Of a DNA stretch of 64,000 nucleotides, positions 1 to 64,000 are shown piece after piece. The notes under the pieces were generated by a model, which saw nothing but the letters and a program-made list of their open reading frames with translations, did not search any database and was not told where the DNA came from. Made by a program: the position numbers and the translations under genes. Every line of letters begins with the position of its first letter. Positions within the stretch are counted from its first letter, which is position 1. The DNA lies in the IMG/VR virus record IMGVR_UViG_3300033182_001261, positions 1-64,000 of that record. The stretch is one strand, 5' to 3'. The DNA comes from a virus.

Positions 1-2
1 AG

Positions 3-464
3 GTAAAAGGCAATCCAAAAAAGGATATCAAAAACGGTGATGATTTAGTTCTCAGTTTAATGGATAAAGGTAAGTCAAAAGAAAAGGAAATTCTAAAATC
101 TCTGAAAAAATATTATCCTAAATCAAAAGTGGTGAAAGAAGAAACTGTATCACCTAAAATGGCAGCATACCTAAATTTTCTAAACAGAAATATACAAGAA
201 GGTAAGAAAGATTATGAAACCCATCACAATACTTTTTCTTCTGCTATTGAAGAAGTGAAGGAGTTTGCTAAGAAAAACGGATATGAATTAGATGATGATG
301 ACCTTTTTCATAAAGTTGGAAGAGGTCCTAAAAAACCCTCAACAGGTAAAACAAACAGTTATCACCTTAAATTGATAAAGGGTGGTAAAGAAGATAGGAA
401 GCAATTACATTTTCAAGTTTATGGAATGAAGACTCAATATGAATTGAATATGTACATTTCATAG
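3..464 (+). CDS. Hypothetical phage protein, 5' end outside window
   Basis: The reading frame is open from the first bases of the window through the ATG at 60, with no stop, so this is the 3' part of a longer gene and the ATG at 60 is probably internal. The visible part is lysine-rich and ends in a hydrophobic, aromatic tail containing 'QVYGMKTQYELNMYIS'. Tails of this kind recur, as far as I recall, in internal or structural proteins of T4-like marine phages. No catalytic motif is seen. It lies 8 bp upstream of the RimK-like fusion gene and probably shares its transcript. Confidence 0.6.
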   Translation, partial: VKGNPKKDIKNGDDLVLSLMDKGKSKEKEILKSLKKYYPKSKVVKEETVSPKMAAYLNFLNRNIQEGKKDYETHHNTFSSAIEEVKEFAKKNGYELDDDDLFHKVGRGPKKPSTGKTNSYHLKLIKGGKEDRKQLHFQVYGMKTQYELNMYIS

Positions 465-472
465 GAATGGAA

Positions 473-1942
473 ATGAACAGAATATCACAATACAAAAGAT
501 ATCTTGATGAGAAAAGTGGTATACAGGAAAAAGAAGAAGTAGTCGAAGAGTTGCCTTTAATAGAGGAAGAAGTACTGAAACCTTCCGAAATTAAGTTACT
601 AGTTCTGACTTCTGCCAAGGATAGTGAAGAACCTACTGTAAATCGTCTAGAGAAAGTTTGTGAAAAAAGGAAAATAAAACTTTACAGAATTTCTTCCGAC
701 AAAGCTTACGCATCCAAAAAAGGTGAACTGAAGGAAACTTTAATCATTTACAACTATGATGGTGAAGGAAAAAGTTTAGAAATAGGTGCGAATGAAAATG
801 TAGTTTGTATAGCAAGAAGGACTGTGGTCACAAATAGAAACGCAGGTATTCTTCATAAGATGTTAGCAGACCACGGTGTTTTTTGTATTAACTCTCCTAA
901 GAGTGTACGAACAGCAAGTAATAAGTTTAGTGCTTATATAAACTTTGTCAATAATGATATCAATACACCAAAGACTTGTTTAGTCAGTGATATTGAATAT
1001 ATCGATGATGCTATTAAAGAGGTTGGGGATAAGTTTCCAGTTATCTTGAAGTTCACAGAAGGTCACGGTGGAAAAGGTGTTATGAAACTGGAATCAAGAG
1101 AAAGTTTGATATCAGTCATACAAGCTCTCCGAAGTGATGAAGAAAATTCTATAGAACTAATACTTCAAGAGTATAAGAAAATAAAAGATGACAGAAGAAT
1201 CCTAGTATTGAATAATAAAGTTGTCGCAGCTGCCAGAAGAATTAAAATGAAAAATGATTTTCGTACAAATGTTTCCCTTGGTGCTGATGTAGAACCATAT
1301 AAACCAACTAAAGAGGAAGTGGATTTGGCAATTAAAACTGCTAAATCTGTTGATTGCTATTACTGTGGTGTTGATATTATAAAGAGTGGTGGGGAATATT
1401 TTGTTTTAGAAGTGAATCCATCTCCTGGATCCAAATCACATTACTGGGATTTGGAGAAAAAATCTAACATAACAGGAACCAAATTGGTTGCCAAAGTAGT
1501 AGATAATCTAGTTGATAAAGATAATTGGAAATATCAAACAAGAGAAGTTGGAGTCATAGAGAATATAAAGTTTTTAGAGAATGGAATCGAACCTATGACT
1601 GCTAAAATGGACACAGGTAATAGTGGTCATAATGTCGTTGGTGTTACGGATTTAAAAGTAAATGGGAAAACTGCTGAATTTTATATAAAAGATACAAACC
1701 AAAAAATTAAAAAAGAAGTTCTTCCTGAAAAGTCTGTTATAAAAAATAACGGAGATGATAGTGAAGAAAGATATGTTGTCAAATTTGATATTAAAATTGG
1801 TGAAAAAGTATATAAAGATGTTCATTTTTCTCTTTCCAATAGAGATAATATGAATCACACTGTTTTAATTTCAAGAAGGTTCATGATAGATTCTAAAATG
1901 AGTGTTAATCCTAATAAAAAGTTCGTTTTAGGAGAATTATAA
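473..1942 (+). CDS. RimK-like ATP-grasp ligase fused to RimB-like retropepsin domain
   Basis: 489 aa. The middle is a RimK-type ATP-grasp domain: a glycine-rich ATP loop 'EGHGGKGVMKL', 'QEYKK', and the metal/ATP strand 'YFVLEVNPSPGSKSH'. RimK enzymes add glutamate to protein C-termini. The last ~140 residues begin 'MTAKMDTGNSGHNVV', with the aspartic-protease D-T-G triad, and end with 'TVLISRRFMIDSKMSVNP', matching the single-domain RimB/retropepsin-like family. In bacteria RimK and RimB are separate proteins; here they are fused. The start at 473 is preferred over 467 because AGGA at 463-466 then sits 6 nt away. The N-terminus 'MNRISQYKRYLDE' resembles the capsid-targeting tag of later genes. 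Substrate unknown. Confidence 0.8.
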   Translation: MNRISQYKRYLDEKSGIQEKEEVVEELPLIEEEVLKPSEIKLLVLTSAKDSEEPTVNRLEKVCEKRKIKLYRISSDKAYASKKGELKETLIIYNYDGEGKSLEIGANENVVCIARRTVVTNRNAGILHKMLADHGVFCINSPKSVRTASNKFSAYINFVNNDINTPKTCLVSDIEYIDDAIKEVGDKFPVILKFTEGHGGKGVMKLESRESLISVIQALRSDEENSIELILQEYKKIKDDRRILVLNNKVVAAARRIKMKNDFRTNVSLGADVEPYKPTKEEVDLAIKTAKSVDCYYCGVDIIKSGGEYFVLEVNPSPGSKSHYWDLEKKSNITGTKLVAKVVDNLVDKDNWKYQTREVGVIENIKFLENGIEPMTAKMDTGNSGHNVVGVTDLKVNGKTAEFYIKDTNQKIKKEVLPEKSVIKNNGDDSEERYVVKFDIKIGEKVYKDVHFSLSNRDNMNHTVLISRRFMIDSKMSVNPNKKFVLGEL

Positions 1943-1945
1943 ATA
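1938..1945 (+). promoter_or_regulatory. T4-late-like TATAAATA box
   Basis: TATAAATA overlaps the stop of the ATP-grasp gene and lies 32 nt before the next ATG, which has a good AAGGAG site. The box equals the T4 late promoter consensus; use as a promoter is inferred. Confidence 0.45.
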
Positions 1946-1977
1946 AGTTTATAATATTTTTCTTAAAGGAGAAAAAA

Positions 1978-2277
1978 ATGGCTTTATGGAAAAAAGAAGT
2001 GGGTGATTCCGCTGGAGAAAGACCAAACTGGTTAAGTGATGATGAGAAAGCAAGATGCTATTGTGATGATAGAGGATGGGTTTTAGTTCATCTAGATGGA
2101 ACTGAAGAAGTTTTAGTTGCTGGAAGTTCTTTGAATGAATTGACAGATTCTGCTGGAGATGATGCTGCTGAGAAGGCTTCTGCTGTTTCTGCAAAAGATG
2201 TACAGATGGAAGATAAAGATGGTGACGGTGTTAGAAATTACCAAGACATTGACGATTTAGATAGCACAAACAGTTAG
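1978..2277 (+). CDS. Small acidic protein with Ca-binding-like D-rich motif, probable virion protein
   Basis: 99 aa, very acidic. It begins 'MALWKKE', a start I associate with small T4-like cyanophage structural proteins. Near the C-terminus is 'DKDGDGVRNYQDIDD', a D-x-D-x-D-G pattern typical of EF-hand or thrombospondin-type calcium loops. AAGGAG lies 7 nt before the ATG. Function is not established; head decoration or fibre association are possibilities. Confidence 0.6.
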   Translation: MALWKKEVGDSAGERPNWLSDDEKARCYCDDRGWVLVHLDGTEEVLVAGSSLNELTDSAGDDAAEKASAVSAKDVQMEDKDGDGVRNYQDIDDLDSTNS

Positions 2278-2284
2278 ATATAAC

Positions 2285-2313
2285 TTGACAAACAAATAAA
2301 TTTAGTTTAAACT
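2285..2313 (+). promoter_or_regulatory. Sigma70-like promoter
   Basis: TTGACA (2285-2290), 17-bp spacer, TAAACT (2308-2313). It precedes the coiled-coil gene at 2347. Confidence 0.6.
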
Positions 2314-2346
2314 ATAAAAGTAGTTAATTTTTAATATGGAGGATTT

Positions 2347-2838
2347 ATGACAACTGCTAATAATACAACTATGGAAACAGAAGAAACGACAACTCCTGGA
2401 GTCGGTGGAATTGCCGATGTTACCAAACTTAAAAGAGAAAGTGTTGATGTTGTTGATTTAATGACAACTGAGAGAAATAAGTTAGTTGATGCCAATGAAA
2501 AAAACGTTGAAGTTTTTAATGATTTACAAAAAATTACTAATCAAATAGTAAGTAATTTGACTGCTTTGGATGGTGCTATAGCTGGGATTTCAGAATTTGT
2601 TGATGAAAATTCTACAGAAGATGATAAACATGTAACTCGATTAAAAGAGTTGCAAGATAAAAGAGTTAAAACTGTTGATGAATTGAAATCTGCTAATTCT
2701 AAAAGAACACTCTTAATAACTGCTATCCAAGCTACAGAAATTTCACTAAATGTTTTGAACGGTATTCTTAAATCTGCTGGATGTGATGATATTAGAAAAA
2801 GTAATTTGACAGGTCTCCAAGGAATAAATAATAAATAA
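2347..2838 (+). CDS. Coiled-coil protein of unknown function
   Basis: 163 aa, T- and E-rich N-terminus followed by about 120 residues of heptad-like helix ('VDLMTTERNKLVDANEKN', later 'LKELQDKRVKTVDELKSANSK'). No signal peptide, membrane segment or catalytic motif is visible. It has its own promoter and a GGAGG ribosome site at 2339. A structural or scaffold role is possible but unproven. Confidence 0.6.
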   Translation: MTTANNTTMETEETTTPGVGGIADVTKLKRESVDVVDLMTTERNKLVDANEKNVEVFNDLQKITNQIVSNLTALDGAIAGISEFVDENSTEDDKHVTRLKELQDKRVKTVDELKSANSKRTLLITAIQATEISLNVLNGILKSAGCDDIRKSNLTGLQGINNK

Positions 2839-2861
2839 AAAATTTACGGAGATCTTTATAA

Positions 2862-3248
2862 ATGATAGATTTAAATTCAGAAAATATTGAAAATTTCTCT
2901 GAAAATTCTTACAAAAATCCTCAGTGTGTTTGCGCTGAGGATTTTTATGAAGATATGCAAAGAATAAAATACGTTAAAAGATTATTTAATAAATACAGAA
3001 GAGGGGAAAAGTTAAAAACTAGATTGATTTTAAATCATATAATATGTTTTTATAATGTTTTTGATAAGTATTCTGCTACTAGGATATGGTTTTATAAAAT
3101 TGATAGAGAGTATTGGACTTATTTAAAGACTTTTCTGGAATACCTCTCTTTTATGCCAGTAGTTGTTCATAGTATCAATGGAGAAAATATAATTTCTGAG
3201 AATATAGAAATTGATGAAAATATATTAATAGATTTAGGAAAATTGTGA
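2862..3248 (+). CDS. Hypothetical protein
   Basis: 128 aa with no recognised family. The centre is rich in aromatic and basic residues ('YKIDREYWTYLKTFLEYLSF'). An ACGGAG site precedes the ATG. It ends overlapping the GTG start of the zincin gene, so the two are probably translationally coupled. Confidence 0.55.
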   Translation: MIDLNSENIENFSENSYKNPQCVCAEDFYEDMQRIKYVKRLFNKYRRGEKLKTRLILNHIICFYNVFDKYSATRIWFYKIDREYWTYLKTFLEYLSFMPVVVHSINGENIISENIEIDENILIDLGKL

Positions 3249-4489
3249 AATTTTTAAAAGAAAACATATTAAGTAACACTTTAAATTATATAGTTCTTTA
3301 TAAAATAATATCTAGGATGATAACAAACATAGAAGATACTCAAGCTTTTAAATTGGGTATAGTTGATAAGAAGGGTAAAATTCTAAGAAAAAGGAGAACT
3401 CTTAAGACGAGAGAAGAGAAAAATGCTCTAACTCGTTTAGATGTTTTTGTTTTCAATCTTAAAAGAATTTTAGGACCCTTAGGAAGATCAAAGTTGGCTA
3501 ATATAACAGCAGCTTTATTTTTACTTAAAGAGTGGAAAAATTTACCAGAAGATGGTGAAGAAAATAGGTTTATCCTTTTAGAGTCTGAATATAATCAATT
3601 TAAATTAACTTTAGATGAAGAAGATATGGAGATTATAGAAAAAATGTCTGAAACCTTAGAGGAAGACATTGTCAATGTCGTAGGTGATGGAGAACATATA
3701 GCAGGTATAACTGGAGACCCTCCTGTTAGAAAGAAAAAGAAAAAAGTAAAAAAGAAAGATGTTCCTGATGACACTAAAAATATTAAAAAGTCTGAAAAAA
3801 TGTACGAAGGTGCTACAAACATATCTATATCTAAAAAACAGATTAGAGGTGTCATAGGTTTAGCAAAATCAAAATTAGTTCTCAAAAATATTTCTGTTAA
3901 GAATATTGCCGATGAGATTGAAAAGGTTTTGAGAAGAAAATATGACATTGAAGTTTCTACAAAAAAATCAAGTAATGTTACCCAAGGATCTATTGTTATA
4001 AATGCTTATTATGATCCTGACAATGACCAAAAAGAAGATACTCCCATAGAAATAGAATTAGCAGTTTCGGATCCAGAAGTTGTCCTAAACTTAGACAATT
4101 CTATGTGGAACAAATTTGCTGACCAATTATCTGACGCAATTCAACATGAATATTTACATATGGTTCAGTATAGGAATAGAGATTTCACAAAACCTTCCAA
4201 GTTTAAACCGAGTAAAAATAGTACAGAGATTCCTGGATTTTTTAGAACTCAACAATACCTAGGAAATTCTGATGAAATAGAGGCTTACGCATTAAACATT
4301 TCTAACGAACTTCTAAATACATATAAGACAAGAAAAGTTGCTGTTGCTAAATTAAAAAGGTTGGATAAAAGTATTTTCAAGTCTTCACCAAACCTTATGG
4401 CATACTTTATGGCATTTCATTTTGACAGCAGACACCCAGTAATAAGAAAATTGTTAAAAAAAATCTTAATATATATTGAAAAAAAATAA
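3245..4489 (+). CDS. Predicted zinc metallopeptidase (HExxH)
   Basis: 414 aa, GTG start overlapping the previous stop (GTGA). Residues ~165-180 are a lysine run followed by a linker. The C-terminal half contains 'DAIQHEYLHMVQYRNR', an HExxH zincin core within a helix, followed by 'EIEAYALNISNELL', where the glutamate could be the third zinc ligand. I do not recognise the family. It sits directly before ftsH. Zinc binding and proteolysis are inferred from the motif alone. Confidence 0.6.
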   Translation: MKFLKENILSNTLNYIVLYKIISRMITNIEDTQAFKLGIVDKKGKILRKRRTLKTREEKNALTRLDVFVFNLKRILGPLGRSKLANITAALFLLKEWKNLPEDGEENRFILLESEYNQFKLTLDEEDMEIIEKMSETLEEDIVNVVGDGEHIAGITGDPPVRKKKKKVKKKDVPDDTKNIKKSEKMYEGATNISISKKQIRGVIGLAKSKLVLKNISVKNIADEIEKVLRRKYDIEVSTKKSSNVTQGSIVINAYYDPDNDQKEDTPIEIELAVSDPEVVLNLDNSMWNKFADQLSDAIQHEYLHMVQYRNRDFTKPSKFKPSKNSTEIPGFFRTQQYLGNSDEIEAYALNISNELLNTYKTRKVAVAKLKRLDKSIFKSSPNLMAYFMAFHFDSRHPVIRKLLKKILIYIEKK

Positions 4490-4504
4490 TATTTATTGTA
4501 TAAT
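4476..4504 (+). promoter_or_regulatory. Sigma70-like promoter for ftsH
   Basis: TTGAAA (4476-4481), 17-bp spacer, TATAAT (4499-4504), at the 3' end of the zincin gene and 37 nt before the ftsH ATG. Confidence 0.6.
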
Positions 4505-4540
4505 ATTAATATAGTACTACTTTATTTGATGGAGAAAGTG

Positions 4541-6430
4541 ATGAAAAAGACTATTATTGTTGTTTTGTTTGGATTGATTACAGCAGGTGTTGTAGGAATC
4601 CAGATGTTTTTAGGAAACCCTATTCACGATAAACCTTATTCTCATTTTGTTGAGAATGTTCGGTCAAAAAAGGTTGATGTTGTAACCATAAAAGAAAATC
4701 ATATACAATACAACATCGGGGATCATAAATTTCAAGTTGTTAGACCGAGAGGTGAATCTGGTTCAGTTAAAGAGTTGAAAGAGCATGGCATCTCGTTTTC
4801 AGTTGATGAAAAAAGAATTGATATTATTTCCCCTGTAACTCTTCTGCTATTCATGATATTTCTATCACTTTCCAGTTTTTTGATGTGGAGAGCGTATACT
4901 TTTATTAGAAGAGTTCTGGATAACATGAACTATATGAGGGGTGGTCCATTTGATGTTATCGCAGGTGGTTCTGGATCGAGTGGTCCAAGTTCTAAGGGTG
5001 GTCCTGGAGCACCTCCAAATTTAGAATCTGGTGCTAAATTCTTCGAACCAGAAAAGTCTGATGTGAAGTTTAAGGATATTGCTGGGAACGATGAAGCAAA
5101 AGATGAACTTCAGCAAGTAGTAGACTTCCTTCAAGATAATAAAAAATATAAGAAGATGGGTGCCAAATTACCTAAAGGTGTCATTCTCTATGGTCCATCG
5201 GGAACAGGTAAGACTATGTTTGCTAAAGCAATAGCAGGCGAATCTGGTGTTCCTTTTATGTATGTTTCTGGTTCTGAGTTTGTTGAAATGTATGTTGGTG
5301 TTGGTGCTGCTAGAGTTAGAGATATGTTCAATAAAGCAAGAGAAAATTCTCCTTGTGTGGTATTCATTGATGAGATTGATGCTGTAGGTAAGAGAAGGTC
5401 TGCTTCAGGAAGAGACTCTGAAAGAGACCAGACATTGAATCAGTTACTTGTTGAGATGGACGGTTTTGCTACTTCCGATTCTCAAGTTGTCATCATTGCT
5501 GCTACAAACAGATTGGAAACTCTTGATGAAGCATTATTGCGTCCAGGAAGATTTGATAAGCACATTTCCGTCGATTTACCTGACAAAGAAGGAAGAATTA
5601 AAATTCTAAATCTTCATATTGGCAAATTACCTTTACTAAATTCAGAAGTTGATATTGCTCGTCTTGCTAAAAAGTGTGTTGGATTTTCTGGTGCCGATTT
5701 AGCAAATGTGGTTAATGAAGCAGCACTCATAGCAGTCAAAGAAAGTTTAGAAGAAGTTGACCAAAACTGCCTTGAAATGGCAGTTGAAAAAGTTGCTTAT
5801 GGTTGCGAAATGAAATCAAGAAAGCAAGATGAAAAAGAACTTGAAAATACTGCTTGGCACGAGTCTGGTCATGCTATTCTCGGTCTTGTCTTAGATAACA
5901 ACGCAGAAATAGATAAAGTGACAATTGTTCCTAGGTCAAAAAGTTTAGGTCATGTTTCTTTCCTTTCAGAAGAAAAGCATTCGACTAAGAGTCAATTGCT
6001 AAACTCCATCTGTATATCTCTTGGAGGTAGAATCGGGGAAGAAATCAGATTCGGTGACTATACTCCTGGAGCAGTCTCAGATATCCGTAAAGCAACCAGT
6101 ATTGCTAGAAAGATGGTTACACGATGGGGAATGAGTGATTTGGGGTTATTGAACCTTGATAATATCTCTGACGGTTTTAGAACTCATGAAATGTCTGATG
6201 ATATGTTACAGAAGATTGATGCTAAAATCAAAGGAATTGTTGACGGTGAATATAAAAGGGCAAATAGTATTCTGAAAAAGAATAAAAAGTCTCTTAAACT
6301 TTTATCGGAAACTTTGTTAGATAAAGAAACTCTGACAGGTCAAGAAGTTGAATCTTTGCTTGCCGATATTTTAGTGAATATGGCAGATGAGTTAGTTATC
6401 AAAAAAGAAGATGAAAAGGTTGATGAATAA
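4541..6430 (+). CDS. ftsH: FtsH-type AAA+ zinc metalloprotease
   Basis: 629 aa, near full bacterial length. Two membrane segments (~4-22 and ~98-120) flank a periplasmic domain. The AAA module has Walker A 'GPSGTGKT' (~218-225), pore loop 'EMYVGVG' (Y where E. coli has F), Walker B 'VFIDEID' (~273-279) and the SRH 'RPGRFDKHI'. The protease domain has 'HESGH' (~440) and a later Asp in 'GAVSDIRKAT' (~514) as zinc ligands, so it looks fully active. The start at 4541 fits GGAGAAAG just upstream and leaves the hydrophobic segment at the N-terminus. FtsH degrades membrane and regulatory proteins in bacteria; a phage copy may remodel host proteolysis. Confidence 0.93.
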   Translation: MKKTIIVVLFGLITAGVVGIQMFLGNPIHDKPYSHFVENVRSKKVDVVTIKENHIQYNIGDHKFQVVRPRGESGSVKELKEHGISFSVDEKRIDIISPVTLLLFMIFLSLSSFLMWRAYTFIRRVLDNMNYMRGGPFDVIAGGSGSSGPSSKGGPGAPPNLESGAKFFEPEKSDVKFKDIAGNDEAKDELQQVVDFLQDNKKYKKMGAKLPKGVILYGPSGTGKTMFAKAIAGESGVPFMYVSGSEFVEMYVGVGAARVRDMFNKARENSPCVVFIDEIDAVGKRRSASGRDSERDQTLNQLLVEMDGFATSDSQVVIIAATNRLETLDEALLRPGRFDKHISVDLPDKEGRIKILNLHIGKLPLLNSEVDIARLAKKCVGFSGADLANVVNEAALIAVKESLEEVDQNCLEMAVEKVAYGCEMKSRKQDEKELENTAWHESGHAILGLVLDNNAEIDKVTIVPRSKSLGHVSFLSEEKHSTKSQLLNSICISLGGRIGEEIRFGDYTPGAVSDIRKATSIARKMVTRWGMSDLGLLNLDNISDGFRTHEMSDDMLQKIDAKIKGIVDGEYKRANSILKKNKKSLKLLSETLLDKETLTGQEVESLLADILVNMADELVIKKEDEKVDE

Positions 6431-7002
6431 TGTTTAAAGGATTGTTAGGACTCTTCGGGGGTTGGATAGGTAAACTTCCGAAGATAGATAGATTTTTAGG
6501 TTTGTTTGGTCTCAAAAACCTTTTATTGATAAGTGGTGTTGTAGGAACTTTTGCTGTTGCCTATTTCAGTGTTCAGAATTTTATAGATGTTATCTATAAG
6601 GAACATAGAAGAGTTTATGAGAAAATAACAACTCTTGAGAATGAAATTCTTGAGAAAGACATTCAGAATCAAAGTTTGAGTAAAAGGATAAACTCTTTGA
6701 GAACTCAAATGATGGTTCTCAATATGGGTTTCGAACAAGTTGCAGAAGCGTTGAACGAAATAATAAAAAATGAAAGAGAATCAAGAGAAAGTATTAAAAA
6801 ATTAGAGGACAGACTTTACCGAGAAAAAGAAGGTAAAAAGTCATTAGAAGAATTAGCAGAGAAAAAACCTAAAATGGTAGAGAAAATTTTTAATGATGAA
6901 ATGAAGCGGTTGAAAAGGTGTATTGAACTTTTCACTGGTTCAAAAAGAGGTGAAGATGAAAAGATTAATTGTACTGACATTTTTGGCAAGTCTGCTAATT
7001 AG
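6430..7002 (+). CDS. Inner-membrane coiled-coil protein, probable i-spanin
   Basis: 190 aa. One N-terminal membrane segment (~33-52, 'LLLISGVVGTFAVAYFSV') is followed by a long periplasmic coiled coil ('KITTLENEILEKDIQNQSL'). The lipoprotein gene begins inside its 3' end in another frame. That arrangement, membrane-anchored coiled coil plus overlapping lipoprotein, is the classic Rz/Rz1 spanin pair that fuses inner and outer membranes in lysis of Gram-negative hosts. Its ATG overlaps the ftsH stop (TAATG). No endolysin is visible nearby. Confidence 0.7.
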   Translation: MFKGLLGLFGGWIGKLPKIDRFLGLFGLKNLLLISGVVGTFAVAYFSVQNFIDVIYKEHRRVYEKITTLENEILEKDIQNQSLSKRINSLRTQMMVLNMGFEQVAEALNEIIKNERESRESIKKLEDRLYREKEGKKSLEELAEKKPKMVEKIFNDEMKRLKRCIELFTGSKRGEDEKINCTDIFGKSAN

Positions 7003-7351
7003 TTTAACAGGATGTAAAAAACGACGAGAGATAATCAAAAAACTACCACCAGAAGTTGGTGAATTAGTTGAACAAGGTAAACTCAAACCTGCTCTTAAAA
7101 TTCCTGAAAAGGATCCTGTAAAACTCCATGATGTGAATTTTATAGTGGTGACTGAAGAGAATATTGAAGAGGTGTTTTCAAAACTCAAAGAGGATGAGAA
7201 AGTTCCTGTTTTATTTTCTCTTGATGGGAAAGATTACAAACTAATTTCTCTGAATGTTAGACTTCTATTGGATTACATCAAGTATCAAAAAGTTGTTATA
7301 GGTTTATATAAAGATTACTACGAAAAAGACAAAAGTGTTGACAAAAAGTAA
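6956..7351 (+). CDS. Lipoprotein, probable o-spanin
   Basis: 131 aa. The N-terminus 'MKRLIVLTFLASLLISLTGC' is a lipoprotein signal peptide with lipobox L-T-G-C (Cys20). The mature part is basic, then carries 'NFIVVTEENIEEVFSKL' and 'LLLDYIKYQKVVIGLYKDYY', a region I recall from T4-like phage lysis accessory proteins. The start at 6956 uses AGAGG about 7 nt upstream. Overlap with the preceding coiled-coil gene supports an outer-membrane spanin subunit. Confidence 0.7.
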   Translation: MKRLIVLTFLASLLISLTGCKKRREIIKKLPPEVGELVEQGKLKPALKIPEKDPVKLHDVNFIVVTEENIEEVFSKLKEDEKVPVLFSLDGKDYKLISLNVRLLLDYIKYQKVVIGLYKDYYEKDKSVDKK

Positions 7352-7366
7352 TTTTTATTCTATAAT
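7338..7366 (+). promoter_or_regulatory. Sigma70 promoter of primase gene, leaderless geometry
   Basis: TTGACA (7338-7343), 17-bp spacer, TATAAT (7361-7366). Only 6 nt separate the -10 box from the primase ATG at 7373, so the predicted transcript starts at or next to the A of ATG. No ribosome site is present. Confidence 0.7.
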
Positions 7367-7372
7367 AAACTT

Positions 7373-8389
7373 ATGAGCATTTGGATTGAACAGAAGTATA
7401 TTGGATTACTATCCCCTAAGTTAGAAAAATTTCACAGAGTCAGAGAAAACCTTTGGACATTTAGGTGTCCTTATTGTGGAGACTCTGAGAAGTCTGAATC
7501 TAAGACAAGGGGGTATTTCCATTTAAGTACGGATCAAAGTTATTACATTTACAAGTGTCATAACTGTGGTTATTACACTTCTTTTACAAAGTTTTTACAA
7601 ACTCATGATTCTTTTCTATATCAAGAATACAAACTTGAGAATCTAAAAGAAACAAACCAGTTGAATAGGACTGAACCTGTTTATAAAAGCAAACCTGTAG
7701 AGTTTAACAATAAACTGAAAAGAAAAGTCAAAGAACTTCCTATGGTGAAGATGGATAATTTAGATGAGGAACATAAAGCAGTTCAATATCTGAACTCAAG
7801 GATGATAAATGATAAATATAGATGTAGATTCAGTTACACTGAAGACTTCAAAAGACTGATAGAACTAATCAGTCCAGATAAATCGAAAAGATTGAAGAGT
7901 GAGGAGAGAATTGTTATTCCCTTCTTCAATCGAAACAAAAAAATAACCCATATTCAAGGTCGTGCCCTTAATGATGATACTCTTAGGTATATTACTGTGA
8001 GTTTATCACAAGGTAGCAAGGTTTATGGACTCGACAGAATTGATAATACAAAACCAGTTTATGTTGTAGAAGGTATTTTTGATTCTTTGTTTTTAGAGAA
8101 CTGTGTTGCTATGACAGGTTCAGATTTGAATACAGAAGATTTACAAGATTGTGAATTGATATTTTTATTCGATAATGAACCGAGAAATAAGCAGATAGTT
8201 CAGAAAGTTGAAAAAATAATAGATATGGGTCATTCCATAGTATTGTTTAATGACACCTTCAGAGGTAAAGATATTAACGATATGATACAAAGTGGTCATA
8301 CCGTTGAACAGGTAAAAGAGTATATTGAAAATAACACTTTCAAGGGGCTCAAGGCGAAAATGAAATTTACAGAATGGAGAAAAATATGA
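7373..8389 (+). CDS. DNA primase, T4 gp61 type
   Basis: 338 aa, close to T4 gp61. The N-terminus has a zinc ribbon, 'CPYCGDS' and 'CHNCGYY'. The catalytic part has a TOPRIM fold: 'VYVVEGIFDSLFLEN' with the conserved Glu, 'AMTGSD', then 'LIFLFDNEP' with acidic metal ligands. It makes RNA primers for lagging-strand replication with a helicase that is not in this window. The promoter lies immediately before the ATG (see leaderless finding). It ends overlapping the next small gene. Confidence 0.9.
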   Translation: MSIWIEQKYIGLLSPKLEKFHRVRENLWTFRCPYCGDSEKSESKTRGYFHLSTDQSYYIYKCHNCGYYTSFTKFLQTHDSFLYQEYKLENLKETNQLNRTEPVYKSKPVEFNNKLKRKVKELPMVKMDNLDEEHKAVQYLNSRMINDKYRCRFSYTEDFKRLIELISPDKSKRLKSEERIVIPFFNRNKKITHIQGRALNDDTLRYITVSLSQGSKVYGLDRIDNTKPVYVVEGIFDSLFLENCVAMTGSDLNTEDLQDCELIFLFDNEPRNKQIVQKVEKIIDMGHSIVLFNDTFRGKDINDMIQSGHTVEQVKEYIENNTFKGLKAKMKFTEWRKI

Positions 8390-8556
8390 ACAAAGAGCAG
8401 GAAACAGACCTTAAAGAATCACTCGTCAGAACAAGAGATTTTCTAAATTTTTTAACAAATTATGAAGATTTACCTGCTTTTGTTAAATTGGATGCCAAAA
8501 GTTTGCTTAAACAGTTCCCAACAGATTACAATATCACAAGATTGTTTAACAAGTGA
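8386..8556 (+). CDS. Small hypothetical protein
   Basis: 56 aa helical acidic protein. The start at 8386 (ATGA overlap with the primase stop) is preferred over 8374 because GGAGAA lies 6 nt before it. No family recognised. It lies between primase and the IMPDH/GMPR gene in the same transcript. Confidence 0.55.
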   Translation: MNKEQETDLKESLVRTRDFLNFLTNYEDLPAFVKLDAKSLLKQFPTDYNITRLFNK

Positions 8557-8562
8557 GTTCAT

Positions 8563-9579
8563 ATGTTTATGCAAGCCTACACTTACGATGATATCCTTCT
8601 TGTCCCTAGTAAATCTCTATATTCTAGAAATGACCCAAGTTTAGAAACAAAACTTTCTAGAAATATATTCATAGATATTCCAATCACATCTGCTAATATG
8701 GATACTATTACGGGTTATGATTTGGCAAAAACCTTGAGTGAAATGGGTGGAGTTGGATTTCTACACAGAAATATGACGATTCAAGAAAACTGCGACTTAG
8801 TTAAGAAGTGTCTAAAAGAATGGCAAATCTATTGGAGTCCAGTGATTCCGACAATAGGAGTTTCTGGTAGTGAAAAGGAAAGAGCAGAACAACTTCTTGA
8901 ATTAGGAATTTCTGGTATTTGTATTGATATCGCAAATGCTTATTCTGACAGAGTTTCTGAAATGATTAAGTTTATAAGAAGTAAAAATCGACATGTTGAT
9001 ATTATAGCAGGAAATGTTGCCAGTGGTCCTGCTGCTCTCTTTCTGGCAAGTCATGGTGTTGATGCTATTAAAGTCGGAATTGGTCCTGGAAGTGTTTGTA
9101 CAACTAGAAGAATGACTGGTTTTGGAGTTCCTCAACTGACTGCTGTTAGAATGGTAAAATCGGCATTAGTTCAGAGTAAGTATTCTGATATTCCAGTTAT
9201 TGCTGATGGTGGTATCAAAAGTTCTGGTGACATTGTAAAGGCTTTATGGGCAGGTGCTAGTACTATTATGACAGGTAAATTGTTTGCGGGATGTAAAGAG
9301 GCAAATGACCCGAACTCATACAGAGGTATGGCATCCAATTCTGCGAGACAAGTTCTACTGAATGATGGTGATGTTAATACTGTTGCTGAGGAGGGTATTG
9401 CTATTGAAGTTGAAGATGCAGGAAGTGCTAAGGATGTGATAAACGAACTTTGTAATGGGATTCGTTCTGGTATGTCTTACGCAGGATGTAAATATATCAG
9501 TGAATTAACATTATCAGATGATGTTGTTGCTGTGGTACAGACGCAAAATGGTATTGTTGAAAGTGGGACGAGAAAATAA
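8563..9579 (+). CDS. IMP dehydrogenase / GMP reductase family enzyme
   Basis: 338 aa TIM-barrel enzyme without CBS domains. N-terminal '[12 protein letters not shown]', substrate loop '[11 protein letters not shown]' with the catalytic Cys at ~179, '[18 protein letters not shown]' and '[17 protein letters not shown]' are diagnostic of the GuaB/GuaC family. 'GSVCTTR', the short length and lack of CBS favour GMP reductase; 'IIAGNVASG' is closer to IMPDH, so the reaction is left open. Either way it rebalances purine nucleotides, fitting its position directly upstream of ribonucleotide reductase. Confidence 0.88.
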
Positions 9580-9602
9580 AAGGAAGAATAGGAGAAAAAA
9601 AG

Positions 9603-11972
9603 ATGTTATTACCATCACTTTATCAAGAATTTATCCACCTATCCAGATATTCTAGGTGGTTGGAAAATAAGGGAAGAAGAGAAACTTGGGAAGAAACCGT
9701 CGATAGATATATGAGTTTCTTTGACTCACACTTAATGGAAAAATATTCGTACAAGATTCCAGAGGAGACGTATAAAAAAGTTAGAAAATATATCTTAGAA
9801 CTCAAAGTGATGCCTTCAATGAGAGCATTGATGACTGCAGGTCCTGCTCTGAAAAGAGATAATGTTGCTGGATATAACTGCGCTTACACTGCTGTTGATA
9901 AACTACGTGCGTTTGATGAAATCCTTTATATTCTAATGTGCGGAACAGGTGTTGGATTCAGTGTTGAAAAATATCATACAAAGAAATTACCAACAGTCGC
10001 AGAAACATTTGAAGATTCTGACACCACAATTGTTGTAGGAGATTCCAAAAAAGGGTGGGCAAAAGCATATCGTGAACTTATTTCTCTTTTGATTTCTGGT
10101 CAGGTTCCAAAGATTGATTACTCAAAAGTAAGACCTGCTGGAGCAAGATTGAAAGTTTTTGGTGGTCGAGCCTCTGGTCCAGAACCATTAAGACAATTGA
10201 TGGAGTTTACAATCAGCACGTTTAGAAATGCTGCTGGAAGAAAGTTGTATCCAATTGAGTGTCATGATATCGTATGTAAGATTGCTGAGATTGTAGTTGT
10301 AGGTGGAGTAAGACGTTCTGCTCTTATTTCTCTATCTGACTTGAATGATGATAGAATGAGAAGTGCCAAATCAGGTCAATGGTGGGTTATTGATCCACAT
10401 AGAGCGTTAGCAAACAACTCTGTATGTTATCGTGAAAGACCTGATATTGGAACCTTCATGGAAGAGTGGTTATCATTATATCGTTCAAAGTCTGGAGAAC
10501 GAGGTATCTTCAATCGACAAGCATCAAAGAAAACAGTTGAAAAGTTAGATGGTAGAAGAGAAATGGAACATGACTTTGGAACTAACCCTTGCTCCGAAAT
10601 CATATTGAGGTCAAAAGAGTTCTGTAATTTATCAGAAGCAGTTGTTTCTAAAGATGATACACTTGAAACTCTGATGGAAAAGGTTGAAGTTGCTGCTATC
10701 ATAGGGACTTGGCAATCAACATTAACACACTTTCCATATTTGTCAAAGCAATGGAAAGAAAACTGTGAAGAGGAAAGACTTTTAGGAGTATCTCTCACAG
10801 GTATTATGGATAATGAATTGACTAACGGTAGGGGATTGAGACCTCTTAAAGAATTCTTACCTAAGTTGAGAGATAAAGCATTGAAGATGAATGAAAAGGT
10901 ATCTGAAGATATCGGAGTGAACCCTTCTGCTGCAATCACTTGTGTAAAACCTTCTGGATGTAATGATTTAGATAATACTGTAAAAACTAAAGATGGTATC
11001 AGAAGTTTCAGAGAAATATTTGAAGATAATGGTATTGATTTAGAATCCATGAAAGAAGATGAATGGTTTGATTTGAAGAAACCTGTTCAAGTTTATGATA
11101 TGAATAATGATCTTCAAAATGTTTCTAAACTTTATTGCAATGGAGTAAAAGAAGTTTATGAAATACAAATGGAAGATGGTGAAGTTTATAAATTCACAGG
11201 AAATCATAAACTTTTACTTTCAACTGGTGAATGGAAAAGAGTTGATGAGTTAGAAGAAGGTGATGATATAAAATCTTTCATGTCAGGAAGAGTTTTCAAC
11301 CTAATTGCTAAAATCAAAAAAATAGAACAAAAAGTTATGACTGTTGATATGGAAGTTGAAAACACTAATTCATATCAAATGGAAAATGGTATGGTTGCTC
11401 ATAACACAGTATCACAATTAGTAAATGCTGCTAGTGGTATTCACGCAAGACATTCTGAATATTATATCAGAACTGTTAGAGGTGACAAGAAAGACCCATT
11501 AGCGCAATTTATGGTTGAGATGGGTTTCCCGCATGAGGATTGTGTAATGAAACCAGAGCATCAATGGGTGTTCAGTTTTCCAGTCAAGTCACCTGAGAAT
11601 GCTGTATTCAGAAATGATATGTCTGCTATTGAACAGTTGGAATTGTGGTTAGACTATCAAAGATATTGGTGTGAACACAAACCTTCTGTGACAGTTTCTG
11701 TAAAAGAACATGAATGGTTTGAGGTTGGTTCTTGGGTATGGAAACATTTTGATGAAGTTTCCGGTGTATCCTTTCTACCAAGTTCCGACCATACATACAA
11801 ACAAGCACCTTATCAAGAATGCGGAGTTGAAGAGTATGAAGAACTTTTAGCAAAGATTCCTCAAGATGTTGATTGGTCTGGTTTAGAAAAATTTGAGAAG
11901 GAAGACAACACCAAAGGTGCGCAAACTTATAGTTGTACTGCTGGTAGTTGTGAGATAGTTGACCTTACGTAA
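9603..11972 (+). CDS. nrdJ: Class II (B12-dependent) ribonucleotide reductase with intein
   Basis: 789 aa precursor; about 640 aa after removal of a 149-aa intein, in the range of monomeric class II enzymes. Features: 'AGYNCAY' (Cys ~93) as a redox Cys, finger-loop 'NPCSEI' (Cys ~330, Glu ~332), 'NAASGIHARHSEYYIRT' typical of adenosylcobalamin-dependent reductases, and C-terminal Cys pair (778, 783) in 'SCTAGSC'. It reduces ribonucleotides to deoxyribonucleotides without a separate radical subunit but needs adenosylcobalamin. AGGAG lies upstream of the ATG. Neighbours (GuaB/GuaC-like, later dUTPase) make this a nucleotide-supply block. Confidence 0.9.
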   Translation: MLLPSLYQEFIHLSRYSRWLENKGRRETWEETVDRYMSFFDSHLMEKYSYKIPEETYKKVRKYILELKVMPSMRALMTAGPALKRDNVAGYNCAYTAVDKLRAFDEILYILMCGTGVGFSVEKYHTKKLPTVAETFEDSDTTIVVGDSKKGWAKAYRELISLLISGQVPKIDYSKVRPAGARLKVFGGRASGPEPLRQLMEFTISTFRNAAGRKLYPIECHDIVCKIAEIVVVGGVRRSALISLSDLNDDRMRSAKSGQWWVIDPHRALANNSVCYRERPDIGTFMEEWLSLYRSKSGERGIFNRQASKKTVEKLDGRREMEHDFGTNPCSEIILRSKEFCNLSEAVVSKDDTLETLMEKVEVAAIIGTWQSTLTHFPYLSKQWKENCEEERLLGVSLTGIMDNELTNGRGLRPLKEFLPKLRDKALKMNEKVSEDIGVNPSAAITCVKPSGCNDLDNTVKTKDGIRSFREIFEDNGIDLESMKEDEWFDLKKPVQVYDMNNDLQNVSKLYCNGVKEVYEIQMEDGEVYKFTGNHKLLLSTGEWKRVDELEEGDDIKSFMSGRVFNLIAKIKKIEQKVMTVDMEVENTNSYQMENGMVAHNTVSQLVNAASGIHARHSEYYIRTVRGDKKDPLAQFMVEMGFPHEDCVMKPEHQWVFSFPVKSPENAVFRNDMSAIEQLELWLDYQRYWCEHKPSVTVSVKEHEWFEVGSWVWKHFDEVSGVSFLPSSDHTYKQAPYQECGVEEYEELLAKIPQDVDWSGLEKFEKEDNTKGAQTYSCTAGSCEIVDLT
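10959..11405 (+). other. Mini-intein within ribonucleotide reductase
   Basis: Residues 453-601. It starts with Cys immediately after 'CVKPSG' and ends in His-Asn before Thr, so excision rejoins 'KPSG' to 'TVSQL', the uninterrupted reductase sequence. Internal marks are an N-terminal block with 'VKTKDG', a B-block-like 'FTGNHKLLL', and 'VDMEVENTNSYQMENG' before the C-terminal 'VAHN'. At 149 aa there is no room for a homing endonuclease. +1 residue is Thr. Splicing activity is inferred from complete terminal residues. Confidence 0.9.
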
Positions 11973-11974
11973 AT

Positions 11975-11982
11975 TATAAATA
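11975..11982 (+). promoter_or_regulatory. T4-late-like TATAAATA box
   Basis: TATAAATA 25 nt before the ATG at 12008, with TTTAGGAG between. Late use is inferred. Confidence 0.4.
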
Positions 11983-12007
11983 ACTCTATAGTCTTTAGGA
12001 GAATAAT

Positions 12008-12697
12008 ATGGATGAATATACAAAAGCTGCTGTCGCAAGACATGAAAGAGCAATAAAACAACTAAAAAAGAAAATTGCTACCGCTCAAGCACTTCACAAG
12101 TCAATGCCTGGAAAAACGGTGAAGCAAAGAAAAGAAAGAGACAATGTAAAATATAAAATGGAATCGGAATTACAGGATAAAGCATATTCCTTGAAACTTT
12201 CTCCGATGAATTGGTATATAATGAAAGCATATGCGGAATCAGGTCTTCCAAAGATTGCTGATGTAGCTAAAGAGTATATAGAAAATAATGACGAACCGAT
12301 TGATAAATCAAAAAAGAAAACTGCTAAAAAGGCAGCAACTCCAAAAAAGAAAACTGCTAAAAAGAAAACTGTAAAAAAAGGTGATCCTCCTAAATTCGCA
12401 GCATTGGAAAAGAAAGCACGTACATTTGCTTCAAATGAGAAAAAGTTGGAATACTATATGAAAAAGAAGGCAGTGGAATATTCCAAACTTGGAAACAAAT
12501 CTGCTGAAGAACAAAAACGAAGAAAGAAAGAATTCATAGAAGACAACGGTCCGAAAAGTGCAGGATGGCAAAAAAGACTTACAAAGTTGGGAGTCCTTGA
12601 AGCTAAATTGAAAAAACTGCGAAAGCTTTATGTTGCTTTTTACAAACTGGGTTTTGATGAAAAATATTTACTAAGTCTATTTAGAATAACAGATTAG
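12008..12697 (+). CDS. Lysine-rich, histone-tail-like protein
   Basis: 229 aa, strongly basic. The middle (~100-125) is a repeated K/T/A tract ('KKKTAKKAATPKKKTAKKK') like histone H1 or phage DNA-binding tails; flanking parts are helical and charged. No enzymatic motif. It could bind nucleic acid in the head or host, but that is inference from composition. TTTAGGAG precedes the start and a TATAAATA box lies upstream. Confidence 0.65.
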   Translation: MDEYTKAAVARHERAIKQLKKKIATAQALHKSMPGKTVKQRKERDNVKYKMESELQDKAYSLKLSPMNWYIMKAYAESGLPKIADVAKEYIENNDEPIDKSKKKTAKKAATPKKKTAKKKTVKKGDPPKFAALEKKARTFASNEKKLEYYMKKKAVEYSKLGNKSAEEQKRRKKEFIEDNGPKSAGWQKRLTKLGVLEAKLKKLRKLYVAFYKLGFDEKYLLSLFRITD

Positions 12698-12706
12698 GAG
12701 AGAATT

Positions 12707-13015
12707 GTGGATAACAAAGTTATAAATGAAATTTCGGAAATATTACAAGATATTCGTGAAGAAAAAGAATTAGATAAACTTATTGAATCTATCGAAAAGA
12801 TTGAAACTCTGAGTGAGGAACTTGATATAGAAGCTTACAGAAAACTGAAAAAATCCTTCTACAAAACGTTAAAAGATGTAGAAAATTTATACGACAAACA
12901 TTTTTTTAATTGGGATAAAGAGATGGCAGATTTTTTACACAGAAAAGATGGAGCTCAAGATTTGCCAAAAAGTTGGAAGATGGACGTTGAGTATAGTCTA
13001 ACAAAAATAGTATAG
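12707..13015 (+). CDS. Small protein with shared 'NEISEILQDIR' N-terminus
   Basis: 102 aa, GTG start with AGGAGAG upstream. The first 17 residues, 'MDNKVINEISEILQDIR', closely match the N-termini of the proteins at 34362 and 34785 ('MEKKTxxDxAxxLxEIR' pattern), suggesting a common short helix joined to different bodies. The rest is charged and helical. Function unknown. Confidence 0.6.
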   Translation: MDNKVINEISEILQDIREEKELDKLIESIEKIETLSEELDIEAYRKLKKSFYKTLKDVENLYDKHFFNWDKEMADFLHRKDGAQDLPKSWKMDVEYSLTKIV

Positions 13016-13036
13016 GAAAAACTTTTCTAAAAACTC

Positions 13037-13065
13037 TTGACACACACTCCTTTTTTTGTTATAAT
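13037..13065 (+). promoter_or_regulatory. Sigma70 promoter with conserved leader
   Basis: TTGACA (13037-13042), 17-bp spacer, TATAAT (13060-13065), followed by the AGTAATATAAGG leader and AAAAAGGAG before the ATG at 13093. Confidence 0.8.
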
Positions 13066-13092
13066 AGTAATATAAGGTAAAAAGGAGTTGAT

Positions 13093-13278
13093 ATGTCAAA
13101 TTTTACATTAGTAGTCATAAATGGTGAGAACCTAAATATATACAAACTAGATACCTTTAATGAATCTATCCAAAAAATAGTTGAATTGAGAGATTCTTAT
13201 AAAAACTTTGACACAAAAGAAATAAAATGGATTCTCTATAAAGGCAACGATATACTTGCCAGTAAGGATATAGAATGA
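13093..13278 (+). CDS. Small hypothetical protein
   Basis: 61 aa, first gene behind a strong promoter and a strong AAGGAG site. Contains an alternating polar/hydrophobic pattern ('FTLVVINGENLNIYKLDTF') suggesting a small beta-rich domain. No family recognised. Overlaps the next gene by ATGA. Confidence 0.6.
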   Translation: MSNFTLVVINGENLNIYKLDTFNESIQKIVELRDSYKNFDTKEIKWILYKGNDILASKDIE

Positions 13279-13433
13279 ATAGAATGACTAAACGTGAAAA
13301 AATTTTGGTAATATGGATGGTTATTATGACTTGGGGTCATATCGTCTATAACAGATTCTTGATTGAATCTAACACACTTTTCTTACAAGACTTATTCAGA
13401 GCATTTAGAAATTTGGCTAACTCTTTCACATGA
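13275..13433 (+). CDS. Small single-span membrane protein
   Basis: 52 aa starting 'MNRMTKREKILVIWMVIMTW', a basic N-terminus followed by one hydrophobic segment (~9-24). Start codon overlaps the preceding stop (ATGA) and the end overlaps the next ATG, giving a tight four-gene chain to the RuvC-like gene. Function unknown. Confidence 0.55.
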   Translation: MNRMTKREKILVIWMVIMTWGHIVYNRFLIESNTLFLQDLFRAFRNLANSFT

Positions 13434-13573
13434 TAAATCCAATAACTATTGAACATCCTATTTTTGTAATCAAACCTCATTCCGAAAGAAGAAAAGTTGA
13501 AGAGGTTGCTAAACCTAACAAAGATAGAAAGAACCTAAAAAATCCTAATTTTAGGTATGAATGGATAGCGTGA
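13430..13573 (+). CDS. Very small basic protein
   Basis: 47 aa, 'MINPITIEHPIFVIKPHSE' followed by a K/N-rich tail. The ATGA overlap at its start and a 13-bp overlap with the RuvC-like gene at its end support translation by coupling. No function can be assigned. Confidence 0.5.
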   Translation: MINPITIEHPIFVIKPHSERRKVEEVAKPNKDRKNLKNPNFRYEWIA

Positions 13574-14109
13574 TAATAGCAGGAATAGATTACAGCATGA
13601 GTTGTCCGTCACTCTGCATTTTCGATACAGAGAAAACTTTCTCATTCCAAAACTGCGATTTTTACTATCTAATAGATAAGAAAACAAAAATCATAGAAGA
13701 AGGGAATATACATGGTGAATATTATAAAAAAGATTTTGAAGATGTTAAAAGATTCGACTATCTATCAGACTGGACAATCAATATTCTTAAAAACAAAAAG
13801 GTCAATCACGTATATTTGGAAGGCTATTCCATGGGTTCTAGGGGTAGAGTCTTCCACATTGCAGAAAACACAGGTGTCCTCAAACAAAAAATCTACAAAG
13901 CAGGAATTACTTTCCAAGTTGTCCCGCCTTCAACGTGGAAAAAAGAAGTAGTTGGCAAAGGGAATGCTGACAAACAATATGTTTATGAATCTTTAGGTAT
14001 AGACTTGAAGACAATATTCAATTCCAAATCAATAACGAGTCCTATAAACGATATTGCTGATTCATATTTTATATGTGAATATGGGCTATTGACAAATCTT
14101 CCAAAATAG
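13561..14109 (+). CDS. RuvC-like Holliday-junction resolvase family nuclease
   Basis: 182 aa RNase H-fold protein of the RuvC type. Acidic metal ligands are visible in order: Asp in 'IAGIDYSMSC', Glu in 'VYLEGYSMG', and Asp in 'SPINDIADSYFI'; 'PPSTWKKEVVGKGNADK' matches the basic segment of phage and poxvirus resolvases. It would cut branched DNA during recombination and before packaging. It overlaps the preceding small gene. Confidence 0.8.
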   Translation: MDSVIIAGIDYSMSCPSLCIFDTEKTFSFQNCDFYYLIDKKTKIIEEGNIHGEYYKKDFEDVKRFDYLSDWTINILKNKKVNHVYLEGYSMGSRGRVFHIAENTGVLKQKIYKAGITFQVVPPSTWKKEVVGKGNADKQYVYESLGIDLKTIFNSKSITSPINDIADSYFICEYGLLTNLPK

Positions 14110-14117
14110 TTTATAAT
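14089..14117 (+). promoter_or_regulatory. Sigma70 promoter
   Basis: TTGACA (14089-14094), 17-bp spacer, TATAAT (14112-14117), inside the end of the RuvC-like gene and 31 nt before the GTG at 14149. Confidence 0.75.
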
Positions 14118-14148
14118 AGTTAATAAAGTATAAAAGAGGAGTTTTATC

Positions 14149-14976
14149 GTGCAACAAAGAATGGTAGATGCCGAAGGAACATATGTTTTTGGTACAAAAC
14201 CTGTATGGTCAGATGAAGAAGTCCATATAGAAGATAGTAGAGTATATAAAGCAATCAACTGGTATTCCTACAAGTATGATAAGTCTAATGTTAAAGATAT
14301 TTTAATAGAATATTTTCTAGAAGTGGAGCAGTCTGAATACTATGCCAAGCAGATAAAATCTTACGACGAATCTAGAATCAAATCAAGTATTGCGTGGATT
14401 TGTGATATGATTCTAAACGGTCTTATTTTAATTGACCCAGACTCAAAGTTTCTTGATAAAATAGAAGAACTTAAAAATAATCCTAAAAAGTTCTCAAAGA
14501 TTCAAGAAGAGGTTGTAGAGAAAGAAGAGAAACCTAAGAAAACATCTCCTATGATGAGAGTTAAGATGTTTTCTTGGAAGATAATATCCGAGATTGATAA
14601 AGAAATTGATGATTTTGTGATGAACAAATGTCAAACCGATTTCAATATTAAGAAATATTCCAAAACAATCAAACCTATTTACGGTAAAATGATATCAGAA
14701 AACTATAAAAGTTTATTAACAGAACTTGAGATTGCTGTGAATCGTGAAGATAAAGATGTTGAAGAAGCTTATTCCTTTATGAAGAGGTCTGAACTAAAAA
14801 AATACTTAAAGTTTGTTAAAGAGATAGTTGTTGTGTTCGGAACACTGAAAATGAAAAGAAAAAAGAGAAAGAAGAGTAAAACTAAAAAGACGGAATATAA
14901 AGCGAAAAATCTAAGAAAACCAAAAAAACAAGCAGCTAAACAAATAAAAGCAGTTTCAATAACAGATTTTATGTGA
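14149..14976 (+). CDS. Hypothetical protein with basic C-terminus
   Basis: 275 aa, GTG start chosen because AGAGGAG lies 8 nt upstream. The N-terminal ~110 residues look like a small folded domain ('KAINWYSYKYDKSNVKDIL', 'AWICDMILNGLILIDPDSK'). The last 45 residues are a very basic tail ('MKRKKRKKSKTKKTEYKA'). Lies between RuvC-like nuclease and RNase H, so a DNA transaction role is possible. Family not recognised. Confidence 0.6.
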   Translation: MQQRMVDAEGTYVFGTKPVWSDEEVHIEDSRVYKAINWYSYKYDKSNVKDILIEYFLEVEQSEYYAKQIKSYDESRIKSSIAWICDMILNGLILIDPDSKFLDKIEELKNNPKKFSKIQEEVVEKEEKPKKTSPMMRVKMFSWKIISEIDKEIDDFVMNKCQTDFNIKKYSKTIKPIYGKMISENYKSLLTELEIAVNREDKDVEEAYSFMKRSELKKYLKFVKEIVVVFGTLKMKRKKRKKSKTKKTEYKAKNLRKPKKQAAKQIKAVSITDFM

Positions 14977-14994
14977 CCCATAGGAGTATTTATA

Positions 14995-15858
14995 ATGATT
15001 CTAGTAGACTTCAATCAAGTGATGATGAGTAATATGATTGTTATGATAAAGAGGAATGATTACACACCAGAGTTTTTTAGACACTGGGTGTTAAACACTA
15101 TAAGGAGTTTCAACGTTAAATTTAAGAACACTTACGGTGAAATGATTATATGTTGTGATTCAAGGTCTTGGAGAAAGGAGTACTTTTCCTATTATAAGAT
15201 GGGCAGAAAACTTAAAAGACAGGAAGATGATATTGATTGGGATGCTGTATTCGGTGACTTCCATTCATTGGTTGAAGATTTGAATAAGTTCTTCCCATAT
15301 AAAGTGGTCAAAACTGATGGAGCAGAAGCAGATGATATCATAGCAACACTCACTAAACTTAACAGAAGTAATGAAAAAACTGTCATAGTTTCTAGTGATA
15401 AAGATTTTATTCAATTACACTCTGATAATATTAGACAATATTGCCCAAGAAAGAAAGAGATGTTTGCTAAACAGGAAATAAGTGATATTGGAAACTATCT
15501 TCTAGAGCATATAATAAAAGGTGATACGTCTGATGGTGTTCCGAATGTTCTTTCTGATGATGATGTTTTTGTAAATCAAGATAAGAAGCAATCGAGAATG
15601 ACCAAAAAGAGATTAGAAGAGATAAAAAATTCTATTATCCTAAATCAATCAACAAAGTATGATTCAAGGATAAGTAGAAATAAGAAACTGATTGATTTGA
15701 ATGAAATACCTTCTAATGTGATAGAAAATATTATGTCCTCATATAATGAAAGACGAGTTGGAAATATACAAAAAGCTTTCACTTATTTGGTGAAATACGA
15801 TTTAAAAGAGCTTATAAATAAAATCGAAGACTTTAAACCCCAAAGAAGTGAGGAATAA
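14995..15858 (+). CDS. rnh: RNase H / 5'-3' flap nuclease, T4 Rnh type
   Basis: 287 aa. FEN/T4 RNase H fold: 'LVDFNQVMMSN' near the start, 'MIICCDSRSWRKEYFSYYK', acidic cluster 'DGAEADDIIATL', and 'VIVSSDKDFIQL', followed by a helix-hairpin region ('DTSDGVPNVL'). In T4 this enzyme removes RNA primers and adjacent DNA from lagging strands, after which ligase seals; a ligase is encoded at 45.1 kb. TAGGAG precedes the ATG. Confidence 0.88.
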   Translation: MILVDFNQVMMSNMIVMIKRNDYTPEFFRHWVLNTIRSFNVKFKNTYGEMIICCDSRSWRKEYFSYYKMGRKLKRQEDDIDWDAVFGDFHSLVEDLNKFFPYKVVKTDGAEADDIIATLTKLNRSNEKTVIVSSDKDFIQLHSDNIRQYCPRKKEMFAKQEISDIGNYLLEHIIKGDTSDGVPNVLSDDDVFVNQDKKQSRMTKKRLEEIKNSIILNQSTKYDSRISRNKKLIDLNEIPSNVIENIMSSYNERRVGNIQKAFTYLVKYDLKELINKIEDFKPQRSEE

Positions 15859-15861
15859 TAT

Positions 15862-16332
15862 ATGATGAAGACTAAGAGTATACCCGAAATTTTAAAAGAA
15901 TGTGAAGCATTAAAAACTTCCAAAGAGAGAGTTGCTTTTCTAAAAAGCAACGATACTGCTACTTTGAGACAGATTATTTATTCTGCTTTCCACCCTGATG
16001 TTGATTTTATTTTTCCTAAAACGAGACCTGATTACACTGTGAATCCTGGACCAGTAGGTGTCTGTGAAACTCATTTATATAGGGAAGCGAGAAAGTTGAA
16101 ATATTTTATAACTAAATTTATTTCCCCTCAAGCAAAAACTTATAAGTTAGAAAATACTTTCATTGAAATGTTAGAATCTGTGCATGAAACCGAAGCAGAA
16201 CTACTCTTACAAATATGTGTGGATAGAAAATTAAAAACTAAAATTAAGTATAAAGAAGTTCAACAAGCTTTCCCAGAAATGTTACCAGAAGTTAAACCAA
16301 AACCGAGAAAATCTAAAAAGAAATCGTCTTGA
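15862..16332 (+). CDS. Conserved T4-like phage protein (DUF6433-like)
   Basis: 156 aa. 'MKTKSIPEILKECEALKT..ERVAFLKSNDTATLRQIIYSAF' then 'VDFIFP', followed by a helical bundle and a K-rich tail, fits a conserved uncharacterised protein of T4-like cyanophages that I recall as DUF6433. Located directly after RNase H, 3 bp downstream, so probably part of the replication operon. Function unknown. Confidence 0.65.
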   Translation: MMKTKSIPEILKECEALKTSKERVAFLKSNDTATLRQIIYSAFHPDVDFIFPKTRPDYTVNPGPVGVCETHLYREARKLKYFITKFISPQAKTYKLENTFIEMLESVHETEAELLLQICVDRKLKTKIKYKEVQQAFPEMLPEVKPKPRKSKKKSS

Positions 16333-16344
16333 AATGTGTTTTTT

Positions 16345-16352
16345 TATAAATA
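16345..16352 (+). promoter_or_regulatory. T4-late-like TATAAATA box
   Basis: TATAAATA 16 nt before the ATG at 16369; a TAGGAG site follows closely. Candidate only. Confidence 0.35.
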
Positions 16353-16368
16353 TATAGGAGTTTATATT

Positions 16369-16617
16369 ATGTTTTTTGAAATCTCTACAATAGTATTATA
16401 TCTAATAAGTTCCGGAATATTCCTCATCTGTGTTTTATTTTACATGGAATCTACGTCTTACCAAAAAGGTTTTAATGATGGGAGAGAAGGTGGATATTCT
16501 TTGGGAAACTCCATGGGATATGCCACTTGCCTTGATGAACTCAAAAATAAGGGTGTTATTAAAATTGACGACAATGGAAAAATTACTGGAATCAGTAAAA
16601 ATAATAAGAAAAAATGA
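16369..16617 (+). CDS. Small membrane-anchored protein
   Basis: 82 aa. N-terminal hydrophobic helix (~5-27, 'ISTIVLYLISSGIFLICVLF') then a soluble part with 'KGFNDGREGGYSLGNSMGYA', a G-rich helix motif seen in small phage membrane proteins. ATG at 16369 is preferred over the in-frame alternative at 16336 because TAGGAG is 9 nt upstream. Function unknown. Confidence 0.55.
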   Translation: MFFEISTIVLYLISSGIFLICVLFYMESTSYQKGFNDGREGGYSLGNSMGYATCLDELKNKGVIKIDDNGKITGISKNNKKK

Positions 16618-16662
16618 TTAAAAACGAAAAAATCTTTTCAGTAATTTTTGGGGGAAATTATT

Positions 16663-17874
16663 ATGAAAATGTTTTTGGTATATTCTCTTTTCTTCTTTTT
16701 AGCAGTTTCACATTCCTTTAGTGATAATGCTGTTTTTGAAAAAATAAAAAATGGAACTGTTGTAATTAAGATGATGTTAGGATCTGAGAGTCGACACACT
16801 TTTAAGAATGTTGGTTCTGGGTTTATAGTTGACTCTAAAAAAGGCTATGTTATGACTTGTGCTCATGTTCTTGCTGGATGGCACGAAAGAGACAAAGATG
16901 ACAGAACATTAGCAGTTGGTTTGTTTGATGGGAGAACTGTCAAAGCAAAAACTGTATTGATGTATTACAATAGAGATGTTGCAATAGTCAAGATGATACC
17001 TAACCAGTATGTAAAACTTCCTCTTCCAGATGATTATCAAGTCTCTTTTAGAAATTCTCACGACTTAGGAATGGGTGAAAAAGTTTTTGTTCTTGGTAAT
17101 CCTATGGGTATGCAGAGAATAATGACATCTGGTATTGTCTCAAGCTTAGGTAAAAGAGTTCAAATGCCTAATCCTACACTTTACGAAAATATGATTCAAA
17201 CTGACGCAACTATCACTGGTGGTAATTCTGGTGGAGCTCTTTTTGATGGTTCAGGAAATGTTATTGGATGTGTTGTAATATCACTCAAAGATATGTATGC
17301 TTTTGCAATTCCAAGTGGTCTTTTGATACAAGTCTGGGATACATTTCTAAGTAGAAAAGTTATAGAAGCACCAATGATAGGGTTTTCTGCTCGTGATTCA
17401 AACCCAAAAGATGATAAGAGAATAAACTATCAAAGTCATATGGGTGTCATTGTCAATAAAGTTCTAAAAGGTTCTCCTGCAGCAAAAGTTCTTAAAGCAG
17501 GTGATTATATTGTAAGTCTGGACGGTGATAGAACATATGCTTCATCAATTCTAAGAGCACTATTACATGATAAGTTTGTTGGGTCCAGTTTTCAAATAAC
17601 TTATTTCAGAGATGGTAAGATGGAAACATCAAAAATCAAAACAGTAAATTCTTATTTTGATTTGAGGCAGGAAGATATTGTTATCACCAAAGAAGATAAG
17701 AAAATCACTGAGAAGAAAATAAAAAGAAAAAACCTTCATATTGAAATATTTAAAAACTTATACGGTGTCCCAAAGATTAAGAGAAGTATAACAAGAAAAG
17801 ATAAGAAGAATAAGGTAACTCCTTATCAGAAAAAATATCGTGAAACTGTTATGAAGATGGGAAATTATATTTGA
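16663..17874 (+). CDS. Secreted HtrA/DegP-like serine protease with PDZ domain
   Basis: 403 aa. The N-terminus is a signal peptide ('MKMFLVYSLFFFLAVSHSFS'). A trypsin-like domain follows with a complete triad: His ~68 in 'TCAHVLAG', Asp ~105 in 'NRDVAIVK', Ser ~189 in 'TGGNSGGALF'. One PDZ-like domain (~260-326, 'VLKGSPAAKVLKAGDYIVSLDG') is followed by a basic tail. HtrA proteases degrade misfolded periplasmic proteins; a phage copy could act in the host envelope. The start at 16663 gives the signal peptide and follows GGGGGAAA. Confidence 0.9.
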   Translation: MKMFLVYSLFFFLAVSHSFSDNAVFEKIKNGTVVIKMMLGSESRHTFKNVGSGFIVDSKKGYVMTCAHVLAGWHERDKDDRTLAVGLFDGRTVKAKTVLMYYNRDVAIVKMIPNQYVKLPLPDDYQVSFRNSHDLGMGEKVFVLGNPMGMQRIMTSGIVSSLGKRVQMPNPTLYENMIQTDATITGGNSGGALFDGSGNVIGCVVISLKDMYAFAIPSGLLIQVWDTFLSRKVIEAPMIGFSARDSNPKDDKRINYQSHMGVIVNKVLKGSPAAKVLKAGDYIVSLDGDRTYASSILRALLHDKFVGSSFQITYFRDGKMETSKIKTVNSYFDLRQEDIVITKEDKKITEKKIKRKNLHIEIFKNLYGVPKIKRSITRKDKKNKVTPYQKKYRETVMKMGNYI

Positions 17875-17899
17875 CATTCTTTCCCTCATAGACTATAAT
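17871..17899 (+). promoter_or_regulatory. Sigma70 promoter
   Basis: TTGACA (17871-17876), 17-bp spacer, TATAAT (17894-17899), then a leader with GGGAGG before the ATG at 17920. Confidence 0.8.
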
Positions 17900-17919
17900 A
17901 ATATTATAGGGAGGAAAAA

Positions 17920-18480
17920 ATGAATATATTTGTTTTAGATCAAGATCCAGTTATTGCTGCTCAATTACAGTGTGATAAACATGCAGCAGGGAAAATGGCA
18001 TTGGAAAGTGCCCAGATGTTATGTACTGCTCACAGAATGTTAGATGGTGTGAGGGTGAGAAAACCTTCCAAGTCGGGTAAAACAACAGTCAATCACTACA
18101 TTCTACCAAATCATCCTTACGAGGATATACTATACAAAGCAGTTCATTTCAATCATCCATGCACAGTCTGGACAAGGGAGAGTTTAGAAAACTATGAATG
18201 GCACTACCGTCATTTTATAGCTCTATGCGACGAATACAGGTTTCGTTATGGTAAAATACATCTAAGTGACAAACTACTCAGGAATGCTCTTAAAACACCT
18301 CCTAAGAACATACCAAAGAAAGGTCTGACTCAATTCCCTCTTGCTATGAAGTCTAACCCAGAATGTATGTTTCCGCAAGACCCTGTAAAGTCATACAGAA
18401 TGTTCTATCAGACTAAGCAAGATAGGTTTTCTATGGTCTGGACCAAAAGAAATGTTCCCCTTTGGTTTAAAAAAAGGTAA
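17920..18480 (+). CDS. Conserved phage protein of unproven function
   Basis: 186 aa. 'MNIFVLDQDPVIAAQLQCDK', 'ALESAQMLCTAHRMLDG', 'FNHPCTVWTRESLENYEW' and 'TKRNVPLWF' define a family I have met widely in tailed phages, sometimes labelled a pyrimidine-dimer glycosylase, a label I could not verify from residues. Conserved His, Cys and Asp suggest an enzyme. It is the first gene behind a strong promoter. Confidence 0.7.
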   Translation: MNIFVLDQDPVIAAQLQCDKHAAGKMALESAQMLCTAHRMLDGVRVRKPSKSGKTTVNHYILPNHPYEDILYKAVHFNHPCTVWTRESLENYEWHYRHFIALCDEYRFRYGKIHLSDKLLRNALKTPPKNIPKKGLTQFPLAMKSNPECMFPQDPVKSYRMFYQTKQDRFSMVWTKRNVPLWFKKR

Positions 18481-18551
18481 TTATTTTTTTAATTTCTGCA
18501 ATTTTCAACTAAATATAATATGAAATATTTAAGATTTATGGTATATTAATT

Positions 18552-19316
18552 ATGGTGAGTTCGAAAGATAAAAGCATGACACCATTAAACGAAGAAGGAA
18601 TTTTAGTTCCTTACAGAGAAGGTTTTGTTAACTTATTGTTAGTTGAAAATAAGGAACAATGTAAATTAAATTTTATAGCAAAGTTTCGACAAATGAACTT
18701 TGAGGTTGAAACTTTTATCAACTGCTCAGAAGCTCAGAAAAGACTTGATGAGCAAGATGCCCCAAAAATAGATTTTTTAGTTATTGATGCTGATGTTATT
18801 AATGGGATAGATGGAATATCTTTTGCGAGAAGGTATAGAAACAAGTATCCTATTTTACTGATATCTTCTAAAGCAGAATCCTTAGATGAAGTGAAAGAGG
18901 AAGGTTTCGTAACTTTACATAAACCAGATGAGGATCACTTACTAGCAAACAAAATAAATAGAGCTAAGCATGAATTTGATGAAGCGCAAACTATAAAAGA
19001 AACAAAAGATGGTCTTGACAATTTGAAAGATGTGGTATATAATATACAAGACAATCTAAATGATATGTCTAATACTTTTGATAAAAATCTCTGTGAATTA
19101 AAAGAGATGGTTTGTGAATTGAAAGATTCTGGTGGAAACAACACTTTCTCAAAGATATTTCAATTTTCTAATGCAAAGGATATTTTATCAACAGTTAGAA
19201 GTTTTTTATCTGTGACAAAAACGTTTATATTTTTAATATTGATTATAATTTTTATTATGTTCTCTAATAGAATAGATTACGGACAAATTCTTAATTTTTT
19301 TAAGACTCTGTTTTAA
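18552..19316 (+). CDS. Membrane-anchored receiver-domain-like protein
   Basis: 254 aa. Residues ~28-150 resemble a response-regulator receiver: 'NLLLVENKEQ' (acidic pocket E rather than DD), 'IDFLVIDADVINGIDGISF' with a candidate phospho-Asp, 'PILLISSKA' (Ser switch) and 'VTLHKP' (conserved Lys-Pro). A coiled coil (~160-215) follows and a C-terminal membrane segment ('FIFLILIIIFIMFS', ~232-246). No output domain or kinase is visible. Single-Asp pocket means phosphorylation is uncertain; it may be a binding module. No clear ribosome site, so the start is tentative. Confidence 0.6.
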   Translation: MVSSKDKSMTPLNEEGILVPYREGFVNLLLVENKEQCKLNFIAKFRQMNFEVETFINCSEAQKRLDEQDAPKIDFLVIDADVINGIDGISFARRYRNKYPILLISSKAESLDEVKEEGFVTLHKPDEDHLLANKINRAKHEFDEAQTIKETKDGLDNLKDVVYNIQDNLNDMSNTFDKNLCELKEMVCELKDSGGNNTFSKIFQFSNAKDILSTVRSFLSVTKTFIFLILIIIFIMFSNRIDYGQILNFFKTLF

Positions 19317-19341
19317 TTTATAAAGAGTGAAAAGGTGTATT

Positions 19342-19689
19342 ATGGCGACAGATGAGTTTAAGCAAGAATATGTAGAAGTCTATTACAAAAATGATTTGAT
19401 TTATAGAGGGTTTCTGATAGGAATAGATGATAATCCTGAACTTGGAGAACAGAATTTTATAATATGTGGTATTCATGGTGAAGGTATAGTTATTCCTGTA
19501 GATGAACCTAATTGGGAAATAGTTGCTATATCCGACGAAAGTGAAATTACACCTTGGAAACTGATAAAAAAAGAGTTAGGAGTTATCTGTACAGAAAAGA
19601 CCGCCTATGAAATGTTGAGTATGGGTTTTTTTGCTGGATTTTCTATTGGTTTTTTGATGTTATTTGTCTGCTGTCTCCTGTTTTTCTAA
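19342..19689 (+). CDS. Small protein with C-terminal membrane segment
   Basis: 115 aa. Soluble beta-like N-terminal part ('VEVYYKNDLIYRGFLIGID') and a hydrophobic C-terminus ('FFAGFSIGFLMLFVCCLLFF'). ATG at 19342 is chosen over GTG 19327 because AAAAGG lies about 6 nt before it. Follows the receiver-like membrane protein and could share its transcript. Function unknown. Confidence 0.55.
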   Translation: MATDEFKQEYVEVYYKNDLIYRGFLIGIDDNPELGEQNFIICGIHGEGIVIPVDEPNWEIVAISDESEITPWKLIKKELGVICTEKTAYEMLSMGFFAGFSIGFLMLFVCCLLFF

Positions 19690-19703
19690 CATAAATAATA
19701 GTA

Positions 19704-20099
19704 ATGAAAAATTTTTACATTCATAAAGAAAAATTTAGAGAAGAACCTATATATTTTTGTGTAGACAGTCATTGTGACAGTTACTTCTGGGAAACAGAAT
19801 CTTTGGATTGCCCATTCACTTTTTGTGTCAATTTTAACACCAAAGAGTATATCTCTTCTATATCTAAATGGAAAGATGACATTGGTAAGAAAATATTTGT
19901 TTCGGATGAAGATAAATCTTGGGAAATGAGAAAATCTTTCCAAAAGTTTGACGAGAAAGAAATGTTAAGTTTCGTGAGTGATTCTTTTGATTCATTTCAT
20001 TCATATTATATGACCAAGATGAAAGAATATGTTGATAGAATATTTTCTAGTATTGGGAAAGATATTCAAGATTCTAATAATCCCCTAGATATGTTTTAA
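19704..20099 (+). CDS. Hypothetical acidic protein
   Basis: 131 aa, rich in F, S and D, with no recognised motif. There is no ribosome site; CATAAATA ends 6 nt before the ATG, one of several genes with this geometry (see leaderless finding). Confidence 0.55.
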   Translation: MKNFYIHKEKFREEPIYFCVDSHCDSYFWETESLDCPFTFCVNFNTKEYISSISKWKDDIGKKIFVSDEDKSWEMRKSFQKFDEKEMLSFVSDSFDSFHSYYMTKMKEYVDRIFSSIGKDIQDSNNPLDMF

Positions 20100-20109
20100 G
20101 GAGAAGTTT

Positions 20110-20268
20110 ATGAAAATTTCTAGTTTGATGAGAGTTCTAGCTTTCATGGTTGGTGGTCAATTTTTATTGTCTGCTCTCGGTGTTTATAACCCATCTCTAT
20201 GGTTTCTAGCTGGATGGATTTTATGTATGATTGACCATTCTTTGGAAAACAACTCATTGAGGTGGTAA
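20110..20268 (+). CDS. Small two-segment membrane protein
   Basis: 52 aa, preceded by AAGGAG. Two hydrophobic stretches: 'LMRVLAFMVGGQFLLSALGV' and 'LWFLAGWILCMI'. Ends just before the TTG start of dUTPase. Too short to assign a role; a holin-like or membrane-anchoring function cannot be decided. Confidence 0.5.
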   Translation: MKISSLMRVLAFMVGGQFLLSALGVYNPSLWFLAGWILCMIDHSLENNSLRW

Positions 20269-20269
20269 A

Positions 20270-20716
20270 TTGAGATTTGAAATTCATTATAGAAATGACC
20301 AAGTAAAAGAGTATTACAAAAATTCTGGAATACAAACAGTCGGTTCTGCTGGATTTGATTTAGTTTGTGTTGAAGATTTAGTTTTTGATAAATTTGGTGA
20401 ACTACAAATGATTGATTTGGGTATCATTATAAAACCACCTAGAGGACATCATTCTTTGGTTATGCCTAGAAGTTCTACTTTTAAAAAGTATGGGTTAATG
20501 CAATCTAATTCTGTTGGTTTGATTGATGAGGATTACTGCGGACCAGAAGATTATTGGATGTTTCCTGTTTTATATCTAAGACATGGAACCACATCTATAC
20601 CTGCTGGAACTAGATTAGCACAATTTATTTTTCAGAAGACTAATAAGATTACTAAGATTTATGAGTTTAATCCTGATGGTGATTCAAGAGGAGGGTTTGG
20701 AAGCACAGGAAACTAA
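20270..20716 (+). CDS. dut: dUTPase (trimeric Dut type)
   Basis: 148 aa with all five dUTPase motifs in order: 'GSAGFDL', 'MPRSS', 'GLIDEDYCGPED', 'GTRLAQFIF' and the C-terminal P-loop-like 'RGGFGSTG'. It hydrolyses dUTP to dUMP, keeping uracil out of phage DNA and feeding dTMP synthesis. TTG start with GAGGTGG about 5 nt upstream; no ATG in frame before motif 1. Confidence 0.93.
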   Translation: MRFEIHYRNDQVKEYYKNSGIQTVGSAGFDLVCVEDLVFDKFGELQMIDLGIIIKPPRGHHSLVMPRSSTFKKYGLMQSNSVGLIDEDYCGPEDYWMFPVLYLRHGTTSIPAGTRLAQFIFQKTNKITKIYEFNPDGDSRGGFGSTGN

Positions 20717-20726
20717 ATAATATTTG

Positions 20727-21251
20727 ATGGGTAACAATTTAAAAAATACAAATGTTGGTAAACTGAGGATTGAGTATGAAGGTGAAGTTCATGAGTTCAA
20801 TTCCTTCAATTCACCGTTTGTTTGTGAAAATTGTGAAAATGACCCCAACTGTAAAATTGTTATAGATGGTTTCAGTGAAGAACCTATTGATTTGCAGACT
20901 ATTAAGAAGCATCAAAGGGAGTTTAAGTACGAATCTGTTTATTTTTACGGAGAAGCTTACACTATGGATATTTTGGTTTTTGAGATAAGAATAGTGAATT
21001 CTTATGCTTTTACTATTCTATTATCAAGAGAGTCTCCTTTTTCAGAAATTCATATGGATTTTCATGAAATAACATCCCCGACAGTTATGACCCCTAAATT
21101 CATACATCAAAAAATATTAGAAAGTATTGTCTGTTCTGCTAGAGAAGTTGAAATTTTCCAAAAGGTTTTAAAATTAAAAAGACCTGATAAAGATAAAAAT
21201 AAAGGTTTACATCTAAATTTTCAAGATTCTATAAAGGATTTTATGATATGA
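20727..21251 (+). CDS. Hypothetical protein, 'IEYEGEVHEF' family
   Basis: 174 aa. Starts with 'VGKLRIEYEGEVHEFNSF', similar to the proteins at 24975 and 25551 ('LKIQYEGEVYKF'), so three related proteins bracket the sugar cluster. Contains 'CENCENDPNCK', a possible Cys cluster. ATG at 20727 chosen over TTG at 20724. Function unknown. Confidence 0.55.
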   Translation: MGNNLKNTNVGKLRIEYEGEVHEFNSFNSPFVCENCENDPNCKIVIDGFSEEPIDLQTIKKHQREFKYESVYFYGEAYTMDILVFEIRIVNSYAFTILLSRESPFSEIHMDFHEITSPTVMTPKFIHQKILESIVCSAREVEIFQKVLKLKRPDKDKNKGLHLNFQDSIKDFMI

Positions 21252-21257
21252 GGTTTT

Positions 21258-21971
21258 GTGAAAAATTATATAGTATGTTTAAAATGGGGAAATAAGTACG
21301 GACCAGAGTATGTAAATAGACTTTACAATATGGTCAGTCGTAATTGTACAATCCCTTTTGAATTTGTATGTTTTACTGAAAATGGTGAAGGTATATCGAA
21401 AGATGTTCGAGTTTTACCTCTACAGACAAAATCTGGAGTACAAGGATGGTGGTATAAACCGATGTTTTTCTCTTCAGAATTACCTTTAAATGGAAATATA
21501 CTTTTTATGGATTTAGATGTTATTGTTTTTAGGAATATAGATAAACTCTTCACTTACAATCCTGAAAAATTTTGTATCATTAAAGATTTCCCTATTCCTG
21601 GAAAAAATAGAACTTTCAGTAAAATGAATTCAAGTGTTTTTAGACTGCAGACAGGTCAGAATTCTTTTATATATGATGAATTTATTAGTGACCTTTCTAT
21701 AACAAAAAAATTTCACGGAGACCAAGATTGGATTTATCATAAACTCCAAGATAAGGAATATGAATTTTGGCCTGAATCTTGGATAAAAAGTTATAAATGG
21801 GGAATGCTAAATACTGTTAGAGTTAATCCCTATAAAAATTTAAAAGGTGAAATTGTTTATAAATCTGACATAAAACCAAAAATAGAAGAAGATACTTGTA
21901 TATCAGTTTTTCATGGCCAACCTAGTCCGCACAATTGTATAGATGAATGGGTTAAGGAGAATTGGATTTAA
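21258..21971 (+). CDS. Glycosyltransferase, GT-A fold with D-x-D
   Basis: 237 aa. 'NGNILFMDLDVIVFRNID' carries the D-x-D motif that binds a metal and a nucleotide sugar in GT-A transferases; 'FHGDQDWIYHKL' and 'CISVFHGQPSPHN' match conserved later elements of a GT8-like group. GTG start after GAGG. First gene of a five-gene sugar cluster whose acceptor is unknown. Confidence 0.75.
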   Translation: MKNYIVCLKWGNKYGPEYVNRLYNMVSRNCTIPFEFVCFTENGEGISKDVRVLPLQTKSGVQGWWYKPMFFSSELPLNGNILFMDLDVIVFRNIDKLFTYNPEKFCIIKDFPIPGKNRTFSKMNSSVFRLQTGQNSFIYDEFISDLSITKKFHGDQDWIYHKLQDKEYEFWPESWIKSYKWGMLNTVRVNPYKNLKGEIVYKSDIKPKIEEDTCISVFHGQPSPHNCIDEWVKENWI

Positions 21972-21972
21972 T

Positions 21973-22863
21973 ATGAAAAATAAAATTTTAAGTTTCCCTA
22001 AAGAATATTTGAATATTAGATATGCTAAAACTCATTTTGATTTTTTTATCAGTTATGCTAAATTGGCAGGTTATAAAATTGAATTTTCTGAGAATAGTCC
22101 AAGTAAAACTTTCGGTGAGGGTATAGTTTACACCGAAGATAACTGGGGGTTTGCTTGTTGTATAAACGGTAAACAGTTTTTTGTGAATATATCGGACCAA
22201 TATGATTTACCTATTCAATCAGAATATTTGAAAAATTTTTCAAATATAAAGTTTTTTAAATATCAGAAATCAGAAAGATTAAACGATAATTCAATCCCTT
22301 TAGGTCCTCCAATCTGTTTTAATACTTTTAGACCTCCAAACTTAAAGGATTTCAATAATATTGAAGAGTATTTTAAATTGAGAGAATCTTTTGTTTTTTC
22401 TCCAGGAGATAAAATTCTATGCAAACAAAGACCCTACGGTGATGCTACTAGAAGAAGACTCATTGTTAAATCAATGATTATGGAAAATTTCGAAAATCAT
22501 GATTTAAATTACTCCGTAATGAATCAAGTTAATTTTTGGAACATATCTCAAAATTGTTTAACATCGGTTTGTGTTCCAGGGCACAGAAATAATATGGTTG
22601 ATAGAGGGCATATGGAACTTATAGGTTTAGGGGTTTGTACTATATCCCCTAATGTCGATACCATTTTTTGTTATGATAAGGTTTTGGAACCAGATGTTCA
22701 TTATATTAGATGCAAAGACGATTATTCTGATTTGACTGAAAAAATTAAAATGCTTCAGAAAGATAAAAAGTTATCTAAACAGATAGGTGATAATGCAAGA
22801 GATTTTTTTGACACTTATTATAAACCAGAAAAATATTTCGAGTGGATTGAGATGTGTTTATGA
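21973..22863 (+). CDS. Glycosyltransferase-like protein, GT-B C-terminal half
   Basis: 296 aa. The C-terminal half resembles group 1 transferases and CgeB-like proteins: 'CVPGHRNNMVDRGHMELIGLG', then 'DVHYIRCKDDYSDLTEKIK' and 'DNARDFFDTYYKPEKYFEW'. ATG at 21973 follows directly on the previous gene. Overlaps the GT25 gene by ATGA. Confidence 0.6.
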   Translation: MKNKILSFPKEYLNIRYAKTHFDFFISYAKLAGYKIEFSENSPSKTFGEGIVYTEDNWGFACCINGKQFFVNISDQYDLPIQSEYLKNFSNIKFFKYQKSERLNDNSIPLGPPICFNTFRPPNLKDFNNIEEYFKLRESFVFSPGDKILCKQRPYGDATRRRLIVKSMIMENFENHDLNYSVMNQVNFWNISQNCLTSVCVPGHRNNMVDRGHMELIGLGVCTISPNVDTIFCYDKVLEPDVHYIRCKDDYSDLTEKIKMLQKDKKLSKQIGDNARDFFDTYYKPEKYFEWIEMCL

Positions 22864-23558
22864 ATGATGTTATCGATAAAATATATTGTATAAATTTACC
22901 TCAAAGTCAAGATAGGTGGAAAAAAGTATCTGCAAGTTTCGAGAATCTAGGTTTGGGAAATAAATTAAATAGAATAGAAGCAGTTAAACCTCCACAAAAT
23001 TTCTTTCTCCCCAATCAAGTTAGAAACACTCAGTTAGGGTGCACTTTAAGTCATCTAAAAACTTTGGGAACATCTCTTAAAGAATCTGAAGGTAATATAT
23101 TGGTTGTTGAAGATGACATTTCCCCTTCAGATGAATGTAATAAAATTGTTAGTGATGTTATTAAAAATCTTCCTAAAACTTGGTCAATTTGTTACTTTGG
23201 GGGACAACCCAGAAAACCTTTAAACTTATATAAAAAATCTGAAAATATTAATATATATCGAGCAAAAGGAATTATCGGAGCTTATGCGTATGCTGTAAAT
23301 TTTAATTATATAAAAAGTTTATTTTCCTATACTATAAGTTCATTGTCCACAAATTCTTACAGAAATTCTGAAGGTTATTTAAATTATTCTGGAGTTTATG
23401 ATTATATTTTATTGGAATTTGCTGCAGGAACAGAATCTTTTATAACTTACCCTTTAGTTTTCAAACCTTTCCCTGCTGTAAGTACTATAACAGGGCAGGA
23501 CTACTCTCAAAAAGATTTGGACAATTTAATTGAAAATAGATGGAAATGGGTTAAATAA
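22860..23558 (+). CDS. Glycosyltransferase family 25 (LPS type)
   Basis: 232 aa. 'DKIYCINLPQSQDRWKKV', 'NTQLGCTLSHLKTL' and 'NILVVEDDISPSDE' are the ordered motifs of GT25 enzymes, which act on lipooligosaccharide or collagen in other organisms. Coupled to the previous gene through ATGA. An upstream in-frame GTG at 22854 is the alternative start. Confidence 0.8.
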   Translation: MNDVIDKIYCINLPQSQDRWKKVSASFENLGLGNKLNRIEAVKPPQNFFLPNQVRNTQLGCTLSHLKTLGTSLKESEGNILVVEDDISPSDECNKIVSDVIKNLPKTWSICYFGGQPRKPLNLYKKSENINIYRAKGIIGAYAYAVNFNYIKSLFSYTISSLSTNSYRNSEGYLNYSGVYDYILLEFAAGTESFITYPLVFKPFPAVSTITGQDYSQKDLDNLIENRWKWVK

Positions 23559-23573
23559 TGATAGGATGTAATT

Positions 23574-24317
23574 ATGATAGAAATGAAGAATTTAGAAAAA
23601 AATAATAAAAAATTGGCTATTTGTATGACTGCGTATAATACTGAAGATTATATTTTAGAAGCAATAGATTCTTTAAATAATCAAAAACTTCCAGATTCTT
23701 GGGAAATAAGATTTTATATAGGTGTAGATTCGTGTAAAAATACTGCTGGAATTTTAGATAAAAATAGAATCTCTTATTATTGGTCATCCGAAAATGTTGG
23801 TACATATATTTTAACAAATTCTCTTTTACAGAAATCTGCTGAAGATGGTTGCGACGCTTTCTTGAGATTTGATTCTGATGATATAGCTTTTGAAAATTTT
23901 ATATATAATGGAATTTATCACATAGAAAAGTCTGGGTATGTTAGAGGTTTTTATGAAGGTTTTAGTGGAAAAAATTTCCCCAAAAACCCTCGATTTTTAA
24001 GAAGACATCATGGTGCAGTCTTTTTTAATAAAAATGTATTAAATCTTCTTGGAGGATATCATGAGTATAGGGTTAGTTGCGATGCTTGGTTTAATTTTAG
24101 AGCTGAGAAATCCGGATTTAAATCCAATGTCACTTATAATAAGCCTTGTTTTTTTTATAGATTACATCAAAAATCCTTAACGAAAAATCCTCAGACTTCC
24201 ATGAAATCCGATTTTAGAAGAGAGGTGGAAATAAAATTAAAAAAATCTTTGAGTGAGGGGGAAATAAAAATTGAAAACCCTGTCACGGCGGATTTAGAAT
24301 ATAGGAATATGAAATGA
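23574..24317 (+). CDS. Glycosyltransferase family 2
   Basis: 247 aa. 'LAICMTAYNTEDYILEAIDS', 'VGVD'-like strand, 'SENVGTYILTNSLL' and 'FLRFDSDDIAFENF' give the GT2 fold with the catalytic metal Asp-x-Asp region. Residues 'GGYHEYRVSCDAW' fit the acceptor side. Donor and acceptor unknown. Confidence 0.8.
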   Translation: MIEMKNLEKNNKKLAICMTAYNTEDYILEAIDSLNNQKLPDSWEIRFYIGVDSCKNTAGILDKNRISYYWSSENVGTYILTNSLLQKSAEDGCDAFLRFDSDDIAFENFIYNGIYHIEKSGYVRGFYEGFSGKNFPKNPRFLRRHHGAVFFNKNVLNLLGGYHEYRVSCDAWFNFRAEKSGFKSNVTYNKPCFFYRLHQKSLTKNPQTSMKSDFRREVEIKLKKSLSEGEIKIENPVTADLEYRNMK

Positions 24318-24958
24318 GATATAAATTTGTAGATATAGGATGTGGACATCAAAGTGTCTCGACGGATATTTTCGGAACAGATGTCTATGGTGTGTTAGTT
24401 GAACCTATAAAAGAATATTTGGAAGTTCTTCCTTCTGGTAAAAATATAATAAAAGTTAATGCTGCTATATCGGAAAAAAATGGTGAAATAGATTTTAATG
24501 CGTTTATAGCAAAAAACCCCAAATATTATTCTAATCAAGAAATTACCAAAATTAAAAATAACCCTAAATTGTTAAGGGAGTATGTTAAAAATTTTTCGCA
24601 TTCGGGTCAAAGTTCTATAAAAAATATTGAAAAGTTGTTGAAAGTTACCACTAAAATAAAAGTGAAATCGTATGATCTTAAAACATTTTTTGAGAAATAT
24701 GATATTACAGAAATAGACTATTTAAAAATAGATGTTGAAGGATATGAAGAAGAAATTTTACAACAATTATTGATAATGCTGGAAAAGGGAAGTATTAAAA
24801 TTAACAATCAGATAAAGTATGAATTTAACCATCTTTCTGATGAAAAAAATCTTAATAAGATAACTGAAAGAATAAAACAATTTGGTTTTGATGGGTGTAT
24901 AGTTTCCTCACCTCCTTGGAATACAGATATGGTTTTAAATAGAAAAATGAATTCATGA
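24314..24958 (+). CDS. FkbM-type methyltransferase
   Basis: 214 aa. 'KFVDIGCGHQSVS' (SAM loop), 'GVLVEPIKEYL', 'KVNAAISEKNGEIDF' and 'IDYLKIDVEGYEEEIL' are the FkbM signature. These enzymes O-methylate sugars or related hydroxyls, so it probably caps the glycan built by the four preceding transferases. Overlaps the GT2 gene by ATGA. Confidence 0.85.
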   Translation: MRYKFVDIGCGHQSVSTDIFGTDVYGVLVEPIKEYLEVLPSGKNIIKVNAAISEKNGEIDFNAFIAKNPKYYSNQEITKIKNNPKLLREYVKNFSHSGQSSIKNIEKLLKVTTKIKVKSYDLKTFFEKYDITEIDYLKIDVEGYEEEILQQLLIMLEKGSIKINNQIKYEFNHLSDEKNLNKITERIKQFGFDGCIVSSPPWNTDMVLNRKMNS

Positions 24959-24974
24959 TTCCATTTGTAATACT

Positions 24975-25325
24975 ATGAATATAGGAAATAGAATATTAGT
25001 TGAATATCAATACGCAAAGTATGAATTTGAAATATTCCCTTCACATCTAAGTCACGATTTTTTATTATACAGGTCAACCTCTTCCCACTATTATATTAAA
25101 GAGGTTAGGAAATATTACTATATGATTTTCTGTATAAATACTGATAAGAAATGTTTTTATTTTGGAATAACCCCAGAAGACGCCGTCATAACAGACCAGA
25201 ATTTTTATGTATTAAACATTTCACATGAGGATGTAGAATCTAAACATGGAACCGAATATCAATTTTTACAATTTGTCACATATCAATTTGGAAGTCTTTC
25301 TGAGTATTTAAATTACAGTATATGA
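24975..25325 (+). CDS. Hypothetical protein, 'VEYQYAKYEFE' family
   Basis: 116 aa. Begins 'MNIGNRILVEYQYAKYEFEI', resembling proteins at 20727 and 25551. No ribosome site is visible. Ends in an ATGA overlap with the next gene. Function unknown. Confidence 0.5.
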   Translation: MNIGNRILVEYQYAKYEFEIFPSHLSHDFLLYRSTSSHYYIKEVRKYYYMIFCINTDKKCFYFGITPEDAVITDQNFYVLNISHEDVESKHGTEYQFLQFVTYQFGSLSEYLNYSI

Positions 25326-25549
25326 AAAGGACTCCTAAAGATATCACGATACAATATTGTAAAGAGTCTGGATGTCCAGTACAGAAATCTATTGATAATC
25401 ATAGGGCACAAGATGGTTCTGAAGATGAAATTAAAATGATAAAGTATGCATACTGTGTTAGATGTGATGTTTATAAAATGCGAAAGTGGATGGAAAGTAA
25501 AGGTATAACATTAAATGATGAAGATGACCTGCCTATAAATTTTTTGTAA
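25322..25549 (+). CDS. Small Cys-containing protein
   Basis: 75 aa with 'YCKESGCPVQ' and 'YCVRCDVYKMRKW', four cysteines that could bind a metal. ATGA-coupled to the previous gene and adjacent to a GTG start downstream. No family recognised. Confidence 0.5.
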   Translation: MKRTPKDITIQYCKESGCPVQKSIDNHRAQDGSEDEIKMIKYAYCVRCDVYKMRKWMESKGITLNDEDDLPINFL

Positions 25550-25550
25550 A

Positions 25551-25949
25551 GTGAATATTTTAAAGATACAATATGAAGGTGAAGTTTACAAGTTCAAAAG
25601 ATTAACCTCTTTTGAAGTTTATTACATTTTAGAAACCCCTATTAACGATAAAAAAATATTCTTCTCCTATAATTTGATTTTCGAAATAAATAAACTTTCA
25701 ATGATGATGGAAAATCAATATGAATTTAAATCAGGATATCTGATTTCTGGTATAACATATGATGATTATCCCACTAGTAAAATCAAAAAAGTTCTATGTA
25801 AATCTAATTTCCCTGCTAAATCGGACTTTGATATATGTAATGTAACTCAAAAAAAATTTATAGATTTTTGTCAGAGAAACTTTTATTTAATGCTTTCAGT
25901 TGTCAATAAAGTTAATACTTCTAATTCGCATATCAACCAAAAACTATAA
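25551..25949 (+). CDS. Hypothetical protein, 'IQYEGEVYKF' family
   Basis: 132 aa, GTG start. 'LKIQYEGEVYKFKRLTSF' matches the start of the protein at 20727, marking a small paralogous family of three around the sugar genes. Function unknown. Confidence 0.5.
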   Translation: MNILKIQYEGEVYKFKRLTSFEVYYILETPINDKKIFFSYNLIFEINKLSMMMENQYEFKSGYLISGITYDDYPTSKIKKVLCKSNFPAKSDFDICNVTQKKFIDFCQRNFYLMLSVVNKVNTSNSHINQKL

Positions 25950-25952
25950 ATA
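25945..25952 (+). promoter_or_regulatory. TATAAATA box 5 nt before ATG
   Basis: T4-late-like box overlapping the preceding stop. Five nt separate it from the ATG at 25958, predicting a leaderless transcript. Confidence 0.5.
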
Positions 25953-25957
25953 TAGGT

Positions 25958-26185
25958 ATGGAAGAAGAAACTCCAAAACCAGATTCAAAAAGCAGATGGC
26001 AAAATAGGAGAAGGATGGCTTGGATTGCCCTCACTTCTATCTTAGTCGTTACAGTTTTGGCATTCTTCGTTGTTGCTGAGTCCCGATTGAAACTATTAGG
26101 AGATGTTATCAACATGTTCTACTTATCAATGGCATCAATCGTTGGAGCATATGTTGGATTCGCAACTCTTGACAAAAAGATATAA
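25958..26185 (+). CDS. Small two-span membrane protein, holin candidate
   Basis: 75 aa. Charged N-terminus 'KPDSKSRWQNRRRMAW', then two hydrophobic segments ('IALTSILVVTVLAFFVV' and 'NMFYLSMASIVGAYVGFATL'). Similar small proteins occur in T4-like marine phages. Size and topology suit a holin, but the gene is not next to an endolysin. Late-type box immediately upstream. Confidence 0.55.
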   Translation: MEEETPKPDSKSRWQNRRRMAWIALTSILVVTVLAFFVVAESRLKLLGDVINMFYLSMASIVGAYVGFATLDKKI

Positions 26186-26195
26186 GAGGTTTATT

Positions 26196-26375
26196 ATGAT
26201 AATAGTGCCAAAAGGAAAAGTTAAAGTATGGTGCGAGTCTTGTAATGGAAGAGGGTCTTTTGTATCCTCTTTAACAGAAATATTGAATATCTGTGAAGAT
26301 TGTGATGGTCAAGGATATATTGAAAAACAAATATCAGATTTTTTTGAGGTGGATAAAACAAAAATTGAAGGTTAA
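26196..26375 (+). CDS. Small DnaJ-type zinc-finger protein
   Basis: 59 aa with two CxxCxGxG repeats, 'CESCNGRG' and 'CEDCDGQG', the half-module of the DnaJ zinc-binding domain. The real start is 26196, after AAGAGG; the long frame from 26103 is not needed. A separate J-domain protein is encoded at 32.4 kb. May bind zinc and unfolded protein or nucleic acid. Confidence 0.65.
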   Translation: MIIVPKGKVKVWCESCNGRGSFVSSLTEILNICEDCDGQGYIEKQISDFFEVDKTKIEG

Positions 26376-26377
26376 CT

Positions 26378-26914
26378 ATGAAAAATTATAGTGTTTTAGA
26401 TTTTCTAGAAGAGAAAAAAGAAGAAGCAAAGAAAGATACAGTCCAAGATAAGGATATCAAAGATAGAAAAGGTTCTCAACCTAAGAAGTACTACAAAGGT
26501 CTTGCTAAATCAACAAAAGAGAAACGTGCTGCTCATTTTAAAAAGGGTGCAGCAATGAGTGATGATGACCCAAGAGCATATAAGAAAGCTCCTGGAGACG
26601 CAAGAGCGAAAACAAAAGAATCAGAATACACCAAAAAGTATAAAGAGAAGTATGGAGAAGAAGTTGAAAATGATTCTGATATACTACTAGAGAATCCTGA
26701 TAAATCTCTCAAGAAGAAAGCAGAGAAGTCTGGGATTGCGTTCTCAATACTGAAGCAAGTATATAAGAGAGGTGTTGCTGCGTGGAGAACAGGACATCGT
26801 CCTGGAACTACTCCTGAGCAGTGGGCGATGGCTCGCACTAACTCGTTTATTGTTGGAGGTAAGACGAGAACAACTGCTGATGCTGACTTATGGAAGAAAC
26901 ATAAGGGGAAATAA
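26378..26914 (+). CDS. Basic protein with capsid-targeting-like N-terminus (DUF5824-like)
   Basis: 178 aa. N-terminus 'MKNYSVLDFLEE' fits the recurrent Y-x-[VIL]-x-D-[FY]-[LI]-x-E tag. The C-terminal ~70 residues, 'GIAFSILKQVYKRGVAAWRT' then 'GTTPEQWAMARTNSFI', belong to a conserved phage domain that I recall as DUF5824. The rest is K/E-rich. Proposed internal head protein; cleavage would follow the glutamate near residue 12. Confidence 0.7.
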   Translation: MKNYSVLDFLEEKKEEAKKDTVQDKDIKDRKGSQPKKYYKGLAKSTKEKRAAHFKKGAAMSDDDPRAYKKAPGDARAKTKESEYTKKYKEKYGEEVENDSDILLENPDKSLKKKAEKSGIAFSILKQVYKRGVAAWRTGHRPGTTPEQWAMARTNSFIVGGKTRTTADADLWKKHKGK

Positions 26915-26915
26915 A

Positions 26916-28538
26916 ATGAAAAAGAGAAGATACTTTTTAGAAGATTACATTACAGAGGCGTCATTATCAGCTAAAGAGGTTGCTAAAAGGGGTAATCTTA
27001 AAATATTTTTAAGAAAATGGGTAGAAGGTGAACCTTTCGAAAAAACGGATGGTTCTCAAATCACTCTTGTTAAACCTTCCATACCTGATTTTAAAAATGA
27101 ATATTGGCAGTTTCGGAAAGATGAAACGAAAAATGATTTAAATCCAGAGAGACAACTCTATGCGCATATAACAGGGCAACTTAAAGGAGGTGTTGATATA
27201 CCGACTACTGATGGAGGCACTGTTAGATTGAGTAAGTTATTAAAAACATCCGAATTTGGAGGAGCAGGTGGTTCCAAAGGACCTTCTGGAGAAGATTGGG
27301 AAGCAATGATTGCTGTTGGTTTAGCAGTCATCGATGGGAAATCAGGGAAAACTCTCCCTGATGAGTGGAAAAGAGTTGAAAAATATTGGGGAAATGATGA
27401 ATTGAGAGAACAGGCAATGAATTTAGCAAATTCTTTTAAGAGTTCTGGATACTCTCCAATGAAACAAACTGGAAGTGGTAAGGGTGGTTCGGCAGTTTCT
27501 TCTATTTGGAAGAAATTATATGAAAAACACGGCGGTGGAGGAAAAATGAACAGTACTCCAAAAACAGATGTTATTGGTGGAGGTGTCAAAATATCTCTCA
27601 AAAAAGTTGGAGGTTCTCAGGCTATGAGTTCTAAAAACCAAGAAGCTTTTGCAACTTTTGAAGCAGCAATGTTATTATATGGAGAAAAATATCCAGGAGA
27701 AGTGAATAAAATATTAACATCCTTAAAAAACGATGTTTTAGATTTTGAGAGAAGTGGATATAAAGGAACTATAGGACAACTCAAAAAAGACCTTAAAGCA
27801 GCAGAGAGTGATCCAAGTAAATTTACTAAGAGTGAGTTGACTAAACTTAAATCTTATAAAGATGATATGGATGCTTCCTACAAAAACGCAGATAAATTAA
27901 CGAAACTAGTCAACGATATATTCCAAAAAAGTCCTAGGATGAAACAATTGTTTTTATTTGAAGCTTCTTCTGGGTCTGTTAAATTTGGAGATAAATCCAA
28001 CTCAAGAGCAGATAGATTAGTTGAGTTTGACCCAGAAAAAGGTAAAATAACTGCTGATTGGGATATTAAAACTCCAGATTCAATTGCATCGATTATGAGT
28101 AAATATAAAATTTACTTTGCTTTTAAAACTAGTGGAGATTCACCTTATATTTCACTAAGAGGGAGTATGTTGGCGTCATTGGGTGAAAGTGCTGAATATA
28201 CAGAAGATTGTCCAACTTTTTCATCAATTATTAAAGAGGCATTTAATGAAAATGAATTTGGAAGAACCTTATTATCAGAAGAATATAGTCAATTGGATGA
28301 GTTTCAATTGTTCCAAAAGATTAAATCAAAAGTTTCGGATATTAAATCAAAAGTTTTAAATAGTAAAGTGGTACAAAAGTTTTTACAAATATGGGAACGG
28401 ATAAAACAGAAAATGTCAAAGGCTTTTGATTGGATTATAAAACAAGGAAAAATGGCATTAAGTTATTTGTTGAAGTTTTTTGGAATGAAACCTTCAAGAG
28501 TTAGAGTGAATGGACCAATAGAGTTATTTACGGAGTAA
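26916..28538 (+). CDS. Large protein with capsid-targeting-like N-terminus and TSEFGG domain
   Basis: 540 aa. Starts 'MKKRRYFLEDYITEASLS', with I-T-E just before Ala as in T4 internal proteins. Residues ~100-120 hold 'LLKTSEFGGAGGSKG', a motif shared with the inverted gene at 28543 and, in my recollection, with PD-(D/E)xK-like phage proteins. The middle is charged and helical; the C-terminus is basic and amphipathic. Start 26916 is chosen because the tag and GGGGAAAT then fit; the longer frame from 26772 lies in the previous gene. Confidence 0.65.
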   Translation: MKKRRYFLEDYITEASLSAKEVAKRGNLKIFLRKWVEGEPFEKTDGSQITLVKPSIPDFKNEYWQFRKDETKNDLNPERQLYAHITGQLKGGVDIPTTDGGTVRLSKLLKTSEFGGAGGSKGPSGEDWEAMIAVGLAVIDGKSGKTLPDEWKRVEKYWGNDELREQAMNLANSFKSSGYSPMKQTGSGKGGSAVSSIWKKLYEKHGGGGKMNSTPKTDVIGGGVKISLKKVGGSQAMSSKNQEAFATFEAAMLLYGEKYPGEVNKILTSLKNDVLDFERSGYKGTIGQLKKDLKAAESDPSKFTKSELTKLKSYKDDMDASYKNADKLTKLVNDIFQKSPRMKQLFLFEASSGSVKFGDKSNSRADRLVEFDPEKGKITADWDIKTPDSIASIMSKYKIYFAFKTSGDSPYISLRGSMLASLGESAEYTEDCPTFSSIIKEAFNENEFGRTLLSEEYSQLDEFQLFQKIKSKVSDIKSKVLNSKVVQKFLQIWERIKQKMSKAFDWIIKQGKMALSYLLKFFGMKPSRVRVNGPIELFTE

Positions 28539-28542
28539 TGAA

Positions 28543-29736
28543 TTATTTGTTAGGTTTTATATTACCTTCATTATCACAAATATGAGTTATTTTCCGACCA
28601 CCCTTAGAAAATATTGAAAATCTCATTCCCCTGATGCCGAAATCGGATCGAACTCCTTTTGCATTGGGGTTTAATATTTTTTCAGAAGAGCCCTTTTTCA
28701 TAGCCATTAAGTAAGGTTCGTAATCACCTGTAAGAGGAGTTCCGTTCAATTTCATAGGACCACTTGATTTCAATAAATATACATCACCTTGTTTTTTTAG
28801 TTTTGGGTCTCCTTGTAATATTGCATGGACATTATTTTCACCTTTAATTGAATTGTAATTTGGTCCGTAGGTAGCTCTACAAGAAAGTAAATTATTTTCA
28901 ATTTTTTTAGCTATTGTGAACCCTGTTTGCATATGCCATTTAGGATTATCTGTGGTATATTTTTTAACTTTTTCTATGAAATAGAGAACTTCTGGATCAT
29001 TTGATATAATTTTACCTGCTTTTGAACTCATTCCACTCCATTGACCAAAATCTTTTGCGTGACTGCCTTTTTTATGTGATATGTGCACTTCATTAACCAA
29101 TTTTCCATTTTTATATGAAACCAAAGTTAGGTCGGATTTAGGGGTTCCTGAGACTTTATTAACACCGACGATATTTTTAAATATATCTTGACCAATTTTA
29201 ATATCTATTCCATATGTTAATTTATTTTCTTTTTTTACGATATCGCATATCATTTTATTAAAATCATTAATAAAATCCTTCTCACCAGACTCACTAGCAG
29301 TAGGGTTATTTAAAATGTATGATGATAGTTTTTGCTCCTCTTTTATCAAAGATATTTGTCCCCATTCTATGTTACCTTTTTTCGTTGAAGATTTTGAATC
29401 TATTCCCCCAAATTCAGAAGTTTTTAAGATATTTCCTGTGGATATTTTCACCGAATCTTTACAGACCCACATTTTAGCCGATTTTGTTTCTGGTGGTAGT
29501 ACACTTTCAAATTTTGTTTTGAATTTTTCAAAACTCATGGTTTTTTTAATTTCTATAACAGTCTCTTTTCCTTTCCCCACTTTAATTATCATTTTATTAA
29601 ATACAAATTTTAATGATTTCCCAACGGAGATTGGTTTTATTAAATCTACAGGTATTTCTTTTGTTGCTTTTTCATGAATCACTTTCAAATTATTATTATA
29701 TCTTTTATTGAAGTGACTCCAAGTTAATCCTGCCAT
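28543..29736 (-). CDS. PD-(D/E)xK-like nuclease candidate, inverted gene
   Basis: 397 aa, the only leftward gene in the first 36 kb. Contains 'ILKTSEFGGIDSK' (shared with 26916) and 'GTPKSDLTLVSYKNG' then 'NEVHISHKKGSHAKDFGQWSG', which reads as the D...[EQ]-x-K strand pair of a restriction-type nuclease fold (Asp in 'KSDL', E/H-I-S-H-K). It has an AGGAG site, ends 4 bp from the convergent neighbour, and does not carry the capsid tag. It may be an anti-host or anti-phage nuclease acquired as a unit. Confidence 0.6.
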   Translation of the reverse strand: MAGLTWSHFNKRYNNNLKVIHEKATKEIPVDLIKPISVGKSLKFVFNKMIIKVGKGKETVIEIKKTMSFEKFKTKFESVLPPETKSAKMWVCKDSVKISTGNILKTSEFGGIDSKSSTKKGNIEWGQISLIKEEQKLSSYILNNPTASESGEKDFINDFNKMICDIVKKENKLTYGIDIKIGQDIFKNIVGVNKVSGTPKSDLTLVSYKNGKLVNEVHISHKKGSHAKDFGQWSGMSSKAGKIISNDPEVLYFIEKVKKYTTDNPKWHMQTGFTIAKKIENNLLSCRATYGPNYNSIKGENNVHAILQGDPKLKKQGDVYLLKSSGPMKLNGTPLTGDYEPYLMAMKKGSSEKILNPNAKGVRSDFGIRGMRFSIFSKGGRKITHICDNEGNIKPNK

Positions 29737-29784
29737 ATAAACTCCTATTTTTATTTATTAGAAGTATAACATAAGTAAAAATAC

Positions 29785-29813
29785 TTGACAATACCTTTCA
29801 AATAGTATATTAT
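29785..29813 (+). promoter_or_regulatory. Sigma70-like promoter
   Basis: TTGACA (29785-29790), 17-bp spacer, TATTAT (29808-29813); TATAAATA overlaps just downstream (29812-29819 region). Serves the gene at 29845, divergent from the inverted nuclease-like gene. Confidence 0.65.
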
Positions 29814-29844
29814 ATAAATATATTCATAACAGAGGGTGAATGTA

Positions 29845-30255
29845 ATGTCCATTAAAAGAATATATAGTGTAAGAGACTTTCTGAATGAGGATTCTGAAAA
29901 AGTTGATGAGTTCTTTATTCGTAGTATGAAGAAAAGACCAAAACCTAAATATAACGATGAGGATCGTTTTGTTCCCGATGATAAAGATATTGATTATGAT
30001 AAGTTGATAAGTTTTGACAGAAACAGAGTTAATAAGATATCGAGTGTCATTTCCGCTTACCTACACAGATATTCTTCAAACTCGAAAAAGAAAGAAGATA
30101 CCATATACTTACATTTTCAACCCACTATTCGTTCATCTTTTGAGGATGTCAAGAAGCAACTCTCAAAACTAAAAAATGTTCTGAAAATAAAAAGTATAAG
30201 AGTGATGAATAGTTTAATCATGGTCACTCTTAAAAACCAACACAAATATGCGTAA
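29845..30255 (+). CDS. Basic protein with capsid-targeting-like N-terminus
   Basis: 136 aa. 'MSIKRIYSVRDFLNEDSEK' matches the tag (Y-S-V-R-D-F-L-N-E). The body is charged, with 'ISSVISAYLHRYSS' and a C-terminal beta-rich segment. ATG at 29845 preferred over GTG 29836 on AGAGGG spacing. Ends TAATG-overlapping the next gene. Function after injection unknown. Confidence 0.6.
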   Translation: MSIKRIYSVRDFLNEDSEKVDEFFIRSMKKRPKPKYNDEDRFVPDDKDIDYDKLISFDRNRVNKISSVISAYLHRYSSNSKKKEDTIYLHFQPTIRSSFEDVKKQLSKLKNVLKIKSIRVMNSLIMVTLKNQHKYA

Positions 30256-30482
30256 TGAATAAGAAAATTCTGAAAGAAGTGAATGAAGTTGCATGTGAAA
30301 TTATTCGTGGAGATTGTGATATAAATAAAACTAGCAAGGTTTATAAAAAGTTGATAAAAGAGATAGACAGGTTAGAGAAAAAGAAGAAAAAGACTAAGCA
30401 TACTATTGATTTGATAACTTCCGCAAAAAAGTTAGCAGAAACTATGAAAGTTTATATAGATGTGAGTGGAATTATAAAATGA
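30255..30482 (+). CDS. Small helical basic protein
   Basis: 75 aa, highly charged coiled-coil-like protein ('KKLIKEIDRLEKKKKKTKH'). Start overlaps the previous stop. No motif. Confidence 0.5.
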   Translation: MNKKILKEVNEVACEIIRGDCDINKTSKVYKKLIKEIDRLEKKKKKTKHTIDLITSAKKLAETMKVYIDVSGIIK

Positions 30483-30494
30483 AAAGAGAATGAA

Positions 30495-30701
30495 ATGAAG
30501 CATGGTAGAAGGGCGCAACAACAAAGAAGAAAACTACGTAATAAGATTGTAGAACAATCTAATAATTCACATACCAAAGAGAGTTTAATAGGAAATTCTG
30601 TTGAAGAGTTGAAAGAAATACTCGAAAGATTTTCACTCACAAAAGAAGAATCCTCAGATATTTCTTCAATCATACCAGAACAGGAAATAGACAAAGAATA
30701 A
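30495..30701 (+). CDS. Small basic protein
   Basis: 68 aa: an Arg/Lys/Gln-rich start ('MKHGRRAQQQRRKLRNK') and an acidic C-terminal helix. May bind nucleic acid by charge only. Followed directly by the next ATG. Confidence 0.5.
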   Translation: MKHGRRAQQQRRKLRNKIVEQSNNSHTKESLIGNSVEELKEILERFSLTKEESSDISSIIPEQEIDKE

Positions 30702-30968
30702 ATGGAATCAGGTAAGTTAAATATGGATTTAAAAGGCAACCCTTATCAATGGGTTAAAACAAACAACCCTAATATTTATAAGTTAGAAACAAACTTATCT
30801 ACTCAGAATTGTAAAATTCGAAGAGATATTGAATCGAATGATATAGAGATGATTGAACTGAATCAAGGTCCAAAATTCACCAACAGAATGTTGATAGACA
30901 ATAAAAGAATTGATAGGTTTGTATTAAATCTCGGAGAAATCACGGCAGAGTGTAAGAATTTGATATAA
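30702..30968 (+). CDS. Small hypothetical protein
   Basis: 88 aa, begins immediately after the previous stop codon. 'DLKGNPYQWVKTNNPNIYKL' suggests a small beta domain. No family recognised. Confidence 0.5.
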   Translation: MESGKLNMDLKGNPYQWVKTNNPNIYKLETNLSTQNCKIRRDIESNDIEMIELNQGPKFTNRMLIDNKRIDRFVLNLGEITAECKNLI

Positions 30969-31088
30969 CACACAAAAAAGTCTAAATTAGATATTTTTTT
31001 GTAAAAAATATATATTTAAATATACCAATAAATATATGTTTGGGGTATCGCGAGCAGTTCGGCATTCCGAAAAAAACCAGAGGTTTAT

Positions 31089-31700
31089 ATGAAAATGTAT
31101 AAAATACAAGACTATTTGACTGAACAGGAAAACGGTTTTCTAATATACTGCGATATGGACGGAGTACTCACAAATTATGACGGTCATTTCATTGAATATT
31201 ATCATAATCAGTTCCGAGAAACTGAACTATATCTAAAAGACTCTGATAGTTATCCTGAGTTTCCAAATGCTAAAACTGCAAATGATATCACAGGCAATCT
31301 ACACAAGAAAAAGAAGTATGAGGTTGCTAAAAAAGCGTCGAAAGAATTCTGGAGTGATATGCCTTGGCATCCGGATGGTAAAGCATTATGGAAAGCAATC
31401 AAACCACTCAACCCTATAATTCTATCAACTCCTGCTGCGAGCAAAAATAGTGAAGATGGAAAAAGGGAATGGGTCAAAACTCAACTCAAAATATCAACAG
31501 TAATTTTGAGTTCTAACAAATATGAATATGTGAAAGATAATCTATTCGTCCCAAAAGGAAAAGAAAACTATAAAAGAATTCTGATTGACGATACACCAAA
31601 GAAGATATCAGGATGGAATTCCGCAGGAGGAATAGGCATTCTACATAAATCCTCAAGAGACACAATATCAAAACTTAAAAAACTAGGAGCAATCAAATGA
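31089..31700 (+). CDS. HAD-superfamily phosphatase with capsid-targeting-like N-terminus
   Basis: 203 aa. The first 12 residues 'MKMYKIQDYLTE' match the tag. Directly after comes HAD motif I, 'IYCDMDGVLTNYDG' (nucleophile Asp and acid/base Asp), motif II around 'PIILSTPAAS', and motif IV 'RILIDDTPKKI'. HAD enzymes of this size include 5'(3')-nucleotidases. If packaged, it could act on host nucleotides on entry. AGAGG site upstream. Confidence 0.75.
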   Translation: MKMYKIQDYLTEQENGFLIYCDMDGVLTNYDGHFIEYYHNQFRETELYLKDSDSYPEFPNAKTANDITGNLHKKKKYEVAKKASKEFWSDMPWHPDGKALWKAIKPLNPIILSTPAASKNSEDGKREWVKTQLKISTVILSSNKYEYVKDNLFVPKGKENYKRILIDDTPKKISGWNSAGGIGILHKSSRDTISKLKKLGAIK

Positions 31701-31843
31701 TTTCATCTATATGTACACTATCAATTATTATATTAGTATCAGTTATCCTTACAAATGTTCAAATGAAAGCAAACAGAAGGATGAAGCAATTAGAGAATTC
31801 AAGAATTGTGAAAGAGGTGATAGATGAGATAAATAATAAATAA
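31697..31843 (+). CDS. Small membrane-anchored protein
   Basis: 48 aa, ATGA-coupled to the HAD gene. One N-terminal membrane helix ('ICTLSIIILVSVILTN') then a charged helix. Function unknown. Confidence 0.5.
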   Translation: MISSICTLSIIILVSVILTNVQMKANRRMKQLENSRIVKEVIDEINNK

Positions 31844-31860
31844 GAGATGAAAGGAATATC

Positions 31861-32100
31861 ATGGAAGAAGATGGTCATAACCCAATTTGGACACAGATTC
31901 CCAATTTAAGTGGTTGGGAATATGACGCAGCTGCCGAAAGGAAGCATACATATTCTGATAGCCCCGGAACTATAACTGGTGGAGTTAGACAATATACCAC
32001 CGCATCAGGAAATGTTTGCGAAACTTATATTAGATGTAGACAGATAGAACATCCTACAAGAATCTTAGGGGAAGTTAGTAAAACGTATTACGATAAATAA
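31861..32100 (+). CDS. Small hypothetical protein
   Basis: 79 aa with an AAAGGA site. 'HNPIWTQIPNLSGWEYDAA' and 'SGNVCETYIRCRQI' suggest a compact beta fold. Ends in tandem stops that also form the GATAAATA box before the next gene. Confidence 0.5.
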   Translation: MEEDGHNPIWTQIPNLSGWEYDAAAERKHTYSDSPGTITGGVRQYTTASGNVCETYIRCRQIEHPTRILGEVSKTYYDK

Positions 32101-32104
32101 TAGT

Positions 32105-32287
32105 ATGATAACATTCTTACTATGCTTTATAATAATTATTCTACTCACCAATACCATCATAACTCATATTGAAATAAAAAGAATGCTTAAGTTGTTGAAT
32201 GATGAAAATCCAGATGAGTTCAAAGAGAAAATCAAAGAGTTCAAAAACGAATACAGAACATTCATTAAACGATGGGGAAAGTTCTAA
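32105..32287 (+). CDS. Small membrane-anchored protein
   Basis: 60 aa: N-terminal membrane helix ('MITFLLCFIIIILLTNTII') plus charged helix. No ribosome site; GATAAATA ends 5 nt before the ATG. Similar in layout to the protein at 31697. Confidence 0.5.
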   Translation: MITFLLCFIIIILLTNTIITHIEIKRMLKLLNDENPDEFKEKIKEFKNEYRTFIKRWGKF

Positions 32288-32303
32288 CATATTATAAATA
32301 TAC

Positions 32304-32332
32304 TTGACAAGACCTACTTTATATACTATAAT
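32304..32332 (+). promoter_or_regulatory. Consensus sigma70 promoter
   Basis: TTGACA (32304-32309), 17-bp spacer, TATAAT (32327-32332), then a TATATAAGGTTGAG leader and AAAGGTGAG before the J-domain gene. Confidence 0.85.
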
Positions 32333-32363
32333 AATTATATAAGGTTGAGTAAAAGGTGAGAAC

Positions 32364-32678
32364 ATGAAAAGACAATACAGACTCGAAGACTTCCTCATAG
32401 AGATGTCTGCCTCAGAAGCAGAACAAATTCTTGGACTCTCTGGTAGCTACTCAGCAGCACAAGTTAAAAGTTCCTATAAAAAGATGTCTCTGAAACATCA
32501 TCCTGATAAAGGTGGATCAACAGAGATGATGAAAAAAGTCAATGCTGCATACTTCGAAAATAGATTATATAGTGATAGTGTAAGATGGAAAGAAATGGAA
32601 TTCATAAAAGTTGATCCAAAAGAACTAATTCCTGAAGATTCCATAAAAACTTTCTACCTTTGGTATAAAAATAGATAG
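32364..32678 (+). CDS. J-domain co-chaperone with capsid-targeting-like N-terminus
   Basis: 104 aa. 'MKRQYRLEDFLIE' is the tag (L-I-E then Met). Then a complete J-domain: 'EAEQILGLSGSYSAAQVKSSYKKMSLKHHPDKGG' split by the HPD tripeptide that stimulates Hsp70, and 'MKKVNAAYFENRL'. It would recruit host DnaK. The tag suggests delivery with the DNA, while the consensus promoter suggests early synthesis too. Confidence 0.8.
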   Translation: MKRQYRLEDFLIEMSASEAEQILGLSGSYSAAQVKSSYKKMSLKHHPDKGGSTEMMKKVNAAYFENRLYSDSVRWKEMEFIKVDPKELIPEDSIKTFYLWYKNR

Positions 32679-32692
32679 GAGAATTTTTTATT

Positions 32693-33115
32693 ATGAAGAT
32701 GAAAACTGTGATGGAGATAGGACAAATATTTCATAAATTACCAACAATTGAAAGAAATCATACGGATTGGAATGAAGTGGTGTTTGCAGCAATCAAGCTT
32801 GATATTAAAAAATTACTTCCTAAAACTTATAGGAAGTGGTCACTAGTCGAATGTGATGAAAATTATGGAATTTCCAGAAATCAGAATTCAATTGAAATAT
32901 TATATGTTAATACTGTTCATAGTTGCGAGATGAGATTTGAAATTTCTTCAACAATGGGAAGAACCACAAAAGATGGATACGCATACTTCGAATCGCAATG
33001 GACATATGGTAATAAAGACGAAGGAATAAGACAAAATTGGGTTATTTTTCGAGATGCTTCAGTGGCAACAATCAAAAAAGATTTAGACGCTGGTCAAAAA
33101 CTAATTAAGAAGTGA
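32693..33115 (+). CDS. Small protein, paralogue of 34785
   Basis: 140 aa. 'KKLLPKTYRKWSLVECDENYG' and 'NSIEI' align with 'KKQVPKRYKNWNLDSVNEKFG' and 'NAIEI' at 34785, giving a clear within-window paralogue. AGGAG upstream. Function unknown. Confidence 0.6.
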   Translation: MKMKTVMEIGQIFHKLPTIERNHTDWNEVVFAAIKLDIKKLLPKTYRKWSLVECDENYGISRNQNSIEILYVNTVHSCEMRFEISSTMGRTTKDGYAYFESQWTYGNKDEGIRQNWVIFRDASVATIKKDLDAGQKLIKK

Positions 33116-33120
33116 TTTAT

Positions 33121-33351
33121 ATGAAAACTAAAATCAGTAATGAACTCCTACAAGAGATACTCACCACAACAGAAGAAATAAGACAACTTCAGAGACAAAT
33201 AAAGACGAATGCGGAAGGTCTAGCAACCAAACTGAATAAAGAGATAAACGAATTGGAACTCATTCAAAACCCTTCCGAAACCCTTCAGAAGTATATCATG
33301 TCATCTAGAAACCTACTAAGGGAGATACAGAGAATCCCAAAATCTATTTAA
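33121..33351 (+). CDS. Small coiled-coil protein
   Basis: 76 aa. ATG at 33121 preferred over the GTG at 33112. Helical and Q/E/K-rich ('EILTTTEEIRQLQRQI'). No family. Confidence 0.5.
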   Translation: MKTKISNELLQEILTTTEEIRQLQRQIKTNAEGLATKLNKEINELELIQNPSETLQKYIMSSRNLLREIQRIPKSI

Positions 33352-33366
33352 TTCATAAATAAATGT

Positions 33367-33552
33367 ATGCCAGATTTTAGAGACCAAGTAAAGCATACAA
33401 TCAGATCCGTCCAAAGGCAGTTAGAGTTCCTTATACTTGAAATAGAAAATGTTCCCACTCTGAAAAAGGAAACAGAAGAACTCAAAGAATTCAAAAGAAA
33501 ACTGACAAAACTCCAGATTAAAGGTCTCCCCAGAACAATAATAAGAAAATAA
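33367..33552 (+). CDS. Small coiled-coil protein
   Basis: 61 aa, helical and charged ('HTIRSVQRQLEFLILEIEN'). No ribosome site; CATAAATA ends 5 nt before the ATG. Function unknown. Confidence 0.5.
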   Translation: MPDFRDQVKHTIRSVQRQLEFLILEIENVPTLKKETEELKEFKRKLTKLQIKGLPRTIIRK

Positions 33553-33566
33553 TTTTCCAAAACCCC

Positions 33567-33595
33567 TTGACAAGACCTCCCCTTCCTGTTATAAT
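33567..33595 (+). promoter_or_regulatory. Consensus sigma70 promoter with conserved leader
   Basis: TTGACA (33567-33572), 17-bp spacer, TATAAT (33590-33595), then ATTAATATAAGG and AAAAGGAG. Same cassette as on the leftward strand. Confidence 0.88.
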
Positions 33596-33625
33596 ATTAA
33601 TATAAGGTAAGAAAAGGAGATACAA

Positions 33626-33970
33626 ATGGAAAAACCTTTAGACTTTTATGAAAGCACAGTAATGAATCTGCTTTCAATCAGTGAGGAAATACTTGACACA
33701 AAAAAGACTGATGAAGGAACAAACCTTAAAAACTTCAAAAGTCTCCTCAAAGAAGAATTCAAGTTCGACAAAATGAAACCACTCAATGATATCCTCAAAG
33801 AGTTAGAAAAAGAAAACTTAATAGTAATAATGAGAGGAACAAGAATCAGAACCTCAAAAGATGGAATGTTTCATACTGAAGAAAGATACAGTGAAGTTTA
33901 TTCAAGAGAAAGAATTGATAGGATAGCAGAATCCAAAAACACAATTATAGTAACAGGAAGAAGAAAGTGA
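33626..33970 (+). CDS. Small early protein
   Basis: 114 aa behind a consensus promoter and AAAGGAG. Mixed helix and beta ('LIVIMRGTRIRTSKDGMFH'), possibly winged-helix-like but not decidable. Overlaps the next gene (GTGA). Confidence 0.5.
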   Translation: MEKPLDFYESTVMNLLSISEEILDTKKTDEGTNLKNFKSLLKEEFKFDKMKPLNDILKELEKENLIVIMRGTRIRTSKDGMFHTEERYSEVYSRERIDRIAESKNTIIVTGRRK

Positions 33971-34185
33971 GAGACAAAAGTAGATTGGAATATAGAGTAT
34001 ATGACGAGGAGGATATCCTTATAGGCAAAGTCTTAAGGGATAATGATGGAATGTATCAATTCATAGTCAATGATAAAGAAAGAATATGTAAAGGTCTCCT
34101 AGTTCCAAATCTTAGGTCAGTTCGAATAGGTATTGAATTGATGTATGGTATTAAGAAAGTCAGGATAGAGGAGTATTACGGATGA
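33967..34185 (+). CDS. Small early protein
   Basis: 72 aa, GTG start overlapping the previous stop. 'RLEYRVYDEEDILIGKVLRD' suggests a small beta domain. Coupled by ATGA to the next gene. Confidence 0.5.
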   Translation: MRDKSRLEYRVYDEEDILIGKVLRDNDGMYQFIVNDKERICKGLLVPNLRSVRIGIELMYGIKKVRIEEYYG

Positions 34186-34325
34186 AAAACAATAAGAAAG
34201 GAAAAGAGAAAAAAAGAAGAGGAAGAGTTCAAGTTAACTTCAATACAGGACAAAGAGTCCATAAGTCCAAAAAAGACTATAAAAGAAACAATAAAGTGGA
34301 TATCCCAAATAACAAAGAAGAATAA
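34182..34325 (+). CDS. Very small basic protein
   Basis: 47 aa, K/R/N-rich ('KKRRGRVQVNFNTGQRVHKS'). ATGA-coupled. The 'FNTGQRVHKSKKDY' pattern recurs in small phage proteins as I recall. Function unknown. Confidence 0.5.
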   Translation: MKNNKKGKEKKRRGRVQVNFNTGQRVHKSKKDYKRNNKVDIPNNKEE

Positions 34326-34361
34326 ATAAATAGGTATACAAACAAACAAGGATATAATATT

Positions 34362-34757
34362 ATGGAAAAGAAAACATTAATCGATTTAGCAGACTTATTG
34401 AATGAAATAAGAAACCCTCAAACAGAAATAGCAGAAGAGCATCGAGAAGAACTCGAAGAAGCTCGACAAATATCTCAAGGCGCTATAGCACCAAGTGATA
34501 TAGCACCAAGTGATATGGCAAGAATCAAAACACTTGAAAAGCTTTTCACAGCATCTTTCGAAGAATTTCATGCAAGTATTCACGGTTCTATAGTGGATCT
34601 AAACTTCAAAGGACCGAAAAGTGCTGGTGGCAATTTACTCATGGCAGAAGAATGGTTATGGATCTCAAAACAAATAAAGAAGTTGAAGATTCGATGGATT
34701 CAAATCTATAGGACTAGAGTAAGTGTAGGATTAGAATCAATAAACGAATACGATTAA
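34362..34757 (+). CDS. Small early protein with shared N-terminal helix
   Basis: 131 aa. 'MEKKTLIDLADLLNEIRN' matches the N-termini at 34785 and 12707; the body is different. Residues ~45-53 contain 'GAIAPSDIAPSDMA', encoded by a 15-bp tandem repeat. AAGGATAT lies upstream. Function unknown. Confidence 0.55.
   Translation: MEKKTLIDLADLLNEIRNPQTEIAEEHREELEEARQISQGAIAPSDIAPSDMARIKTLEKLFTASFEEFHASIHGSIVDLNFKGPKSAGGNLLMAEEWLWISKQIKKLKIRWIQIYRTRVSVGLESINEYD
34482..34511 (+). repeat. 15-bp in-frame tandem repeat
   Basis: Two copies of ATAGCACCAAGTGAT inside the gene at 34362, adding five residues (I-A-P-S-D) without shifting the frame; likely recent slippage. Confidence 0.6.
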
Positions 34758-34784
34758 ACGAATACGACTATTAGGAAAAAGACA

Positions 34785-35210
34785 ATGGAAAAGAAAACTA
34801 TCAACGATATAGCAGAAATCCTACAAGAGATAAGAACGCTCCAAGAAAACGAGAATCCAGAATTTGAAAAAGAATTCACTACACTCAAAAACAATCTAAA
34901 GAAACAAGTCCCAAAGAGATATAAGAATTGGAATTTAGATAGTGTGAATGAAAAATTCGGAGAGAGAAAAGGAAGAAACGCAATAGAAATAGACTATTCA
35001 CATAAGAGCAGTGAAGAAATAATGGTAACATTTATACTTTCAACAAAGACTGCACTCATAGGTAAATTCAGAGATGGCCATATATGGTTACATGTAGAAT
35101 ATATGAATGGTGAAGATGGAGAATACTTAGCAGAGGAATGGATAAAACCAAAAGATGCTAATATAAAAACTATTCAGAAATATTTAGATATAGCAGAGAA
35201 AAAAGGGTGA
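34785..35210 (+). CDS. Small early protein, paralogue of 32693
   Basis: 141 aa. N-terminal helix 'MEKKTINDIAEILQEIR' (shared with 34362 and 12707) followed by a domain related to 32693 ('VPKRYKNWNLDSVNEKFG'). So helices and bodies have been shuffled among these small genes. Function unknown. Confidence 0.6.
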   Translation: MEKKTINDIAEILQEIRTLQENENPEFEKEFTTLKNNLKKQVPKRYKNWNLDSVNEKFGERKGRNAIEIDYSHKSSEEIMVTFILSTKTALIGKFRDGHIWLHVEYMNGEDGEYLAEEWIKPKDANIKTIQKYLDIAEKKG

Positions 35211-35221
35211 TCCTTAAGTGA

Positions 35222-35272
35222 GTGATTGATGAAATCCTATGCTTTGCTACTAGTCGTCCATATGAGTACTAA
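35222..35272 (+). pseudogene. 3' remnant of a gene related to 35462
   Basis: A short frame ending 'CFATSRPYEY', identical to the C-terminus of the gene at 35462, lies in the first copy of a 71-bp repeat. The body of the gene is missing, so this is a relic of a tandem duplication. Confidence 0.5.
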
Positions 35273-35310
35273 TAATAAACAATAAAAGGACATTATAATG
35301 AAAGAAGAAC
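35240..35310 (+). repeat. 71-bp direct repeat, copy 1
   Basis: Near-identical to 35603-35673. It spans the end of one gene, the gap with its ribosome site, and the first codons (ATGAAAGAAGAA) of the next. Confidence 0.75.
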
Positions 35311-35393
35311 TCGGTAAATCAACATCTAAACAAGTCCTCAACAAATACAAAAGCAAGATAGAAGGTATGGACGTAAGAGTAAGTAAACTATAA
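35298..35393 (+). CDS. Very small protein after repeat copy 1
   Basis: 31 aa, 'MKEELGKSTSKQVLNKYKSK'. The ribosome site and first four codons are shared with the glycine-rich gene at 35661 through the repeat; the rest differs, so it may be a truncated or replaced copy. Confidence 0.4.
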   Translation: MKEELGKSTSKQVLNKYKSKIEGMDVRVSKL

Positions 35394-35400
35394 AAACCTA

Positions 35401-35429
35401 TTGACAATCATATCCTTTTATGTTACACT
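35401..35429 (+). promoter_or_regulatory. Sigma70-like promoter
   Basis: TTGACA (35401-35406), 17-bp spacer, TACACT (35424-35429), with an AATAACATAAGAGAAGGAG leader before the ATG at 35462. Confidence 0.7.
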
Positions 35430-35461
35430 AATAATAACATAAGAGAAGGAGATATAACATA

Positions 35462-35635
35462 ATGACAACAGAAAGAGTAAAAGAGTTAGTAGAGTTCTAT
35501 GAAGACAAAGTTAAAAGAGAGAAAGACGAAGAACAAAGAAAAGTTTGGCAAAGAATACTAAATGCTTGGACAGTTGAGTTATGGCAGAGAGAACATAATT
35601 ATTGCTTTGCTACTAGTCGTCCATATGAGTACTAA
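35462..35635 (+). CDS. Small charged early protein
   Basis: 57 aa, first gene behind the 35401 promoter, AAGGAG upstream. Helical and charged ('VEFYEDKVKREKDEEQRKVW') with C-terminus 'YCFATSRPYEY' encoded by the repeat. Function unknown. Confidence 0.55.
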   Translation: MTTERVKELVEFYEDKVKREKDEEQRKVWQRILNAWTVELWQREHNYCFATSRPYEY

Positions 35636-35673
35636 TAATAAACAATAGAAAGATATTATAATGAAAGAAGAAC
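35603..35673 (+). repeat. 71-bp direct repeat, copy 2
   Basis: Second copy of the repeat at 35240, with a few mismatches just before the ribosome site. Confidence 0.75.
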
Positions 35674-36005
35674 ATGTAATACTTTTCGGAGATTATAAAA
35701 CTTTACAAGAAGATGGGATAGGTAATGGAGAATCTTCTGGTTGTGGGTATAATGGGATAGGTATAGGAAAAGGTAGGTCTATAGGTGGTAATGGTTCTAT
35801 GCTACAATCCCCATTAGATGAAGGTCACTATTATGATGTAGACTTTGATATCTTTAATCCAGAATATAAAGAAAAGTATAAGATGTCTTTAGGTTTAGGT
35901 GTAGGACTAGCTATAGGGTCAGGGTTAAGTAATCAACAATTGTTTCGTGAAAAATATGAAAGATTCATAGGTGATGGTGCCAGAAGAATAAAAGAAAACA
36001 GATAA
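35661..36005 (+). CDS. Glycine-rich small protein
   Basis: 114 aa. Two stretches of G-x-G repeats ('GIGNGESSGCGYNGIGIGKG' and 'GLGVGLAIGSGLS') resemble the glycine-rich cluster at 55.8-56.9 kb on the other strand. Last rightward gene before the convergent zone. Function unknown. Confidence 0.6.
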   Translation: MKEEHVILFGDYKTLQEDGIGNGESSGCGYNGIGIGKGRSIGGNGSMLQSPLDEGHYYDVDFDIFNPEYKEKYKMSLGLGVGLAIGSGLSNQQLFREKYERFIGDGARRIKENR

Positions 36006-36077
36006 TGCTATTCTGAATATATGAAATGCTTTTTTATATAGGAGGAGTCGAGTTTAGTCTGTATGTATCGCAAGGCT

Positions 36078-36089
36078 CGCACGCGTGCG
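36078..36089. repeat. 12-bp GC palindrome
   Basis: CGCACGCGTGCG is a perfect palindrome in a region otherwise rich in A and T. A related CGCATGCG occurs at 39575-39582 in the partner zone. Confidence 0.7.
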
Positions 36090-36114
36090 CACGAAAAATT
36101 TTCTCTAATATGGC

Positions 36115-36138
36115 TTGACAAATGCTCCAAAGTGTGAT
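36115..36138 (+). promoter_or_regulatory. TTGACA-N12-TGTGAT element, copy 1
   Basis: TTGACA, 12 nt, TGTGAT. Nearly identical over 26 bp to copy 2. The spacer is too short for a sigma70 promoter and no -10 box lies 17 bp on. Confidence 0.5.
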
Positions 36139-36162
36139 TGGAAAAATAATTCAAAATAATGC

Positions 36163-36186
36163 TTGACAAATGCTCCAAAGTGTGAT
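36163..36186 (+). promoter_or_regulatory. TTGACA-N12-TGTGAT element, copy 2
   Basis: Same element with an identical 12-nt spacer (AATGCTCCAAAG), 48 bp after copy 1. Confidence 0.5.
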
Positions 36187-36209
36187 TCCGAATTATTTTC
36201 CGAAAGCAC

Positions 36210-36233
36210 TTGACAAAGACCACACATTATGAT
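36210..36233 (+). promoter_or_regulatory. TTGACA-N12-TATGAT element, copy 3
   Basis: Same half-sites with a different spacer (AAGACCACACAT), 47 bp after copy 2. Confidence 0.45.
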
Positions 36234-36473
36234 ATGCCACAAGCACTCCCAAATGTCAAGAAAAAAATACGGTGAATACGCATCATTTTTCGAAAAGAGA
36301 AAAAACGACGAGTATGGGATATAGATCCTCTCTTCGATTGACTCGCCGTAAAACGTTTCCTTTTCAGCAACAATCTGGGTCCGTATAAGGAAAGTGTCTT
36401 ATGTTACACTATCATTCCCCTTCATACTGCCTATTTCGGCAAACGTTTCTCAATATTGTTTATAAAATATCTC

Positions 36474-36698
36474 TCATACTACTCTCCTTTTCAAAAAAGA
36501 CTGAATCAAAAGTTTAGCATCATCCATAGTTGGAGTAATGAAGGTCATTTCAGAAACCTTCACCTCATACTTGTCTGCATGGATTGGTGTGATGGAAGCA
36601 ACCAGTTCAAGACTATTGACATCGTGAAAAGTTTCCACCCTATTTGGGATTACACCGTGAACACCGTGAAGTTCGAAACCTTTTATAATATTTTCCAT
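36474..36698 (-). CDS. Small early protein
   Basis: 74 aa with TAGGAGAG upstream. Alternating pattern ('LELVASITPIHADKYEVKVS') suggests a small alpha/beta domain. Last gene of the leftward operon before the convergent zone. Function unknown. Confidence 0.55.
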   Translation of the reverse strand: MENIIKGFELHGVHGVIPNRVETFHDVNSLELVASITPIHADKYEVKVSEMTFITPTMDDAKLLIQSFLKRRVV

Positions 36699-36707
36699 CT
36701 TACTCTC

Positions 36708-36899
36708 CTACCTTACTTCTACTTTCCCACCCATATAACCTAACACATAAGTTGGAGAAGTATCCCCAATCTTTTCCTTCAATTTAAATATTCTCTGCTT
36801 AATAGCATACGACTTTCTCTCATCCCCACAGAACGTTAATAAGTACTTCTGGGACTTCTCTATCTGTTCCTTAATCTTTTGAATTTCTTTTTTATCCAT
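36708..36899 (-). CDS. Small early protein
   Basis: 63 aa, 'MDKKEIQKIKEQIEKSQKYL', a charged helix plus a short G-rich tail. Start 36899 fits AAAGGAG and the promoter at 36942-36970; the longer frame would begin upstream of the promoter. Function unknown. Confidence 0.6.
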   Translation of the reverse strand: MDKKEIQKIKEQIEKSQKYLLTFCGDERKSYAIKQRIFKLKEKIGDTSPTYVLGYMGGKVEVR

Positions 36900-36941
36900 T
36901 TTGTTCTCCTTTAGTAACCCTTTTCTTAACCTTATATTAAT

Positions 36942-36970
36942 ATTATAACAGGAAATAGTACTTTTGTCAA
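36942..36970 (-). promoter_or_regulatory. Consensus sigma70 promoter with conserved leader
   Basis: Reading leftward: TTGACA, 17-bp spacer, TATAAT, then ATTAATATAAGG and AAAAGGG. Drives 36899 and 36698. Confidence 0.88.
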
Positions 36971-37044
36971 GGGGTTTTCGAAAAAAAGTCCAACTATTTC
37001 CAAAATGGAAACAGTTCGATCCAAATATTTCCGCGCGTAGGAAA

Positions 37045-37088
37045 AGGACTCCTAAACATATCCACCGCAGATATATCCTAGGAGTCCT
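37045..37088. repeat. 10-bp inverted repeat with 24-nt loop
   Basis: AGGACTCCTA (37045-37054) and TAGGAGTCCT (37079-37088) are perfect complements between a broken gene and the promoter at 36970. Possible transcript structure or operator; no U-tract follows. Confidence 0.5.
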
Positions 37089-37131
37089 AATAAGGTTAAA
37101 AAGGCACCATAAAAGGAGATTATGGAGTGTG

Positions 37132-37314
37132 TTATATAATGATGATAGGTTCTCGATCCTCTGCCATTTTCGGATAATGATCACTGTGAGTTATGTCACG
37201 TGACTTATCGAAGTATATCCGTTGGCGTATCGTACCATCATTATAAAATCTGACAATCTTATCTAAGGATCCGTCATCGTCTTAGACTTTTACTTCTTTT
37301 GGATCTATTCTCAT
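37132..37314 (-). pseudogene. Small gene interrupted by one in-frame TAA
   Basis: ATG at 37314 overlaps the upstream stop (ATGA). Ten codons ('MRIDPKEVKV') are followed by TAA at 37282-37284, then the same frame stays open for 49 codons ('DDDGSLDKIVRFYNDGTIRQ', later 'HSDHYPKMAEDREP'). The downstream part resembles MORN-like small proteins such as 54193. Either a nonsense mutation, a suppressed stop, or a sequence error. Confidence 0.6.
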
Positions 37315-37550
37315 ATATCATTTTCCTTTTGAACTTCATAAAACATAGCATTGAGAAACTCAATTGCATGTTTTCCTACAACCCAAGTATCTTTATCCTC
37401 AAAGAACATATTACCAACAGTTCTCATATCATAACCTTCTTCTGCTTCAATGAAGAAGGCAAGAGTATAACAGGTATCGCTATTCCACTTAACAAGTTCA
37501 TATTTTTTGTTTATTTTATCAAAACGGAACTCTACATCACGTAGTCTCAT
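37311..37550 (-). CDS. Small early protein
   Basis: 79 aa. Start 37550 ('MRLRDVEFRFDKINKKYELV') follows AGAG and fits better than the longer frame, which runs through the previous gene. Contains 'DTWVVGKHAIEFLNAMFYEV'. Overlaps the interrupted gene downstream. Function unknown. Confidence 0.55.
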   Translation of the reverse strand: MRLRDVEFRFDKINKKYELVKWNSDTCYTLAFFIEAEEGYDMRTVGNMFFEDKDTWVVGKHAIEFLNAMFYEVQKENDI

Positions 37551-37551
37551 A

Positions 37552-37875
37552 TTAGTCTCTATCCCTAAACCACATCTCACGTGGCATATCACCTGTCTGG
37601 TAACCGAGTCGATCAGTGTCATATTTATAGTTGTATGTCTTAGGGGATACTTTTCGATTAGCTACGATCCCCTTACGAGCTCGTTCTTCTTTCTGTGCTT
37701 TACAATGAGCAGCCCATTTGTCAATTTCTTTTATAGCCTTTTCTCTATACTCAGCATTTCTTTTTTCTCGGGCTATCTTTAATTGCTTCTGCCACTCGAG
37801 ATTTTCTAATCTATCTTTTTCTTTTTGTTCTGGTGTTCTTGTATCTTGTTTTCTTATTATCCATTGCATACTCAT
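37552..37875 (-). CDS. Charged coiled-coil early protein
   Basis: 107 aa, first gene of its operon, AAAGGAG upstream. K/E/R-rich helix ('EKDRLENLEWQKQLKIARE') followed by a polar tail ('KYDTDRLGYQTGDMPREMWF'). Function unknown. Confidence 0.6.
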   Translation of the reverse strand: MSMQWIIRKQDTRTPEQKEKDRLENLEWQKQLKIAREKRNAEYREKAIKEIDKWAAHCKAQKEERARKGIVANRKVSPKTYNYKYDTDRLGYQTGDMPREMWFRDRD

Positions 37876-37907
37876 AATGATCTCCTTTTCTTTAACCTTA
37901 TATTAAT

Positions 37908-37936
37908 AGTATAACATATATGCGAGGGGTTGTCAA
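37908..37936 (-). promoter_or_regulatory. Sigma70 promoter with conserved leader
   Basis: Leftward TTGACA, 17-bp spacer, TATACT, then ATTAATATAAGG and AAAAGGAG. Drives 37875, 37550 and the interrupted gene. Confidence 0.85.
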
Positions 37937-37960
37937 TAGGTTTTGAGAAAATAATTCGAA

Positions 37961-38080
37961 TTATTTTCTAGAGGGTACATCCAAAGGTAACCCTTTACTT
38001 ATTCTTTTTTCTATATAAATTTTCCAATTGGAAAAATTAGTATCCTTTACAACACTCTTATTTGTTTCACTCTTTTTCAT
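37961..38080 (-). CDS. Very small early protein
   Basis: 39 aa, 'MKKSETNKSVVKDTNFSNWK', with AAAGGAG upstream and its own promoter. The first residues resemble 38396 ('MKSETNFKSG'). Function unknown. Confidence 0.5.
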   Translation of the reverse strand: MKKSETNKSVVKDTNFSNWKIYIEKRISKGLPLDVPSRK

Positions 38081-38111
38081 TTCGATCTCCTTTTCTTTAT
38101 CTTATATTAAT

Positions 38112-38140
38112 ATTATACTATATTTCTCAACAAAAGTCAA
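38112..38140 (-). promoter_or_regulatory. Sigma70 promoter with conserved leader
   Basis: Leftward TTGACT, 17-bp spacer, TATAAT, then ATTAATATAAGA and AAAAGGAG. Drives 38080. Confidence 0.82.
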
Positions 38141-38147
38141 GGGGTTT

Positions 38148-38396
38148 TTAGGAATAAACTACAGAAATTTCTTCCTCACCCTCCCTAGTCAATCCTAGAC
38201 CATGAGGATTATCGAAAGCTCTTTCATAAGCCATCCAAGCAAACTTTCTAAACCTAGACACATATGTTTCCTCAAAGGAATCACCCTTGAAGTATCCAAC
38301 ATACCAAGTGACTTTACCACAGTCGTTGACCTTCTTCATTCCGAATTCCTTCTCACCTTTAACAAAACCACTCTTGAAATTTGTTTCACTTTTCAT
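38148..38396 (-). CDS. Small early protein
   Basis: 82 aa. 'VNDCGKVTWYVGYFKGDSF' and 'RFRKFAWMAYERAFDNPHG' suggest a compact alpha/beta domain. AAGAGG upstream, own promoter. Function unknown. Confidence 0.58.
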   Translation of the reverse strand: MKSETNFKSGFVKGEKEFGMKKVNDCGKVTWYVGYFKGDSFEETYVSRFRKFAWMAYERAFDNPHGLGLTREGEEEISVVYS

Positions 38397-38425
38397 AATA
38401 ACCTCTTTTCTAACCTTATATTAAT

Positions 38426-38454
38426 AGTATAACACATATATGAGACATTGTCAA
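38426..38454 (-). promoter_or_regulatory. Sigma70 promoter with conserved leader
   Basis: Leftward TTGACA, 17-bp spacer, TATACT, then ATTAATATAAGG and AAAAGAGG. Drives 38396. Confidence 0.85.
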
Positions 38455-38460
38455 GGGTTT

Positions 38461-38628
38461 TCAAGAATTATTTTGAATTGCCCTGATTAATTGTCCATAT
38501 AAGTGGTCAAGTATTTTTAAGTTAATATCGAACTCCACCTTAGAGGAAACGGAGTTGTTCAATCTCTCACCATACTCCCGCACACGCACTCTTAATTCAT
38601 CTGTTGTTAGATATTCTGGTTTTTCCAT
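38461..38628 (-). CDS. Small early protein
   Basis: 55 aa, 'MEKPEYLTTDELRVRVREYG', helical and charged. AAAAGGAG upstream and own promoter. Function unknown. Confidence 0.55.
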   Translation of the reverse strand: MEKPEYLTTDELRVRVREYGERLNNSVSSKVEFDINLKILDHLYGQLIRAIQNNS

Positions 38629-38657
38629 ATTCACTCCTTTTTTAATCTTATATAACT

Positions 38658-38686
38658 ATTATAACAGGAAATAGTACTCTTGTCAA
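38658..38686 (-). promoter_or_regulatory. Consensus sigma70 promoter
   Basis: Leftward TTGACA, 17-bp spacer, TATAAT, then AGTTATATAAGA and AAAAAAGGAG. Drives 38628. Confidence 0.85.
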
Positions 38687-38704
38687 GGGGTTTTTACAAA
38701 TTAA

Positions 38705-38899
38705 TTAAACTTTTTCACACTCTGTTGCTAATGTAGTACCACAAGAACAGATCCTTAATTCTAAATCGTAAGTTCTGTATTTCCCTGTCTTAAATGTGGA
38801 AAGGTACTTTGTCATCTGCTCATAGTCATTCCTTGTGGGAAACTTCCTAGAACAAGCAGTACACGCCTTATATACAACATCAACTAGTTCCTTATTCAT
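38705..38899 (-). CDS. Small Cys-rich, zinc-ribbon-like protein
   Basis: 64 aa with five cysteines: 'KACTACSRKF' (CxxC) and 'RICSCGTTLATEC'. The spacing fits a small zinc-binding fold, perhaps a transcription or translation modulator, but no specific family is recognised. ATGA-coupled to 38896. Confidence 0.55.
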   Translation of the reverse strand: MNKELVDVVYKACTACSRKFPTRNDYEQMTKYLSTFKTGKYRTYDLELRICSCGTTLATECEKV

Positions 38900-39033
38900 G
38901 ATTCCATCCTTTTCAATACCATATATTCACGCATACTCTTGTAGAACACTTCCTTTCTATTAATAATTTTCTTCGGATTAGCATAAAAAGCATCTCTCAT
39001 ATTCTTTTCATATAACTTAATTAAGTTTTTCAT
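38896..39033 (-). CDS. Very small basic early protein
   Basis: 45 aa, 'MKNLIKLYEKNMRDAFYANP', basic and helical, AAGGAGAG upstream, first gene after a consensus promoter and coupled to the Cys-rich gene. Function unknown. Confidence 0.5.
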   Translation of the reverse strand: MKNLIKLYEKNMRDAFYANPKKIINRKEVFYKSMREYMVLKRMES

Positions 39034-39070
39034 CTCTCTCCTTAAGTAACCTTTTTCTTTATCTTATATT

Positions 39071-39099
39071 ATTATAACAGGATATAGGGGTCTTGTCAA
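39071..39099 (-). promoter_or_regulatory. Consensus sigma70 promoter
   Basis: Leftward TTGACA, 17-bp spacer, TATAAT, then AATATAAGATAAAG. Drives 39033 and 38899. Confidence 0.85.
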
Positions 39100-39143
39100 G
39101 GGGTTTTGTGAAAAAAGATGAAATATTTTTAATTATTTTTCCA

Positions 39144-39167
39144 ATCATACTTTGTTGGACTTGTCAA
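39144..39167 (-). promoter_or_regulatory. TTGACA-N12-TATGAT element, copy 4
   Basis: Leftward copy. The spacer AGTCCAACAAAG and the downstream TGGAAAAATAATT resemble copy 1, so the 36.1-39.2 kb segment is flanked by inverted copies. Confidence 0.5.
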
Positions 39168-39644
39168 GTGCTTTTAGGACTTTTTTTTGATTTTTCGTGT
39201 TTTTTGGTGTTCGTTCGCACCTGTTCATTTTGAAACACTTCCGAACTGTTCGCAGTGTTCGCAAATGACTGTCTATCTGCTTTGGGTACTTGCTATATGG
39301 GGCTTAAGAACGTACCTGTCTTCCTCTCACTCTCAAAAACCTTTCTCCCATATACAAAATATTCTACAATGCACGCGCAGGAGAAAGGAGAAAACAGAAG
39401 TTTTATATATACATTTGGAAATGTTTTATGAGTACTGTGAAAAAATTTAAATTTTTGCAAAAAATCCTAGCATATAGGCTGCCGCATCGCACTCTGAAAC
39501 ATTTCGAAAATAAGACTGTCATGTGGCACCCACCCCAGTACCCCAATTTGGAAAAAATTTTAGCAAAAAATTCTCGCATGCGTGAGAGACTCTAAAACTC
39601 TCGGAACGATAAATACTAAACCCTCTCAAATAACGAAAGAGAAC

Positions 39645-39807
39645 CGAATCTAGTGCACAAAGGAAACATAACAAAAAACAACACTAGACCCGATTCTCGG
39701 AAATGGTTTAAAGGACTTCGGGACAAAAGGGTAAGATATCAACTGGTCGGAGATAAGAGAGGAGATAAACCAGTATAATAAGAGATAGAAGAGAGTTCCC
39801 GAAGCCC
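39645..39807 (-). ncRNA. Candidate structured RNA or double terminator
   Basis: Two structured parts follow the gene at 39814. First, CTTCGGGA (39716-39723) pairs with TCCCGAAG (39797-39804), with a nested ACTGGT/ACCAGT pair (39742-39747, 39769-39774). Second, CTAGTG (39650-39655) pairs with CACTAG (39682-39687), flanked by GAATC/GATTC. No clean U-tract. Function is conjecture. Confidence 0.3.
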
Positions 39808-39813
39808 AGTATA

Positions 39814-39987
39814 TCAAAATATTTCTAACATTCTCTTTTTTATCTCCATAGAACGAGTCAACTCGTCTAATCTTTCCTCTGTCATAACGTCTGCGGAACA
39901 TTCTAGAGGGGTTTCTACAATCTCAACACCAAGAACCTTTTCCATATATTCATCATCTACTACGTGTTCAAAAAATCTATCATTCAT
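39814..39987 (-). CDS. Small acidic early protein
   Basis: 57 aa, 'MNDRFFEHVVDDEYMEKVLG', with an AGGTGGAG site and its own promoter at 40010-40038. Acidic and helical, a size and charge common among phage inhibitors of host proteins, though no target is evident. Confidence 0.58.
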   Translation of the reverse strand: MNDRFFEHVVDDEYMEKVLGVEIVETPLECSADVMTEERLDELTRSMEIKKRMLEIF

Positions 39988-40009
39988 TTCTCCACCTTTC
40001 TATAATATT

Positions 40010-40038
40010 ATTATACTATATTCTGGAACTTTTGTCAA
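40010..40038 (-). promoter_or_regulatory. Consensus sigma70 promoter
   Basis: Leftward TTGACA, 17-bp spacer, TATAAT. Drives 39987. Confidence 0.82.
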
Positions 40039-40075
40039 CAGGTTTTGTGAATTTATTTCTTTCTTTCGTAGGATT

Positions 40076-40594
40076 TTAAAATTCTTGTTCAGACATCATA
40101 TACCAAAAGCTCGAACCAACGACACGATTCAGATTGTAAAACCAAACAGGAACGACAACGTTCCCATTCTCTGAATAAGATAGAACACTGTTAGGAACCC
40201 AAAACTCATCAGCAAACTGTGTGGCCATTGCAGTTTCATGGGATACGTGTTCTTTGGTAGACTTCAACATTATATGCATCTGCATTCCTTTGGAAGTCTC
40301 TTTCAGAAATGTTACTGGAATCTTAACACCACCAGCTTTTCGACAAGCAGATTTTGAAAATACGAAAGCCGCACCTTTCGTTGAAGTGCTTGTGAATATG
40401 TTCTCATCAGTGAATATAGCATGATTCACCATCTTTTTCATTTCTGACCAAGGTTCTTCTTCACAATTCGGGAACTCTTCGTTATATATCTTTCCCCCTA
40501 ATCTCGTCAACGTTGACAAAGCAATCCCATCTACATTTCTTTCTTCAATAATTTTCCGATACATTTCCACCATAAAGATTAATCTAGAACTCAT
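40076..40594 (-). CDS. Fourth component of AAA/VWA module, copy A
   Basis: 172 aa, directly downstream of AAA ATPase A. Its C-terminal part, 'ETAMATQFADEFWVPNSVLS' then 'YSENGNVVVPVWF', aligns with the protein downstream of AAA ATPase B (60265: 'DDVWIPKSLLTYTE', 'LPFWW'). This conserved placement after both ATPases argues for a functional partner. The N-terminal ~100 residues are absent from copy B. No known family recognised. Confidence 0.65.
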   Translation of the reverse strand: MSSRLIFMVEMYRKIIEERNVDGIALSTLTRLGGKIYNEEFPNCEEEPWSEMKKMVNHAIFTDENIFTSTSTKGAAFVFSKSACRKAGGVKIPVTFLKETSKGMQMHIMLKSTKEHVSHETAMATQFADEFWVPNSVLSYSENGNVVVPVWFYNLNRVVGSSFWYMMSEQEF

Positions 40595-40630
40595 TCACAA
40601 ACCTTTCACATTTACAACGTTTTTACAATA

Positions 40631-41794
40631 TTAGTTTTCGAACCATGCTTTGGTGTCACCAGATTGGACAACCAATGATTCATCTTCTTCTTCAACTTCT
40701 TCTGTAACTTCTGAAATCTTTCCGTACAGGTCTACAAAACTGTCTCTTGTGATATCATCAAAACGATTCACAGTAAGTTTGATAGATTCTTCAACATCCC
40801 CAAAGATTTTATACGTTTGTAAGATAGAGATTAAACGACGAGTTGTTATCAAATCATTTATCGCACCACTTTCGAAACTATCTCTTGTGATTGTCGCCCA
40901 CTCTACAAGATTTTCGGTGATGACTTCCGCCTCTTCATCGAGAACACCAATTTGATTCTTCCAAAACTTTCTCAATATCTTATTCTCAATTGATTTACTT
41001 GGATAGGATTGTACAACTGTTATCGGGAATCTTTCAAGGAACGACTCATTCAGGAACCCAGTCCCATAAAACTTTCCAAGTTCGTCACCCTGACCCTTTG
41101 TATTAGCAGTAGCAAAGATTGTAAATCCTTCAGCAGGTTTCACCCAACGATTTACTTTCTTTAAGAAAACTCCCTTACCTTCAAGAACTGACTGGATACA
41201 CATTATTTTGTTAGATGCCAAATCAATCTCGTCAAGCAGGAGCACCCCACCCCTTTGCATTGCTTTTACAATTGGTCCATCGAACCATATAGTTTCACCA
41301 TTCACCAGTCGGAACCCACCTAGTAAATCATCTTCATCAGTTTCAATAGTAATGTTGACTCTATACAACTCTCTAGAAAGATTCGCACAAGACTGCTCTA
41401 CCATCATTGTCTTACCATTACCAGAGAGACCAGTAATAAACAATGGGTGAAATACTCTAGACTCAATAATCTTCTCAATAGTCTTGTAGTGTCCCCATGA
41501 GATATAGTTCTCATCTACTTCTGGAGTGAATGCAAGACTTTCGGGAGTTGATTTCAGTTCTTCGGTGTTCTTTGCCTTTTCAGAATTCTTAGAGGGGGAT
41601 TTCGAAGATTTTGGAAATATATATAATCCCCTTTTGGTTGATTTGTCACATAGAGTGATAACCTTTCTCAAAAGTTTGTCAATACTTTCAGAGTCGATAC
41701 CAATCTCTTCCGAAAAACTTCTCAAGTCTTTCCTTGTGACTTCCTTGCCAGAGAATTCCTCTGAGAGCATACCAAAGAACTTTTCAAATTTCAT
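40631..41794 (-). CDS. CobS/MoxR-like AAA+ ATPase, copy A
   Basis: 387 aa. Residues 1-110 are a variable helical domain. The AAA+ core has Walker A 'GLSGNGKTMM', 'ETDEDDLLGGFRLVNG' (CobS-like insert), Walker B 'GGVLLLDEIDLAS', sensor 1 'IFATANTKGQGDE' and Arg finger region 'NESFLERFP'. MoxR/CobS ATPases work with VWA proteins to load metals or remodel complexes; phage copies are often named cobS. About 60% similar by eye to copy B. A VWA partner lies upstream at 46472, separated by other genes. Confidence 0.85.
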   Translation of the reverse strand: MKFEKFFGMLSEEFSGKEVTRKDLRSFSEEIGIDSESIDKLLRKVITLCDKSTKRGLYIFPKSSKSPSKNSEKAKNTEELKSTPESLAFTPEVDENYISWGHYKTIEKIIESRVFHPLFITGLSGNGKTMMVEQSCANLSRELYRVNITIETDEDDLLGGFRLVNGETIWFDGPIVKAMQRGGVLLLDEIDLASNKIMCIQSVLEGKGVFLKKVNRWVKPAEGFTIFATANTKGQGDELGKFYGTGFLNESFLERFPITVVQSYPSKSIENKILRKFWKNQIGVLDEEAEVITENLVEWATITRDSFESGAINDLITTRRLISILQTYKIFGDVEESIKLTVNRFDDITRDSFVDLYGKISEVTEEVEEEDESLVVQSGDTKAWFEN

Positions 41795-41817
41795 ACTTTA
41801 CCTTTTCACTTATACTA

Positions 41818-41846
41818 ATATTAACATATTAGGGATTGTTTGTCAA
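41818..41846 (-). promoter_or_regulatory. Sigma70-like promoter for AAA ATPase A
   Basis: Leftward TTGACA, 17-bp spacer, TAATAT. Weaker -10 than others. Confidence 0.6.
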
Positions 41847-41945
41847 TGAGTTTTTATATTATTTCTAAATATACTTATATGGCTTTGTAAGTTCTGTTTT
41901 CAGCATTTACCTGCGAATAGTAGGTGGGACGAAACCCACTGGTGA

Positions 41946-42104
41946 CTATGACTTTTGTACCAAGGTGTTCCAGATTCTTTTTCTACCTTTTCTATCCTGT
42001 CGTTTCCAATTCTTCCACCACATATCATCTGGTCTACGATTATAAACCTCTTTGTATACGTCACTAACATCCATATCATCAAAAGGGAATTCATTCAAAA
42101 GCAT
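41946..42104 (-). CDS. Very small protein
   Basis: 52 aa, 'MLLNEFPFDDMDVSDVYKEV' followed by a W/K/R-rich end ('MWWKNWKRQDRKGRKR'). AAAGGACTTT upstream. This frame is preferred over the overlapping frame 41900-42094 on start site and composition. Function unknown. Confidence 0.5.
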   Translation of the reverse strand: MLLNEFPFDDMDVSDVYKEVYNRRPDDMWWKNWKRQDRKGRKRIWNTLVQKS

Positions 42105-42129
42105 AGTAAAGTCCTTTTCAAGTTTATAG

Positions 42130-42336
42130 TTAATTTATAACACGTTCTTTTGATTTGTCGTCTTCATCTTCTTCTATTTCATCGGGTATCTCTTCAACGT
42201 TATTGATAGCTTTAAGAACTATCTCTTCTATTATATCATCCGAAACTGATATATGGTTAGAATTAAAGAAGTCACTCCACTCTTTCTTTAAGGACTCCTC
42301 TAATTTTTTTTCAGATTTGGAATTATTTTTTCTCAT
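42130..42336 (-). CDS. Small acidic early protein
   Basis: 68 aa, starting 'MRKNNSKSEKKLEESLKKEW' with an acidic C-terminus (runs of E and D). Start 42336 follows AAAGAGA; a longer frame reaches 42438 but runs into the divergent gene. Function unknown. Confidence 0.5.
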   Translation of the reverse strand: MRKNNSKSEKKLEESLKKEWSDFFNSNHISVSDDIIEEIVLKAINNVEEIPDEIEEDEDDKSKERVIN

Positions 42337-42350
42337 AGTCTCTTTTTTTG

Positions 42351-42358
42351 TATAAATA
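42351..42358 (+). promoter_or_regulatory. T4-late-like TATAAATA box
   Basis: TATAAATA 30 nt before the rightward GTG at 42389, with TAGGGG between. Gives a rightward island in the leftward half its own late promoter. Confidence 0.55.
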
Positions 42359-42388
42359 TATTTATATTCTTTAGTGTAGGGGTTTAAA

Positions 42389-43120
42389 GTGAGATATAAC
42401 ACTAATTTTTCAAGGTTTATAGAAACCATAGGATTCAATCAGTATCCTGATTATTATTGCAAATACAATCAACTAGCTGTTGGTCAAGGGTTCATCATAC
42501 CAAGTTACCAAAACCAAACAGCGGATTTCAAAACTAAAACAGGAGAAGATTTTTGTTTAAGTAGAAAATTCATTGATTTGAAATGTAACATTTTCGTCAA
42601 AACACAGGACGGATTCACACGTTCACATAACGTTGGTAGAAATGTAGGTTTAATGTTAAACTCTTTCAGTTACACTTCCACTAACAACCACTACAAGAAG
42701 TTTAGTAGAAAAGAAATAGATGAGAACCTCCTACTGTTTCCAATCAAGTATGCTTACAATATGAATAAGACTGATATTCATTCCATAAGAATAGGTGATG
42801 TTATAGTTGCTAATTCCTTTTGGGAAGATATCGATAAAAAATATTCAGAGTATTATAATGATTGCCCAGAACAAATAAACCCACACTTCATATGCGGTGA
42901 AGTTGTAGAAATACATAAAAGTAAACTGACACAAACTTGCACATATAAAGTTCAGACCTCCAAAACCGAGAAGAAGTTTTTTGATGTTAAGGTAACACTT
43001 TCGGACATATTTAACTTCAACTCAGCAAACTATACTAGTGTTTACAGATTAGATAAAACTATTAGAAGAGGGCATGTAAAAGTTAAACTCTTCTTGAATA
43101 TGAATTACTGTATGGAATGA
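42389..43120 (+). CDS. Hypothetical protein, rightward island
   Basis: 243 aa, GTG start after TAGGGG. 'NQLAVGQGFIIPSYQNQTAD', 'IDLKCNIFVKTQDGFTRSHN' and 'IHSIRIGDVIVANSFWEDID' give a mixed alpha/beta pattern with no recognised family. A late-like box precedes it, suggesting virion or late function. Ends overlapping the convergent gene by 16 bp. Confidence 0.6.
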   Translation: MRYNTNFSRFIETIGFNQYPDYYCKYNQLAVGQGFIIPSYQNQTADFKTKTGEDFCLSRKFIDLKCNIFVKTQDGFTRSHNVGRNVGLMLNSFSYTSTNNHYKKFSRKEIDENLLLFPIKYAYNMNKTDIHSIRIGDVIVANSFWEDIDKKYSEYYNDCPEQINPHFICGEVVEIHKSKLTQTCTYKVQTSKTEKKFFDVKVTLSDIFNFNSANYTSVYRLDKTIRRGHVKVKLFLNMNYCME

Positions 43121-43668
43121 TAATAGGATTTAAAGTTACTGTATGATCTATACTCTTCTTTTGGAATTTGATCTGAAGGTATGTGCGCATAAAACGTGAC
43201 GTTTTCATATTTCGAGATAACCTCTTTCCATCTAGGAACCCAGTAGGAATTTAAATTTCTTTTTCTAGTTCTAGGGACCAGATTGTCCATCTGACTGTGA
43301 AAGTTGTCTTCATATAAAGAGTTGATTCCCCATAAGTGAATTTCTTTTAAATCACTATAAGTTTGACAAACATAGTCAACTGCTATGAGACCAGAGTTGT
43401 ACCAAGACTTTCTTTTATAAACACCTTCCCATTTTCCATGGAGTTTTTTTGATTGACTAACTTTGTAAGTGTCTGGTGGACACCAAATCCTTTTAAGGTT
43501 TATTTTCTTATCACCTATTATCCTAGCAGGTTGAGGATCTATTATAGAAACTATGTCCCACTCAAATCCATGTTGAGGTATATTACAACAGATAACCAAA
43601 TCATAATTTTCATCATTTCTAGAATAAAGATTATTTGATGATCCATTACCTATCAAGCATATTTTCAT
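43105..43668 (-). CDS. Hypothetical protein, possible sugar-linked enzyme
   Basis: 187 aa. 'MKICLIGNGSSNNLYSRNDE' suggests a Rossmann-like N-terminus, followed by 'YDLVICCNIPQHGFEWDIVS' and 'WYNSGLIAVDYVCQTYSDLK', reminiscent of small phage glycan-related proteins (DUF115-like), but not firm. No ribosome site; a TATAAATA box lies 8 nt before the ATG. Confidence 0.5.
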   Translation of the reverse strand: MKICLIGNGSSNNLYSRNDENYDLVICCNIPQHGFEWDIVSIIDPQPARIIGDKKINLKRIWCPPDTYKVSQSKKLHGKWEGVYKRKSWYNSGLIAVDYVCQTYSDLKEIHLWGINSLYEDNFHSQMDNLVPRTRKRNLNSYWVPRWKEVISKYENVTFYAHIPSDQIPKEEYRSYSNFKSYYHSIQ

Positions 43669-43676
43669 AATAAAGA

Positions 43677-43684
43677 TATTTATA
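43677..43684 (-). promoter_or_regulatory. TATAAATA box just before ATG
   Basis: Leftward T4-late-like box 8 nt upstream of the ATG at 43668, so the predicted mRNA has almost no leader. Confidence 0.5.
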
Positions 43685-43967
43685 CTAAACTTAACTTTCT
43701 GATAGCCAGTTCTTTAGAATATCTATCTTTATCATTTATCGACTTGAACAATTTTTTATTTTCTTTGATTCTAAATTTCACACTTGGATTCAAAGACTTA
43801 ATCTTTTCTAAGAAAGTTCTAGCATCGAAATCCAAATCTAGAAAAACTTTAGGTCCTTCAATTCTAGATTGAGATGAGATTTCATCTTGAATATTAAATT
43901 TGAAAACATCCTTTAATTTAACTTCTAACCAAGAGTGACCCATTTCATAAAAAATATTAAATTCCAT
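43680..43967 (-). CDS. Small 'GHxWLEV' polyvalent-type protein
   Basis: 95 aa. 'EMGHSWLEVKLKDVFKF', 'DEISSQSRIEGPKVFLDLDF' and 'DARTFLEKIKS' match a small domain found in phage and plasmid polyvalent proteins (the G-H-x-W-L-x-V ... D-x-D-A-x-x-F pattern). Start 43967 follows AAAGGAG and a promoter at 43997-44025. Role unknown; may be linked to anti-restriction or establishment. Confidence 0.6.
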   Translation of the reverse strand: MEFNIFYEMGHSWLEVKLKDVFKFNIQDEISSQSRIEGPKVFLDLDFDARTFLEKIKSLNPSVKFRIKENKKLFKSINDKDRYSKELAIRKLSLV

Positions 43968-43996
43968 ATTTGTCTCCTTTTTATCCTTATATAATA

Positions 43997-44025
43997 AGTA
44001 TAACAAATGTGAACTACTATGTCAA
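43997..44025 (-). promoter_or_regulatory. Sigma70 promoter with conserved leader
   Basis: Leftward TTGACA, 17-bp spacer, TATACT, then TATTATATAAGG and AAAAAGGAG. Drives 43967. Confidence 0.82.
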
Positions 44026-44041
44026 TACCTTTTACAAAAAA

Positions 44042-44323
44042 TTAATCTATTCTTAAATTGCTCCATTTCTTCAACTTCTCTCTTTTAGATTTGGAATTCT
44101 TTATCAATTCATTTTTGTTTATTAGTCCATATTCTTGTAAAAGGTCAATCATACAAAGCAAGTCTCCGATTTCTCTTGAAAGACTTCCAACCTCTTCATC
44201 ATTTCTTCCGAATCTAATAATCTTAGAAGCTTCTACAGTAGCTTCTGCGCACTCCTCCATAAAGATAACTAACAGTTCTTCTTTCTCATCAATCGAAATA
44301 TTTTCAGTAGCATACTTTTTCAT
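44042..44323 (-). CDS. MazG-like nucleotide pyrophosphohydrolase
   Basis: 93 aa, all-alpha. 'VIFMEECAEATVEASKIIRF' carries the E-E-x-x-E metal motif and 'SREIGDLLCMIDLLQEY' the E-x-x-D motif of MazG-like NTP-PPases. Such phage enzymes hydrolyse dNTPs or alarmones. AAGGAG upstream. Confidence 0.78.
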   Translation of the reverse strand: MKKYATENISIDEKEELLVIFMEECAEATVEASKIIRFGRNDEEVGSLSREIGDLLCMIDLLQEYGLINKNELIKNSKSKREKLKKWSNLRID

Positions 44324-44339
44324 ATGAACTCCTTTTGAT

Positions 44340-44347
44340 TATAAATA
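44340..44347 (+). promoter_or_regulatory. TATAAATA box just before ATG
   Basis: T4-late-like box ending 4 nt before ATG 44352 (10 nt before ATG 44358); no ribosome site. Predicted leaderless late transcript. Confidence 0.5.
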
Positions 44348-44351
44348 TTAA

Positions 44352-44762
44352 ATGATTATGATTAAACTTCTACTCGCTTTGCTTATAAAACACGCTATAT
44401 GTGATTTGTATTTACAAAACAAGAGAAACCCTACGGATAAATCAAAATACATAGGTGAATGTCACACTCACTATCTTGACCATTTTTTACTAACCCTTTT
44501 AGTTTGTTACATCTTCTTGATTCCACTTGAAATCTGTTTTGTATTATCTTCAATTGATTACATTGCTCACTGGCACATAGATTACACAAAAACTAAAATA
44601 ATAAGATTTTTTAGAATTAACTTGAACAGTATAGTTTTTTGGTTATTACAAACCATCGATCAAATATTACATTACTCAACTTATTTCCTAATAGTGTATA
44701 TAGTTCAGAACAACTTATCATTTCATCACATCTTCAAAAAATTTATTTCTCCTCTTTTCTAA
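44352..44762 (+). CDS. DUF3307-like membrane protein
   Basis: 136 aa, three or four hydrophobic segments. 'KHAICDLYLQNKR', 'HTHYLDHFLLTLL', 'SSIDYIAHWHIDYTK' and 'LQTIDQILHYSTYF' keep the H/D/Q pattern of the DUF3307 membrane family. ATG 44358 is an alternative start. Rightward gene in the leftward half, with a late-like box. Function unknown. Confidence 0.6.
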   Translation: MIMIKLLLALLIKHAICDLYLQNKRNPTDKSKYIGECHTHYLDHFLLTLLVCYIFLIPLEICFVLSSIDYIAHWHIDYTKTKIIRFFRINLNSIVFWLLQTIDQILHYSTYFLIVYIVQNNLSFHHIFKKFISPLF

Positions 44763-45098
44763 AATTTCAAATTCTTTACTTTTAGGAAAAATCACCTTTA
44801 AGAATCTGTATCTATCATCTTCAATTTTAGTAAACTTCATTCCTTTGAAATTTGTTAAAAATATAGTCACATGAGTTCTTTTATAATAAACACTCAACTT
44901 AAAATAATTAACCATCTCAATCAATCTCTGTAAATCAAAAGTTTTCGGTATGATTATAAACTTTTCTGATTTTTCACAAGCTTCTGAAATTTTCTTAAGA
45001 ACTGTCAAATTGTGTTTGTCAAAAATTAGAGATTTCTGCTCTTCTTCCATTTCATCTATTTTACTGGAAAGTTTCTTAAAAAAATTCTTAGGTAACAT
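44718..45098 (-). CDS. Hypothetical protein
   Basis: 126 aa, helical and charged ('KKLSSKIDEMEEEQKSLIF') with a beta-like centre. Overlaps the convergent DUF3307-like gene. No ribosome site; a TATAAATA box lies 5 nt before the ATG (see leaderless finding). Confidence 0.5.
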   Translation of the reverse strand: MLPKNFFKKLSSKIDEMEEEQKSLIFDKHNLTVLKKISEACEKSEKFIIIPKTFDLQRLIEMVNYFKLSVYYKRTHVTIFLTNFKGMKFTKIEDDRYRFLKVIFPKSKEFEILEKRRNKFFEDVMK

Positions 45099-45103
45099 AA
45101 ACG

Positions 45104-45111
45104 TATTTATA
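45104..45111 (-). promoter_or_regulatory. TATAAATA box 5 nt before ATG
   Basis: Leftward T4-late-like box with a 5-nt gap to ATG 45098. Confidence 0.5.
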
Positions 45112-46417
45112 ATTTTTCACCATCATCAAAACCTCTAAAAGTTTTAAATCTAGGGAACCTAAGAGAGTATGTTCCGTCTTGATTTTGTGATATTGAATCA
45201 GCTCGAACTTCAACAACCTTTCCGATAAGAGTTTCTCTAGCATTCCAGAAGTCTTCTCTATCTTTATCGGTTAACCCACTTCCGACATTGACTTTTATTT
45301 TCTTACCATCATCAACTCCATGACATATTAATGCTCCGAGTCTACCCTTATTCTTTCCTGTACCTTCTTCGAGACCCACAACATCTAAAGAAACTTCAAT
45401 AAAAGGTTTCATTTTCAACCAAGAACTGGATCTATCACATTCATACGGTCCCATAGTATCTTTTATCATAACTCCTTCATAACCACCATCAACTGCTTGT
45501 TTATTGATTTCAGAAAACCTATTCTGACCTTCATCGGTATCTAAGTCAACTTCTTCCCAATCTAAAGCAGTTACATGTTCTAAAACGTCTTCATTTTCTT
45601 CGATCCAATCTTTTAGTATATTACTCCTAACCTTCTGTGGAATCCCCCAATATCCCTTCTTAAAATGTTTCAGAGGAAGAGTATCAAATAGATGTAGTAC
45701 GGCATCTTCCAAATTAACATTAGATTTTCTGTGAACTTGTTTCATCAGGTCTTGGAAATTAGAACTCATCACTTCACCGTCCAAAACAAAAGGTTCTTGG
45801 TCAGGTTTCTTGTCAAAACATTTTTGTATTTCCGAAGCAATAGTTTTGAAGTTATGAAACTCCTTACCATTTCTACTAAGCATTTTAACACCAGATTTTT
45901 CAACAATGACTATAACCCTAACTCCGTCCAGTTTAACTTCTACTTGTTTTTTTCCTTTCATTTTGTTTTGGTGGTTTGATGAGTCTTTCGCTAACTGACA
46001 TCTAAAAACAGGAACAGTATACTGAGGATACTTCTTAGCAACCTTATTGACAGTCTTTTCACTTACACCGCACTTCAAATCTTTGGTTAAAATTCTTCTG
46101 TAAAAATAATTCCATTCATCCATTTTACATTTTTCTGACAAAGATTTTACAGCGTCTCTTGCATCATTACCTGTCAACTCTCTTAAAGAAAGTTTATTTG
46201 CCAATTCAACAAATTCATTCCAAGTGATACCTTCACCGTCAGAAGTGGATTTAGGAACCTGTTTGATTCCATAAGTGACCATAGGATCCAATGCTAGTCG
46301 AACTCCTTGAAAGAATTCGTCCAAGCCCTGACTCATATAGTTTTCAAGGATACTTTCTTTTTCGTTTCTACTATTTGTTCCTTCTAACTCTTTTACAATT
46401 TCTGAATAGTTTTTCAT
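45107..46417 (-). CDS. ATP-dependent DNA ligase
   Basis: 436 aa. Adenylation motif K-x-D-G in 'VEVKLDGVRVIV' (Lys ~162), 'MLSRNGKEF', 'VLDGEVMS', 'YEGVMIKDTMGPYE' and 'SSWLKMKPF' give the ordered nucleotidyltransferase motifs; the C-terminal OB part ends with 'VEVRADSISQ' and 'LRFPRFKTF'. Seals Okazaki fragments and nicks as T4 gp30 does. Lies inside the copy-A AAA/VWA locus, between VWA and AAA genes. Confidence 0.92.
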   Translation of the reverse strand: MKNYSEIVKELEGTNSRNEKESILENYMSQGLDEFFQGVRLALDPMVTYGIKQVPKSTSDGEGITWNEFVELANKLSLRELTGNDARDAVKSLSEKCKMDEWNYFYRRILTKDLKCGVSEKTVNKVAKKYPQYTVPVFRCQLAKDSSNHQNKMKGKKQVEVKLDGVRVIVIVEKSGVKMLSRNGKEFHNFKTIASEIQKCFDKKPDQEPFVLDGEVMSSNFQDLMKQVHRKSNVNLEDAVLHLFDTLPLKHFKKGYWGIPQKVRSNILKDWIEENEDVLEHVTALDWEEVDLDTDEGQNRFSEINKQAVDGGYEGVMIKDTMGPYECDRSSSWLKMKPFIEVSLDVVGLEEGTGKNKGRLGALICHGVDDGKKIKVNVGSGLTDKDREDFWNARETLIGKVVEVRADSISQNQDGTYSLRFPRFKTFRGFDDGEKL

Positions 46418-46438
46418 ATTATCTCCTAACCTATTATA

Positions 46439-46467
46439 AGGATAACAAATATAGAGGTGTTTGTCAA
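46439..46467 (-). promoter_or_regulatory. Sigma70-like promoter for ligase
   Basis: Leftward TTGACA, 17-bp spacer, TATCCT, then a TAGGAG-containing leader. Confidence 0.65.
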
Positions 46468-46471
46468 TAGA

Positions 46472-47659
46472 TTAAGACAAAAAAGTTACCAACTCTGAAA
46501 GAATTTTTTTTGATAGTTTCATGGAAACATGATTGTTAGTGAATTTGTTTTTAATCTGGTTTAGACTCTTTTTAGATTTTTCTGGAATCATTATCTCATT
46601 CTCATAATTTTCCATCTCGAAATTGGCAACAGAAAAATAAGCATCATATCCTCTATAATCATATTTTGTCTGGTCATTCGAGCAACCATTTATAAAAAAA
46701 CATATAGTGTTTCCACCAACACATTTTTTATAGAACTTTAAGATTGATTCTGTATCTAAAACCTTTGTTCTGAAATATTGACCAGAAAGAGGATCATAGG
46801 AATTTATATTGATAAGTCTTTCAGAATTTCCCCTCCAAAGGTCATAACTAGCACCACCAGAACTTTTATTGCTTCTAGGGTCACTTAGTGATGACCTATT
46901 AGATTCTCCGTCGGTTAAAACTACTGTGTTTAGAACTTCTATTTTAAAATCCTCTTTGAACTTTAATGATATCTGTCTAAGGACAAGTAAACTATCGTTT
47001 AGGGGTGTTGTTGATGTTGGTATATCACCTTGATGGGCCAACTTAGAAGAACTCTTATCATATGACCCAGCACTTATATATCCAGTTTTCTTAGAGAAAT
47101 CAACACCATCTTTACCAGAAGATACTGCTAGCAGATATGTACACATCATCTCATGGTCATTTTTATTCATTTCAGAGTTTAGCCATTCTCTCATATTGAA
47201 ATATCTTCCGAATTTCAAGCAACTCTTTTTATTTAAATATTTCAAATCACTAGTAGTGTCTATATATCTTTCACTCATTGAATTAGAATCATTGAATCCT
47301 AAGACCTTGTATTTAATTCCAACTTTTCTACAAAATTCTGTTAATAAGATTGACTGTTTAATGGAATCTGAATACTTCTTTCCTCCCATTGAAGATGAAC
47401 AGTCCACCAACATTATAACTCCGTGATTTTTGCCATCTTTGTTTATTTCAGATTTTCGAAATATGTTTTCACTCCATTTAAACTTATGAAGTGACTGAGT
47501 GTTTATAACCCCTGTTTTATTAAACTGAGTTTTTCTAAATTGTTCTGCTTTCTTTCTTCTCTCAAATTCAAGAGCCATGTGGTTAAGTATGGAAGAGTTT
47601 TTTGATTTGAAGTTTGCCCAATCTTTCCTAGTCTCAATCAACCACTGATTCTTTTTCAT
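46472..47659 (-). CDS. VWA-domain protein, copy A
   Basis: 395 aa. MIDAS motif 'IMLVDCSSSMGG' (D-x-S-x-S), a later 'TSTTPLNDSLLVLR' (MIDAS Thr) and 'VVLTDGESN' (MIDAS Asp). N-terminal ~80 residues are basic and helical. The order and motifs match copy B (61896). Together with the HEVSH protein it corresponds to the two halves of phage CobT-like proteins. It begins 3 bp after the upstream gene. Confidence 0.85.
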   Translation of the reverse strand: MKKNQWLIETRKDWANFKSKNSSILNHMALEFERRKKAEQFRKTQFNKTGVINTQSLHKFKWSENIFRKSEINKDGKNHGVIMLVDCSSSMGGKKYSDSIKQSILLTEFCRKVGIKYKVLGFNDSNSMSERYIDTTSDLKYLNKKSCLKFGRYFNMREWLNSEMNKNDHEMMCTYLLAVSSGKDGVDFSKKTGYISAGSYDKSSSKLAHQGDIPTSTTPLNDSLLVLRQISLKFKEDFKIEVLNTVVLTDGESNRSSLSDPRSNKSSGGASYDLWRGNSERLININSYDPLSGQYFRTKVLDTESILKFYKKCVGGNTICFFINGCSNDQTKYDYRGYDAYFSVANFEMENYENEIMIPEKSKKSLNQIKNKFTNNHVSMKLSKKILSELVTFLS

Positions 47660-47661
47660 AT

Positions 47662-48693
47662 CTATTTCTTTCTAAAGTTGTCGGAACGCAATTCCCTAAG
47701 GTCAACTTTCGAACCCCTTTTCATTATCTTGTAAACTTGTTTTAGAACTTCTTTTGAGTCTGTGTATACATACCCTTCCATATCAATTACAGGAACCTCA
47801 GAACTGAAATGAATTTTACTAGTAGCATTTTCTTCATTAACTAACTTACCTTCATTATCTCTGAAATTTTTATCAGTTATAGACTCTGGTAAATTTTGTG
47901 ATTCTTCACCTGCCTTATTCGTGGAACTAGACTTTTGATTTTGTTCCTTATCGGATTTTTCTGAGGAGGGGTCATCTTCACCTCCATCAGAATCATTTCC
48001 TTCTCCTTGAGAGTCTTCCGATTCCTGTTCAGATTTTTGACTTGAACCGCTTTCATCCTCGGAACCATCTTTCGATTTCCCTTGACTCTTTATAGTATCA
48101 TCACTTTCCTGTTTCTTATCTAACTCATCTTTACAATATTCAAAAAGTTCTTTTGCCAACTTGACAACATCATCCCAAGTTTTTAACTTGTTCAATTTTT
48201 CTTCGAAGTGTCTCTCTTCGTTTTTTATATTTACATTTGATGCTAGTTTACCTAACTTTGCTCTAACATTCAATCTATCTATCAAGAGCATGTTATCAAG
48301 TTCTTCTTGGGAGTATTCTTTAATACCGAACATGTCCTCATCAAAAAGTTTTTTATATCCTGTTATATAAGACTTTTTGAGTCCTGGAAATTTTCTCTGA
48401 ATCATTTTCTCGATTCTGGCATCCTCAACAATATTCAAAAACCCTTTGAACTTTTCATCCTGCTCTTCGTCTGTTGCTGAATGATACCCTTCAACAGGAG
48501 TGTTTAGTGCGTGTGAAACTTCATGTGATATTAAGAGGTCATAAACATCCTCACCTAAATCTACATAGTCTGGGAGATAGAGGATTCTATTTTCAATATC
48601 AAATGCTGCAGTTCTATAATCTCCATGGACTATATCAACATTTTCAGTTGCCATTAGTTTAGCAAGAGTTTCTTTATAATCTAATTTTTTCAT
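47662..48693 (-). CDS. HExxH peptidase-like partner of VWA protein, copy A
   Basis: 343 aa. 'DVYDLLISHEVSHALNTP' has an HExxH zinc-site pattern and 'LNIVEDARIEKMIQRKFPGL' provides a likely third-ligand glutamate. The C-terminal ~120 residues are very acidic and Ser-rich ('SEDESGSSQKSEQESEDSQG'), as in CobT. Begins 'MKKLDYKETLAKLMATENVD'. No ribosome site; CATAAATA ends 6 nt before the ATG. Whether it cleaves protein or only binds metal is unknown. Confidence 0.8.
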   Translation of the reverse strand: MKKLDYKETLAKLMATENVDIVHGDYRTAAFDIENRILYLPDYVDLGEDVYDLLISHEVSHALNTPVEGYHSATDEEQDEKFKGFLNIVEDARIEKMIQRKFPGLKKSYITGYKKLFDEDMFGIKEYSQEELDNMLLIDRLNVRAKLGKLASNVNIKNEERHFEEKLNKLKTWDDVVKLAKELFEYCKDELDKKQESDDTIKSQGKSKDGSEDESGSSQKSEQESEDSQGEGNDSDGGEDDPSSEKSDKEQNQKSSSTNKAGEESQNLPESITDKNFRDNEGKLVNEENATSKIHFSSEVPVIDMEGYVYTDSKEVLKQVYKIMKRGSKVDLRELRSDNFRKK

Positions 48694-48733
48694 TATTAAT
48701 ATTTATGTTTTGTTCACCAATACCATTCCGAGT

Positions 48734-48844
48734 TCATTCCCATCTCCTTTTAATTATTTCCCATAAGTCTTCTATAAACAATGTTCCAATTGTCCAAAAG
48801 TCTTGTAAAGTGTCCAGTATCAAATCCAGAATCTCACGGAACAC
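48734..48844 (-). CDS. Possible 36-aa peptide
   Basis: GTG directly after the stop of the HD gene opens a 36-codon frame, 'MFREILDLILDTLQDFWTIG', amphipathic and acidic/aromatic. An AAAGATGGG site lies upstream. Small size makes it uncertain. Confidence 0.35.
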   Translation of the reverse strand: MFREILDLILDTLQDFWTIGTLFIEDLWEIIKRRWE

Positions 48845-49420
48845 TTACATACCCATCTTTCCTAACACCTTGTTAATACTTCTGGTCATTTTTAATAAAG
48901 ACTTATTCTCGAAAAACAAACCTCTTATAAAAAACATTTCAGTTAAACTTCGGTAATACCATTGCTGTTCTTTTTTTCCAGCATTGAATACGAGAAATAC
49001 TGAATCTCCAACTTTCAACCACTGTTCGAACGTTTCTGTAATATTGTGTAACTTATCTGCAGACGCTACTGCGATGGATTCTTCTGGTGCGTCTGTTAGG
49101 TTTTTAATATATCTAACTTTTCTCTCTGTCCAAGAAAGTTCTGGTGACATATCCGCAGTCACATACTTTACTATTTTTTCAACCTCTTCTCCGAATCCAA
49201 TTCTTATATCATTCAATGTTACATCAGTATCTTCAACTGTATCATGAAGCAGTCCTGCCACAATACAATCTTCTGAATATCCATTTTTATGGAGTATTCT
49301 TGCTACTTCCATACAATGACTGACATAAGGTTTTTTTGTTCCCTTCCTAACTTGCCCATCATGAGCTAGTTTTGCAAATCTCAAAGCTGATTGTTGTATT
49401 CGTGTTTCCAAAAATTTCAT
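48845..49420 (-). CDS. (p)ppGpp hydrolase-like HD protein (SpoT/MESH1 type)
   Basis: 191 aa. 'AHDGQVRKGTKKPYVSHCME', 'VAGLLHDTVEDTDVT' and 'VASADKLHNITETF' are the ordered HD-domain motifs of RelA/SpoT and MESH1 hydrolases (H...HD(T)VED...ADKLHN). It lacks synthetase and regulatory domains, so it would remove the stringent-response alarmone, or another nucleotide, during infection. Sits in a small-gene operon upstream of the copy-A module. Confidence 0.82.
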   Translation of the reverse strand: MKFLETRIQQSALRFAKLAHDGQVRKGTKKPYVSHCMEVARILHKNGYSEDCIVAGLLHDTVEDTDVTLNDIRIGFGEEVEKIVKYVTADMSPELSWTERKVRYIKNLTDAPEESIAVASADKLHNITETFEQWLKVGDSVFLVFNAGKKEQQWYYRSLTEMFFIRGLFFENKSLLKMTRSINKVLGKMGM

Positions 49421-49427
49421 ATCAATC

Positions 49428-49652
49428 CTAGAAGTAATAGTTTCTGACCATTTCTAACTTTTTGGATAAGTTGGTTCTATTGATTAACCTGATATTACTA
49501 GGAGTCACCTTTACAATATCATTGTCTTTTAGAGACTTAATAACTGCCAAAACATCATTATATCGATATCCTGTATAGTTTGGAACAACGTAACCATTTT
49601 TTTCTAAATCATCAACCAATCTTTTTAGAATTTCTAATTTCACACTTTTCAT
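49428..49652 (-). CDS. Small winged-helix-like protein
   Basis: 74 aa. 'KLEILKRLVDDLEKNGYVVP' and 'LKDNDIVKVTPSNIRLIN' are compatible with a small helix-turn-helix. Start 49652 follows AGGAGAGAG. Not firmly assigned. Confidence 0.5.
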   Translation of the reverse strand: MKSVKLEILKRLVDDLEKNGYVVPNYTGYRYNDVLAVIKSLKDNDIVKVTPSNIRLINRTNLSKKLEMVRNYYF

Positions 49653-49662
49653 AATCTCTCTC

Positions 49663-49824
49663 CTAATAATTCTTAATGACAAATTCATCCATATCAATGT
49701 TTGGGTAAAATACGTATTCTATACTTTTTCTTTCCCCATCATCTCCATAAGTTATAATAGTTTTTAATACACCTCCATCTTTTTCAATTGACTGTTCTAA
49801 AATAGTATTTGGAATGTTTTTCAT
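49663..49824 (-). CDS. Very small early protein
   Basis: 53 aa, 'MKNIPNTILEQSIEKDGGVL' with 'TIITYGDDGERKSIEYVFYP', a beta-hairpin pattern like the MORN-type small genes. Start 49824 after GGGAGAG and promoter 49855-49883. Function unknown. Confidence 0.55.
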   Translation of the reverse strand: MKNIPNTILEQSIEKDGGVLKTIITYGDDGERKSIEYVFYPNIDMDEFVIKNY

Positions 49825-49854
49825 TTTCTCTCCCTTTCTTAACCTTATATTAAT

Positions 49855-49883
49855 ATTATAACAGGAAAGAAAGGTGTTGTCAA
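49855..49883 (-). promoter_or_regulatory. Consensus sigma70 promoter with conserved leader
   Basis: Leftward TTGACA, 17-bp spacer, TATAAT, then ATTAATATAAGG and AAGGGAG. Drives 49824 and probably 49652-47662. Confidence 0.88.
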
Positions 49884-49921
49884 GGGGTTTCGAAAAAATA
49901 TTTCTACTCCCCCTCAACTTT

Positions 49922-50452
49922 TTAATAGTATGCTTCAGACTTTTTAAGTCTTATGGAATTCGAGTTACGATTAACTCTACCGAATCTCAGTGTATCAGAT
50001 TCCTTTTCAGATAGTTTATTACTAGACTTCTGCAAAAGATTACTGAATTCACGTTTCTCAGCATTCACCCGATTCTGAACTTGCTGCTCAGTTAAAACTC
50101 TCGGACGAGATTTACTGAACAAACTTCCTAAACGGATATCCAATTCACCTTCATATACAGTCCGTATGGAAGCAATAAATGAATCAAAATCAAATCCAAC
50201 ATCAGGAGTCACCGATACAACAGATACACGATTCTTATCCCAATATTTCAACATCTCCTTCTTAGCAGACTTATAAGACCTACCAGAAGAGGAAGCTTCC
50301 TTATCAAGAACATCATACATAGAATCCCACACATAAGGACTTGCAGTAATACCAATCACAATACAAGCACCTTTACTAGTCACACTGAAACGAATTTCAG
50401 GATATCTAACACTCAACAAATCCTTCACACAATTTACATTTTTAATACTCAT
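49922..50452 (-). CDS. Hypothetical protein
   Basis: 176 aa. N-terminal alpha/beta region ('IRFSVTSKGACIVIGITASP', 'NRVSVVSVTPDVGFDFDSFI') and a basic C-terminal tail. AGGAG upstream. No family recognised. Confidence 0.55.
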   Translation of the reverse strand: MSIKNVNCVKDLLSVRYPEIRFSVTSKGACIVIGITASPYVWDSMYDVLDKEASSSGRSYKSAKKEMLKYWDKNRVSVVSVTPDVGFDFDSFIASIRTVYEGELDIRLGSLFSKSRPRVLTEQQVQNRVNAEKREFSNLLQKSSNKLSEKESDTLRFGRVNRNSNSIRLKKSEAYY

Positions 50453-50461
50453 AACAATCTC

Positions 50462-50674
50462 CTATTTTTTAAAGTTCCTCATCTTAGAAATCAAACGTCT
50501 TTGACGATAAACGGCCTTATCCCTTTTAATACCAAATACCCTAACAAGAATCTCAGGGAAATCCTGATCATCTATCTGAATATCACTACTGAACAACAAT
50601 TCCATAATATCTCTCTCAATACAAGGAAGAGAATCAAGGAACACATACGCATCATTAAAACTGAAATCTCTCAT
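50462..50674 (-). CDS. Small early protein
   Basis: 70 aa, helical, with a basic C-terminus ('KRDKAVYRQRRLISKMRNFK') possibly a sigma4-like or DNA-contacting helix but undecided. First gene after promoter 50724-50752. Confidence 0.55.
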   Translation of the reverse strand: MRDFSFNDAYVFLDSLPCIERDIMELLFSSDIQIDDQDFPEILVRVFGIKRDKAVYRQRRLISKMRNFKK

Positions 50675-50723
50675 AACAATCTCCTATAAATTACTTGGGT
50701 CTTACCCTTAACCCTATATTAAT

Positions 50724-50752
50724 ATTATACCTTTTTTACCACCCTTTGTCAA
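50724..50752 (-). promoter_or_regulatory. Consensus sigma70 promoter with leader
   Basis: Leftward TTGACA, 17-bp spacer, TATAAT, then ATTAATATAGGG. Drives 50674 and 50452. Confidence 0.85.
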
Positions 50753-50770
50753 TAGGTTTTGAAAAAATAA

Positions 50771-51044
50771 TTAATATGTTGTTTTAACTATTCTTCCGTC
50801 CGGACTCAAAACCACTGTTACATCTCTCCAATCTTTATTAAGCATTCCTGGATACTTGATACTTAATATAAGATTCTTCATCAATAACACACTTAATTCC
50901 TAGAAACCCATCTTCCCCAATAGTCTGAAATCTGCTACCACAATATATTGCTGCTTCAATCATTTTTTGAGAAACATTTCTATCTGGATTCACCATTCTT
51001 TCTTTTGCGTGTATACTCATTTTTTTATCCATTAAACACATCAT
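50771..51044 (-). pseudogene. Small gene frameshifted by a 7-bp tandem duplication
   Basis: The frame from 51044 ('MDKKMSIHAKERMVNPDRNV') stops at 50838 after 'YIKYQVSRNA'. At 50851-50864 the sequence GATACTT is tandemly doubled. Removing one copy joins 'DEESYIKYPG' to 'MLNKDWRDVTVVLSPDGRIV' and 'KTTY', stop at 50771, giving a plausible ~88-aa protein with a DUF4258-like end. So this copy appears broken by slippage; the truncated product may still be made. Confidence 0.65.
50851..50864 (-). repeat. 7-bp tandem duplication (GATACTT x2)
   Basis: The exact duplication that shifts the reading frame of the gene at 51044. Confidence 0.85.
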
Positions 51045-51100
51045 AATCTCCTACATGGTTCTCCTCTATTACAAATGGTTTTTTTTAACCCTATATCTTT

Positions 51101-51128
51101 ATTATAATGAAATTTCGAAGTGTGTCAA
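51101..51128 (-). promoter_or_regulatory. Sigma70 promoter
   Basis: Leftward TTGACA, 16-bp spacer, TATAAT; the one promoter here with a 16-bp spacer. Drives 51044. Confidence 0.75.
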
Positions 51129-51135
51129 TAGGTTT

Positions 51136-51143
51136 TATAAATA
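51136..51143 (+). promoter_or_regulatory. T4-late-like TATAAATA box
   Basis: TATAAATA, 18 nt and AAAAGGA before the rightward ATG at 51162. Serves the two-gene virion/protease island. Confidence 0.6.
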
Positions 51144-51161
51144 TTTTTAAAAGGAATTATT

Positions 51162-51722
51162 ATGTCTTTAAATTTTCCATCAAACCCTACAAATGGCCAA
51201 GAATATATCGATAATAATGGGAAGAAGTGGCAGTTTTCTGAATACAGTTGGAAACCTTTCATTTCTCCAGTAACACTTTTTAACGAAAGAACTGAAATCA
51301 ACACATCCAATATGGTAGTTTTGGATCCTAACAGTAATTACGATTCCGAAATGCAATCCCCTAATAAAAAACTCAACTCTCAAGAAATTCATGCAGGGTA
51401 CATTGAAGGTTATAAAAGTTACTCACTGTTAAAATTTACACCCAACCAAAGTGATTTGTGGGTAACTCTTTATACAGATTTAGAATCTATGAAATCGGAC
51501 ATTTCGAGACCCTTTACACAAGACCCTATACCTGCATCAGGGGTAATCTCGGAGTTTTCTTCGAATTCAAATCAAAGTATAATCATAACTCCGACGACAA
51601 TTGGGTTTAATGCAGATGATGTTCCAAGCAATAAAATTTATCTCAAGATTGTGAATATATCAGATTCCCAATTAACTTCTGATTATAGTTTAACTCTAAC
51701 AATACTTCAGATGGAAAAATAG
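51162..51722 (+). CDS. Probable virion or tail-fibre protein
   Basis: 186 aa. 'LNFPSNPTNGQEYIDNNGKK' with 'WQFSEYSWKPF' is a short repeat-like motif found at the start of phage fibre and structural proteins. The rest is beta-rich and S/N/T-rich. Good AAAAGGA site and a late-like box. It ends 1 bp before the subtilisin-like gene, implying joint expression. Confidence 0.65.
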   Translation: MSLNFPSNPTNGQEYIDNNGKKWQFSEYSWKPFISPVTLFNERTEINTSNMVVLDPNSNYDSEMQSPNKKLNSQEIHAGYIEGYKSYSLLKFTPNQSDLWVTLYTDLESMKSDISRPFTQDPIPASGVISEFSSNSNQSIIITPTTIGFNADDVPSNKIYLKIVNISDSQLTSDYSLTLTILQMEK

Positions 51723-51723
51723 C

Positions 51724-53394
51724 ATGAAGAGGGAATACATTATAACTCTAAAAAATAAATCTGACCTAAAGAAGTTTTATGAAGAAATGGAAAGTTTAGG
51801 AGGAGATCACCACATCCCTAAAAGAGAGGTTGAACTTAAAGATAGGAGACCGCTCAGTAGGAACACACATTATTTTTTAACAGATGATGAGGTTCAACTA
51901 TTAAAAAATGATGAAAGAATTTTAGATATAGAACTAACTCCAGAAGAAAGAGGATTAAAAATTGTAAGAAGAGATTCATATGTTGTATCTGGAGATTTTG
52001 ATAAGTCTCCAAATGAAGATTCAGATATTAATTGGGGAATCTTACATTGCGCAGGAACAGAAACTCAGAAAAGGAAAGGTGTTTTTGGAATAGATGGAAC
52101 AGAACAAGTTACTGATACCATCTCCGTTTTTGATGATGGATCAAACGTTGATGTTGTTATAGTAGATGATCCAGTAGCATATGACCATCAAGAATTCCTT
52201 GACCCTGATACAGGGGAAAATAGATTCGTTCAATACCAGTGGTTTAACGAACTAGACCAATATATGGTTGATTTAGATACAGTTGAATCAGATCAAAACT
52301 ATCAAAATTTTATGGATACAAATTCAACTAATATACCATACTACAACTGTTCGGAATTATATGGTGAAAATTTATATCACGGAACCCATGTCGCAGGAAC
52401 AGCAGTCGGAAAAACACAAGGATGGGCTAGAAAGTCTAATATATACTCTATAGCAGTTTTAGGTTCAGATAATATGGGGAATGATATTCCCCCTTTAAGA
52501 CTTTTTGATTACCTGAAAGCATTTCACAAAAATAAACAAATAAACAGTGAAACTGGAAAAAGAAATCCAACAGTTACAAATCATAGTTGGGGATATTCTG
52601 CTGAAGTTGCAATATCAAATCTCTCAGAAATAACCTCTGTTAACTTTAGAGGAGTTTTGCATAACAATAATGGATGGTCAAAATCCGATCTATTGAATAA
52701 TTTTGGAATATACATTACAGGTGAAGAGGGTGATTATATTTTATATATACCGGTTAAAGTGACCAGTGTTGATGTTGACGTTCAAGATGCTATTGAAGAC
52801 GGTGTTATAGTTATTACCGCAGCAGGAAATGATAACTATTTTGGAGTTCCTGTAGGTCATCAAGATTATGATAACACTTTATCAATAACAAATTTTGGAA
52901 CGTATTACTATAATAGGGGAGGGTCTCCAGGATCAACTCCTGATTCTATTAATGTCGGAAGTTTATCTGCCAACAAAGATTTCAGAAGAGCAAGATATTC
53001 AAATTACGGTCCGATAGTTAATGTATTTTCTCCTGGAACAAACATACTATCTTCATCACCTCAGGAACTAGGAAACAACTACTATAGAGTTCTATCAGGA
53101 ACTTCGATGGCTTCCCCACAAGTTGCTGGAATAATAGCATGCTTTTGTTCCAATAAGTCTGATATGAACAATTACAAATGCATTCAATACATAAACGAAT
53201 TTGGTGTTTATGATGAAATCGAAAAAGATGTTTTTGGTGGTGGATTCGTTGATGAAACCAACTTTAAAGAATCCGTAAACTTAACAGTTTTTGCTAAAGA
53301 TAGGAGACTTTCATACACCTTACTATATTTCAACGAATCTCCCAGAAAAAGTTATGGAGTGTTATACCCCAGAAAAAACAAAGGTAAAAAATAA
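51724..53394 (+). CDS. Subtilisin-like serine protease (S8)
   Basis: 556 aa. Catalytic triad in S8 order: Asp ~148 in 'VDVVIVDDPV', His ~222 in 'YHGTHVAGTAVG', Ser ~461 in 'LSGTSMASPQVAG', plus oxyanion 'ITAAGNDN'. An N-terminal ~90 residues ('YIITLKNKSDLKKFYEEMES') may be a propeptide. No signal peptide. Paired with a virion-like protein behind a late promoter, so it is probably a virion-associated or head-maturation protease, or one acting on surface material. Confidence 0.88.
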   Translation: MKREYIITLKNKSDLKKFYEEMESLGGDHHIPKREVELKDRRPLSRNTHYFLTDDEVQLLKNDERILDIELTPEERGLKIVRRDSYVVSGDFDKSPNEDSDINWGILHCAGTETQKRKGVFGIDGTEQVTDTISVFDDGSNVDVVIVDDPVAYDHQEFLDPDTGENRFVQYQWFNELDQYMVDLDTVESDQNYQNFMDTNSTNIPYYNCSELYGENLYHGTHVAGTAVGKTQGWARKSNIYSIAVLGSDNMGNDIPPLRLFDYLKAFHKNKQINSETGKRNPTVTNHSWGYSAEVAISNLSEITSVNFRGVLHNNNGWSKSDLLNNFGIYITGEEGDYILYIPVKVTSVDVDVQDAIEDGVIVITAAGNDNYFGVPVGHQDYDNTLSITNFGTYYYNRGGSPGSTPDSINVGSLSANKDFRRARYSNYGPIVNVFSPGTNILSSSPQELGNNYYRVLSGTSMASPQVAGIIACFCSNKSDMNNYKCIQYINEFGVYDEIEKDVFGGGFVDETNFKESVNLTVFAKDRRLSYTLLYFNESPRKSYGVLYPRKNKGKK

Positions 53395-53407
53395 CACTCC
53401 ATTAAAA

Positions 53408-53569
53408 TTATTTTATTAATTTTCTAATTCTTTTCCTAGCAGCTTTTGACCTAGTTCTGCGATTACTTGAAAGAATTTCCTTTTTCAGTTTTCTTAATAC
53501 TCTTTCTTTTCTATCCAAAGTCTTAATCAGACTTTCTAATTTTTTAATTTTATCTGAAAGTTTCAACAT
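53408..53569 (-). CDS. Small basic coiled-coil protein
   Basis: 53 aa, 'MLKLSDKIKKLESLIKTLDR' followed by a K/R-rich tail ('TRSKAARKRIRKLIK'). A weak AGGAATATT site. Convergent with the protease gene, 13 bp away. Function unknown. Confidence 0.5.
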   Translation of the reverse strand: MLKLSDKIKKLESLIKTLDRKERVLRKLKKEILSSNRRTRSKAARKRIRKLIK

Positions 53570-53635
53570 AATATTCCTATTTACAATTATATCCAGAGTT
53601 TGGATAGAAATTAAAATAACTATCTACCATATTCA

Positions 53636-53893
53636 TTATTCACCTCTATGGATTAATACGTGTGGACTTCTAAACTCTATAACTGGATACTTTCCACCAT
53701 TACATTGTTCTGCTATCAAATCAAAAGAAACCTTCTGCACATTTTCACAATAGTATACACCATCTTCTGCGTGTATGACATATCTTTCCCCTTGGTCCGG
53801 ATCGATCCTACCTATAATCATAAGATAGGTGATATAAAGAAATGAAATCACCAGAACCCATAAAAAATTTTTAGTTAACTTCTTGAAGTCCAT
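53636..53893 (-). CDS. Small membrane-anchored protein
   Basis: 85 aa. Start 53893 'MDFKKLTKNFLWVLVISFLY' gives a basic N-terminus and one membrane helix, then a soluble C-terminal domain ('YVIHAEDGVYYCENVQK'). Overlaps the end of 53871-54011. A 19-codon frame follows (53577-53636) but is too short to call. Function unknown. Confidence 0.5.
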   Translation of the reverse strand: MDFKKLTKNFLWVLVISFLYITYLMIIGRIDPDQGERYVIHAEDGVYYCENVQKVSFDLIAEQCNGGKYPVIEFRSPHVLIHRGE

Positions 53894-54011
53894 ATTCCGG
53901 ATCCTCCTGTTCCATTTCATACATGCAATCCAATTCATGTTCAGTGTATCCGTAAGTTTCGCGATACCTAACATAACCCTCAAATGTTTCGAAATCATTA
54001 ATAGAGACCAT
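53871..54011 (-). CDS. Very small acidic protein
   Basis: 46 aa, 'MVSINDFETFEGYVRYRETY' then 'GYTEHELDCMYEMEQED', acidic. Start overlaps the preceding gene's end; its own end overlaps the membrane gene's start. A conserved-looking but unassigned small early protein. Confidence 0.5.
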   Translation of the reverse strand: MVSINDFETFEGYVRYRETYGYTEHELDCMYEMEQEDPEYGLQEVN

Positions 54012-54183
54012 TATTATCCTCCTCATTGTCGTAAGTGTATTCGAATTCTTTTAAGAAATTTCCTTGACTATCAAAAAGTTGTTTACTCTTATATCTTCCA
54101 TCAGGATGAAGTTTGTAAACACTTGTAAAATATTTCCCTACAATAGCTTCCGTTCTATACTTTCTCTTTTTTCTTCTCTCCAC
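53998..54183 (-). CDS. Small MORN-like early protein
   Basis: 61 aa, GTG start after AAGGAGGGG. 'YKLHPDGRYKSKQLFDSQGN' and 'FLKEFEYTYD' follow the alternating MORN-like hairpin pattern seen also at 54193 and 55559. Function unknown. Confidence 0.5.
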   Translation of the reverse strand: MERRKKRKYRTEAIVGKYFTSVYKLHPDGRYKSKQLFDSQGNFLKEFEYTYDNEEDNNGLY

Positions 54184-54192
54184 ATCCCCTCC

Positions 54193-54408
54193 TTAATAGT
54201 TTGACCACTTGTCATTATCTCTAATCCAATACCTAATCCTGACTCCATCTTGATAATAGTCCGTTCGCAAAACTTCACCTTTCTCATCTAGGAATCTAAC
54301 TTCGCAAAGTTCTCCATCAACATAGAATAGTTTCATATTATCTTTCTCAACCATTTCAATAGTTGGTTCATACACCTCTTCCTCTGAAAGATTTTCTTTC
54401 ACTTTCAT
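54193..54408 (-). CDS. Small MORN-like early protein
   Basis: 71 aa, start 54408 after AGGAG. 'KLFYVDGELCEVRFLDEKGE' then 'VLRTDYYQDGVRIRYW', two hairpin repeats of the MORN type. Related in pattern to the interrupted gene at 37132. Function unknown. Confidence 0.5.
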   Translation of the reverse strand: MKVKENLSEEEVYEPTIEMVEKDNMKLFYVDGELCEVRFLDEKGEVLRTDYYQDGVRIRYWIRDNDKWSNY

Positions 54409-54416
54409 ATGATCTC

Positions 54417-54737
54417 CTAGTTCCAAACCCCATCAATGTAAAAGGGTTTTATTTTTTTATATCCATTTTGAGATGCCCTTTGTCCACTCTGATAAGGTTT
54501 TCCTCCATTTTGAACTTTGGAAGTTATGTGAAGAACTTTCCCACTCGGTTGGTTCTTATAATCTTTCCATTGAACGACCCAACAAGCAACTTGGTCATCA
54601 GAATATTTCCCGATAACTTTCACTCTTGCATTGTCTCCAGATTTAACTCCAGAAGGTTTGACCGAAGAGTCCCCATAATACCAAGTCATGTGGGAACCAT
54701 CTGGAAAAAATACTGCTGAATAATTCACTTTTTTCAT
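54417..54737 (-). CDS. Small beta-rich early protein
   Basis: 106 aa. 'VFFPDGSHMTWYYGDSS' and 'ARVKVIGKYSDDQVACWVVQ' suggest a small beta-barrel (SH3-like) fold. Start 54737 after AAAGGAG and promoter 54768-54796. Function unknown. Confidence 0.55.
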   Translation of the reverse strand: MKKVNYSAVFFPDGSHMTWYYGDSSVKPSGVKSGDNARVKVIGKYSDDQVACWVVQWKDYKNQPSGKVLHITSKVQNGGKPYQSGQRASQNGYKKIKPFYIDGVWN

Positions 54738-54767
54738 TTCGGTCTCCTTTCTCAACCTTATATAACA

Positions 54768-54796
54768 ATTATAACAGGAAATAAAGAGAGAGTCAA
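54768..54796 (-). promoter_or_regulatory. Sigma70 promoter with conserved leader
   Basis: Leftward TTGACT, 17-bp spacer, TATAAT, then TGTTATATAAGG and AAAGGAG. Drives 54737 through 53636. Confidence 0.82.
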
Positions 54797-54814
54797 TAGG
54801 TTTTGGAAATTAAT

Positions 54815-54961
54815 TTAGAAATTTTTTAGTATAGCACTGAGGATTACACTGAATACACCTAAAATAAAAACCCATTCGAAGAAACCAACACCTAAGTATT
54901 TCAAATCTTCTAAAGATTCTTCATTAAAGGATAATCTATCTTTTTTATCTTTTATTTTCAT
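54815..54961 (-). CDS. Very small membrane protein
   Basis: 48 aa: charged N-terminus 'MKIKDKKDRLSFNEESLEDL' then one membrane helix ('FEWVFILGVFSVILSAI'). No clear ribosome site; downstream of the tRNA. Function unknown. Confidence 0.45.
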   Translation of the reverse strand: MKIKDKKDRLSFNEESLEDLKYLGVGFFEWVFILGVFSVILSAILKNF

Positions 54962-55042
54962 TTGCTATTTTGGGAGACTTGACCAGAGAAACAAAAACCA
55001 AGATTTTTCATTTTCATTCATAATATTTTCCATAAAAATAAA

Positions 55043-55116
55043 CGGACGTGACGAGACTCGAACTCGCGACCCCCTGCGTGACAGGCAGGTACTCTAACCA
55101 ACTGAGCTACACATCC
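55043..55116 (-). tRNA. tRNA-Asp (GTC)
   Basis: 74 nt cloverleaf on the minus strand. Acceptor GGATGTG pairs with CACGTCC (one G-T wobble), discriminator G, D-arm 'AGCTCAGTTGGTTAGAGT', anticodon arm CCTGC-CTGTCAC-GCAGG with anticodon GTC, T-arm GCGAG-TTCGAGT-CTCGT. CCA is not encoded. A TATAAATA box lies 7 nt upstream (55124-55131). Confidence 0.95.
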
Positions 55117-55123
55117 TTTTTAA

Positions 55124-55131
55124 TATTTATA
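55124..55131 (-). promoter_or_regulatory. T4-late-like TATAAATA box before tRNA
   Basis: Leftward TATAAATA 7 nt from the tRNA 5' end; transcription would start at about the mature 5' end. Confidence 0.4.
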
Positions 55132-55182
55132 TTTCAGACTATAATCAAAATACAGAATTGTAAAAAAATTGTAAAAATGCAT

Positions 55183-55380
55183 CTACCATGCTTCGTAATA
55201 AAGGATACCGCAAAGGTCTGTTTCTGAAATTCGACCTTCCTTTTTAAGCTCTTCCAAAGCATTTTCAATATCCTTTATTTCGTAATCGTCCGAGAATTTT
55301 ATCATAATATCATCAAAGTTTGGATTAATTTGTTCGTCTCCTAATTTTTTAATCCAACTATATATAGTTTCTTTTAGCAT
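55183..55380 (-). CDS. Small helical early protein
   Basis: 65 aa. 'KETIYSWIKKLGDEQINPNF' and 'DIENALEELKKEGRI' look like a small winged-helix or helical bundle. No ribosome site; AATAAATA ends 5 nt before the ATG. Function unknown. Confidence 0.5.
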   Translation of the reverse strand: MLKETIYSWIKKLGDEQINPNFDDIMIKFSDDYEIKDIENALEELKKEGRISETDLCGILYYEAW

Positions 55381-55388
55381 ATTTTTAT

Positions 55389-55559
55389 TTATTCTTTATC
55401 TTTTCTTTTTGGGCAGTTCCTGCAAGGGTTGTCAAAATAGTAATCTTGAGCCTCATCACACCACTTCATTTGCCTAACAACTCCATTAGTAACATCAATA
55501 CAATTTGAATCCAATAGTATAGCACCGCATGGTCTTATAATTCTTTCATTTCCCGACAT
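55389..55559 (-). CDS. Small Cys-rich protein
   Basis: 56 aa with five cysteines: 'IRPCGAILLDSNCID', 'MKWCDEAQDYY', 'NPCRNCPKRK'. Four could bind zinc or an Fe-S cluster. Starts in TAATG overlap with the previous gene, AAGGAG upstream. Function unknown. Confidence 0.55.
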   Translation of the reverse strand: MSGNERIIRPCGAILLDSNCIDVTNGVVRQMKWCDEAQDYYFDNPCRNCPKRKDKE

Positions 55560-55753
55560 TATATCTCCTTTTTATAATCAATATCTTGTAATAAGACTCC
55601 ATCCTCATCATAAGATTCCCATTTATCAATTTTCAGAATTCTAACTTTTCCAGTCTCTTTCAATTGACCATTTGAGTGATATGTTTTCCATATAAACTCA
55701 TCTTCAGTTGAACCTTTTTGTAAGGAACCTATTTGCTTATACCATTTTTCCAT
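55559..55753 (-). CDS. Small MORN-like early protein
   Basis: 64 aa. 'WKTYHSNGQLKETGKVRILK' and 'WESYDEDGVLLQDIDY' are MORN-type hairpins (Y-x-x-x-G-x-L). Coupled to the Cys-rich gene. Function unknown. Confidence 0.55.
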   Translation of the reverse strand: MEKWYKQIGSLQKGSTEDEFIWKTYHSNGQLKETGKVRILKIDKWESYDEDGVLLQDIDYKKEI

Positions 55754-55791
55754 ACATAAATTCTTTTGCTATTTCTTTTATCTTATCTTTT

Positions 55792-56160
55792 TTAGTTTTC
55801 TTCTTCCCACCATCCATATTCTGGTAAAGGATCAGCAAAATAACAATTATCATAATCTTCTGGAATCCAAAAACCATATCCGTATCCCTTTCCTAATGCT
55901 ACTCCATTACCCTCACCGCAGTGATTCGGATTGTCTAGGTCTCTATGATCCCCCTCATAAGATAGAGTTAGTTCCCCATACCATTCCCCAGTATTATAGT
56001 CTTGTCTAGTTATAATCCACTGGATTAATTCAAAACCGTCACCAGTCCTTCCATATGATGCTTCTCCCCAACCAAACCCTCCAATTTCCCCAGTTTCAGG
56101 ATAATAATTCCGTAGTGTTGAAATTGTTTCAAAAGTGCATTTATTTTTCTTTGTACTCAT
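55792..56160 (-). CDS. Glycine-rich small protein, family member 1
   Basis: 122 aa. Start 56160 preferred on GGATGGA spacing. 'GEIGGFGWGEASYGRTGDGF' and 'GEGNGVALGKGYGYGFW' show the G-x-G pattern of the cluster; aromatic residues are frequent. Overlaps the next gene. Function unknown. Confidence 0.55.
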   Translation of the reverse strand: MSTKKNKCTFETISTLRNYYPETGEIGGFGWGEASYGRTGDGFELIQWIITRQDYNTGEWYGELTLSYEGDHRDLDNPNHCGEGNGVALGKGYGYGFWIPEDYDNCYFADPLPEYGWWEEEN

Positions 56161-56392
56161 AGTTCCATCCATATCCTTGACAGACTCCTGTTCCTGACCC
56201 TGTTCCTTGATTATGCCTACCTATATATCCCGACCCATTAGCGTTTCCTGTTGCATAATCTTCTCCTGCATCCGTGTATCCTGATTTACATCCCCCTCTT
56301 CCGTCAGAGTTACCAGAACCTCTTCCACTTTCATTGGGCCATCCTCTTCCTTCAGAGTATCCCATTCCATATTGAGGTTTATTAATCGTCAT
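56141..56392 (-). CDS. Glycine-rich small protein, family member 2
   Basis: 83 aa, over a quarter Gly. 'GMGYSEGRGWPNESGRGSGN' then 'GTGSGTGVCQGYGW', with two Cys. Overlaps both neighbours. Function unknown. Confidence 0.55.
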   Translation of the reverse strand: MTINKPQYGMGYSEGRGWPNESGRGSGNSDGRGGCKSGYTDAGEDYATGNANGSGYIGRHNQGTGSGTGVCQGYGWNYEYKEK

Positions 56393-56594
56393 AATAATCT
56401 ATACCAGAACCTTTTGCTATTCCGGCACCACATCCATCTTTTTCCCATTCGTCACCATAGAAAAAAGTTTCACACCTTGGAACAGAATCGTACCCTTCTG
56501 GACAACCTGTTCCGTATCCTACTGATTGCCCATCACCCCATCCGATGAATTCAATATTATCATCGTTATCACATATGGGATCAAATATATTCAT
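56382..56594 (-). CDS. Glycine-rich small protein, family member 3
   Basis: 70 aa. 'GWGDGQSVGYGTGCPEGYDS' and 'KDGCGAGIAKGSGIDYYDD', with four Cys. Same spacing of G-x-G blocks as its neighbours. Function unknown. Confidence 0.55.
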   Translation of the reverse strand: MNIFDPICDNDDNIEFIGWGDGQSVGYGTGCPEGYDSVPRCETFFYGDEWEKDGCGAGIAKGSGIDYYDD

Positions 56595-56604
56595 ACATCA
56601 TTCC

Positions 56605-56886
56605 TTACGAGACTTTTCCAAAAAATTCATACTCTTCTGAATATAACTTGGGAGGGTCTGCCAAACAGATTATACCATGCCTATCATGCTCATATCCGGA
56701 ACCAGTGGACATACCTCTGCCATATCCAGTATCAACCCATTCTTCATACTGCGATTTCATCTCAATACCTTCACCATCAGAGCACCCCTTTCCACATCCA
56801 TTAGAGAACATGCCAGAACCTCTAGCAGAACCCCCTCCGAATGTTGAAAAAATCCCATCATAATAACTATGATTGCGAAACTTCAT
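56605..56886 (-). CDS. Glycine-rich small protein, family member 4
   Basis: 93 aa. 'GGGSARGSGMFSNGCGKGCS' and 'GYGRGMSTGSGYEH'. Start 56886 fits the overlap with the upstream gene. Function unknown. Confidence 0.55.
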   Translation of the reverse strand: MKFRNHSYYDGIFSTFGGGSARGSGMFSNGCGKGCSDGEGIEMKSQYEEWVDTGYGRGMSTGSGYEHDRHGIICLADPPKLYSEEYEFFGKVS

Positions 56887-57217
56887 GGGAATATTCCTCA
56901 CAAGAGTAAATAATATCCCTAGCATATTCAGTAAGAGGTCCGAGTTCCTCCCATCCGTTCAGCACTTTATACTCCTCTGGAAGCATAACAGTGCTTTCAG
57001 AAGGATTTGACATCCCATTTACGGACAAGTCAGAACAATCAACTGCTCCAACCCATCTTCGGATCCGTCTGGAATTCTCAAGGACAAGAATATTTCCCTG
57101 AGCTCCGATTTGTGATAGTTTTCCAACGAAAACTCCTGCCATATTAGAACGAACTAATATGTACTTTCCGATAAAACTTTTTACCCATCCATTTTCAATT
57201 TCATTTATTTGCATCAT
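56867..57217 (-). CDS. DUF6948-like conserved phage protein
   Basis: 116 aa. 'ILVRSNMAGVFVGKLSQIGA' and 'LENSRRIRRWVGAVDCSDLS', then a Pro/Glu-rich end, match a conserved phage family that I recall as DUF6948 ('VRSNxAGVFxG...ARRxWxWxGA'). Start 57217 after GAGGATT. Function unknown; next to the glycine-rich cluster. Confidence 0.65.
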   Translation of the reverse strand: MMQINEIENGWVKSFIGKYILVRSNMAGVFVGKLSQIGAQGNILVLENSRRIRRWVGAVDCSDLSVNGMSNPSESTVMLPEEYKVLNGWEELGPLTEYARDIIYSCEEYSHEVSQS

Positions 57218-57317
57218 AATCCTCATTAATATTCATAAAGTCTAGAAACGCCAACCCAAAACATAGAAGGCATAAAATAAAACAGTTCATACTCACAATC
57301 AATAAAAATACATTCAT
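57201..57317 (-). CDS. Very small membrane protein
   Basis: 38 aa, 'MNVFLLIVSMNCFILCLLCF' membrane helix with a short acidic tail, first gene after promoter 57347-57375; overlaps the DUF6948-like start. Function unknown. Confidence 0.5.
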   Translation of the reverse strand: MNVFLLIVSMNCFILCLLCFGLAFLDFMNINEDYDANK

Positions 57318-57346
57318 TATAATTTCCTTTTATCTAAACTAATATT

Positions 57347-57375
57347 AGTATATTATAAAAGAGGGATAATGTCAA
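57347..57375 (-). promoter_or_regulatory. Sigma70 promoter
   Basis: Leftward TTGACA, 17-bp spacer, TATACT. Drives 57317 through the glycine-rich cluster. Confidence 0.8.
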
Positions 57376-57382
57376 TAAGTTT

Positions 57383-58732
57383 TTAAAAAAAACTTTCCAA
57401 ACTAAAAGTTTTTTCAACTTCGAAAAATTTAGACCACATATCTTCCCCATTTTGGACAAATTTAGGATCGGCAAAAGCAGGAATGCTGTGTTCTATCCCA
57501 CAAGGAATTCCTAATGCTAAATCAATATAGTCTTGTGCTATTTTCTTTCTATCAAACTGCTTAATCATTTCAAAGTTATTGTTTGCTATTCTCTCATACT
57601 CTTCTTTTGTGATTGTCAAAAAATCGTTAATAGCATCTGCGTATTGTTTTGGAGTATAGTCATACTTCAACATCAAATAATTTTCGTCAGGAGTAAATAA
57701 AGACCCTACCCCATCCTCATTACACGATATACCAAGATTGACAGCAATAGGAACTGTTCCCATTCTCATTGCTTCAACCAAAGTTCTGTTGAAATGTTCT
57801 CCGTAAGTTTTAGACCAAGTTGAATCAATAAAGAACATTGACTCTCTCAATATTGAATCTCTTCTATTTTCTGATATGAATCCGATATATTCCATACCGT
57901 AGGTCAAAGCATTGTCCCATATCTTATTCCCTAGAAGTTCTTGCGAAGCATCTGGGTCTCTTTGTAAGGAGCAGTAATACTCTTCCTTACATTTGTCTTT
58001 GGACGTCATATATGCCCTCTCAATACCGTCCCCACCAACAATAACATCACAATAATTCAGATGAGGGACACAAGAAACTAAATCATCAACCCTTTTCATT
58101 TTCTTAAAAGTCTGGAGTGAAAAAATTTGTCTCTTACGATTCCCAAAATTTATATCTGGATTCACATCACTAATATCTTGAGGATTCAGAATCATTGACC
58201 TAGGAATATCCATAAACTCTGCCGACTTATAAGCAGAATCGTGGACACAAGCAACACCAGAAAGACTATTCTTGAATTTATAAACCCAAGGGTACAATTT
58301 CTGTAAGTTGCCATCATGGACTATCATAACCTGTTTTGATTTCACACTTTCAATCATTGGCAACCAAGTTGTATTCTTTTTGGAACTCTTATTCTTGAAT
58401 CCGAATATACTTTCCCATATTACAATATCATGCTGATTAGCCATTCGAACAAAATCATCCACACTATCTTGATTGAGAAAGGAATAATAGTTTGTCATCC
58501 ACCCTTTACCTTGATGGACAGGAATTCCTGTTCCTGGACCGATTTCATATTCGTTCTGTAAAAGTTCATCAACATTTTGAATATTCACAGTTTTAGGTTT
58601 CTGTGTTGATGGTTTTAGGAAAGCGAAAGTGACTTCATGCCCCAAATCTTTTAATCCTGCTATTAACTGCTCTGTGTGATTTATAATGCCACCATAGTTG
58701 TAAAATTGGTGGACTGGAACTAATATTTTCAT
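57383..58732 (-). CDS. Glycosyltransferase, GT4-like (GT-B)
   Basis: 449 aa. N-terminal 'MKILVPVHQFYNYGGIINHT' donor/acceptor loop, middle 'QIFSLQTFKKMKRVDDLVSC', and C-terminal 'GTVPIAVNLGISCNEDGVGS' of group 1 transferases, though the usual E-x7-E is loose ('NRTLVEAMRMG'). It overlaps the dioxygenase gene upstream by 4 bp, so the two are coupled. In phages this pairing usually means sugar addition to a hydroxymethylated base. Confidence 0.8.
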   Translation of the reverse strand: MKILVPVHQFYNYGGIINHTEQLIAGLKDLGHEVTFAFLKPSTQKPKTVNIQNVDELLQNEYEIGPGTGIPVHQGKGWMTNYYSFLNQDSVDDFVRMANQHDIVIWESIFGFKNKSSKKNTTWLPMIESVKSKQVMIVHDGNLQKLYPWVYKFKNSLSGVACVHDSAYKSAEFMDIPRSMILNPQDISDVNPDINFGNRKRQIFSLQTFKKMKRVDDLVSCVPHLNYCDVIVGGDGIERAYMTSKDKCKEEYYCSLQRDPDASQELLGNKIWDNALTYGMEYIGFISENRRDSILRESMFFIDSTWSKTYGEHFNRTLVEAMRMGTVPIAVNLGISCNEDGVGSLFTPDENYLMLKYDYTPKQYADAINDFLTITKEEYERIANNNFEMIKQFDRKKIAQDYIDLALGIPCGIEHSIPAFADPKFVQNGEDMWSKFFEVEKTFSLESFF

Positions 58733-60189
58733 AAACCAAGAAATCCTTCAAGTGTTGGTGATTCTTCTTTTAGCGCTTCGGGATGATACTTCTCTAATAT
58801 ATCACTTCCCATCTTTTCTGTCAAGTAGTCATACCATTCTTGCTCATACCACATATTAGGAGATACTCCATTCCAACTTTCTCTCCATAAAGGATGATTT
58901 TGATTCATTCTTCTATCATCCACAAATTGTCTTCTTGTCTTTTCATATTCCCATGAACCTAACACCTTCATATCTTCACGGAAATAAAAGACCAAGGACA
59001 TTCTCAAAAAATCTTCCTCACCAGAATCAGGTGCTTCTATTGGAGTATTAGCATGTATAATCCTCATATTGTCTATTAGGAGTAAATCTCCTGGACGAAC
59101 ATTGATGGCAGCACGAACTTCTGGAGTGACAAGATATCCACCTTTCCAGTTTTTACCTTCTTTTGTCACAACCGTCAGATTGGAAAAACCATCATTCAAA
59201 GAACCTGCATCACGATGACATGCCATTCTAGCATTTCTATCAGCAGAAGTAGTATTCACTGTTATAGTTGTAAATACTGTATCCTCACCTATTAGAAACT
59301 TTTTATCTAGTTCATTAGTATATCCATTCTGGACACCCCATCGAACAGGCATTAATCTCTTAAATTCGGAGTTCAATTTTCTAGCAAATGGGAAAGACTT
59401 TGCGAACTTTTCCATATTCCTTTCTGTGTAAGCAACGGCTCTGCCATATGGTATTCTAGGATACCTGCCATAATACCCTGCGATACCAGACCATATTGGA
59501 TTCGCATAAACAGTTATGGAAATATATTTCTTCTTAAACTCTTCAATATACTTCTTTGCTTCTTGCACATCCATACTTTTCAACAAAGGGATAAGTTTAT
59601 TATCAAAGAATCCAACATACCTATTTCTCATAAGTCTGTCTTTATTGTCAGGATCACCAAAATCACGTGCAACCCTATAACCAATCCAAGTCATATACCT
59701 TGCTTTTGAGGAATCAATATCACCAGATTCATGCTTTTTCCTGATAGATTCTAGGACATCCGAACCATCCAAAGATTTCGGTTGACCATCCTCAAAATAT
59801 TTTATAACTTCTGCTTCATATGGAGAAACATAATCTCTCAGACTGTTTTCGTGACCATTCCCTGCAGCATATCCCCGATTATCAGAAACTACCGCAGCAT
59901 CATAAAGTCCTTCATAAGCACCTTTCTGCTCTTCTTCTGTAAAGACATTTTTTCTAAACTTAAATGCTACCCTATCTTCTGTCAAAGAATCTTTATCCCA
60001 AATATCATTTGATGGTAAATAAAAATCAGCGTCAGAATCTATCAGAATATCATAAAAAGATTCATCAGGAAAATTACCGAGAACAGTTTCATCCTTTTTT
60101 ATGAATTCTGCCACATAAACATCTTGACCCTCATCACCTTTGAATTTTTTCCAGACGTTTCCGTTAATTTCAATTGTTTCTATTTTCAT
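58729..60189 (-). CDS. TET/JBP-like 2OG-Fe(II) dioxygenase
   Basis: 486 aa. The core carries 'TVFTTITVNTTSADRNARMA' followed by 'CHRDAGSLNDGFSNLTVV' (iron ligands H-x-D), 'KGGYLVTPEVRAAINVRPGD', 'MRIIHANTPI' (second His) and 'DFLRMSLVFYFRED' (2OG-binding Arg). This is the TET/JBP pattern for oxidising a methyl group on pyrimidines in DNA. The start at 60189 follows TATAAT by 6 nt, so the longer GTG start at 60207 would lie inside the promoter. DNA as substrate is inferred from the family and the coupled glycosyltransferase. Confidence 0.8.
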   Translation of the reverse strand: MKIETIEINGNVWKKFKGDEGQDVYVAEFIKKDETVLGNFPDESFYDILIDSDADFYLPSNDIWDKDSLTEDRVAFKFRKNVFTEEEQKGAYEGLYDAAVVSDNRGYAAGNGHENSLRDYVSPYEAEVIKYFEDGQPKSLDGSDVLESIRKKHESGDIDSSKARYMTWIGYRVARDFGDPDNKDRLMRNRYVGFFDNKLIPLLKSMDVQEAKKYIEEFKKKYISITVYANPIWSGIAGYYGRYPRIPYGRAVAYTERNMEKFAKSFPFARKLNSEFKRLMPVRWGVQNGYTNELDKKFLIGEDTVFTTITVNTTSADRNARMACHRDAGSLNDGFSNLTVVTKEGKNWKGGYLVTPEVRAAINVRPGDLLLIDNMRIIHANTPIEAPDSGEEDFLRMSLVFYFREDMKVLGSWEYEKTRRQFVDDRRMNQNHPLWRESWNGVSPNMWYEQEWYDYLTEKMGSDILEKYHPEALKEESPTLEGFLGL

Positions 60190-60195
60190 ATCAAT

Positions 60196-60224
60196 ATTAT
60201 ACACCATAAGTTAAATCATGTCAA
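60196..60224 (-). promoter_or_regulatory. Consensus sigma70 promoter, leaderless geometry
   Basis: Leftward TTGACA, 17-bp spacer, TATAAT, then six nt (ATTGAT) to the ATG at 60189. No room for a ribosome site. Confidence 0.8.
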
Positions 60225-60236
60225 TAGGGAAATAAG

Positions 60237-60258
60237 GGGGAGACTTTCGTCTCCCCCG
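60237..60258 (-). terminator. Hairpin terminator with GAAA loop
   Basis: GGGGGAGAC pairs with GTCTCCCCC around a tetraloop that reads GAAA leftward; 9 GC-rich pairs followed by TTATTT. It lies just past the stop of 60265 and before the next promoter, so it ends the copy-B AAA operon. Confidence 0.85.
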
Positions 60259-60264
60259 CAAAGG

Positions 60265-60585
60265 TCATTCAGTGGTATCTGTCAGGTTTCTAAGTTGGGT
60301 AGGAGTGAGAGGAGAGAGAACTCTGGAGTTGTTACCACTTAGACCTTTAGTATTTTCTTTTGTTTTCTTAATCCACCAGAAAGGTAGAGATAATAAATTC
60401 ATTTTTTCTGTATACGTTAACAAACTTTTAGGAATCCAAACATCATCAAAGAGGAAAGCTCTTGGAGTTTCTCTCATAGATTTTTCTTGTAAAACCTCTT
60501 TTGTTACAGGTAAAACAACATATTGTTCCGACTTCTTTGATGCTCTTCTCTTTTTTTCAATAACATAATAATCTACTACATTCAT
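60265..60585 (-). CDS. Fourth component of AAA/VWA module, copy B
   Basis: 106 aa. 'LFDDVWIPKSLLTYTEKMNL' with 'LPFWWIKK' aligns with the C-terminal part of 40076. Start 60585 after AAAGG, 19 bp downstream of the AAA gene. Lacks the N-terminal domain of copy A. Followed by a strong terminator. Function unknown; consistent position supports partnership with the ATPase. Confidence 0.65.
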   Translation of the reverse strand: MNVVDYYVIEKKRRASKKSEQYVVLPVTKEVLQEKSMRETPRAFLFDDVWIPKSLLTYTEKMNLLSLPFWWIKKTKENTKGLSGNNSRVLSPLTPTQLRNLTDTTE

Positions 60586-60604
60586 AATAGTCAAACCTTT
60601 CAAA

Positions 60605-61819
60605 TTATTCCGAATCCTCGGACTCTTCTGTATCATCGGTTTCTGCAAACTCAATAGCAGAAACCTTTTTGAATAAATCAATAAAACTCATTTTAGTTAC
60701 ATCATCAAATCTGTTTAGATTCAACTCAATAGACTTTTGAACATTACCAAATATACTATATGCTTTCATTATGAAAACCAACCTTCTAGTAGTAATAAGG
60801 TCATTTAAGACCGATTCATTGTAAGAGGATCTAGTTATATTTGCCCAAGCAACCAAATGTTCAATCAAAGTATTGACTTCCTCAGAAGACTCTACTCCTA
60901 GACTATCCCAAAACTTAGATAGGATTTTAGTCTCCACTCCCTTTTTGGGATATGATTGTTCAACAGTCACAGGAAATCTTTCTAGAAATGCTTCATTCAA
61001 GAATCCTGTTCCAACAAACTTCCCATGCTCATCACCCTGACCCTTAGTGTTAGCAGTTGCGAACACTTGAAAACCGTGAGCAGGTTGGACGAACTGGTTT
61101 ATTTTCTTCAAGAAAACTCCCTTACCTTCAAGGATTGGTTGAAGACACATAATGTCATCAGATGCTAAGTCAATCTCATCAAGAAGAAGCACAGCACCTG
61201 TTTTCATTGCCTTTACGACTGGGCCGTCAAACCAAACAGTTTGACCATCTACTAAACGAAATCCCCCTAGCAAATCGTCCTCATCAGTTCTGCAGGTGAT
61301 ATTAACACGATACATATCACGACCATTCTTGGCACATGCTTGCTCAACCATCATTGTCTTGCCATTACCAGAAAGACCAGTGATGAAGATTGGGTAAAAC
61401 ATTTTAGACTTGATGACAGCATCAACAGTCTTATATTCCCCCCATCGAACATAGTTTTTATCGACATTAGGAACATAACTGATTTCAGATGTTTCTGCGT
61501 TTGGAGTCACAACTTCTTTGACAGGAGTTTTGGAAACTTTTTTAGAAACTTTTGGTTTCGAAGCAGATTTGCCATTACTCAGGAAGTTATCAAAAACTGA
61601 CACTTCTGGGATTTGATATTCTCCTCTACCCACTTTATTTGCCCCTTCCACTCCCCAAAGAGTAGCAATCATATCATTGATTTGAGGTTCAGTTAACGTG
61701 CCATCAGACCTTCTAGCAATATCTTTAAGATATGCTGACTTATAGGTATCTCCAGCAGAAACCTCATTGAATAATTCATTTACAAAGTTTTTACAATAAT
61801 TTAGTTTTTTCTCTCTCAT
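60605..61819 (-). CDS. CobS/MoxR-like AAA+ ATPase, copy B
   Basis: 404 aa. Variable N-terminal domain (~1-140), then Walker A 'GLSGNGKTMM', 'RTDEDDLLGGFRLVDG', Walker B 'AVLLLDEIDLAS', sensor 1 'VFATANTKGQGDE' and 'NEAFLERFP', nearly the same as copy A. Start 61819 after AGGAG; the longer frame crosses the promoter at 61862-61890. Located directly between VWA copy B and the fourth component, the undisturbed form of the locus. Confidence 0.87.
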   Translation of the reverse strand: MREKKLNYCKNFVNELFNEVSAGDTYKSAYLKDIARRSDGTLTEPQINDMIATLWGVEGANKVGRGEYQIPEVSVFDNFLSNGKSASKPKVSKKVSKTPVKEVVTPNAETSEISYVPNVDKNYVRWGEYKTVDAVIKSKMFYPIFITGLSGNGKTMMVEQACAKNGRDMYRVNITCRTDEDDLLGGFRLVDGQTVWFDGPVVKAMKTGAVLLLDEIDLASDDIMCLQPILEGKGVFLKKINQFVQPAHGFQVFATANTKGQGDEHGKFVGTGFLNEAFLERFPVTVEQSYPKKGVETKILSKFWDSLGVESSEEVNTLIEHLVAWANITRSSYNESVLNDLITTRRLVFIMKAYSIFGNVQKSIELNLNRFDDVTKMSFIDLFKKVSAIEFAETDDTEESEDSE

Positions 61820-61861
61820 GATAATCTCCTGTATGTTTGTTTTTTCTACCCTTATATTATT

Positions 61862-61890
61862 AGTATAACAGATACTGAACCCTATGTCAA
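61862..61890 (-). promoter_or_regulatory. Sigma70 promoter for AAA ATPase B
   Basis: Leftward TTGACA, 17-bp spacer, TATACT, then AATAATATAAGGG. Confidence 0.82.
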
Positions 61891-61895
61891 CCCTT

Positions 61896-62978
61896 TTATG
61901 AAATAATATCAATAAATTTCGAAAGAAGCACTTTTTGATTATTTTTGTTAATATTATTAGTGTTAAACTTTTTCTGCAACTCTTCTACAGAATCAATATG
62001 TCCATCAAATTTAGTCTTTTTACTTGAACCATAAACATTGTCATAACTAAAAGTGTAATAATTATCATAACCTAGATAGTTTTCTTTTATATGAATAGGT
62101 TCTTCTTCATACCAGTAATTCACTATGTTAAAACTGATTACATTTCCACCGACAACTTTTTTATAGAAATTCAACAAACCTTCAAGACTGTTGGCATTGG
62201 AAGTCCTATAAACAGATTTTGTTAAAGGGTCAAATGAAGATAGTTTAGTATAGGAACCTTGGCCATTTGAAGAAACGAATCGTGTAGGATTCGAATCTCC
62301 GTCAGTTAGAGTGATAGTGTTTAATATATCAATATTTTCATCTTTTTTGAATTTCAAAGCCACTTGTCTCAAAAGAAGAATGCTGTCAAGAAGTGGAGTA
62401 GATGAGTTTGGACCATCGTGCTGATTAATTGACCTATGCTTTTTTGTTTTGAATAACATATAAGTGGACATAAAGTCATGCTGACTCAGTGATTGTTCAT
62501 GACTAAACCACTCTCTTAATACTGGGAGATAGTTAAGTTCTAGATGTTTTTTAGAACCACAATTTTTATATTCAATCTCTCCACCTCTTGCTGAATATCT
62601 ACCATCACTAAACCCCATAACTTTATATTTGATTCCTGCTTTTCTACAAAACTCAACCAACATAAGAGTTTGCTTAATAGTATTCTCAAACTTCTTCAAT
62701 TGTTGCATAGAACCTGAACAATCAACAAGCATAATCATTCCGTGATTTTTACCCTCAGGAACTATTTTTCTGGTCTTGAACAGTTTTTCATTCCACTTGT
62801 AAGTGTGAAGAATTCTCTCGTTGATAACACCTGTATCTTTTTTTCTTATTCTTTTTGATATACTGGCAGACTTTTTTCTTTCGAAATCTAAAACCATCTT
62901 AGTTATGGATTGTTTATTTTCTTTTTGGAATTTTTTCCATTTCTTATTCCACTTGATATACTCTTGTTGATTTCTCAT
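61896..62978 (-). CDS. VWA-domain protein, copy B
   Basis: 360 aa. MIDAS 'IMLVDCSGSMQQ', 'SSTPLLDSILLLRQ' and 'TITLTDGDSN' parallel copy A throughout, including a basic N-terminus. AGGAG and own promoter upstream. Metal-dependent protein binding is expected from the intact MIDAS. Confidence 0.86.
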   Translation of the reverse strand: MRNQQEYIKWNKKWKKFQKENKQSITKMVLDFERKKSASISKRIRKKDTGVINERILHTYKWNEKLFKTRKIVPEGKNHGMIMLVDCSGSMQQLKKFENTIKQTLMLVEFCRKAGIKYKVMGFSDGRYSARGGEIEYKNCGSKKHLELNYLPVLREWFSHEQSLSQHDFMSTYMLFKTKKHRSINQHDGPNSSTPLLDSILLLRQVALKFKKDENIDILNTITLTDGDSNPTRFVSSNGQGSYTKLSSFDPLTKSVYRTSNANSLEGLLNFYKKVVGGNVISFNIVNYWYEEEPIHIKENYLGYDNYYTFSYDNVYGSSKKTKFDGHIDSVEELQKKFNTNNINKNNQKVLLSKFIDIIS

Positions 62979-63010
62979 TTTTAGTCTCCTTTTTCTACCC
63001 TTATATTAAT

Positions 63011-63039
63011 AGTATAACCTATATCCGAAACTTTGTCAA
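63011..63039 (-). promoter_or_regulatory. Sigma70 promoter with conserved leader
   Basis: Leftward TTGACA, 17-bp spacer, TATACT, then ATTAATATAAGGG and AAAAAGGAG. Drives VWA copy B. Confidence 0.85.
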
Positions 63040-63045
63040 GAGTTT

Positions 63046-64000
63046 TTACCAATTATATTCTTCTGCTTTTTTCATCCAACCCCTAACCTCCTTTTCTATT
63101 TTTCTCCAATCATCATAGAAATACTTTTCCTCAACCACTGGCAAATCTAATGAAGTGCTTTGTTGCCAAGACCTTACAGATTCTTCCCTATTATAAAGTT
63201 CATCCTCTTTATCTCTAAAATTTTTATCAGTTTCTGAAAAAGGTAGGTCATTATCAAAGTCATTTTTATTTGGACCACTGTTCTCTTCATTTAATGATTG
63301 AGGTTCACCACTTTCCTGTTTTTCCTCTGTTTTTTCATTTTGTTCATCTTCACCAGAGTCACTGAATTTAATATTCTGAGATTTATCTGTTGAGGATTTT
63401 GGTTCACCTTCTCCATTTTCCTGCTTCTGCTTTTCTTCATCCTTTCTCTTCTTTTCTTCTTTACAGTATTCGAAGAGTTTTTCTGCCAGAGATACAACAT
63501 CTTCCCAAGTTTTGAGATTTGACATTTCTTTAATATATTCTCTTTCCTCTTGTGTAAATTCAACTCCGCAGTTGAGTTCTCCTAATTTCGAATGTAGGTT
63601 GAGTCTATCAATCAACAACATTCCTTGAAGTTCATCCTGACTCATATTCCGAACTCCGAAGAAATCATTATCAAAAAGTTCTTTGTAACCTATCTTGAAT
63701 GAACTTCTCAGTCCAGGAAACTTATCTTGTATCATCCTTTCAATTCTAGCATCTTCAACAACATTCAGAAAACTTTTGAAGTTTGCTCCTTTTTCGTCTA
63801 TTGCTGTGTGCCATCCCTCTTTCGGTGTATTGAGAGCATGTGAAACTTCATGCCCTATTAAAAGGTCATAAACATTTTCAGAAAGGTTTGCGAATTCTGG
63901 AAGAAACAGAGTTCTGGACTCCAAATCAAATGCGGCTGTTGGGTAATGTTGTCTATGAACAACAGAAATATTTTCCTGAGACATTAACTTACCGACGATA
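63046..64000 (-). CDS. HExxH peptidase-like partner of VWA protein, copy B (5' end outside)
   Basis: The ATG at 63984 is not the true start: upstream codons to the window edge read 'IVGKL', aligning with 'TLAKLM' of copy A, so the gene continues past 64000. 'DVYDLLIGHEVSHALNTP' and 'LNVVEDARIERMIQDKFPGL' repeat the copy-A zinc-site pattern; the acidic linker ('SDSGEDEQNEKTEEKQESGE') is also kept. C-terminus ends 'RGWMKKAEEYNW'. Confidence 0.82.
   Translation of the reverse strand, partial: IVGKLMSQENISVVHRQHYPTAAFDLESRTLFLPEFANLSENVYDLLIGHEVSHALNTPKEGWHTAIDEKGANFKSFLNVVEDARIERMIQDKFPGLRSSFKIGYKELFDNDFFGVRNMSQDELQGMLLIDRLNLHSKLGELNCGVEFTQEEREYIKEMSNLKTWEDVVSLAEKLFEYCKEEKKRKDEEKQKQENGEGEPKSSTDKSQNIKFSDSGEDEQNEKTEEKQESGEPQSLNEENSGPNKNDFDNDLPFSETDKNFRDKEDELYNREESVRSWQQSTSLDLPVVEEKYFYDDWRKIEKEVRGWMKKAEEYNW

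What the first reader, a model, noticed from the sequence alone, without database searches (positions are those of the whole stretch)
26378..32678. A set of unrelated proteins share an N-terminal capsid-targeting-like tag
Seen: MKNYSVLDFLEE (26378), MKKRRYFLEDYITE (26916), MSIKRIYSVRDFLNE (29845), MKMYKIQDYLTE (31089), MKRQYRLEDFLIE (32364), and more loosely MNRISQYKRYLDE (473). The bodies are unrelated: DUF5824-like, TSEFGG protein, HAD phosphatase, J-domain protein, ATP-grasp/retropepsin fusion. Established: T4 internal proteins carry MKTYQEFIAEA-type tags cut by the prohead protease after [LI]-x-E. Inference: these are packaged in the head, processed and injected.
Basis: partly seen in the sequence, partly recalled or inferred. 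Interest (0 to 1): 0.85.

Follow-up and report, generated by a model that had tools for sequence, protein, structure and literature searches.

The report
Phage proteins with head-packing address tags
Five unrelated proteins of an uncultured T4-like phage start with the same short address label, which resembles the label phage T4 uses to load proteins into its head before injection, so it probably marks the cargo this virus carries into its host.

Summary
Five unrelated window proteins (26378, 26916, 29845, 31089, 32364) start with one motif, Y-x-[LIV]-x-D-[FY]-[LI]-x-E. It occurs exactly five times in all six frames of the 77-kb contig, always at a gene start. A sixth, looser case (473) is doubtful: the sister phage has lost its glutamate.

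The motif keeps most of the T4 IPIII capsid-targeting sequence (MKTYQEFIAE): the second aromatic and the processing residues [LI]-x-E, with a shifted first aromatic. The contig lacks the head genes, but a collinear sister phage (65% median protein identity) has the T4-type prohead protease, the Gp23 capsid protein and the same tag on the two full orthologs it shares. Homologs in other T4-like phages carry their own tag versions. Capsid propeptides of 19 T4-like records show a matching candidate site, established only in T4. One tagged cyanophage protein (S-SM1 gp190) was found in purified virions in published proteomics.

Best reading: a lineage-specific T4-type capsid-targeting sequence on a mixed cargo. 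Packaging is well supported but indirect, cleavage is inferred from site identity, injection by analogy. The mechanism is known; the cargo and tag variant are new.

The parts
26378..26413 (+). tag MKNYSVLDFLEE; predicted cut after E12
26378..26914 (+). tagged DUF5824 protein, 178 aa
   Evidence: Pfam PF19141 E 1.6e-22; homologs in Kyanoviridae, some tagged
26916..26957 (+). tag MKKRRYFLEDYITE; predicted cut after E14
26916..28538 (+). tagged 540-aa protein of a phage family with TPKTD...SLK..GGSQ; nuclease-like at most
   Evidence: alignment of homologs; several homologs tagged, others not
29845..29889 (+). tag MSIKRIYSVRDFLNE; predicted cut after E15
   Evidence: ortholog MNRRYKIKNFLNED in the sister
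29845..30255 (+). tagged protein of unknown family, 136 aa
   Evidence: no family match; sister ortholog 62% identical
31089..31124 (+). tag MKMYKIQDYLTE; predicted cut after E12
31089..31700 (+). tagged HAD 5'-nucleotidase-like protein, 203 aa
   Evidence: phrog_2643 E 3e-23
32364..32402 (+). tag MKRQYRLEDFLIE; predicted cut after E13
   Evidence: ortholog MRRYNIDNYLTE in the sister
32364..32678 (+). tagged J-domain protein, 104 aa
   Evidence: DnaJ E 6e-9; tagged homologs
473..511 (+). doubtful tag MNRISQYKRYLDE
   Evidence: T4-type match; glutamate missing in the sister
473..1942 (+). RimK-type ATP-grasp + RimB/retropepsin-like protein
   Evidence: tagged relatives in Mosig and Melnitz
28543..29736 (-). 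untagged, restriction-enzyme-like protein on the other strand between tagged genes; contrast to the tagged set
   Evidence: PADLOC REase_II E 5e-10, phrog_13937
29785..29813 (+). sigma-70-like promoter, 11 of 12, upstream of 29845
   Evidence: consensus match only
32304..32332 (+). sigma-70-like promoter, 12 of 12, upstream of 32364
   Evidence: consensus match only

Best explanation
The tag is a T4-type capsid-targeting sequence in a lineage-specific form. The first 12-15 residues bind the scaffolding core while the prohead assembles and draw the attached protein inside. The T4-gp21-type S77 prohead protease then cuts after [LI]-x-E, freeing the body, which stays in the head with the DNA and enters the next host cell. 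The cargo is interchangeable: a DUF5824 protein, a possibly nuclease-like protein, a J-domain protein, a HAD nucleotidase and one unknown protein. Shown: the motif, its position, its conservation on orthologs and homologs, and the S77 protease and Gp23 capsid protein in the sister. Inferred from matching sites: cleavage. Inferred from T4 and one virion-proven tagged homolog: packaging. Untested: injection and the role in the host, most likely counter-defence or early takeover.
For: Motif five times in six frames, only at gene starts. Sister phage with S77 and Gp23 keeps the class residues of the tag on both full orthologs while spacer residues change. Tagged homologs of the bodies in Mosig, Melnitz, C48C1, VmeM-32, V45v66, SRB7757 and metagenomic contigs; all named ones encode S77. 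L014 has a run of about ten T4-like tags on many bodies, including J-domain, DUF5824 and cytidylyltransferase. The motif recovers exactly IPII and IPIII in T4 plus one false hit. T4-strict pattern at 15/1835 N-termini vs 16/19836 internal windows in 10 S77+ genomes, 0/527 in 3 S77- phages. Capsid propeptide sites have the same [LIV]xE form. S-SM1 gp190, detected in virions (PMC3037559), starts MKKFSAFLNEA. In T4, residues 4 and 7 target and 8 and 10 direct processing (PMC9026906), and gp21 cuts after L/I-x-E.
Against: No capsid or protease gene on this contig (fragment). The first aromatic is shifted by two residues relative to T4. 473 loses the glutamate in the sister. Untagged homologs in S77+ phages: S-CAM9, S-PRM1, phiM12, Margaery; the closest metagenomic homologs of 26916 have no clear tag. 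Loose motif not enriched in 80 gp32 neighbourhoods. The S77+ genomes were mostly chosen for holding relatives. No virion data for this phage.
Confidence: 0.8

Rival explanations
1. The peptide targets the proteins to the prohead core, but they act as assembly or scaffold factors and are not delivered to the host as effectors.
For: T4 IPIII also affects head assembly (PMC9026906). A J-domain protein could be a head-assembly chaperone.
Against: The bodies turn over between sister phages and include nucleotidase- and ATP-grasp-like enzymes, unlike a conserved assembly factor.
Confidence: 0.1
2. The N-terminal peptide is a docking motif for another phage or host complex (replisome, chaperone, tail), and the [LI]-x-E ending is coincidental.
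For: Several homologous bodies work without a tag; tag lead differs from T4; no virion data for this phage.
Against: Same ending as capsid propeptide sites, T4-identical tags on homologs, one virion-proven tagged protein, no such tags in three S77-negative phages.
Confidence: 0.06
3. The similarity is not a protein signal but a shared DNA module: a promoter plus gene start copied between genes, or conservation of the translation start.
For: Two tagged genes follow similar TTGACA-17-TATWAT promoters; neighbouring L014 genes share nearly identical starts.
Against: Window tags use different codons, lengths and spacers while keeping the same residue classes; 26916 and 31089 have no such promoter directly upstream.
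Confidence: 0.02
4. Chance resemblance in K/E-rich phage N-termini.
For: The bare [FY][LI].E motif is only 2.7-fold enriched; the long pattern was chosen post hoc.
Against: 0 in 2000 shuffles, leave-one-out fits, conservation in the sister.
Confidence: 0.02

Closest known systems
T4 internal proteins IPI, IPII, IPIII with their capsid-targeting sequence (CTS)
   Same: Short N-terminal tag on unrelated bodies; aromatic before [LI]-x-E; prohead protease of the S77 family in the lineage; polymorphic gene set
   Different: Window tag has Y-x-[LIV]-x-D before the second aromatic instead of Y-x-x; bodies are enzymes, a J-domain protein and a DUF5824 protein, not small basic proteins; no virion data
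T4 Alt (packaged and injected ADP-ribosyltransferase)
   Same: An enzyme carried in the head with a short N-terminal propeptide cut by gp21 (PMC9026906)
   Different: No ADP-ribosyltransferase among the window's tagged proteins
Cyanophage cluster T4-GC190 cytidylyltransferase (S-SM1 gp190)
   Same: T4-like phage protein with tag MKKFSAFLNEA, detected in purified virions (PMC3037559); its wider family is fused or linked to DUF5824, the body of 26378
   Different: Window has no copy of GC190 itself; tag lead differs
Propeptide-bearing ejection proteins of giant phage SPN3US
   Same: Many proteins packaged with the DNA, processed by a prohead protease and ejected (PMC5694885, PMC10052503, abstracts only)
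   Different: Different group of giant phages; this window belongs with T4-like phages by its gp32 and the sister's Gp23

Membership tests
T4-type capsid-targeting sequence (CTS) | tag at the extreme N-terminus, about 10-19 residues | tested here: met
   12-15 residues in all six
T4-type capsid-targeting sequence (CTS) | second aromatic (T4 Phe7), needed for targeting | tested here: met
   F or Y in all six; kept in sister orthologs
T4-type capsid-targeting sequence (CTS) | first aromatic (T4 Tyr4) three residues before the second | tested here: inconclusive
   that place is L/I/V in five of six; a Tyr lies two residues further upstream. T4-like spacing is seen in tagged homologs
T4-type capsid-targeting sequence (CTS) | processing residues [LI]-x-E | tested here: met
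   all six in the window; lost in the sister for 473 only
T4-type capsid-targeting sequence (CTS) | carried by unrelated bodies | tested here: met
   different families or none
T4-type capsid-targeting sequence (CTS) | S77 prohead protease in the same genome | tested here: inconclusive
   not on this fragment; present in the collinear sister
T4-type capsid-targeting sequence (CTS) | cleavage after the glutamate in proheads | not testable with these tools
   only site similarity to capsid propeptides
T4-type capsid-targeting sequence (CTS) | protein found in the virion and injected | not testable with these tools
   one tagged homolog is virion-proven in S-SM1
T4-like phage lineage | T4-type replication and head genes | tested here: met
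   gp32-like protein about 55% identical to cyanophage gp32; sister has Gp23 and S77

The most novel reading that the evidence does not exclude
T4-like viruses of aquatic bacteria share a head-loading code. Each lineage tunes a short N-terminal tag to its own scaffold and prohead protease and uses it to load an interchangeable set of enzymes, so the injected cargo of uncultured phages can be read from sequence. The same enzyme family switches between packaged and cytosolic forms by gaining or losing the tag.
Probability: 0.4. Interest if true: 0.75.

Novelty: new variant of a known kind. Interest (0 to 1): 0.6.

Why it matters
Phage proteins injected with the DNA meet host defences first, yet they are known mainly for T4 and a few giant phages. 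If this tag is a true packaging signal, cargo can be predicted in thousands of uncultured T4-like genomes and tested by virion proteomics of any cultured relative. It also suggests lineage-specific tags for loading foreign proteins into phage heads other than T4's.

Tried and rejected
Bare motif [FY][LI].E: too common to carry the claim. Unbiased set of 80 gp32-neighbourhood loci: loose motif not enriched, T4-strict motif weakly (6/1013), so tags cluster in particular loci. 473 as a sixth tag: glutamate lost in the sister. YerA41 ATP-grasp protein, annotated 'structural protein', as proof that the RimK relative is packaged: it has no [LI]xE tag and many enzymes are particle-associated in that phage (PMC7354516), so it was not used. 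AlphaFold of an L014 tagged family: pLDDT 39, useless; I had suspected an ADP-ribosyltransferase, unsupported. AlphaFold of 26916: pLDDT 54, no fold match; tag residues are low-confidence but so is much of the model; a nuclease fold stays a guess from TPKTD/SLK. Single-sequence viral searches with 26916 and 473 found nothing; an alignment query did. Defence-family search of the tagged bodies: no match.
Full report
What was checked. The window is 64 kb of a 77,326-base virus record; the remaining 13.4 kb were read as L002. The record is a fragment: no S77 protease is found on it, and I saw no capsid, portal or terminase gene among its open reading frames. So the mechanism had to be tested on relatives.

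Is it more than chance? The five clear tags fit Y-x-[LIV]-x-D-[FY]-[LI]-x-E. In all six frames of the contig this pattern occurs five times, each time at the start of a gene. It is absent from the interiors of the called genes, and 2000 shuffles of the N-termini never produced it. The pattern was written after seeing the data, so I also used a leave-one-out rule: each tag fits the rule of the other four at five or six of six positions, and no internal 9-mer fits. A looser T4-derived pattern is found at 7 of 129 N-termini against 5 of 1027 internal windows, P = 9e-5; the seventh match, 60265 on the minus strand, looks accidental. The bare pattern [FY][LI].E alone is only weakly enriched.

What the bodies are. 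26378 is a DUF5824 protein, 31089 a HAD nucleotidase-like protein, 32364 a J-domain protein, 473 a RimK-type ATP-grasp joined to a RimB/retropepsin-like domain. 26916 has no family match; its relatives conserve TPKTD followed by SLK and Q, which suggests but does not show a nuclease. 29845 has no homolog in anything I fetched except the sister phage.

The sister phage. A J-domain search brought in a 136,879-base record, G036. Of 129 window genes, 67 have homologs there, largely in the same order, at a median 65% identity. It encodes an S77 prohead protease and a Gp23 capsid protein. Both tagged genes it shares in full keep the tag: MRRYNIDNYLTEMS against MKRQYRLEDFLIEMS for the J-domain protein, and MNRRYKIKNFLNED against MSIKRIYSVRDFLNED for 29845; the class residues are kept while most spacer residues change. 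It also has a tagged DUF6267-like protein, MSYSIRKYLKED. Its ATP-grasp protein starts MDRISQYKKYLNN, without the glutamate, so 473 is doubtful. It has no match to the window's DUF5824 family or HAD protein, so the cargo turns over.

Homologs in other T4-like phages. Relatives of the tagged bodies carry tags closer to that of T4: the ATP-grasp protein in Mosig (FKNYLEEA) and Melnitz (FSQFITEE) and the relative of 26916 in Melnitz (MQGFKTFLSEA); DUF5824 in phage C48C1 (MITFKKYLEE) and the J-domain protein in Vibrio phage VmeM-32 (MKSTKQFLMEI) and Variovorax phage V45v66 (MNRYESYLREV); the J-domain protein in Nitratidesulfovibrio phage SRB7757 (MKSFKEYISEA). In the viral collection, long J-domain proteins of this type often carry a tag (MKNFKNFLIEI, MKKFKDYLLES, MKSFKDWLIEA, MRFKNFLIEK), while ordinary DnaJ proteins start directly with the J domain. 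One metagenomic contig, L014, has a run of tagged genes from 2471 to 11958, mostly MKTFxQYIxEA, with many different bodies including a J-domain protein, a cytidylyltransferase and DUF5824. All nine named phages searched encode S77 (YerA41 weakly), and all 13 records searched encode Gp23. In ten S77-positive genomes the T4-strict pattern is at 15 of 1835 N-termini against 16 of 19836 internal windows, and at 0 of 527 in three S77-negative phages. Most of these genomes were chosen because they hold relatives, so this is not an unbiased survey; 80 gp32 neighbourhoods show no enrichment of the loose pattern.

The cleavage site. The capsid-protein propeptides of 19 T4-like records have a candidate site of the form [LIV]-x-E, often followed by Ala, at the expected place: T4 SFLTEA, Mosig and Melnitz AFLSEAA, S-CAM9 SFLNEA, V45v66 KFLVEA, SRB7757 RDLNEA, sister YGSLNE. 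The T4 site is established (65-residue gp23 propeptide, PMC9026906); the others are read from sequence by me. Published work gives L/I-x-E as the gp21 rule and maps targeting to residues 4 and 7 and processing to residues 8 and 10 of IPIII.

Virion evidence. Sullivan and colleagues detected the cytidylyltransferase cluster T4-GC190 in purified S-SM1 virions (PMC3037559). In S-SM1 that protein is gp190, and it starts MKKFSAFLNEA, a textbook T4-type tag. The passages of that paper that I read do not mention the tag.

Evidence against. Untagged homologs exist in S77-positive phages, the closest relatives of 26916 lack a clear tag (start calls uncertain), and the tag lead differs from T4 in the spacing of its aromatics. 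These facts suit a tag that is gained and lost, but they also mean that presence of a body family does not predict packaging.

Mechanism. I judge that the tag is a lineage-specific T4-type capsid-targeting sequence (0.8). The chain is: tag binds the scaffold core (inferred); protein enters the prohead (supported by homology and one proteome); S77 protease cuts after [LI]-x-E (inferred from matching sites); the body stays with the DNA and is injected (analogy with T4 internal proteins, where IPI and IPIII counter host defences). Two tagged genes follow strong sigma-70-type promoter matches together with the T4-late-like TATAAATA, which would allow both early and late expression; these are consensus matches only.

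Novelty. The principle is known: a T4 review already proposes that the CTS lets T4-like phages package diverse proteins. New here, as far as the searched literature shows, are the extended tag form and its conservation in this lineage, the enzyme and J-domain cargo, and the agreement between tag endings and capsid sites across T4-like phages of aquatic bacteria.

Noticed in passing
window 9603-11972, insert at about 10970-11415: The ribonucleotide reductase gene carries a roughly 148-aa intein-like insert (TIGR01445 just below cut-off) that the sister phage lacks.
   Followed up: partly
window 40631-48693 and 60605-63984, minus strand: A three-gene module (MoxR-like AAA ATPase, VWA-like protein, peptidase-like protein) is present twice in the contig; both copies match the same single set in the sister.
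   Followed up: partly
window 12707, 34362, 34785; L499 14538: Another shared N-terminus, M-[ED]-x-K-[TV]-I-x-[DE]-I-x-EILQ, on several small proteins; it is not the capsid-type tag.
   Followed up: no
window 26169, 29785, 32304, 33567: Four near-perfect sigma-70 promoters with 17-base spacers lie in this region; TATAAATA occurs 19 times in the window against 8 expected.
   Followed up: no
window 4541-6430, 16663-17874, 51724-53394: The phage encodes an FtsH-family protease, and by eye an HtrA-like serine protease and a subtilisin-like protein.
   Followed up: partly
L014 2471-11958: A run of about ten consecutive tagged genes with several unknown, partly duplicated body families: a candidate cargo island in a metagenomic T4-like contig.
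   Followed up: partly
L010 3939, 17764, 18765 and L133 1803 (Flavobacterium phage immuto): Four genes share a longer N-terminus, F-[DN]-L-[KR]-[KS]-FL-[VT]-EN-[KR]-LT, followed by a second LL/[LI]xE-like site: perhaps an extended tag in Bacteroidota phages.
   Followed up: no
record PV062637.1 3493-5046 (phage SRB7757), L238: The S77 protease domain is split in two pieces inside one 583-aa open frame, so an insert such as an intein may sit in the prohead protease.
   Followed up: no
L005 13272, L497 14812, L014 492, L011 6546: DUF6267 proteins, several of them tagged, have KWDGAPA, like the KxDG motif of nucleotidyltransferases and ligases; a ligase-like role is only a guess from the motif.
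   Followed up: no

Follow-up and report, generated by a model that had tools for sequence, protein, structure and literature searches.

Why does one phage carry the same four-gene set twice, and is vitamin B12, the role generally assumed for viral cobS, what this set serves? Few viral 'metabolic' genes are reported as often as cobS, which was found at 75% of Baltic water stations (PMC9301287, in the text available of it). The window analysed here, i.e., the whole stretch of 64,000 nucleotides at positions 1-64,000 of record IMGVR_UViG_3300033182_001261, has two leftward loci, A (40076-48693) and B (60265-64023), each made up of four genes, which encode an HExxH protein, a VWA protein, an AAA+ ATPase resembling CobS and a small protein called the fourth protein below. 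An earlier note had described this order, and all eight open reading frames (ORFs) were found in that order and on that strand; its span for locus B, 60265-64000, does contain the four genes, but the HExxH gene continues past the end of the window. The features are as follows.

Locus A, 47662..48693, minus strand: HExxH protein (zincin-like, N-terminal half of CobT) with an acidic tail, 343 aa; phrog_459 positions 1-327, E 1.4e-78.
Locus A, 46472..47659, minus strand: VWA/MIDAS protein (C-terminal half of CobT), 395 aa; phrog_459 positions 342-641, E 1.2e-57.
Locus A, 45107..46417, minus strand: ATP-dependent DNA ligase, between the VWA and AAA genes; PF01068, phrog_114 E 3.6e-99.
Locus A, 44042..45098: three-ORF cassette, 44718-45098 (minus), 44352-44762 (plus) and 44042-44323 (minus, MazG-like); phrog_4856, phrog_2470.
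Locus A, 42130..44006, minus strand: further inserted ORFs, 43680-44006, 43105-43668 and 42130-42438; two with Pfam matches below cut-off.
Locus A, 40631..41794, minus strand: CobS-like AAA+ ATPase, 387 aa; phrog_249 E 1.4e-102.
Locus A, 40076..40594, minus strand: fourth protein, 172 aa, C-terminal WVPNS motif; weak HMM match to the family of the locus B fourth protein, E 6.7e-4.
Locus B, 63046..64000 in the window, minus strand: HExxH protein, 325 aa (to 64023 of the record); phrog_459 E 1.1e-73.
Locus B, 61896..62978, minus strand: VWA/MIDAS protein, 360 aa; phrog_459 E 3e-59, MIDAS intact.
Locus B, 60605..61912, minus strand: CobS-like AAA+ ATPase, ORF of 435 aa; phrog_249 E 3.6e-105.
Locus B, 60265..60681, minus strand: ORF of the fourth protein, WIPKS motif; directly downstream of the AAA gene in five related contigs (L008-L012) too.

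The genes said to interrupt locus A between VWA and AAA were all there, namely the ligase, the short MazG-like protein and unassigned ORFs, the last three of which had no PHROG match at E 0.01. In locus B, the ATPase likely starts at the ATG at 61819, and the fourth protein most likely at an ATG near 60585, giving about 106 aa; its 138-aa ORF opens at a TTG upstream of that ATG.

The set is not a novel four-gene system, as had been suggested earlier, because the HExxH and VWA proteins are the halves of one known phage protein, the CobT-like "peptidase" phrog_459, and the ATPase is phrog_249 ("CobS"). All four halves match phrog_459 (E 1.2e-57 to 1.4e-78), with the HExxH proteins covering positions 1-328 and the VWA proteins starting from 336-342, so that the ranges break at 327-342. 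Both VWA proteins begin at residue 326 of a fused reference, to which the HExxH proteins align inconsistently at their C-terminal ends (to 366 and 409), leaving the counterpart of their tails unsure. By sequence, phrog_459 and phrog_249 are the widespread phage cobST pair, and the HExxH/VWA/AAA set is thus already known; the same domains in the same order belong to the core genome of T4-like cyanophages (Kyanoviridae; PHROG 249 'porphyrin biosynthesis', PHROG 459 'peptidase'). Unlike that pair, the window has separate HExxH and VWA genes, a fourth gene after AAA and two copies, of which the doubling is peculiar to this phage among the records examined, and in split relatives the module lies away from the clamp genes. 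Elsewhere, the CobT-like protein is one chain in 58 fused loci and fully split in four loci besides the window (26 further loci were cut). A sequencing error as the source of the split was ruled out, since separate HExxH and VWA ORFs recur in A, B and four complete relatives (L009-L012). A split cobT with its VWA domain on a separate ORF has been reported for the haloarchaeal virus HHTV-2; this is an archaeal virus, likened here by description only, and the part of the source available (PMC8651126) names no fourth gene or second copy for it.

Both copies keep their catalytic motifs, and neither therefore looks dead. H61, E62, H65 and N91, E94, D95, R97 are invariant in 48/48 fused relatives and kept in A and B (in locus A as H, E, H and N..ED.R), as are the MIDAS DxSxS-T-D columns (D, S, S, T, D in locus A), while both ATPases have intact Walker A/B and sensor motifs. 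These motifs are those of the class of MoxR AAA proteins with a VWA partner (NorQD, RavA-ViaA, CbbQO). From the sequence, an E may be the third zinc ligand of the HExxH protein. Two homologues, one on an Acinetobacter plasmid and one in a Pseudomonas phage, have lost the HExxH residues, so not every member needs the zinc site, and the putative metallopeptidase family DUF2201_N matched one of the 48 fused members (E 0.0022). A predicted model of the VWA part of a fused relative (L065, not a window protein) appeared closest among solved structures to the NorD VWA domain in NorQD (9qh6 chain G, Z 15.9, rmsd 4.9, 264 aligned), tied with the MIDAS domain of midasin (8ql1, Z 15.4, rmsd 3.1, 215 aligned); this fold search covered mainly residues 330-730 and says nothing on the zincin part. 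A PDB sequence search with the fused-protein profile returned nothing significant.

The fourth protein is the least conserved part. A and B share 29.8% identity over 84 aligned residues, the weakest of the four pairs, and the HMM of the B family, run over the ORFs of the collected loci, aligned ~54 residues of the locus A protein around the WxPxS motif; apart from this protein, which sits at the expected place, nothing outside the B family matched at E 1 or below. A DxVWVPKS...W pattern is common to the fourth protein and small phage proteins of PHROG 8389. Two distant hits, picked by motif, match PHROG 8389, whereas the fourth proteins of locus B and of one relative (L011) do not and extend beyond the shared motif. 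An equation with the small protein after CobS in cyanophages was rejected, since the two are unlike by eye and the fourth-family HMM had no hit in the other collected loci. Fold searches gave no match (Foldseek best E 0.5; VIA-align best Z 3.2), a PDB sequence search with the fourth-protein profile nothing significant, and a search of the locus A protein in named phages and viral contigs no relative.

The global identity between A and B is 49.5% for HExxH, 41.8% for VWA and 54.2% for AAA; the pairs had been called clearly paralogous, and the likeness holds in all four, weakly in the fourth, but duplication cannot be told from acquisition from a related phage. Searching other phages for the same gene order, as suggested earlier, showed the split B order kept and the four genes co-inherited in 5/5 related contigs (one of which, L008, holds only the last 36 residues of the HExxH gene). 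Similar AAA genes occur in 523 of 50,697 phage records and similar HExxH parts in 462, each at one place (523/523, 462/462); no other record examined has two copies, and the sister record (IMG 2823592041) has one. In each of the three gene trees, locus A branches outside the group of B and its split relatives (four of these in the HExxH tree, L008 being cut there), a position made less sure by the length of the A branch in the AAA tree and by long branches meeting in the VWA tree. The best explanation is that this phage lineage has B as its standard copy and A as an extra, earlier-diverged copy broken up by inserts.

Whether A was instead brought in by recombination from an unsampled related phage, rather than duplicated within this one, and is kept or decaying with no distinct role, is a serious contender to which we would give somewhat less than an even chance. 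Its outside position in the trees, together with its absence from the sister record, agrees with import, and so does the three-ORF cassette that interrupts A, which stands upstream of the B-type module instead in 4/4 related contigs reaching that region (L009-L012). Decay is opposed by the intact catalytic motifs of A, and import by its less certain place as a long branch and by the lack of A-type copies elsewhere in searches reaching close relatives only. In the same searches the idea that such copies are common was ruled out; one of them gave three fused relatives and one cut one, and the locus A VWA protein had no match in plasmids. The suggestion that the two copies are specialised for different targets is unproven.

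As for the function of the module, it has been proposed for tailed viruses that cobalt is loaded into corrin by CobS and CobT of the phage together with CobN of the host (Liu et al. 2021, PMC8651126, as far as the available text goes), which would yield more B12 for a B12-dependent ribonucleotide reductase (RNR). The reductase noted earlier is indeed a class II RNR, with an intein domain; its presence in this phage and its sister suits the proposal and counts against a remodelling reading apart from B12. The ATPases do resemble CobS, with TIGR01650 matches at E 4.6e-25 and 2.8e-22, but they reach 88.5 and 79.3 bits where the cut-off is 558.55, and the CobT model TIGR01651 had no match at E 0.001 in two records (G000, G004). 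The aerobic cobaltochelatase CobS/CobT shares AAA and VWA, an acidic linker and a related [VE].AR.E helix with the phage proteins. However, HExxH was found in 82/82 phage-type proteins reaching the motif (5 of 87 hits were dropped for starting after it at a contig edge, as judged from inspected first residues for two of the five) and at that place in 0/21 genuine CobT proteins, the best-scoring 21 among 42 genomes with a match, in which no HExxH occurred within the 54 columns examined. When phage and genuine N-termini were compared with hhalign, only the [VE].AR.E block aligned (E 0.025, probability 2%), and the correspondence of the HExxH place in genuine CobT therefore rests on spacing and eye. 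No CobN-like large subunit was found in the record, in line with the earlier note, and CobN (PF02514), with which genuine CobT works, was found in 0/18 carrier records, some of them incomplete; a host CobN might still take part. Furthermore, 10/18 carriers have a class I RNR small subunit, which is independent of B12. The HExxH contrast, the low model scores and the CobN and class I counts further weaken B12 metal loading, the alternative raised in the earlier note, and we regard this function as unlikely.

The genomic neighbourhood points elsewhere in the relatives. A sliding clamp gene lies just downstream in 61/64 testable fused-type loci, counted among cobST carriers only and in a set that includes near-identical contigs, and a polymerase gene has this downstream place in four of five distant loci; two of seven distant loci were dropped for lack of an AAA hit at cut-off, one (L152) with no polymerase among its annotated neighbours and one in A3Wally (L151) with a neighbour that is not CobT-like by eye. 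None of the three testable split loci stands beside clamp genes; the sister record has its module at 10.2-14.1 kb, away from gp45-44-62 at 82.7-84.8 kb. The location argument thus covers relatives only. The adjacency is largely vertical synteny of T4-like genomes.

Alternatively, the module could serve the phage's own RNR as a maturation or reactivation chaperone that inserts or exchanges the metal cofactor, which is iron/manganese for class I and cobalamin for class II, as NorQD does for nitric oxide reductase. NorQD metal insertion would offer a mechanism, and RNR occurs in 18/18 carriers, the eight without the class I subunit having class II-type matches of E 3e-41 or better; this count again covers cobST carriers only. 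Large phages commonly carry RNR anyway, in both G000 and G004 the RNR gene lies apart from the module, and class II matches exceeded the RTPR cut-off in 0/18, which makes a dedicated RNR chaperone improbable. Slightly less probable still is a host-directed metalloprotease machine for takeover or anti-defence, whose zincin would cut a host protein delivered by AAA and VWA, with A and B aimed at different host proteins: the zinc motif is intact in both copies and between the sister phages the proteins of the B module share only 51-67% identity versus 91% for the next gene (56867-57226), but a dNMP kinase (62%) and a nuclease (68%) nearby are equally diverged, so that the module is not special, no PADLOC family was matched (no measure of counter-defence), and the clamp-adjacent position in relatives fits a replication role better.

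Building on the directly established identities, motifs, split, gene order and phylogeny, we lean slightly towards reading each locus as a split phage CobS/CobT-like, NorQD-like AAA+/MIDAS/zincin remodelling machine, and we infer complex formation, remodelling and the class of client, which would sooner belong to DNA replication or nucleotide metabolism than be corrin. NorQ/NorD likewise pairs a MoxR-type AAA with a VWA/MIDAS partner. In such a machine, the CobS-like subunits would form a MoxR-type AAA+ ring, into which the VWA protein would plug to grip a client through its MIDAS metal site, and the HExxH protein, formerly the N-terminal domain of the same chain, would bring its own acidic tether. 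ATP hydrolysis would shift the VWA against the HExxH domain and thereby remodel the client protein; the zinc site may in addition cut this protein or load it with metal. The chain seems to be divided downstream of the acidic linker, immediately ahead of the long helix leading to the VWA domain. The HExxH protein would thus keep the linker together with a short stretch that fused relatives have on the VWA side, and it may re-dock there with no covalent bond. For NorQD, it has been proposed that rotation of the VWA domain and stretching of the linker remodel the client (PMC13036017, available part); against a similar stretching here, the split removes the covalent link used by that model. NorD, by the text available, has its N-domain and VWA on one chain, unlike the window proteins, and the words 'hexxh' and 'metallopeptidase' are absent from the accessible text of PMC9976466 on NorQ/NorD. 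A bolder version, which we consider rather unlikely, is that the abundant cobS/cobT of marine phages, counted among the B12 auxiliary genes, is in general not a cobaltochelatase but a replication-linked AAA+/MIDAS/zinc-peptidase machine that removes or cuts DNA-bound proteins or remodels clamp/polymerase complexes, and that the window lineage split one subunit in two, gained a fourth factor and now runs two sets, each for its own client. For an AAA+/protease machine acting on DNA-bound proteins, p97 with SPRTN provides a comparison.

The HExxH contrast and the clamp/polymerase neighbourhood as functional evidence are not described in the accessible parts of PMC8651126, PMC3037559, PMC13036017, PMC9976466, PMC9301287 and PMC7159879 or in the other open PMC literature searched, a search not aimed at doubled cobST. 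An invariant zinc-protease motif, the absence of CobN, B12-independent reductases and the clamp/polymerase position in relatives make the B12 label of phage cobST testable and, judged from sequences, doubtful. With its split and doubled form, this phage offers biochemistry subunits that are already separate, as well as two diverged copies that can be compared as they occur in nature.

The two loci that the earlier note had described, A and B, are both present in this virus record of 77,326 bases with the claimed genes, and each reads, along the minus strand, HExxH (zincin-like) protein, VWA/MIDAS protein, CobS-like AAA+ ATPase and small fourth protein. Locus A is interrupted between VWA and AAA, as also stated there; the inserts comprise a ligase, unknown ORFs and a cassette of three ORFs, one of them for a short MazG-like protein.

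Features of the window
40076-48693, minus strand: locus A
60265-64023, minus strand: locus B, whose HExxH gene starts at 64023, beyond the window end
48845-49420, minus strand: HD-domain phosphohydrolase (PF13328) adjoining locus A; two tandem copies in the sister phage record
57383-60207, minus strand: glycosyltransferase beside a TET/JBP-type 2OG oxygenase, inserted between the locus B fourth gene and the next conserved gene
51724-53394, plus strand: ORF resembling a subtilisin-type serine peptidase by eye; neighbours on the other strand
4496-6430, plus strand: phage-encoded FtsH-like AAA protease (AAA and Peptidase_M41), also matched in the sister record
9603-11972, plus strand: class II (B12-dependent) ribonucleotide reductase (RNR), its residues 473-556 matching an intein splicing domain (PF14890); the reductase frame of the sister record is ~160 residues shorter

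The glycosyltransferase and the oxygenase look like a DNA base modification pair, which had no match in the sister record and for which there is no space in four related split-type contigs (L009-L012).

In both loci, the HExxH and the VWA protein match a single PHROGs family, phrog_459 ('peptidase'), of which the HExxH proteins cover the part from position 1 or 15 up to 327-328 and the VWA proteins the part from position 342 (A) or 336 (B) onward; the family matched by the AAA proteins is phrog_249 ('porphyrin biosynthesis', E 1.4e-102 and 3.6e-105). Genes of these two families are neighbours in the five Kyanoviridae regions viewed, with 0-3 small genes between them. According to parts of Liu et al. 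2021 (PMC8651126), the cyanophage 'peptidase' is usually a misnamed CobT, cobST is widespread among tailed viruses and cobT is divided into two ORFs in one haloarchaeal virus. Taken together with this published phage cobST, the PHROG matches identify the four-gene module as the known pair with one subunit split and one gene added. The module proposed in the earlier note is thus real and conserved, but the pair underlying it was already known, and what is new is its split, four-gene and doubled form.

A similar AAA was located in 523 of 50,697 phage records and the HExxH part in 462, always at one place per record. The HExxH and VWA parts are fused on one chain in 58 of 89 sources (88 fetched loci and the window) and fully split in four; the window itself shows the split together with two AAA genes, and in 26 sources the available sequence ends within the locus, among them L008, whose sequence places it with the split type. 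The B order including the fourth gene is kept in all five split contigs (L008-L012). With the A-type AAA as query, 12 records gave one match each, most of them fragments and one the 136,879-base sister record (G004), and no A-type copy was found in viral-contig scans with the A-type VWA and AAA, single-protein scans reaching close relatives only.

In the trees, A, B and the split relatives (five for AAA and VWA, four for HExxH) fall on one side of a branch with support of 100/98 (AAA), 99/99 (HExxH) and 100/100 (VWA), the simplest reading of which is a single split event predating the separation of A and B. Locus A is placed outside B and the relatives (100/99, 100/99 and 100/100, respectively), the tree tool warning of a long A branch for AAA and of long branches that meet for VWA. 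Many ORFs of the sister record match the window record, at about 30% to 92% identity, and it carries a B-type copy only (VWA 64% to B, 35% to A); the three-ORF cassette of locus A lies upstream of the B-type module in all four relatives reaching that place. We read locus A as having arisen by duplication or import, followed by rearrangement. Neither A nor B has lost HExxH, the N..ED.R motif, any of the five MIDAS residues or the Walker and sensor motifs, which argues against decay of either copy and is no demonstration of two clients.

As modelled by AlphaFold (pLDDT 76), the fused relative L065 consists of a mostly helical N-terminal domain, disorder at 198-271, a short structured segment and a VWA part, the best match of which is NorD in NorQD, tied with the MIDAS domain of midasin; this likeness is that of the modelled relative and not of the window protein. 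For NorQD, parts of the published accounts (PMC13036017, PMC9976466) describe a VWA finger in the AAA pore, MIDAS residues without which the client is not active and a proposed stretching of the linker. Both window VWA proteins start at residue 326 of the L065 model in the alignment, and the HExxH protein tails align inconsistently, to 366 and 409, whereas their PHROG ranges end at 327-328; hence, as far as alignments tell, the linker and the short segment seem to remain on the HExxH protein after the split. The short segment may re-dock on the VWA side.

The fourth protein is kept behind AAA in 5/5 relatives; its model reached pLDDT 67 (core 75-84), and a fold search with it gave no match. 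PHROG 8389 was matched by two distant hits picked by motif and not by the window protein itself. Relatives of one of these hits are found in 60 phage records, the overlapping genes in the 20 listed being annotated variously as hypothetical, membrane protein, holin, primase or dCMP deaminase. The fourth protein is treated here as a putative WxPKS-type domain, small and of phage origin.

Of the 64 fused-type loci whose sequence continues for at least 4.6 kb past AAA, 61 have the start of the sliding clamp gene gp45 within that distance downstream, on the same strand. Over all fused-type loci the figure is 99/113, the other 14 comprising 11 that are too short and three without gp45 nearby, one of which has it at 6.6 kb. 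The DNA polymerase III alpha gene, not the clamp, stands there in 4/5 of the distant set. These neighbours suggest a role of the module near replication, much of the clamp count being due to shared descent. The split lineage has given up the clamp-adjacent position (0/3), and in the sister record some 68 kb separate the module from the clamp genes that follow it.

A block of CobT-like/VWA, CobS-like, small genes and DNA polymerase III alpha is common to large plasmids of Acinetobacter and Methylobacterium, which may be phage-plasmids, and to Rhizobium and Pseudomonas phages (L116, L117, L149 and L150); a class I RNR accompanies it in three of the four, a class II match in the other. The VWA protein of the Methylobacterium plasmid (L117, 2104-3492) has an acidic stretch and a VWA part without the N-terminal HExxH part, which makes it a possible further case of a divided CobT-like chain.

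The class II RNR of the window phage, which also matches PF21995 and phrog_367, is the one fact in favour of B12. We doubt a B12 role of phage cobST, however, since the AAA proteins fall far below the curated CobS cut-off, the CobT model gave no match in this record or its sister, CobN was found in 0/18 carrier records and the class I RNR small subunit is present in 10 of these; in the remaining eight, the window phage among them, the match is to the class II type at E 3e-41 or better and in no case above the model cut-off. To this is added the contrast with genuine CobT: HExxH is present in 82/82 phage-type hits reaching that place (of 87 hits), and at the corresponding place in none of 21 genuine CobT sequences, which lie behind TIGR01651 hits in the class to which a Rhodobacteraceae genome belongs and are the best from 42 matching genomes. 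The HExxH triad, the N, E, D and R of the next motif and the MIDAS residues do not vary across 48 fused relatives. Among distant mobile-element homologues, those of GodonK, ICP2 and phages of Rhizobium and Ochrobactrum retain HExxH, and those of Pseudomonas phage phiK7B1 and an Acinetobacter plasmid have lost it. The site is thus dispensable, though it may be ancestral. The split, doubled module raises a wider and testable question, whether phage cobST serves B12 synthesis in the first place.
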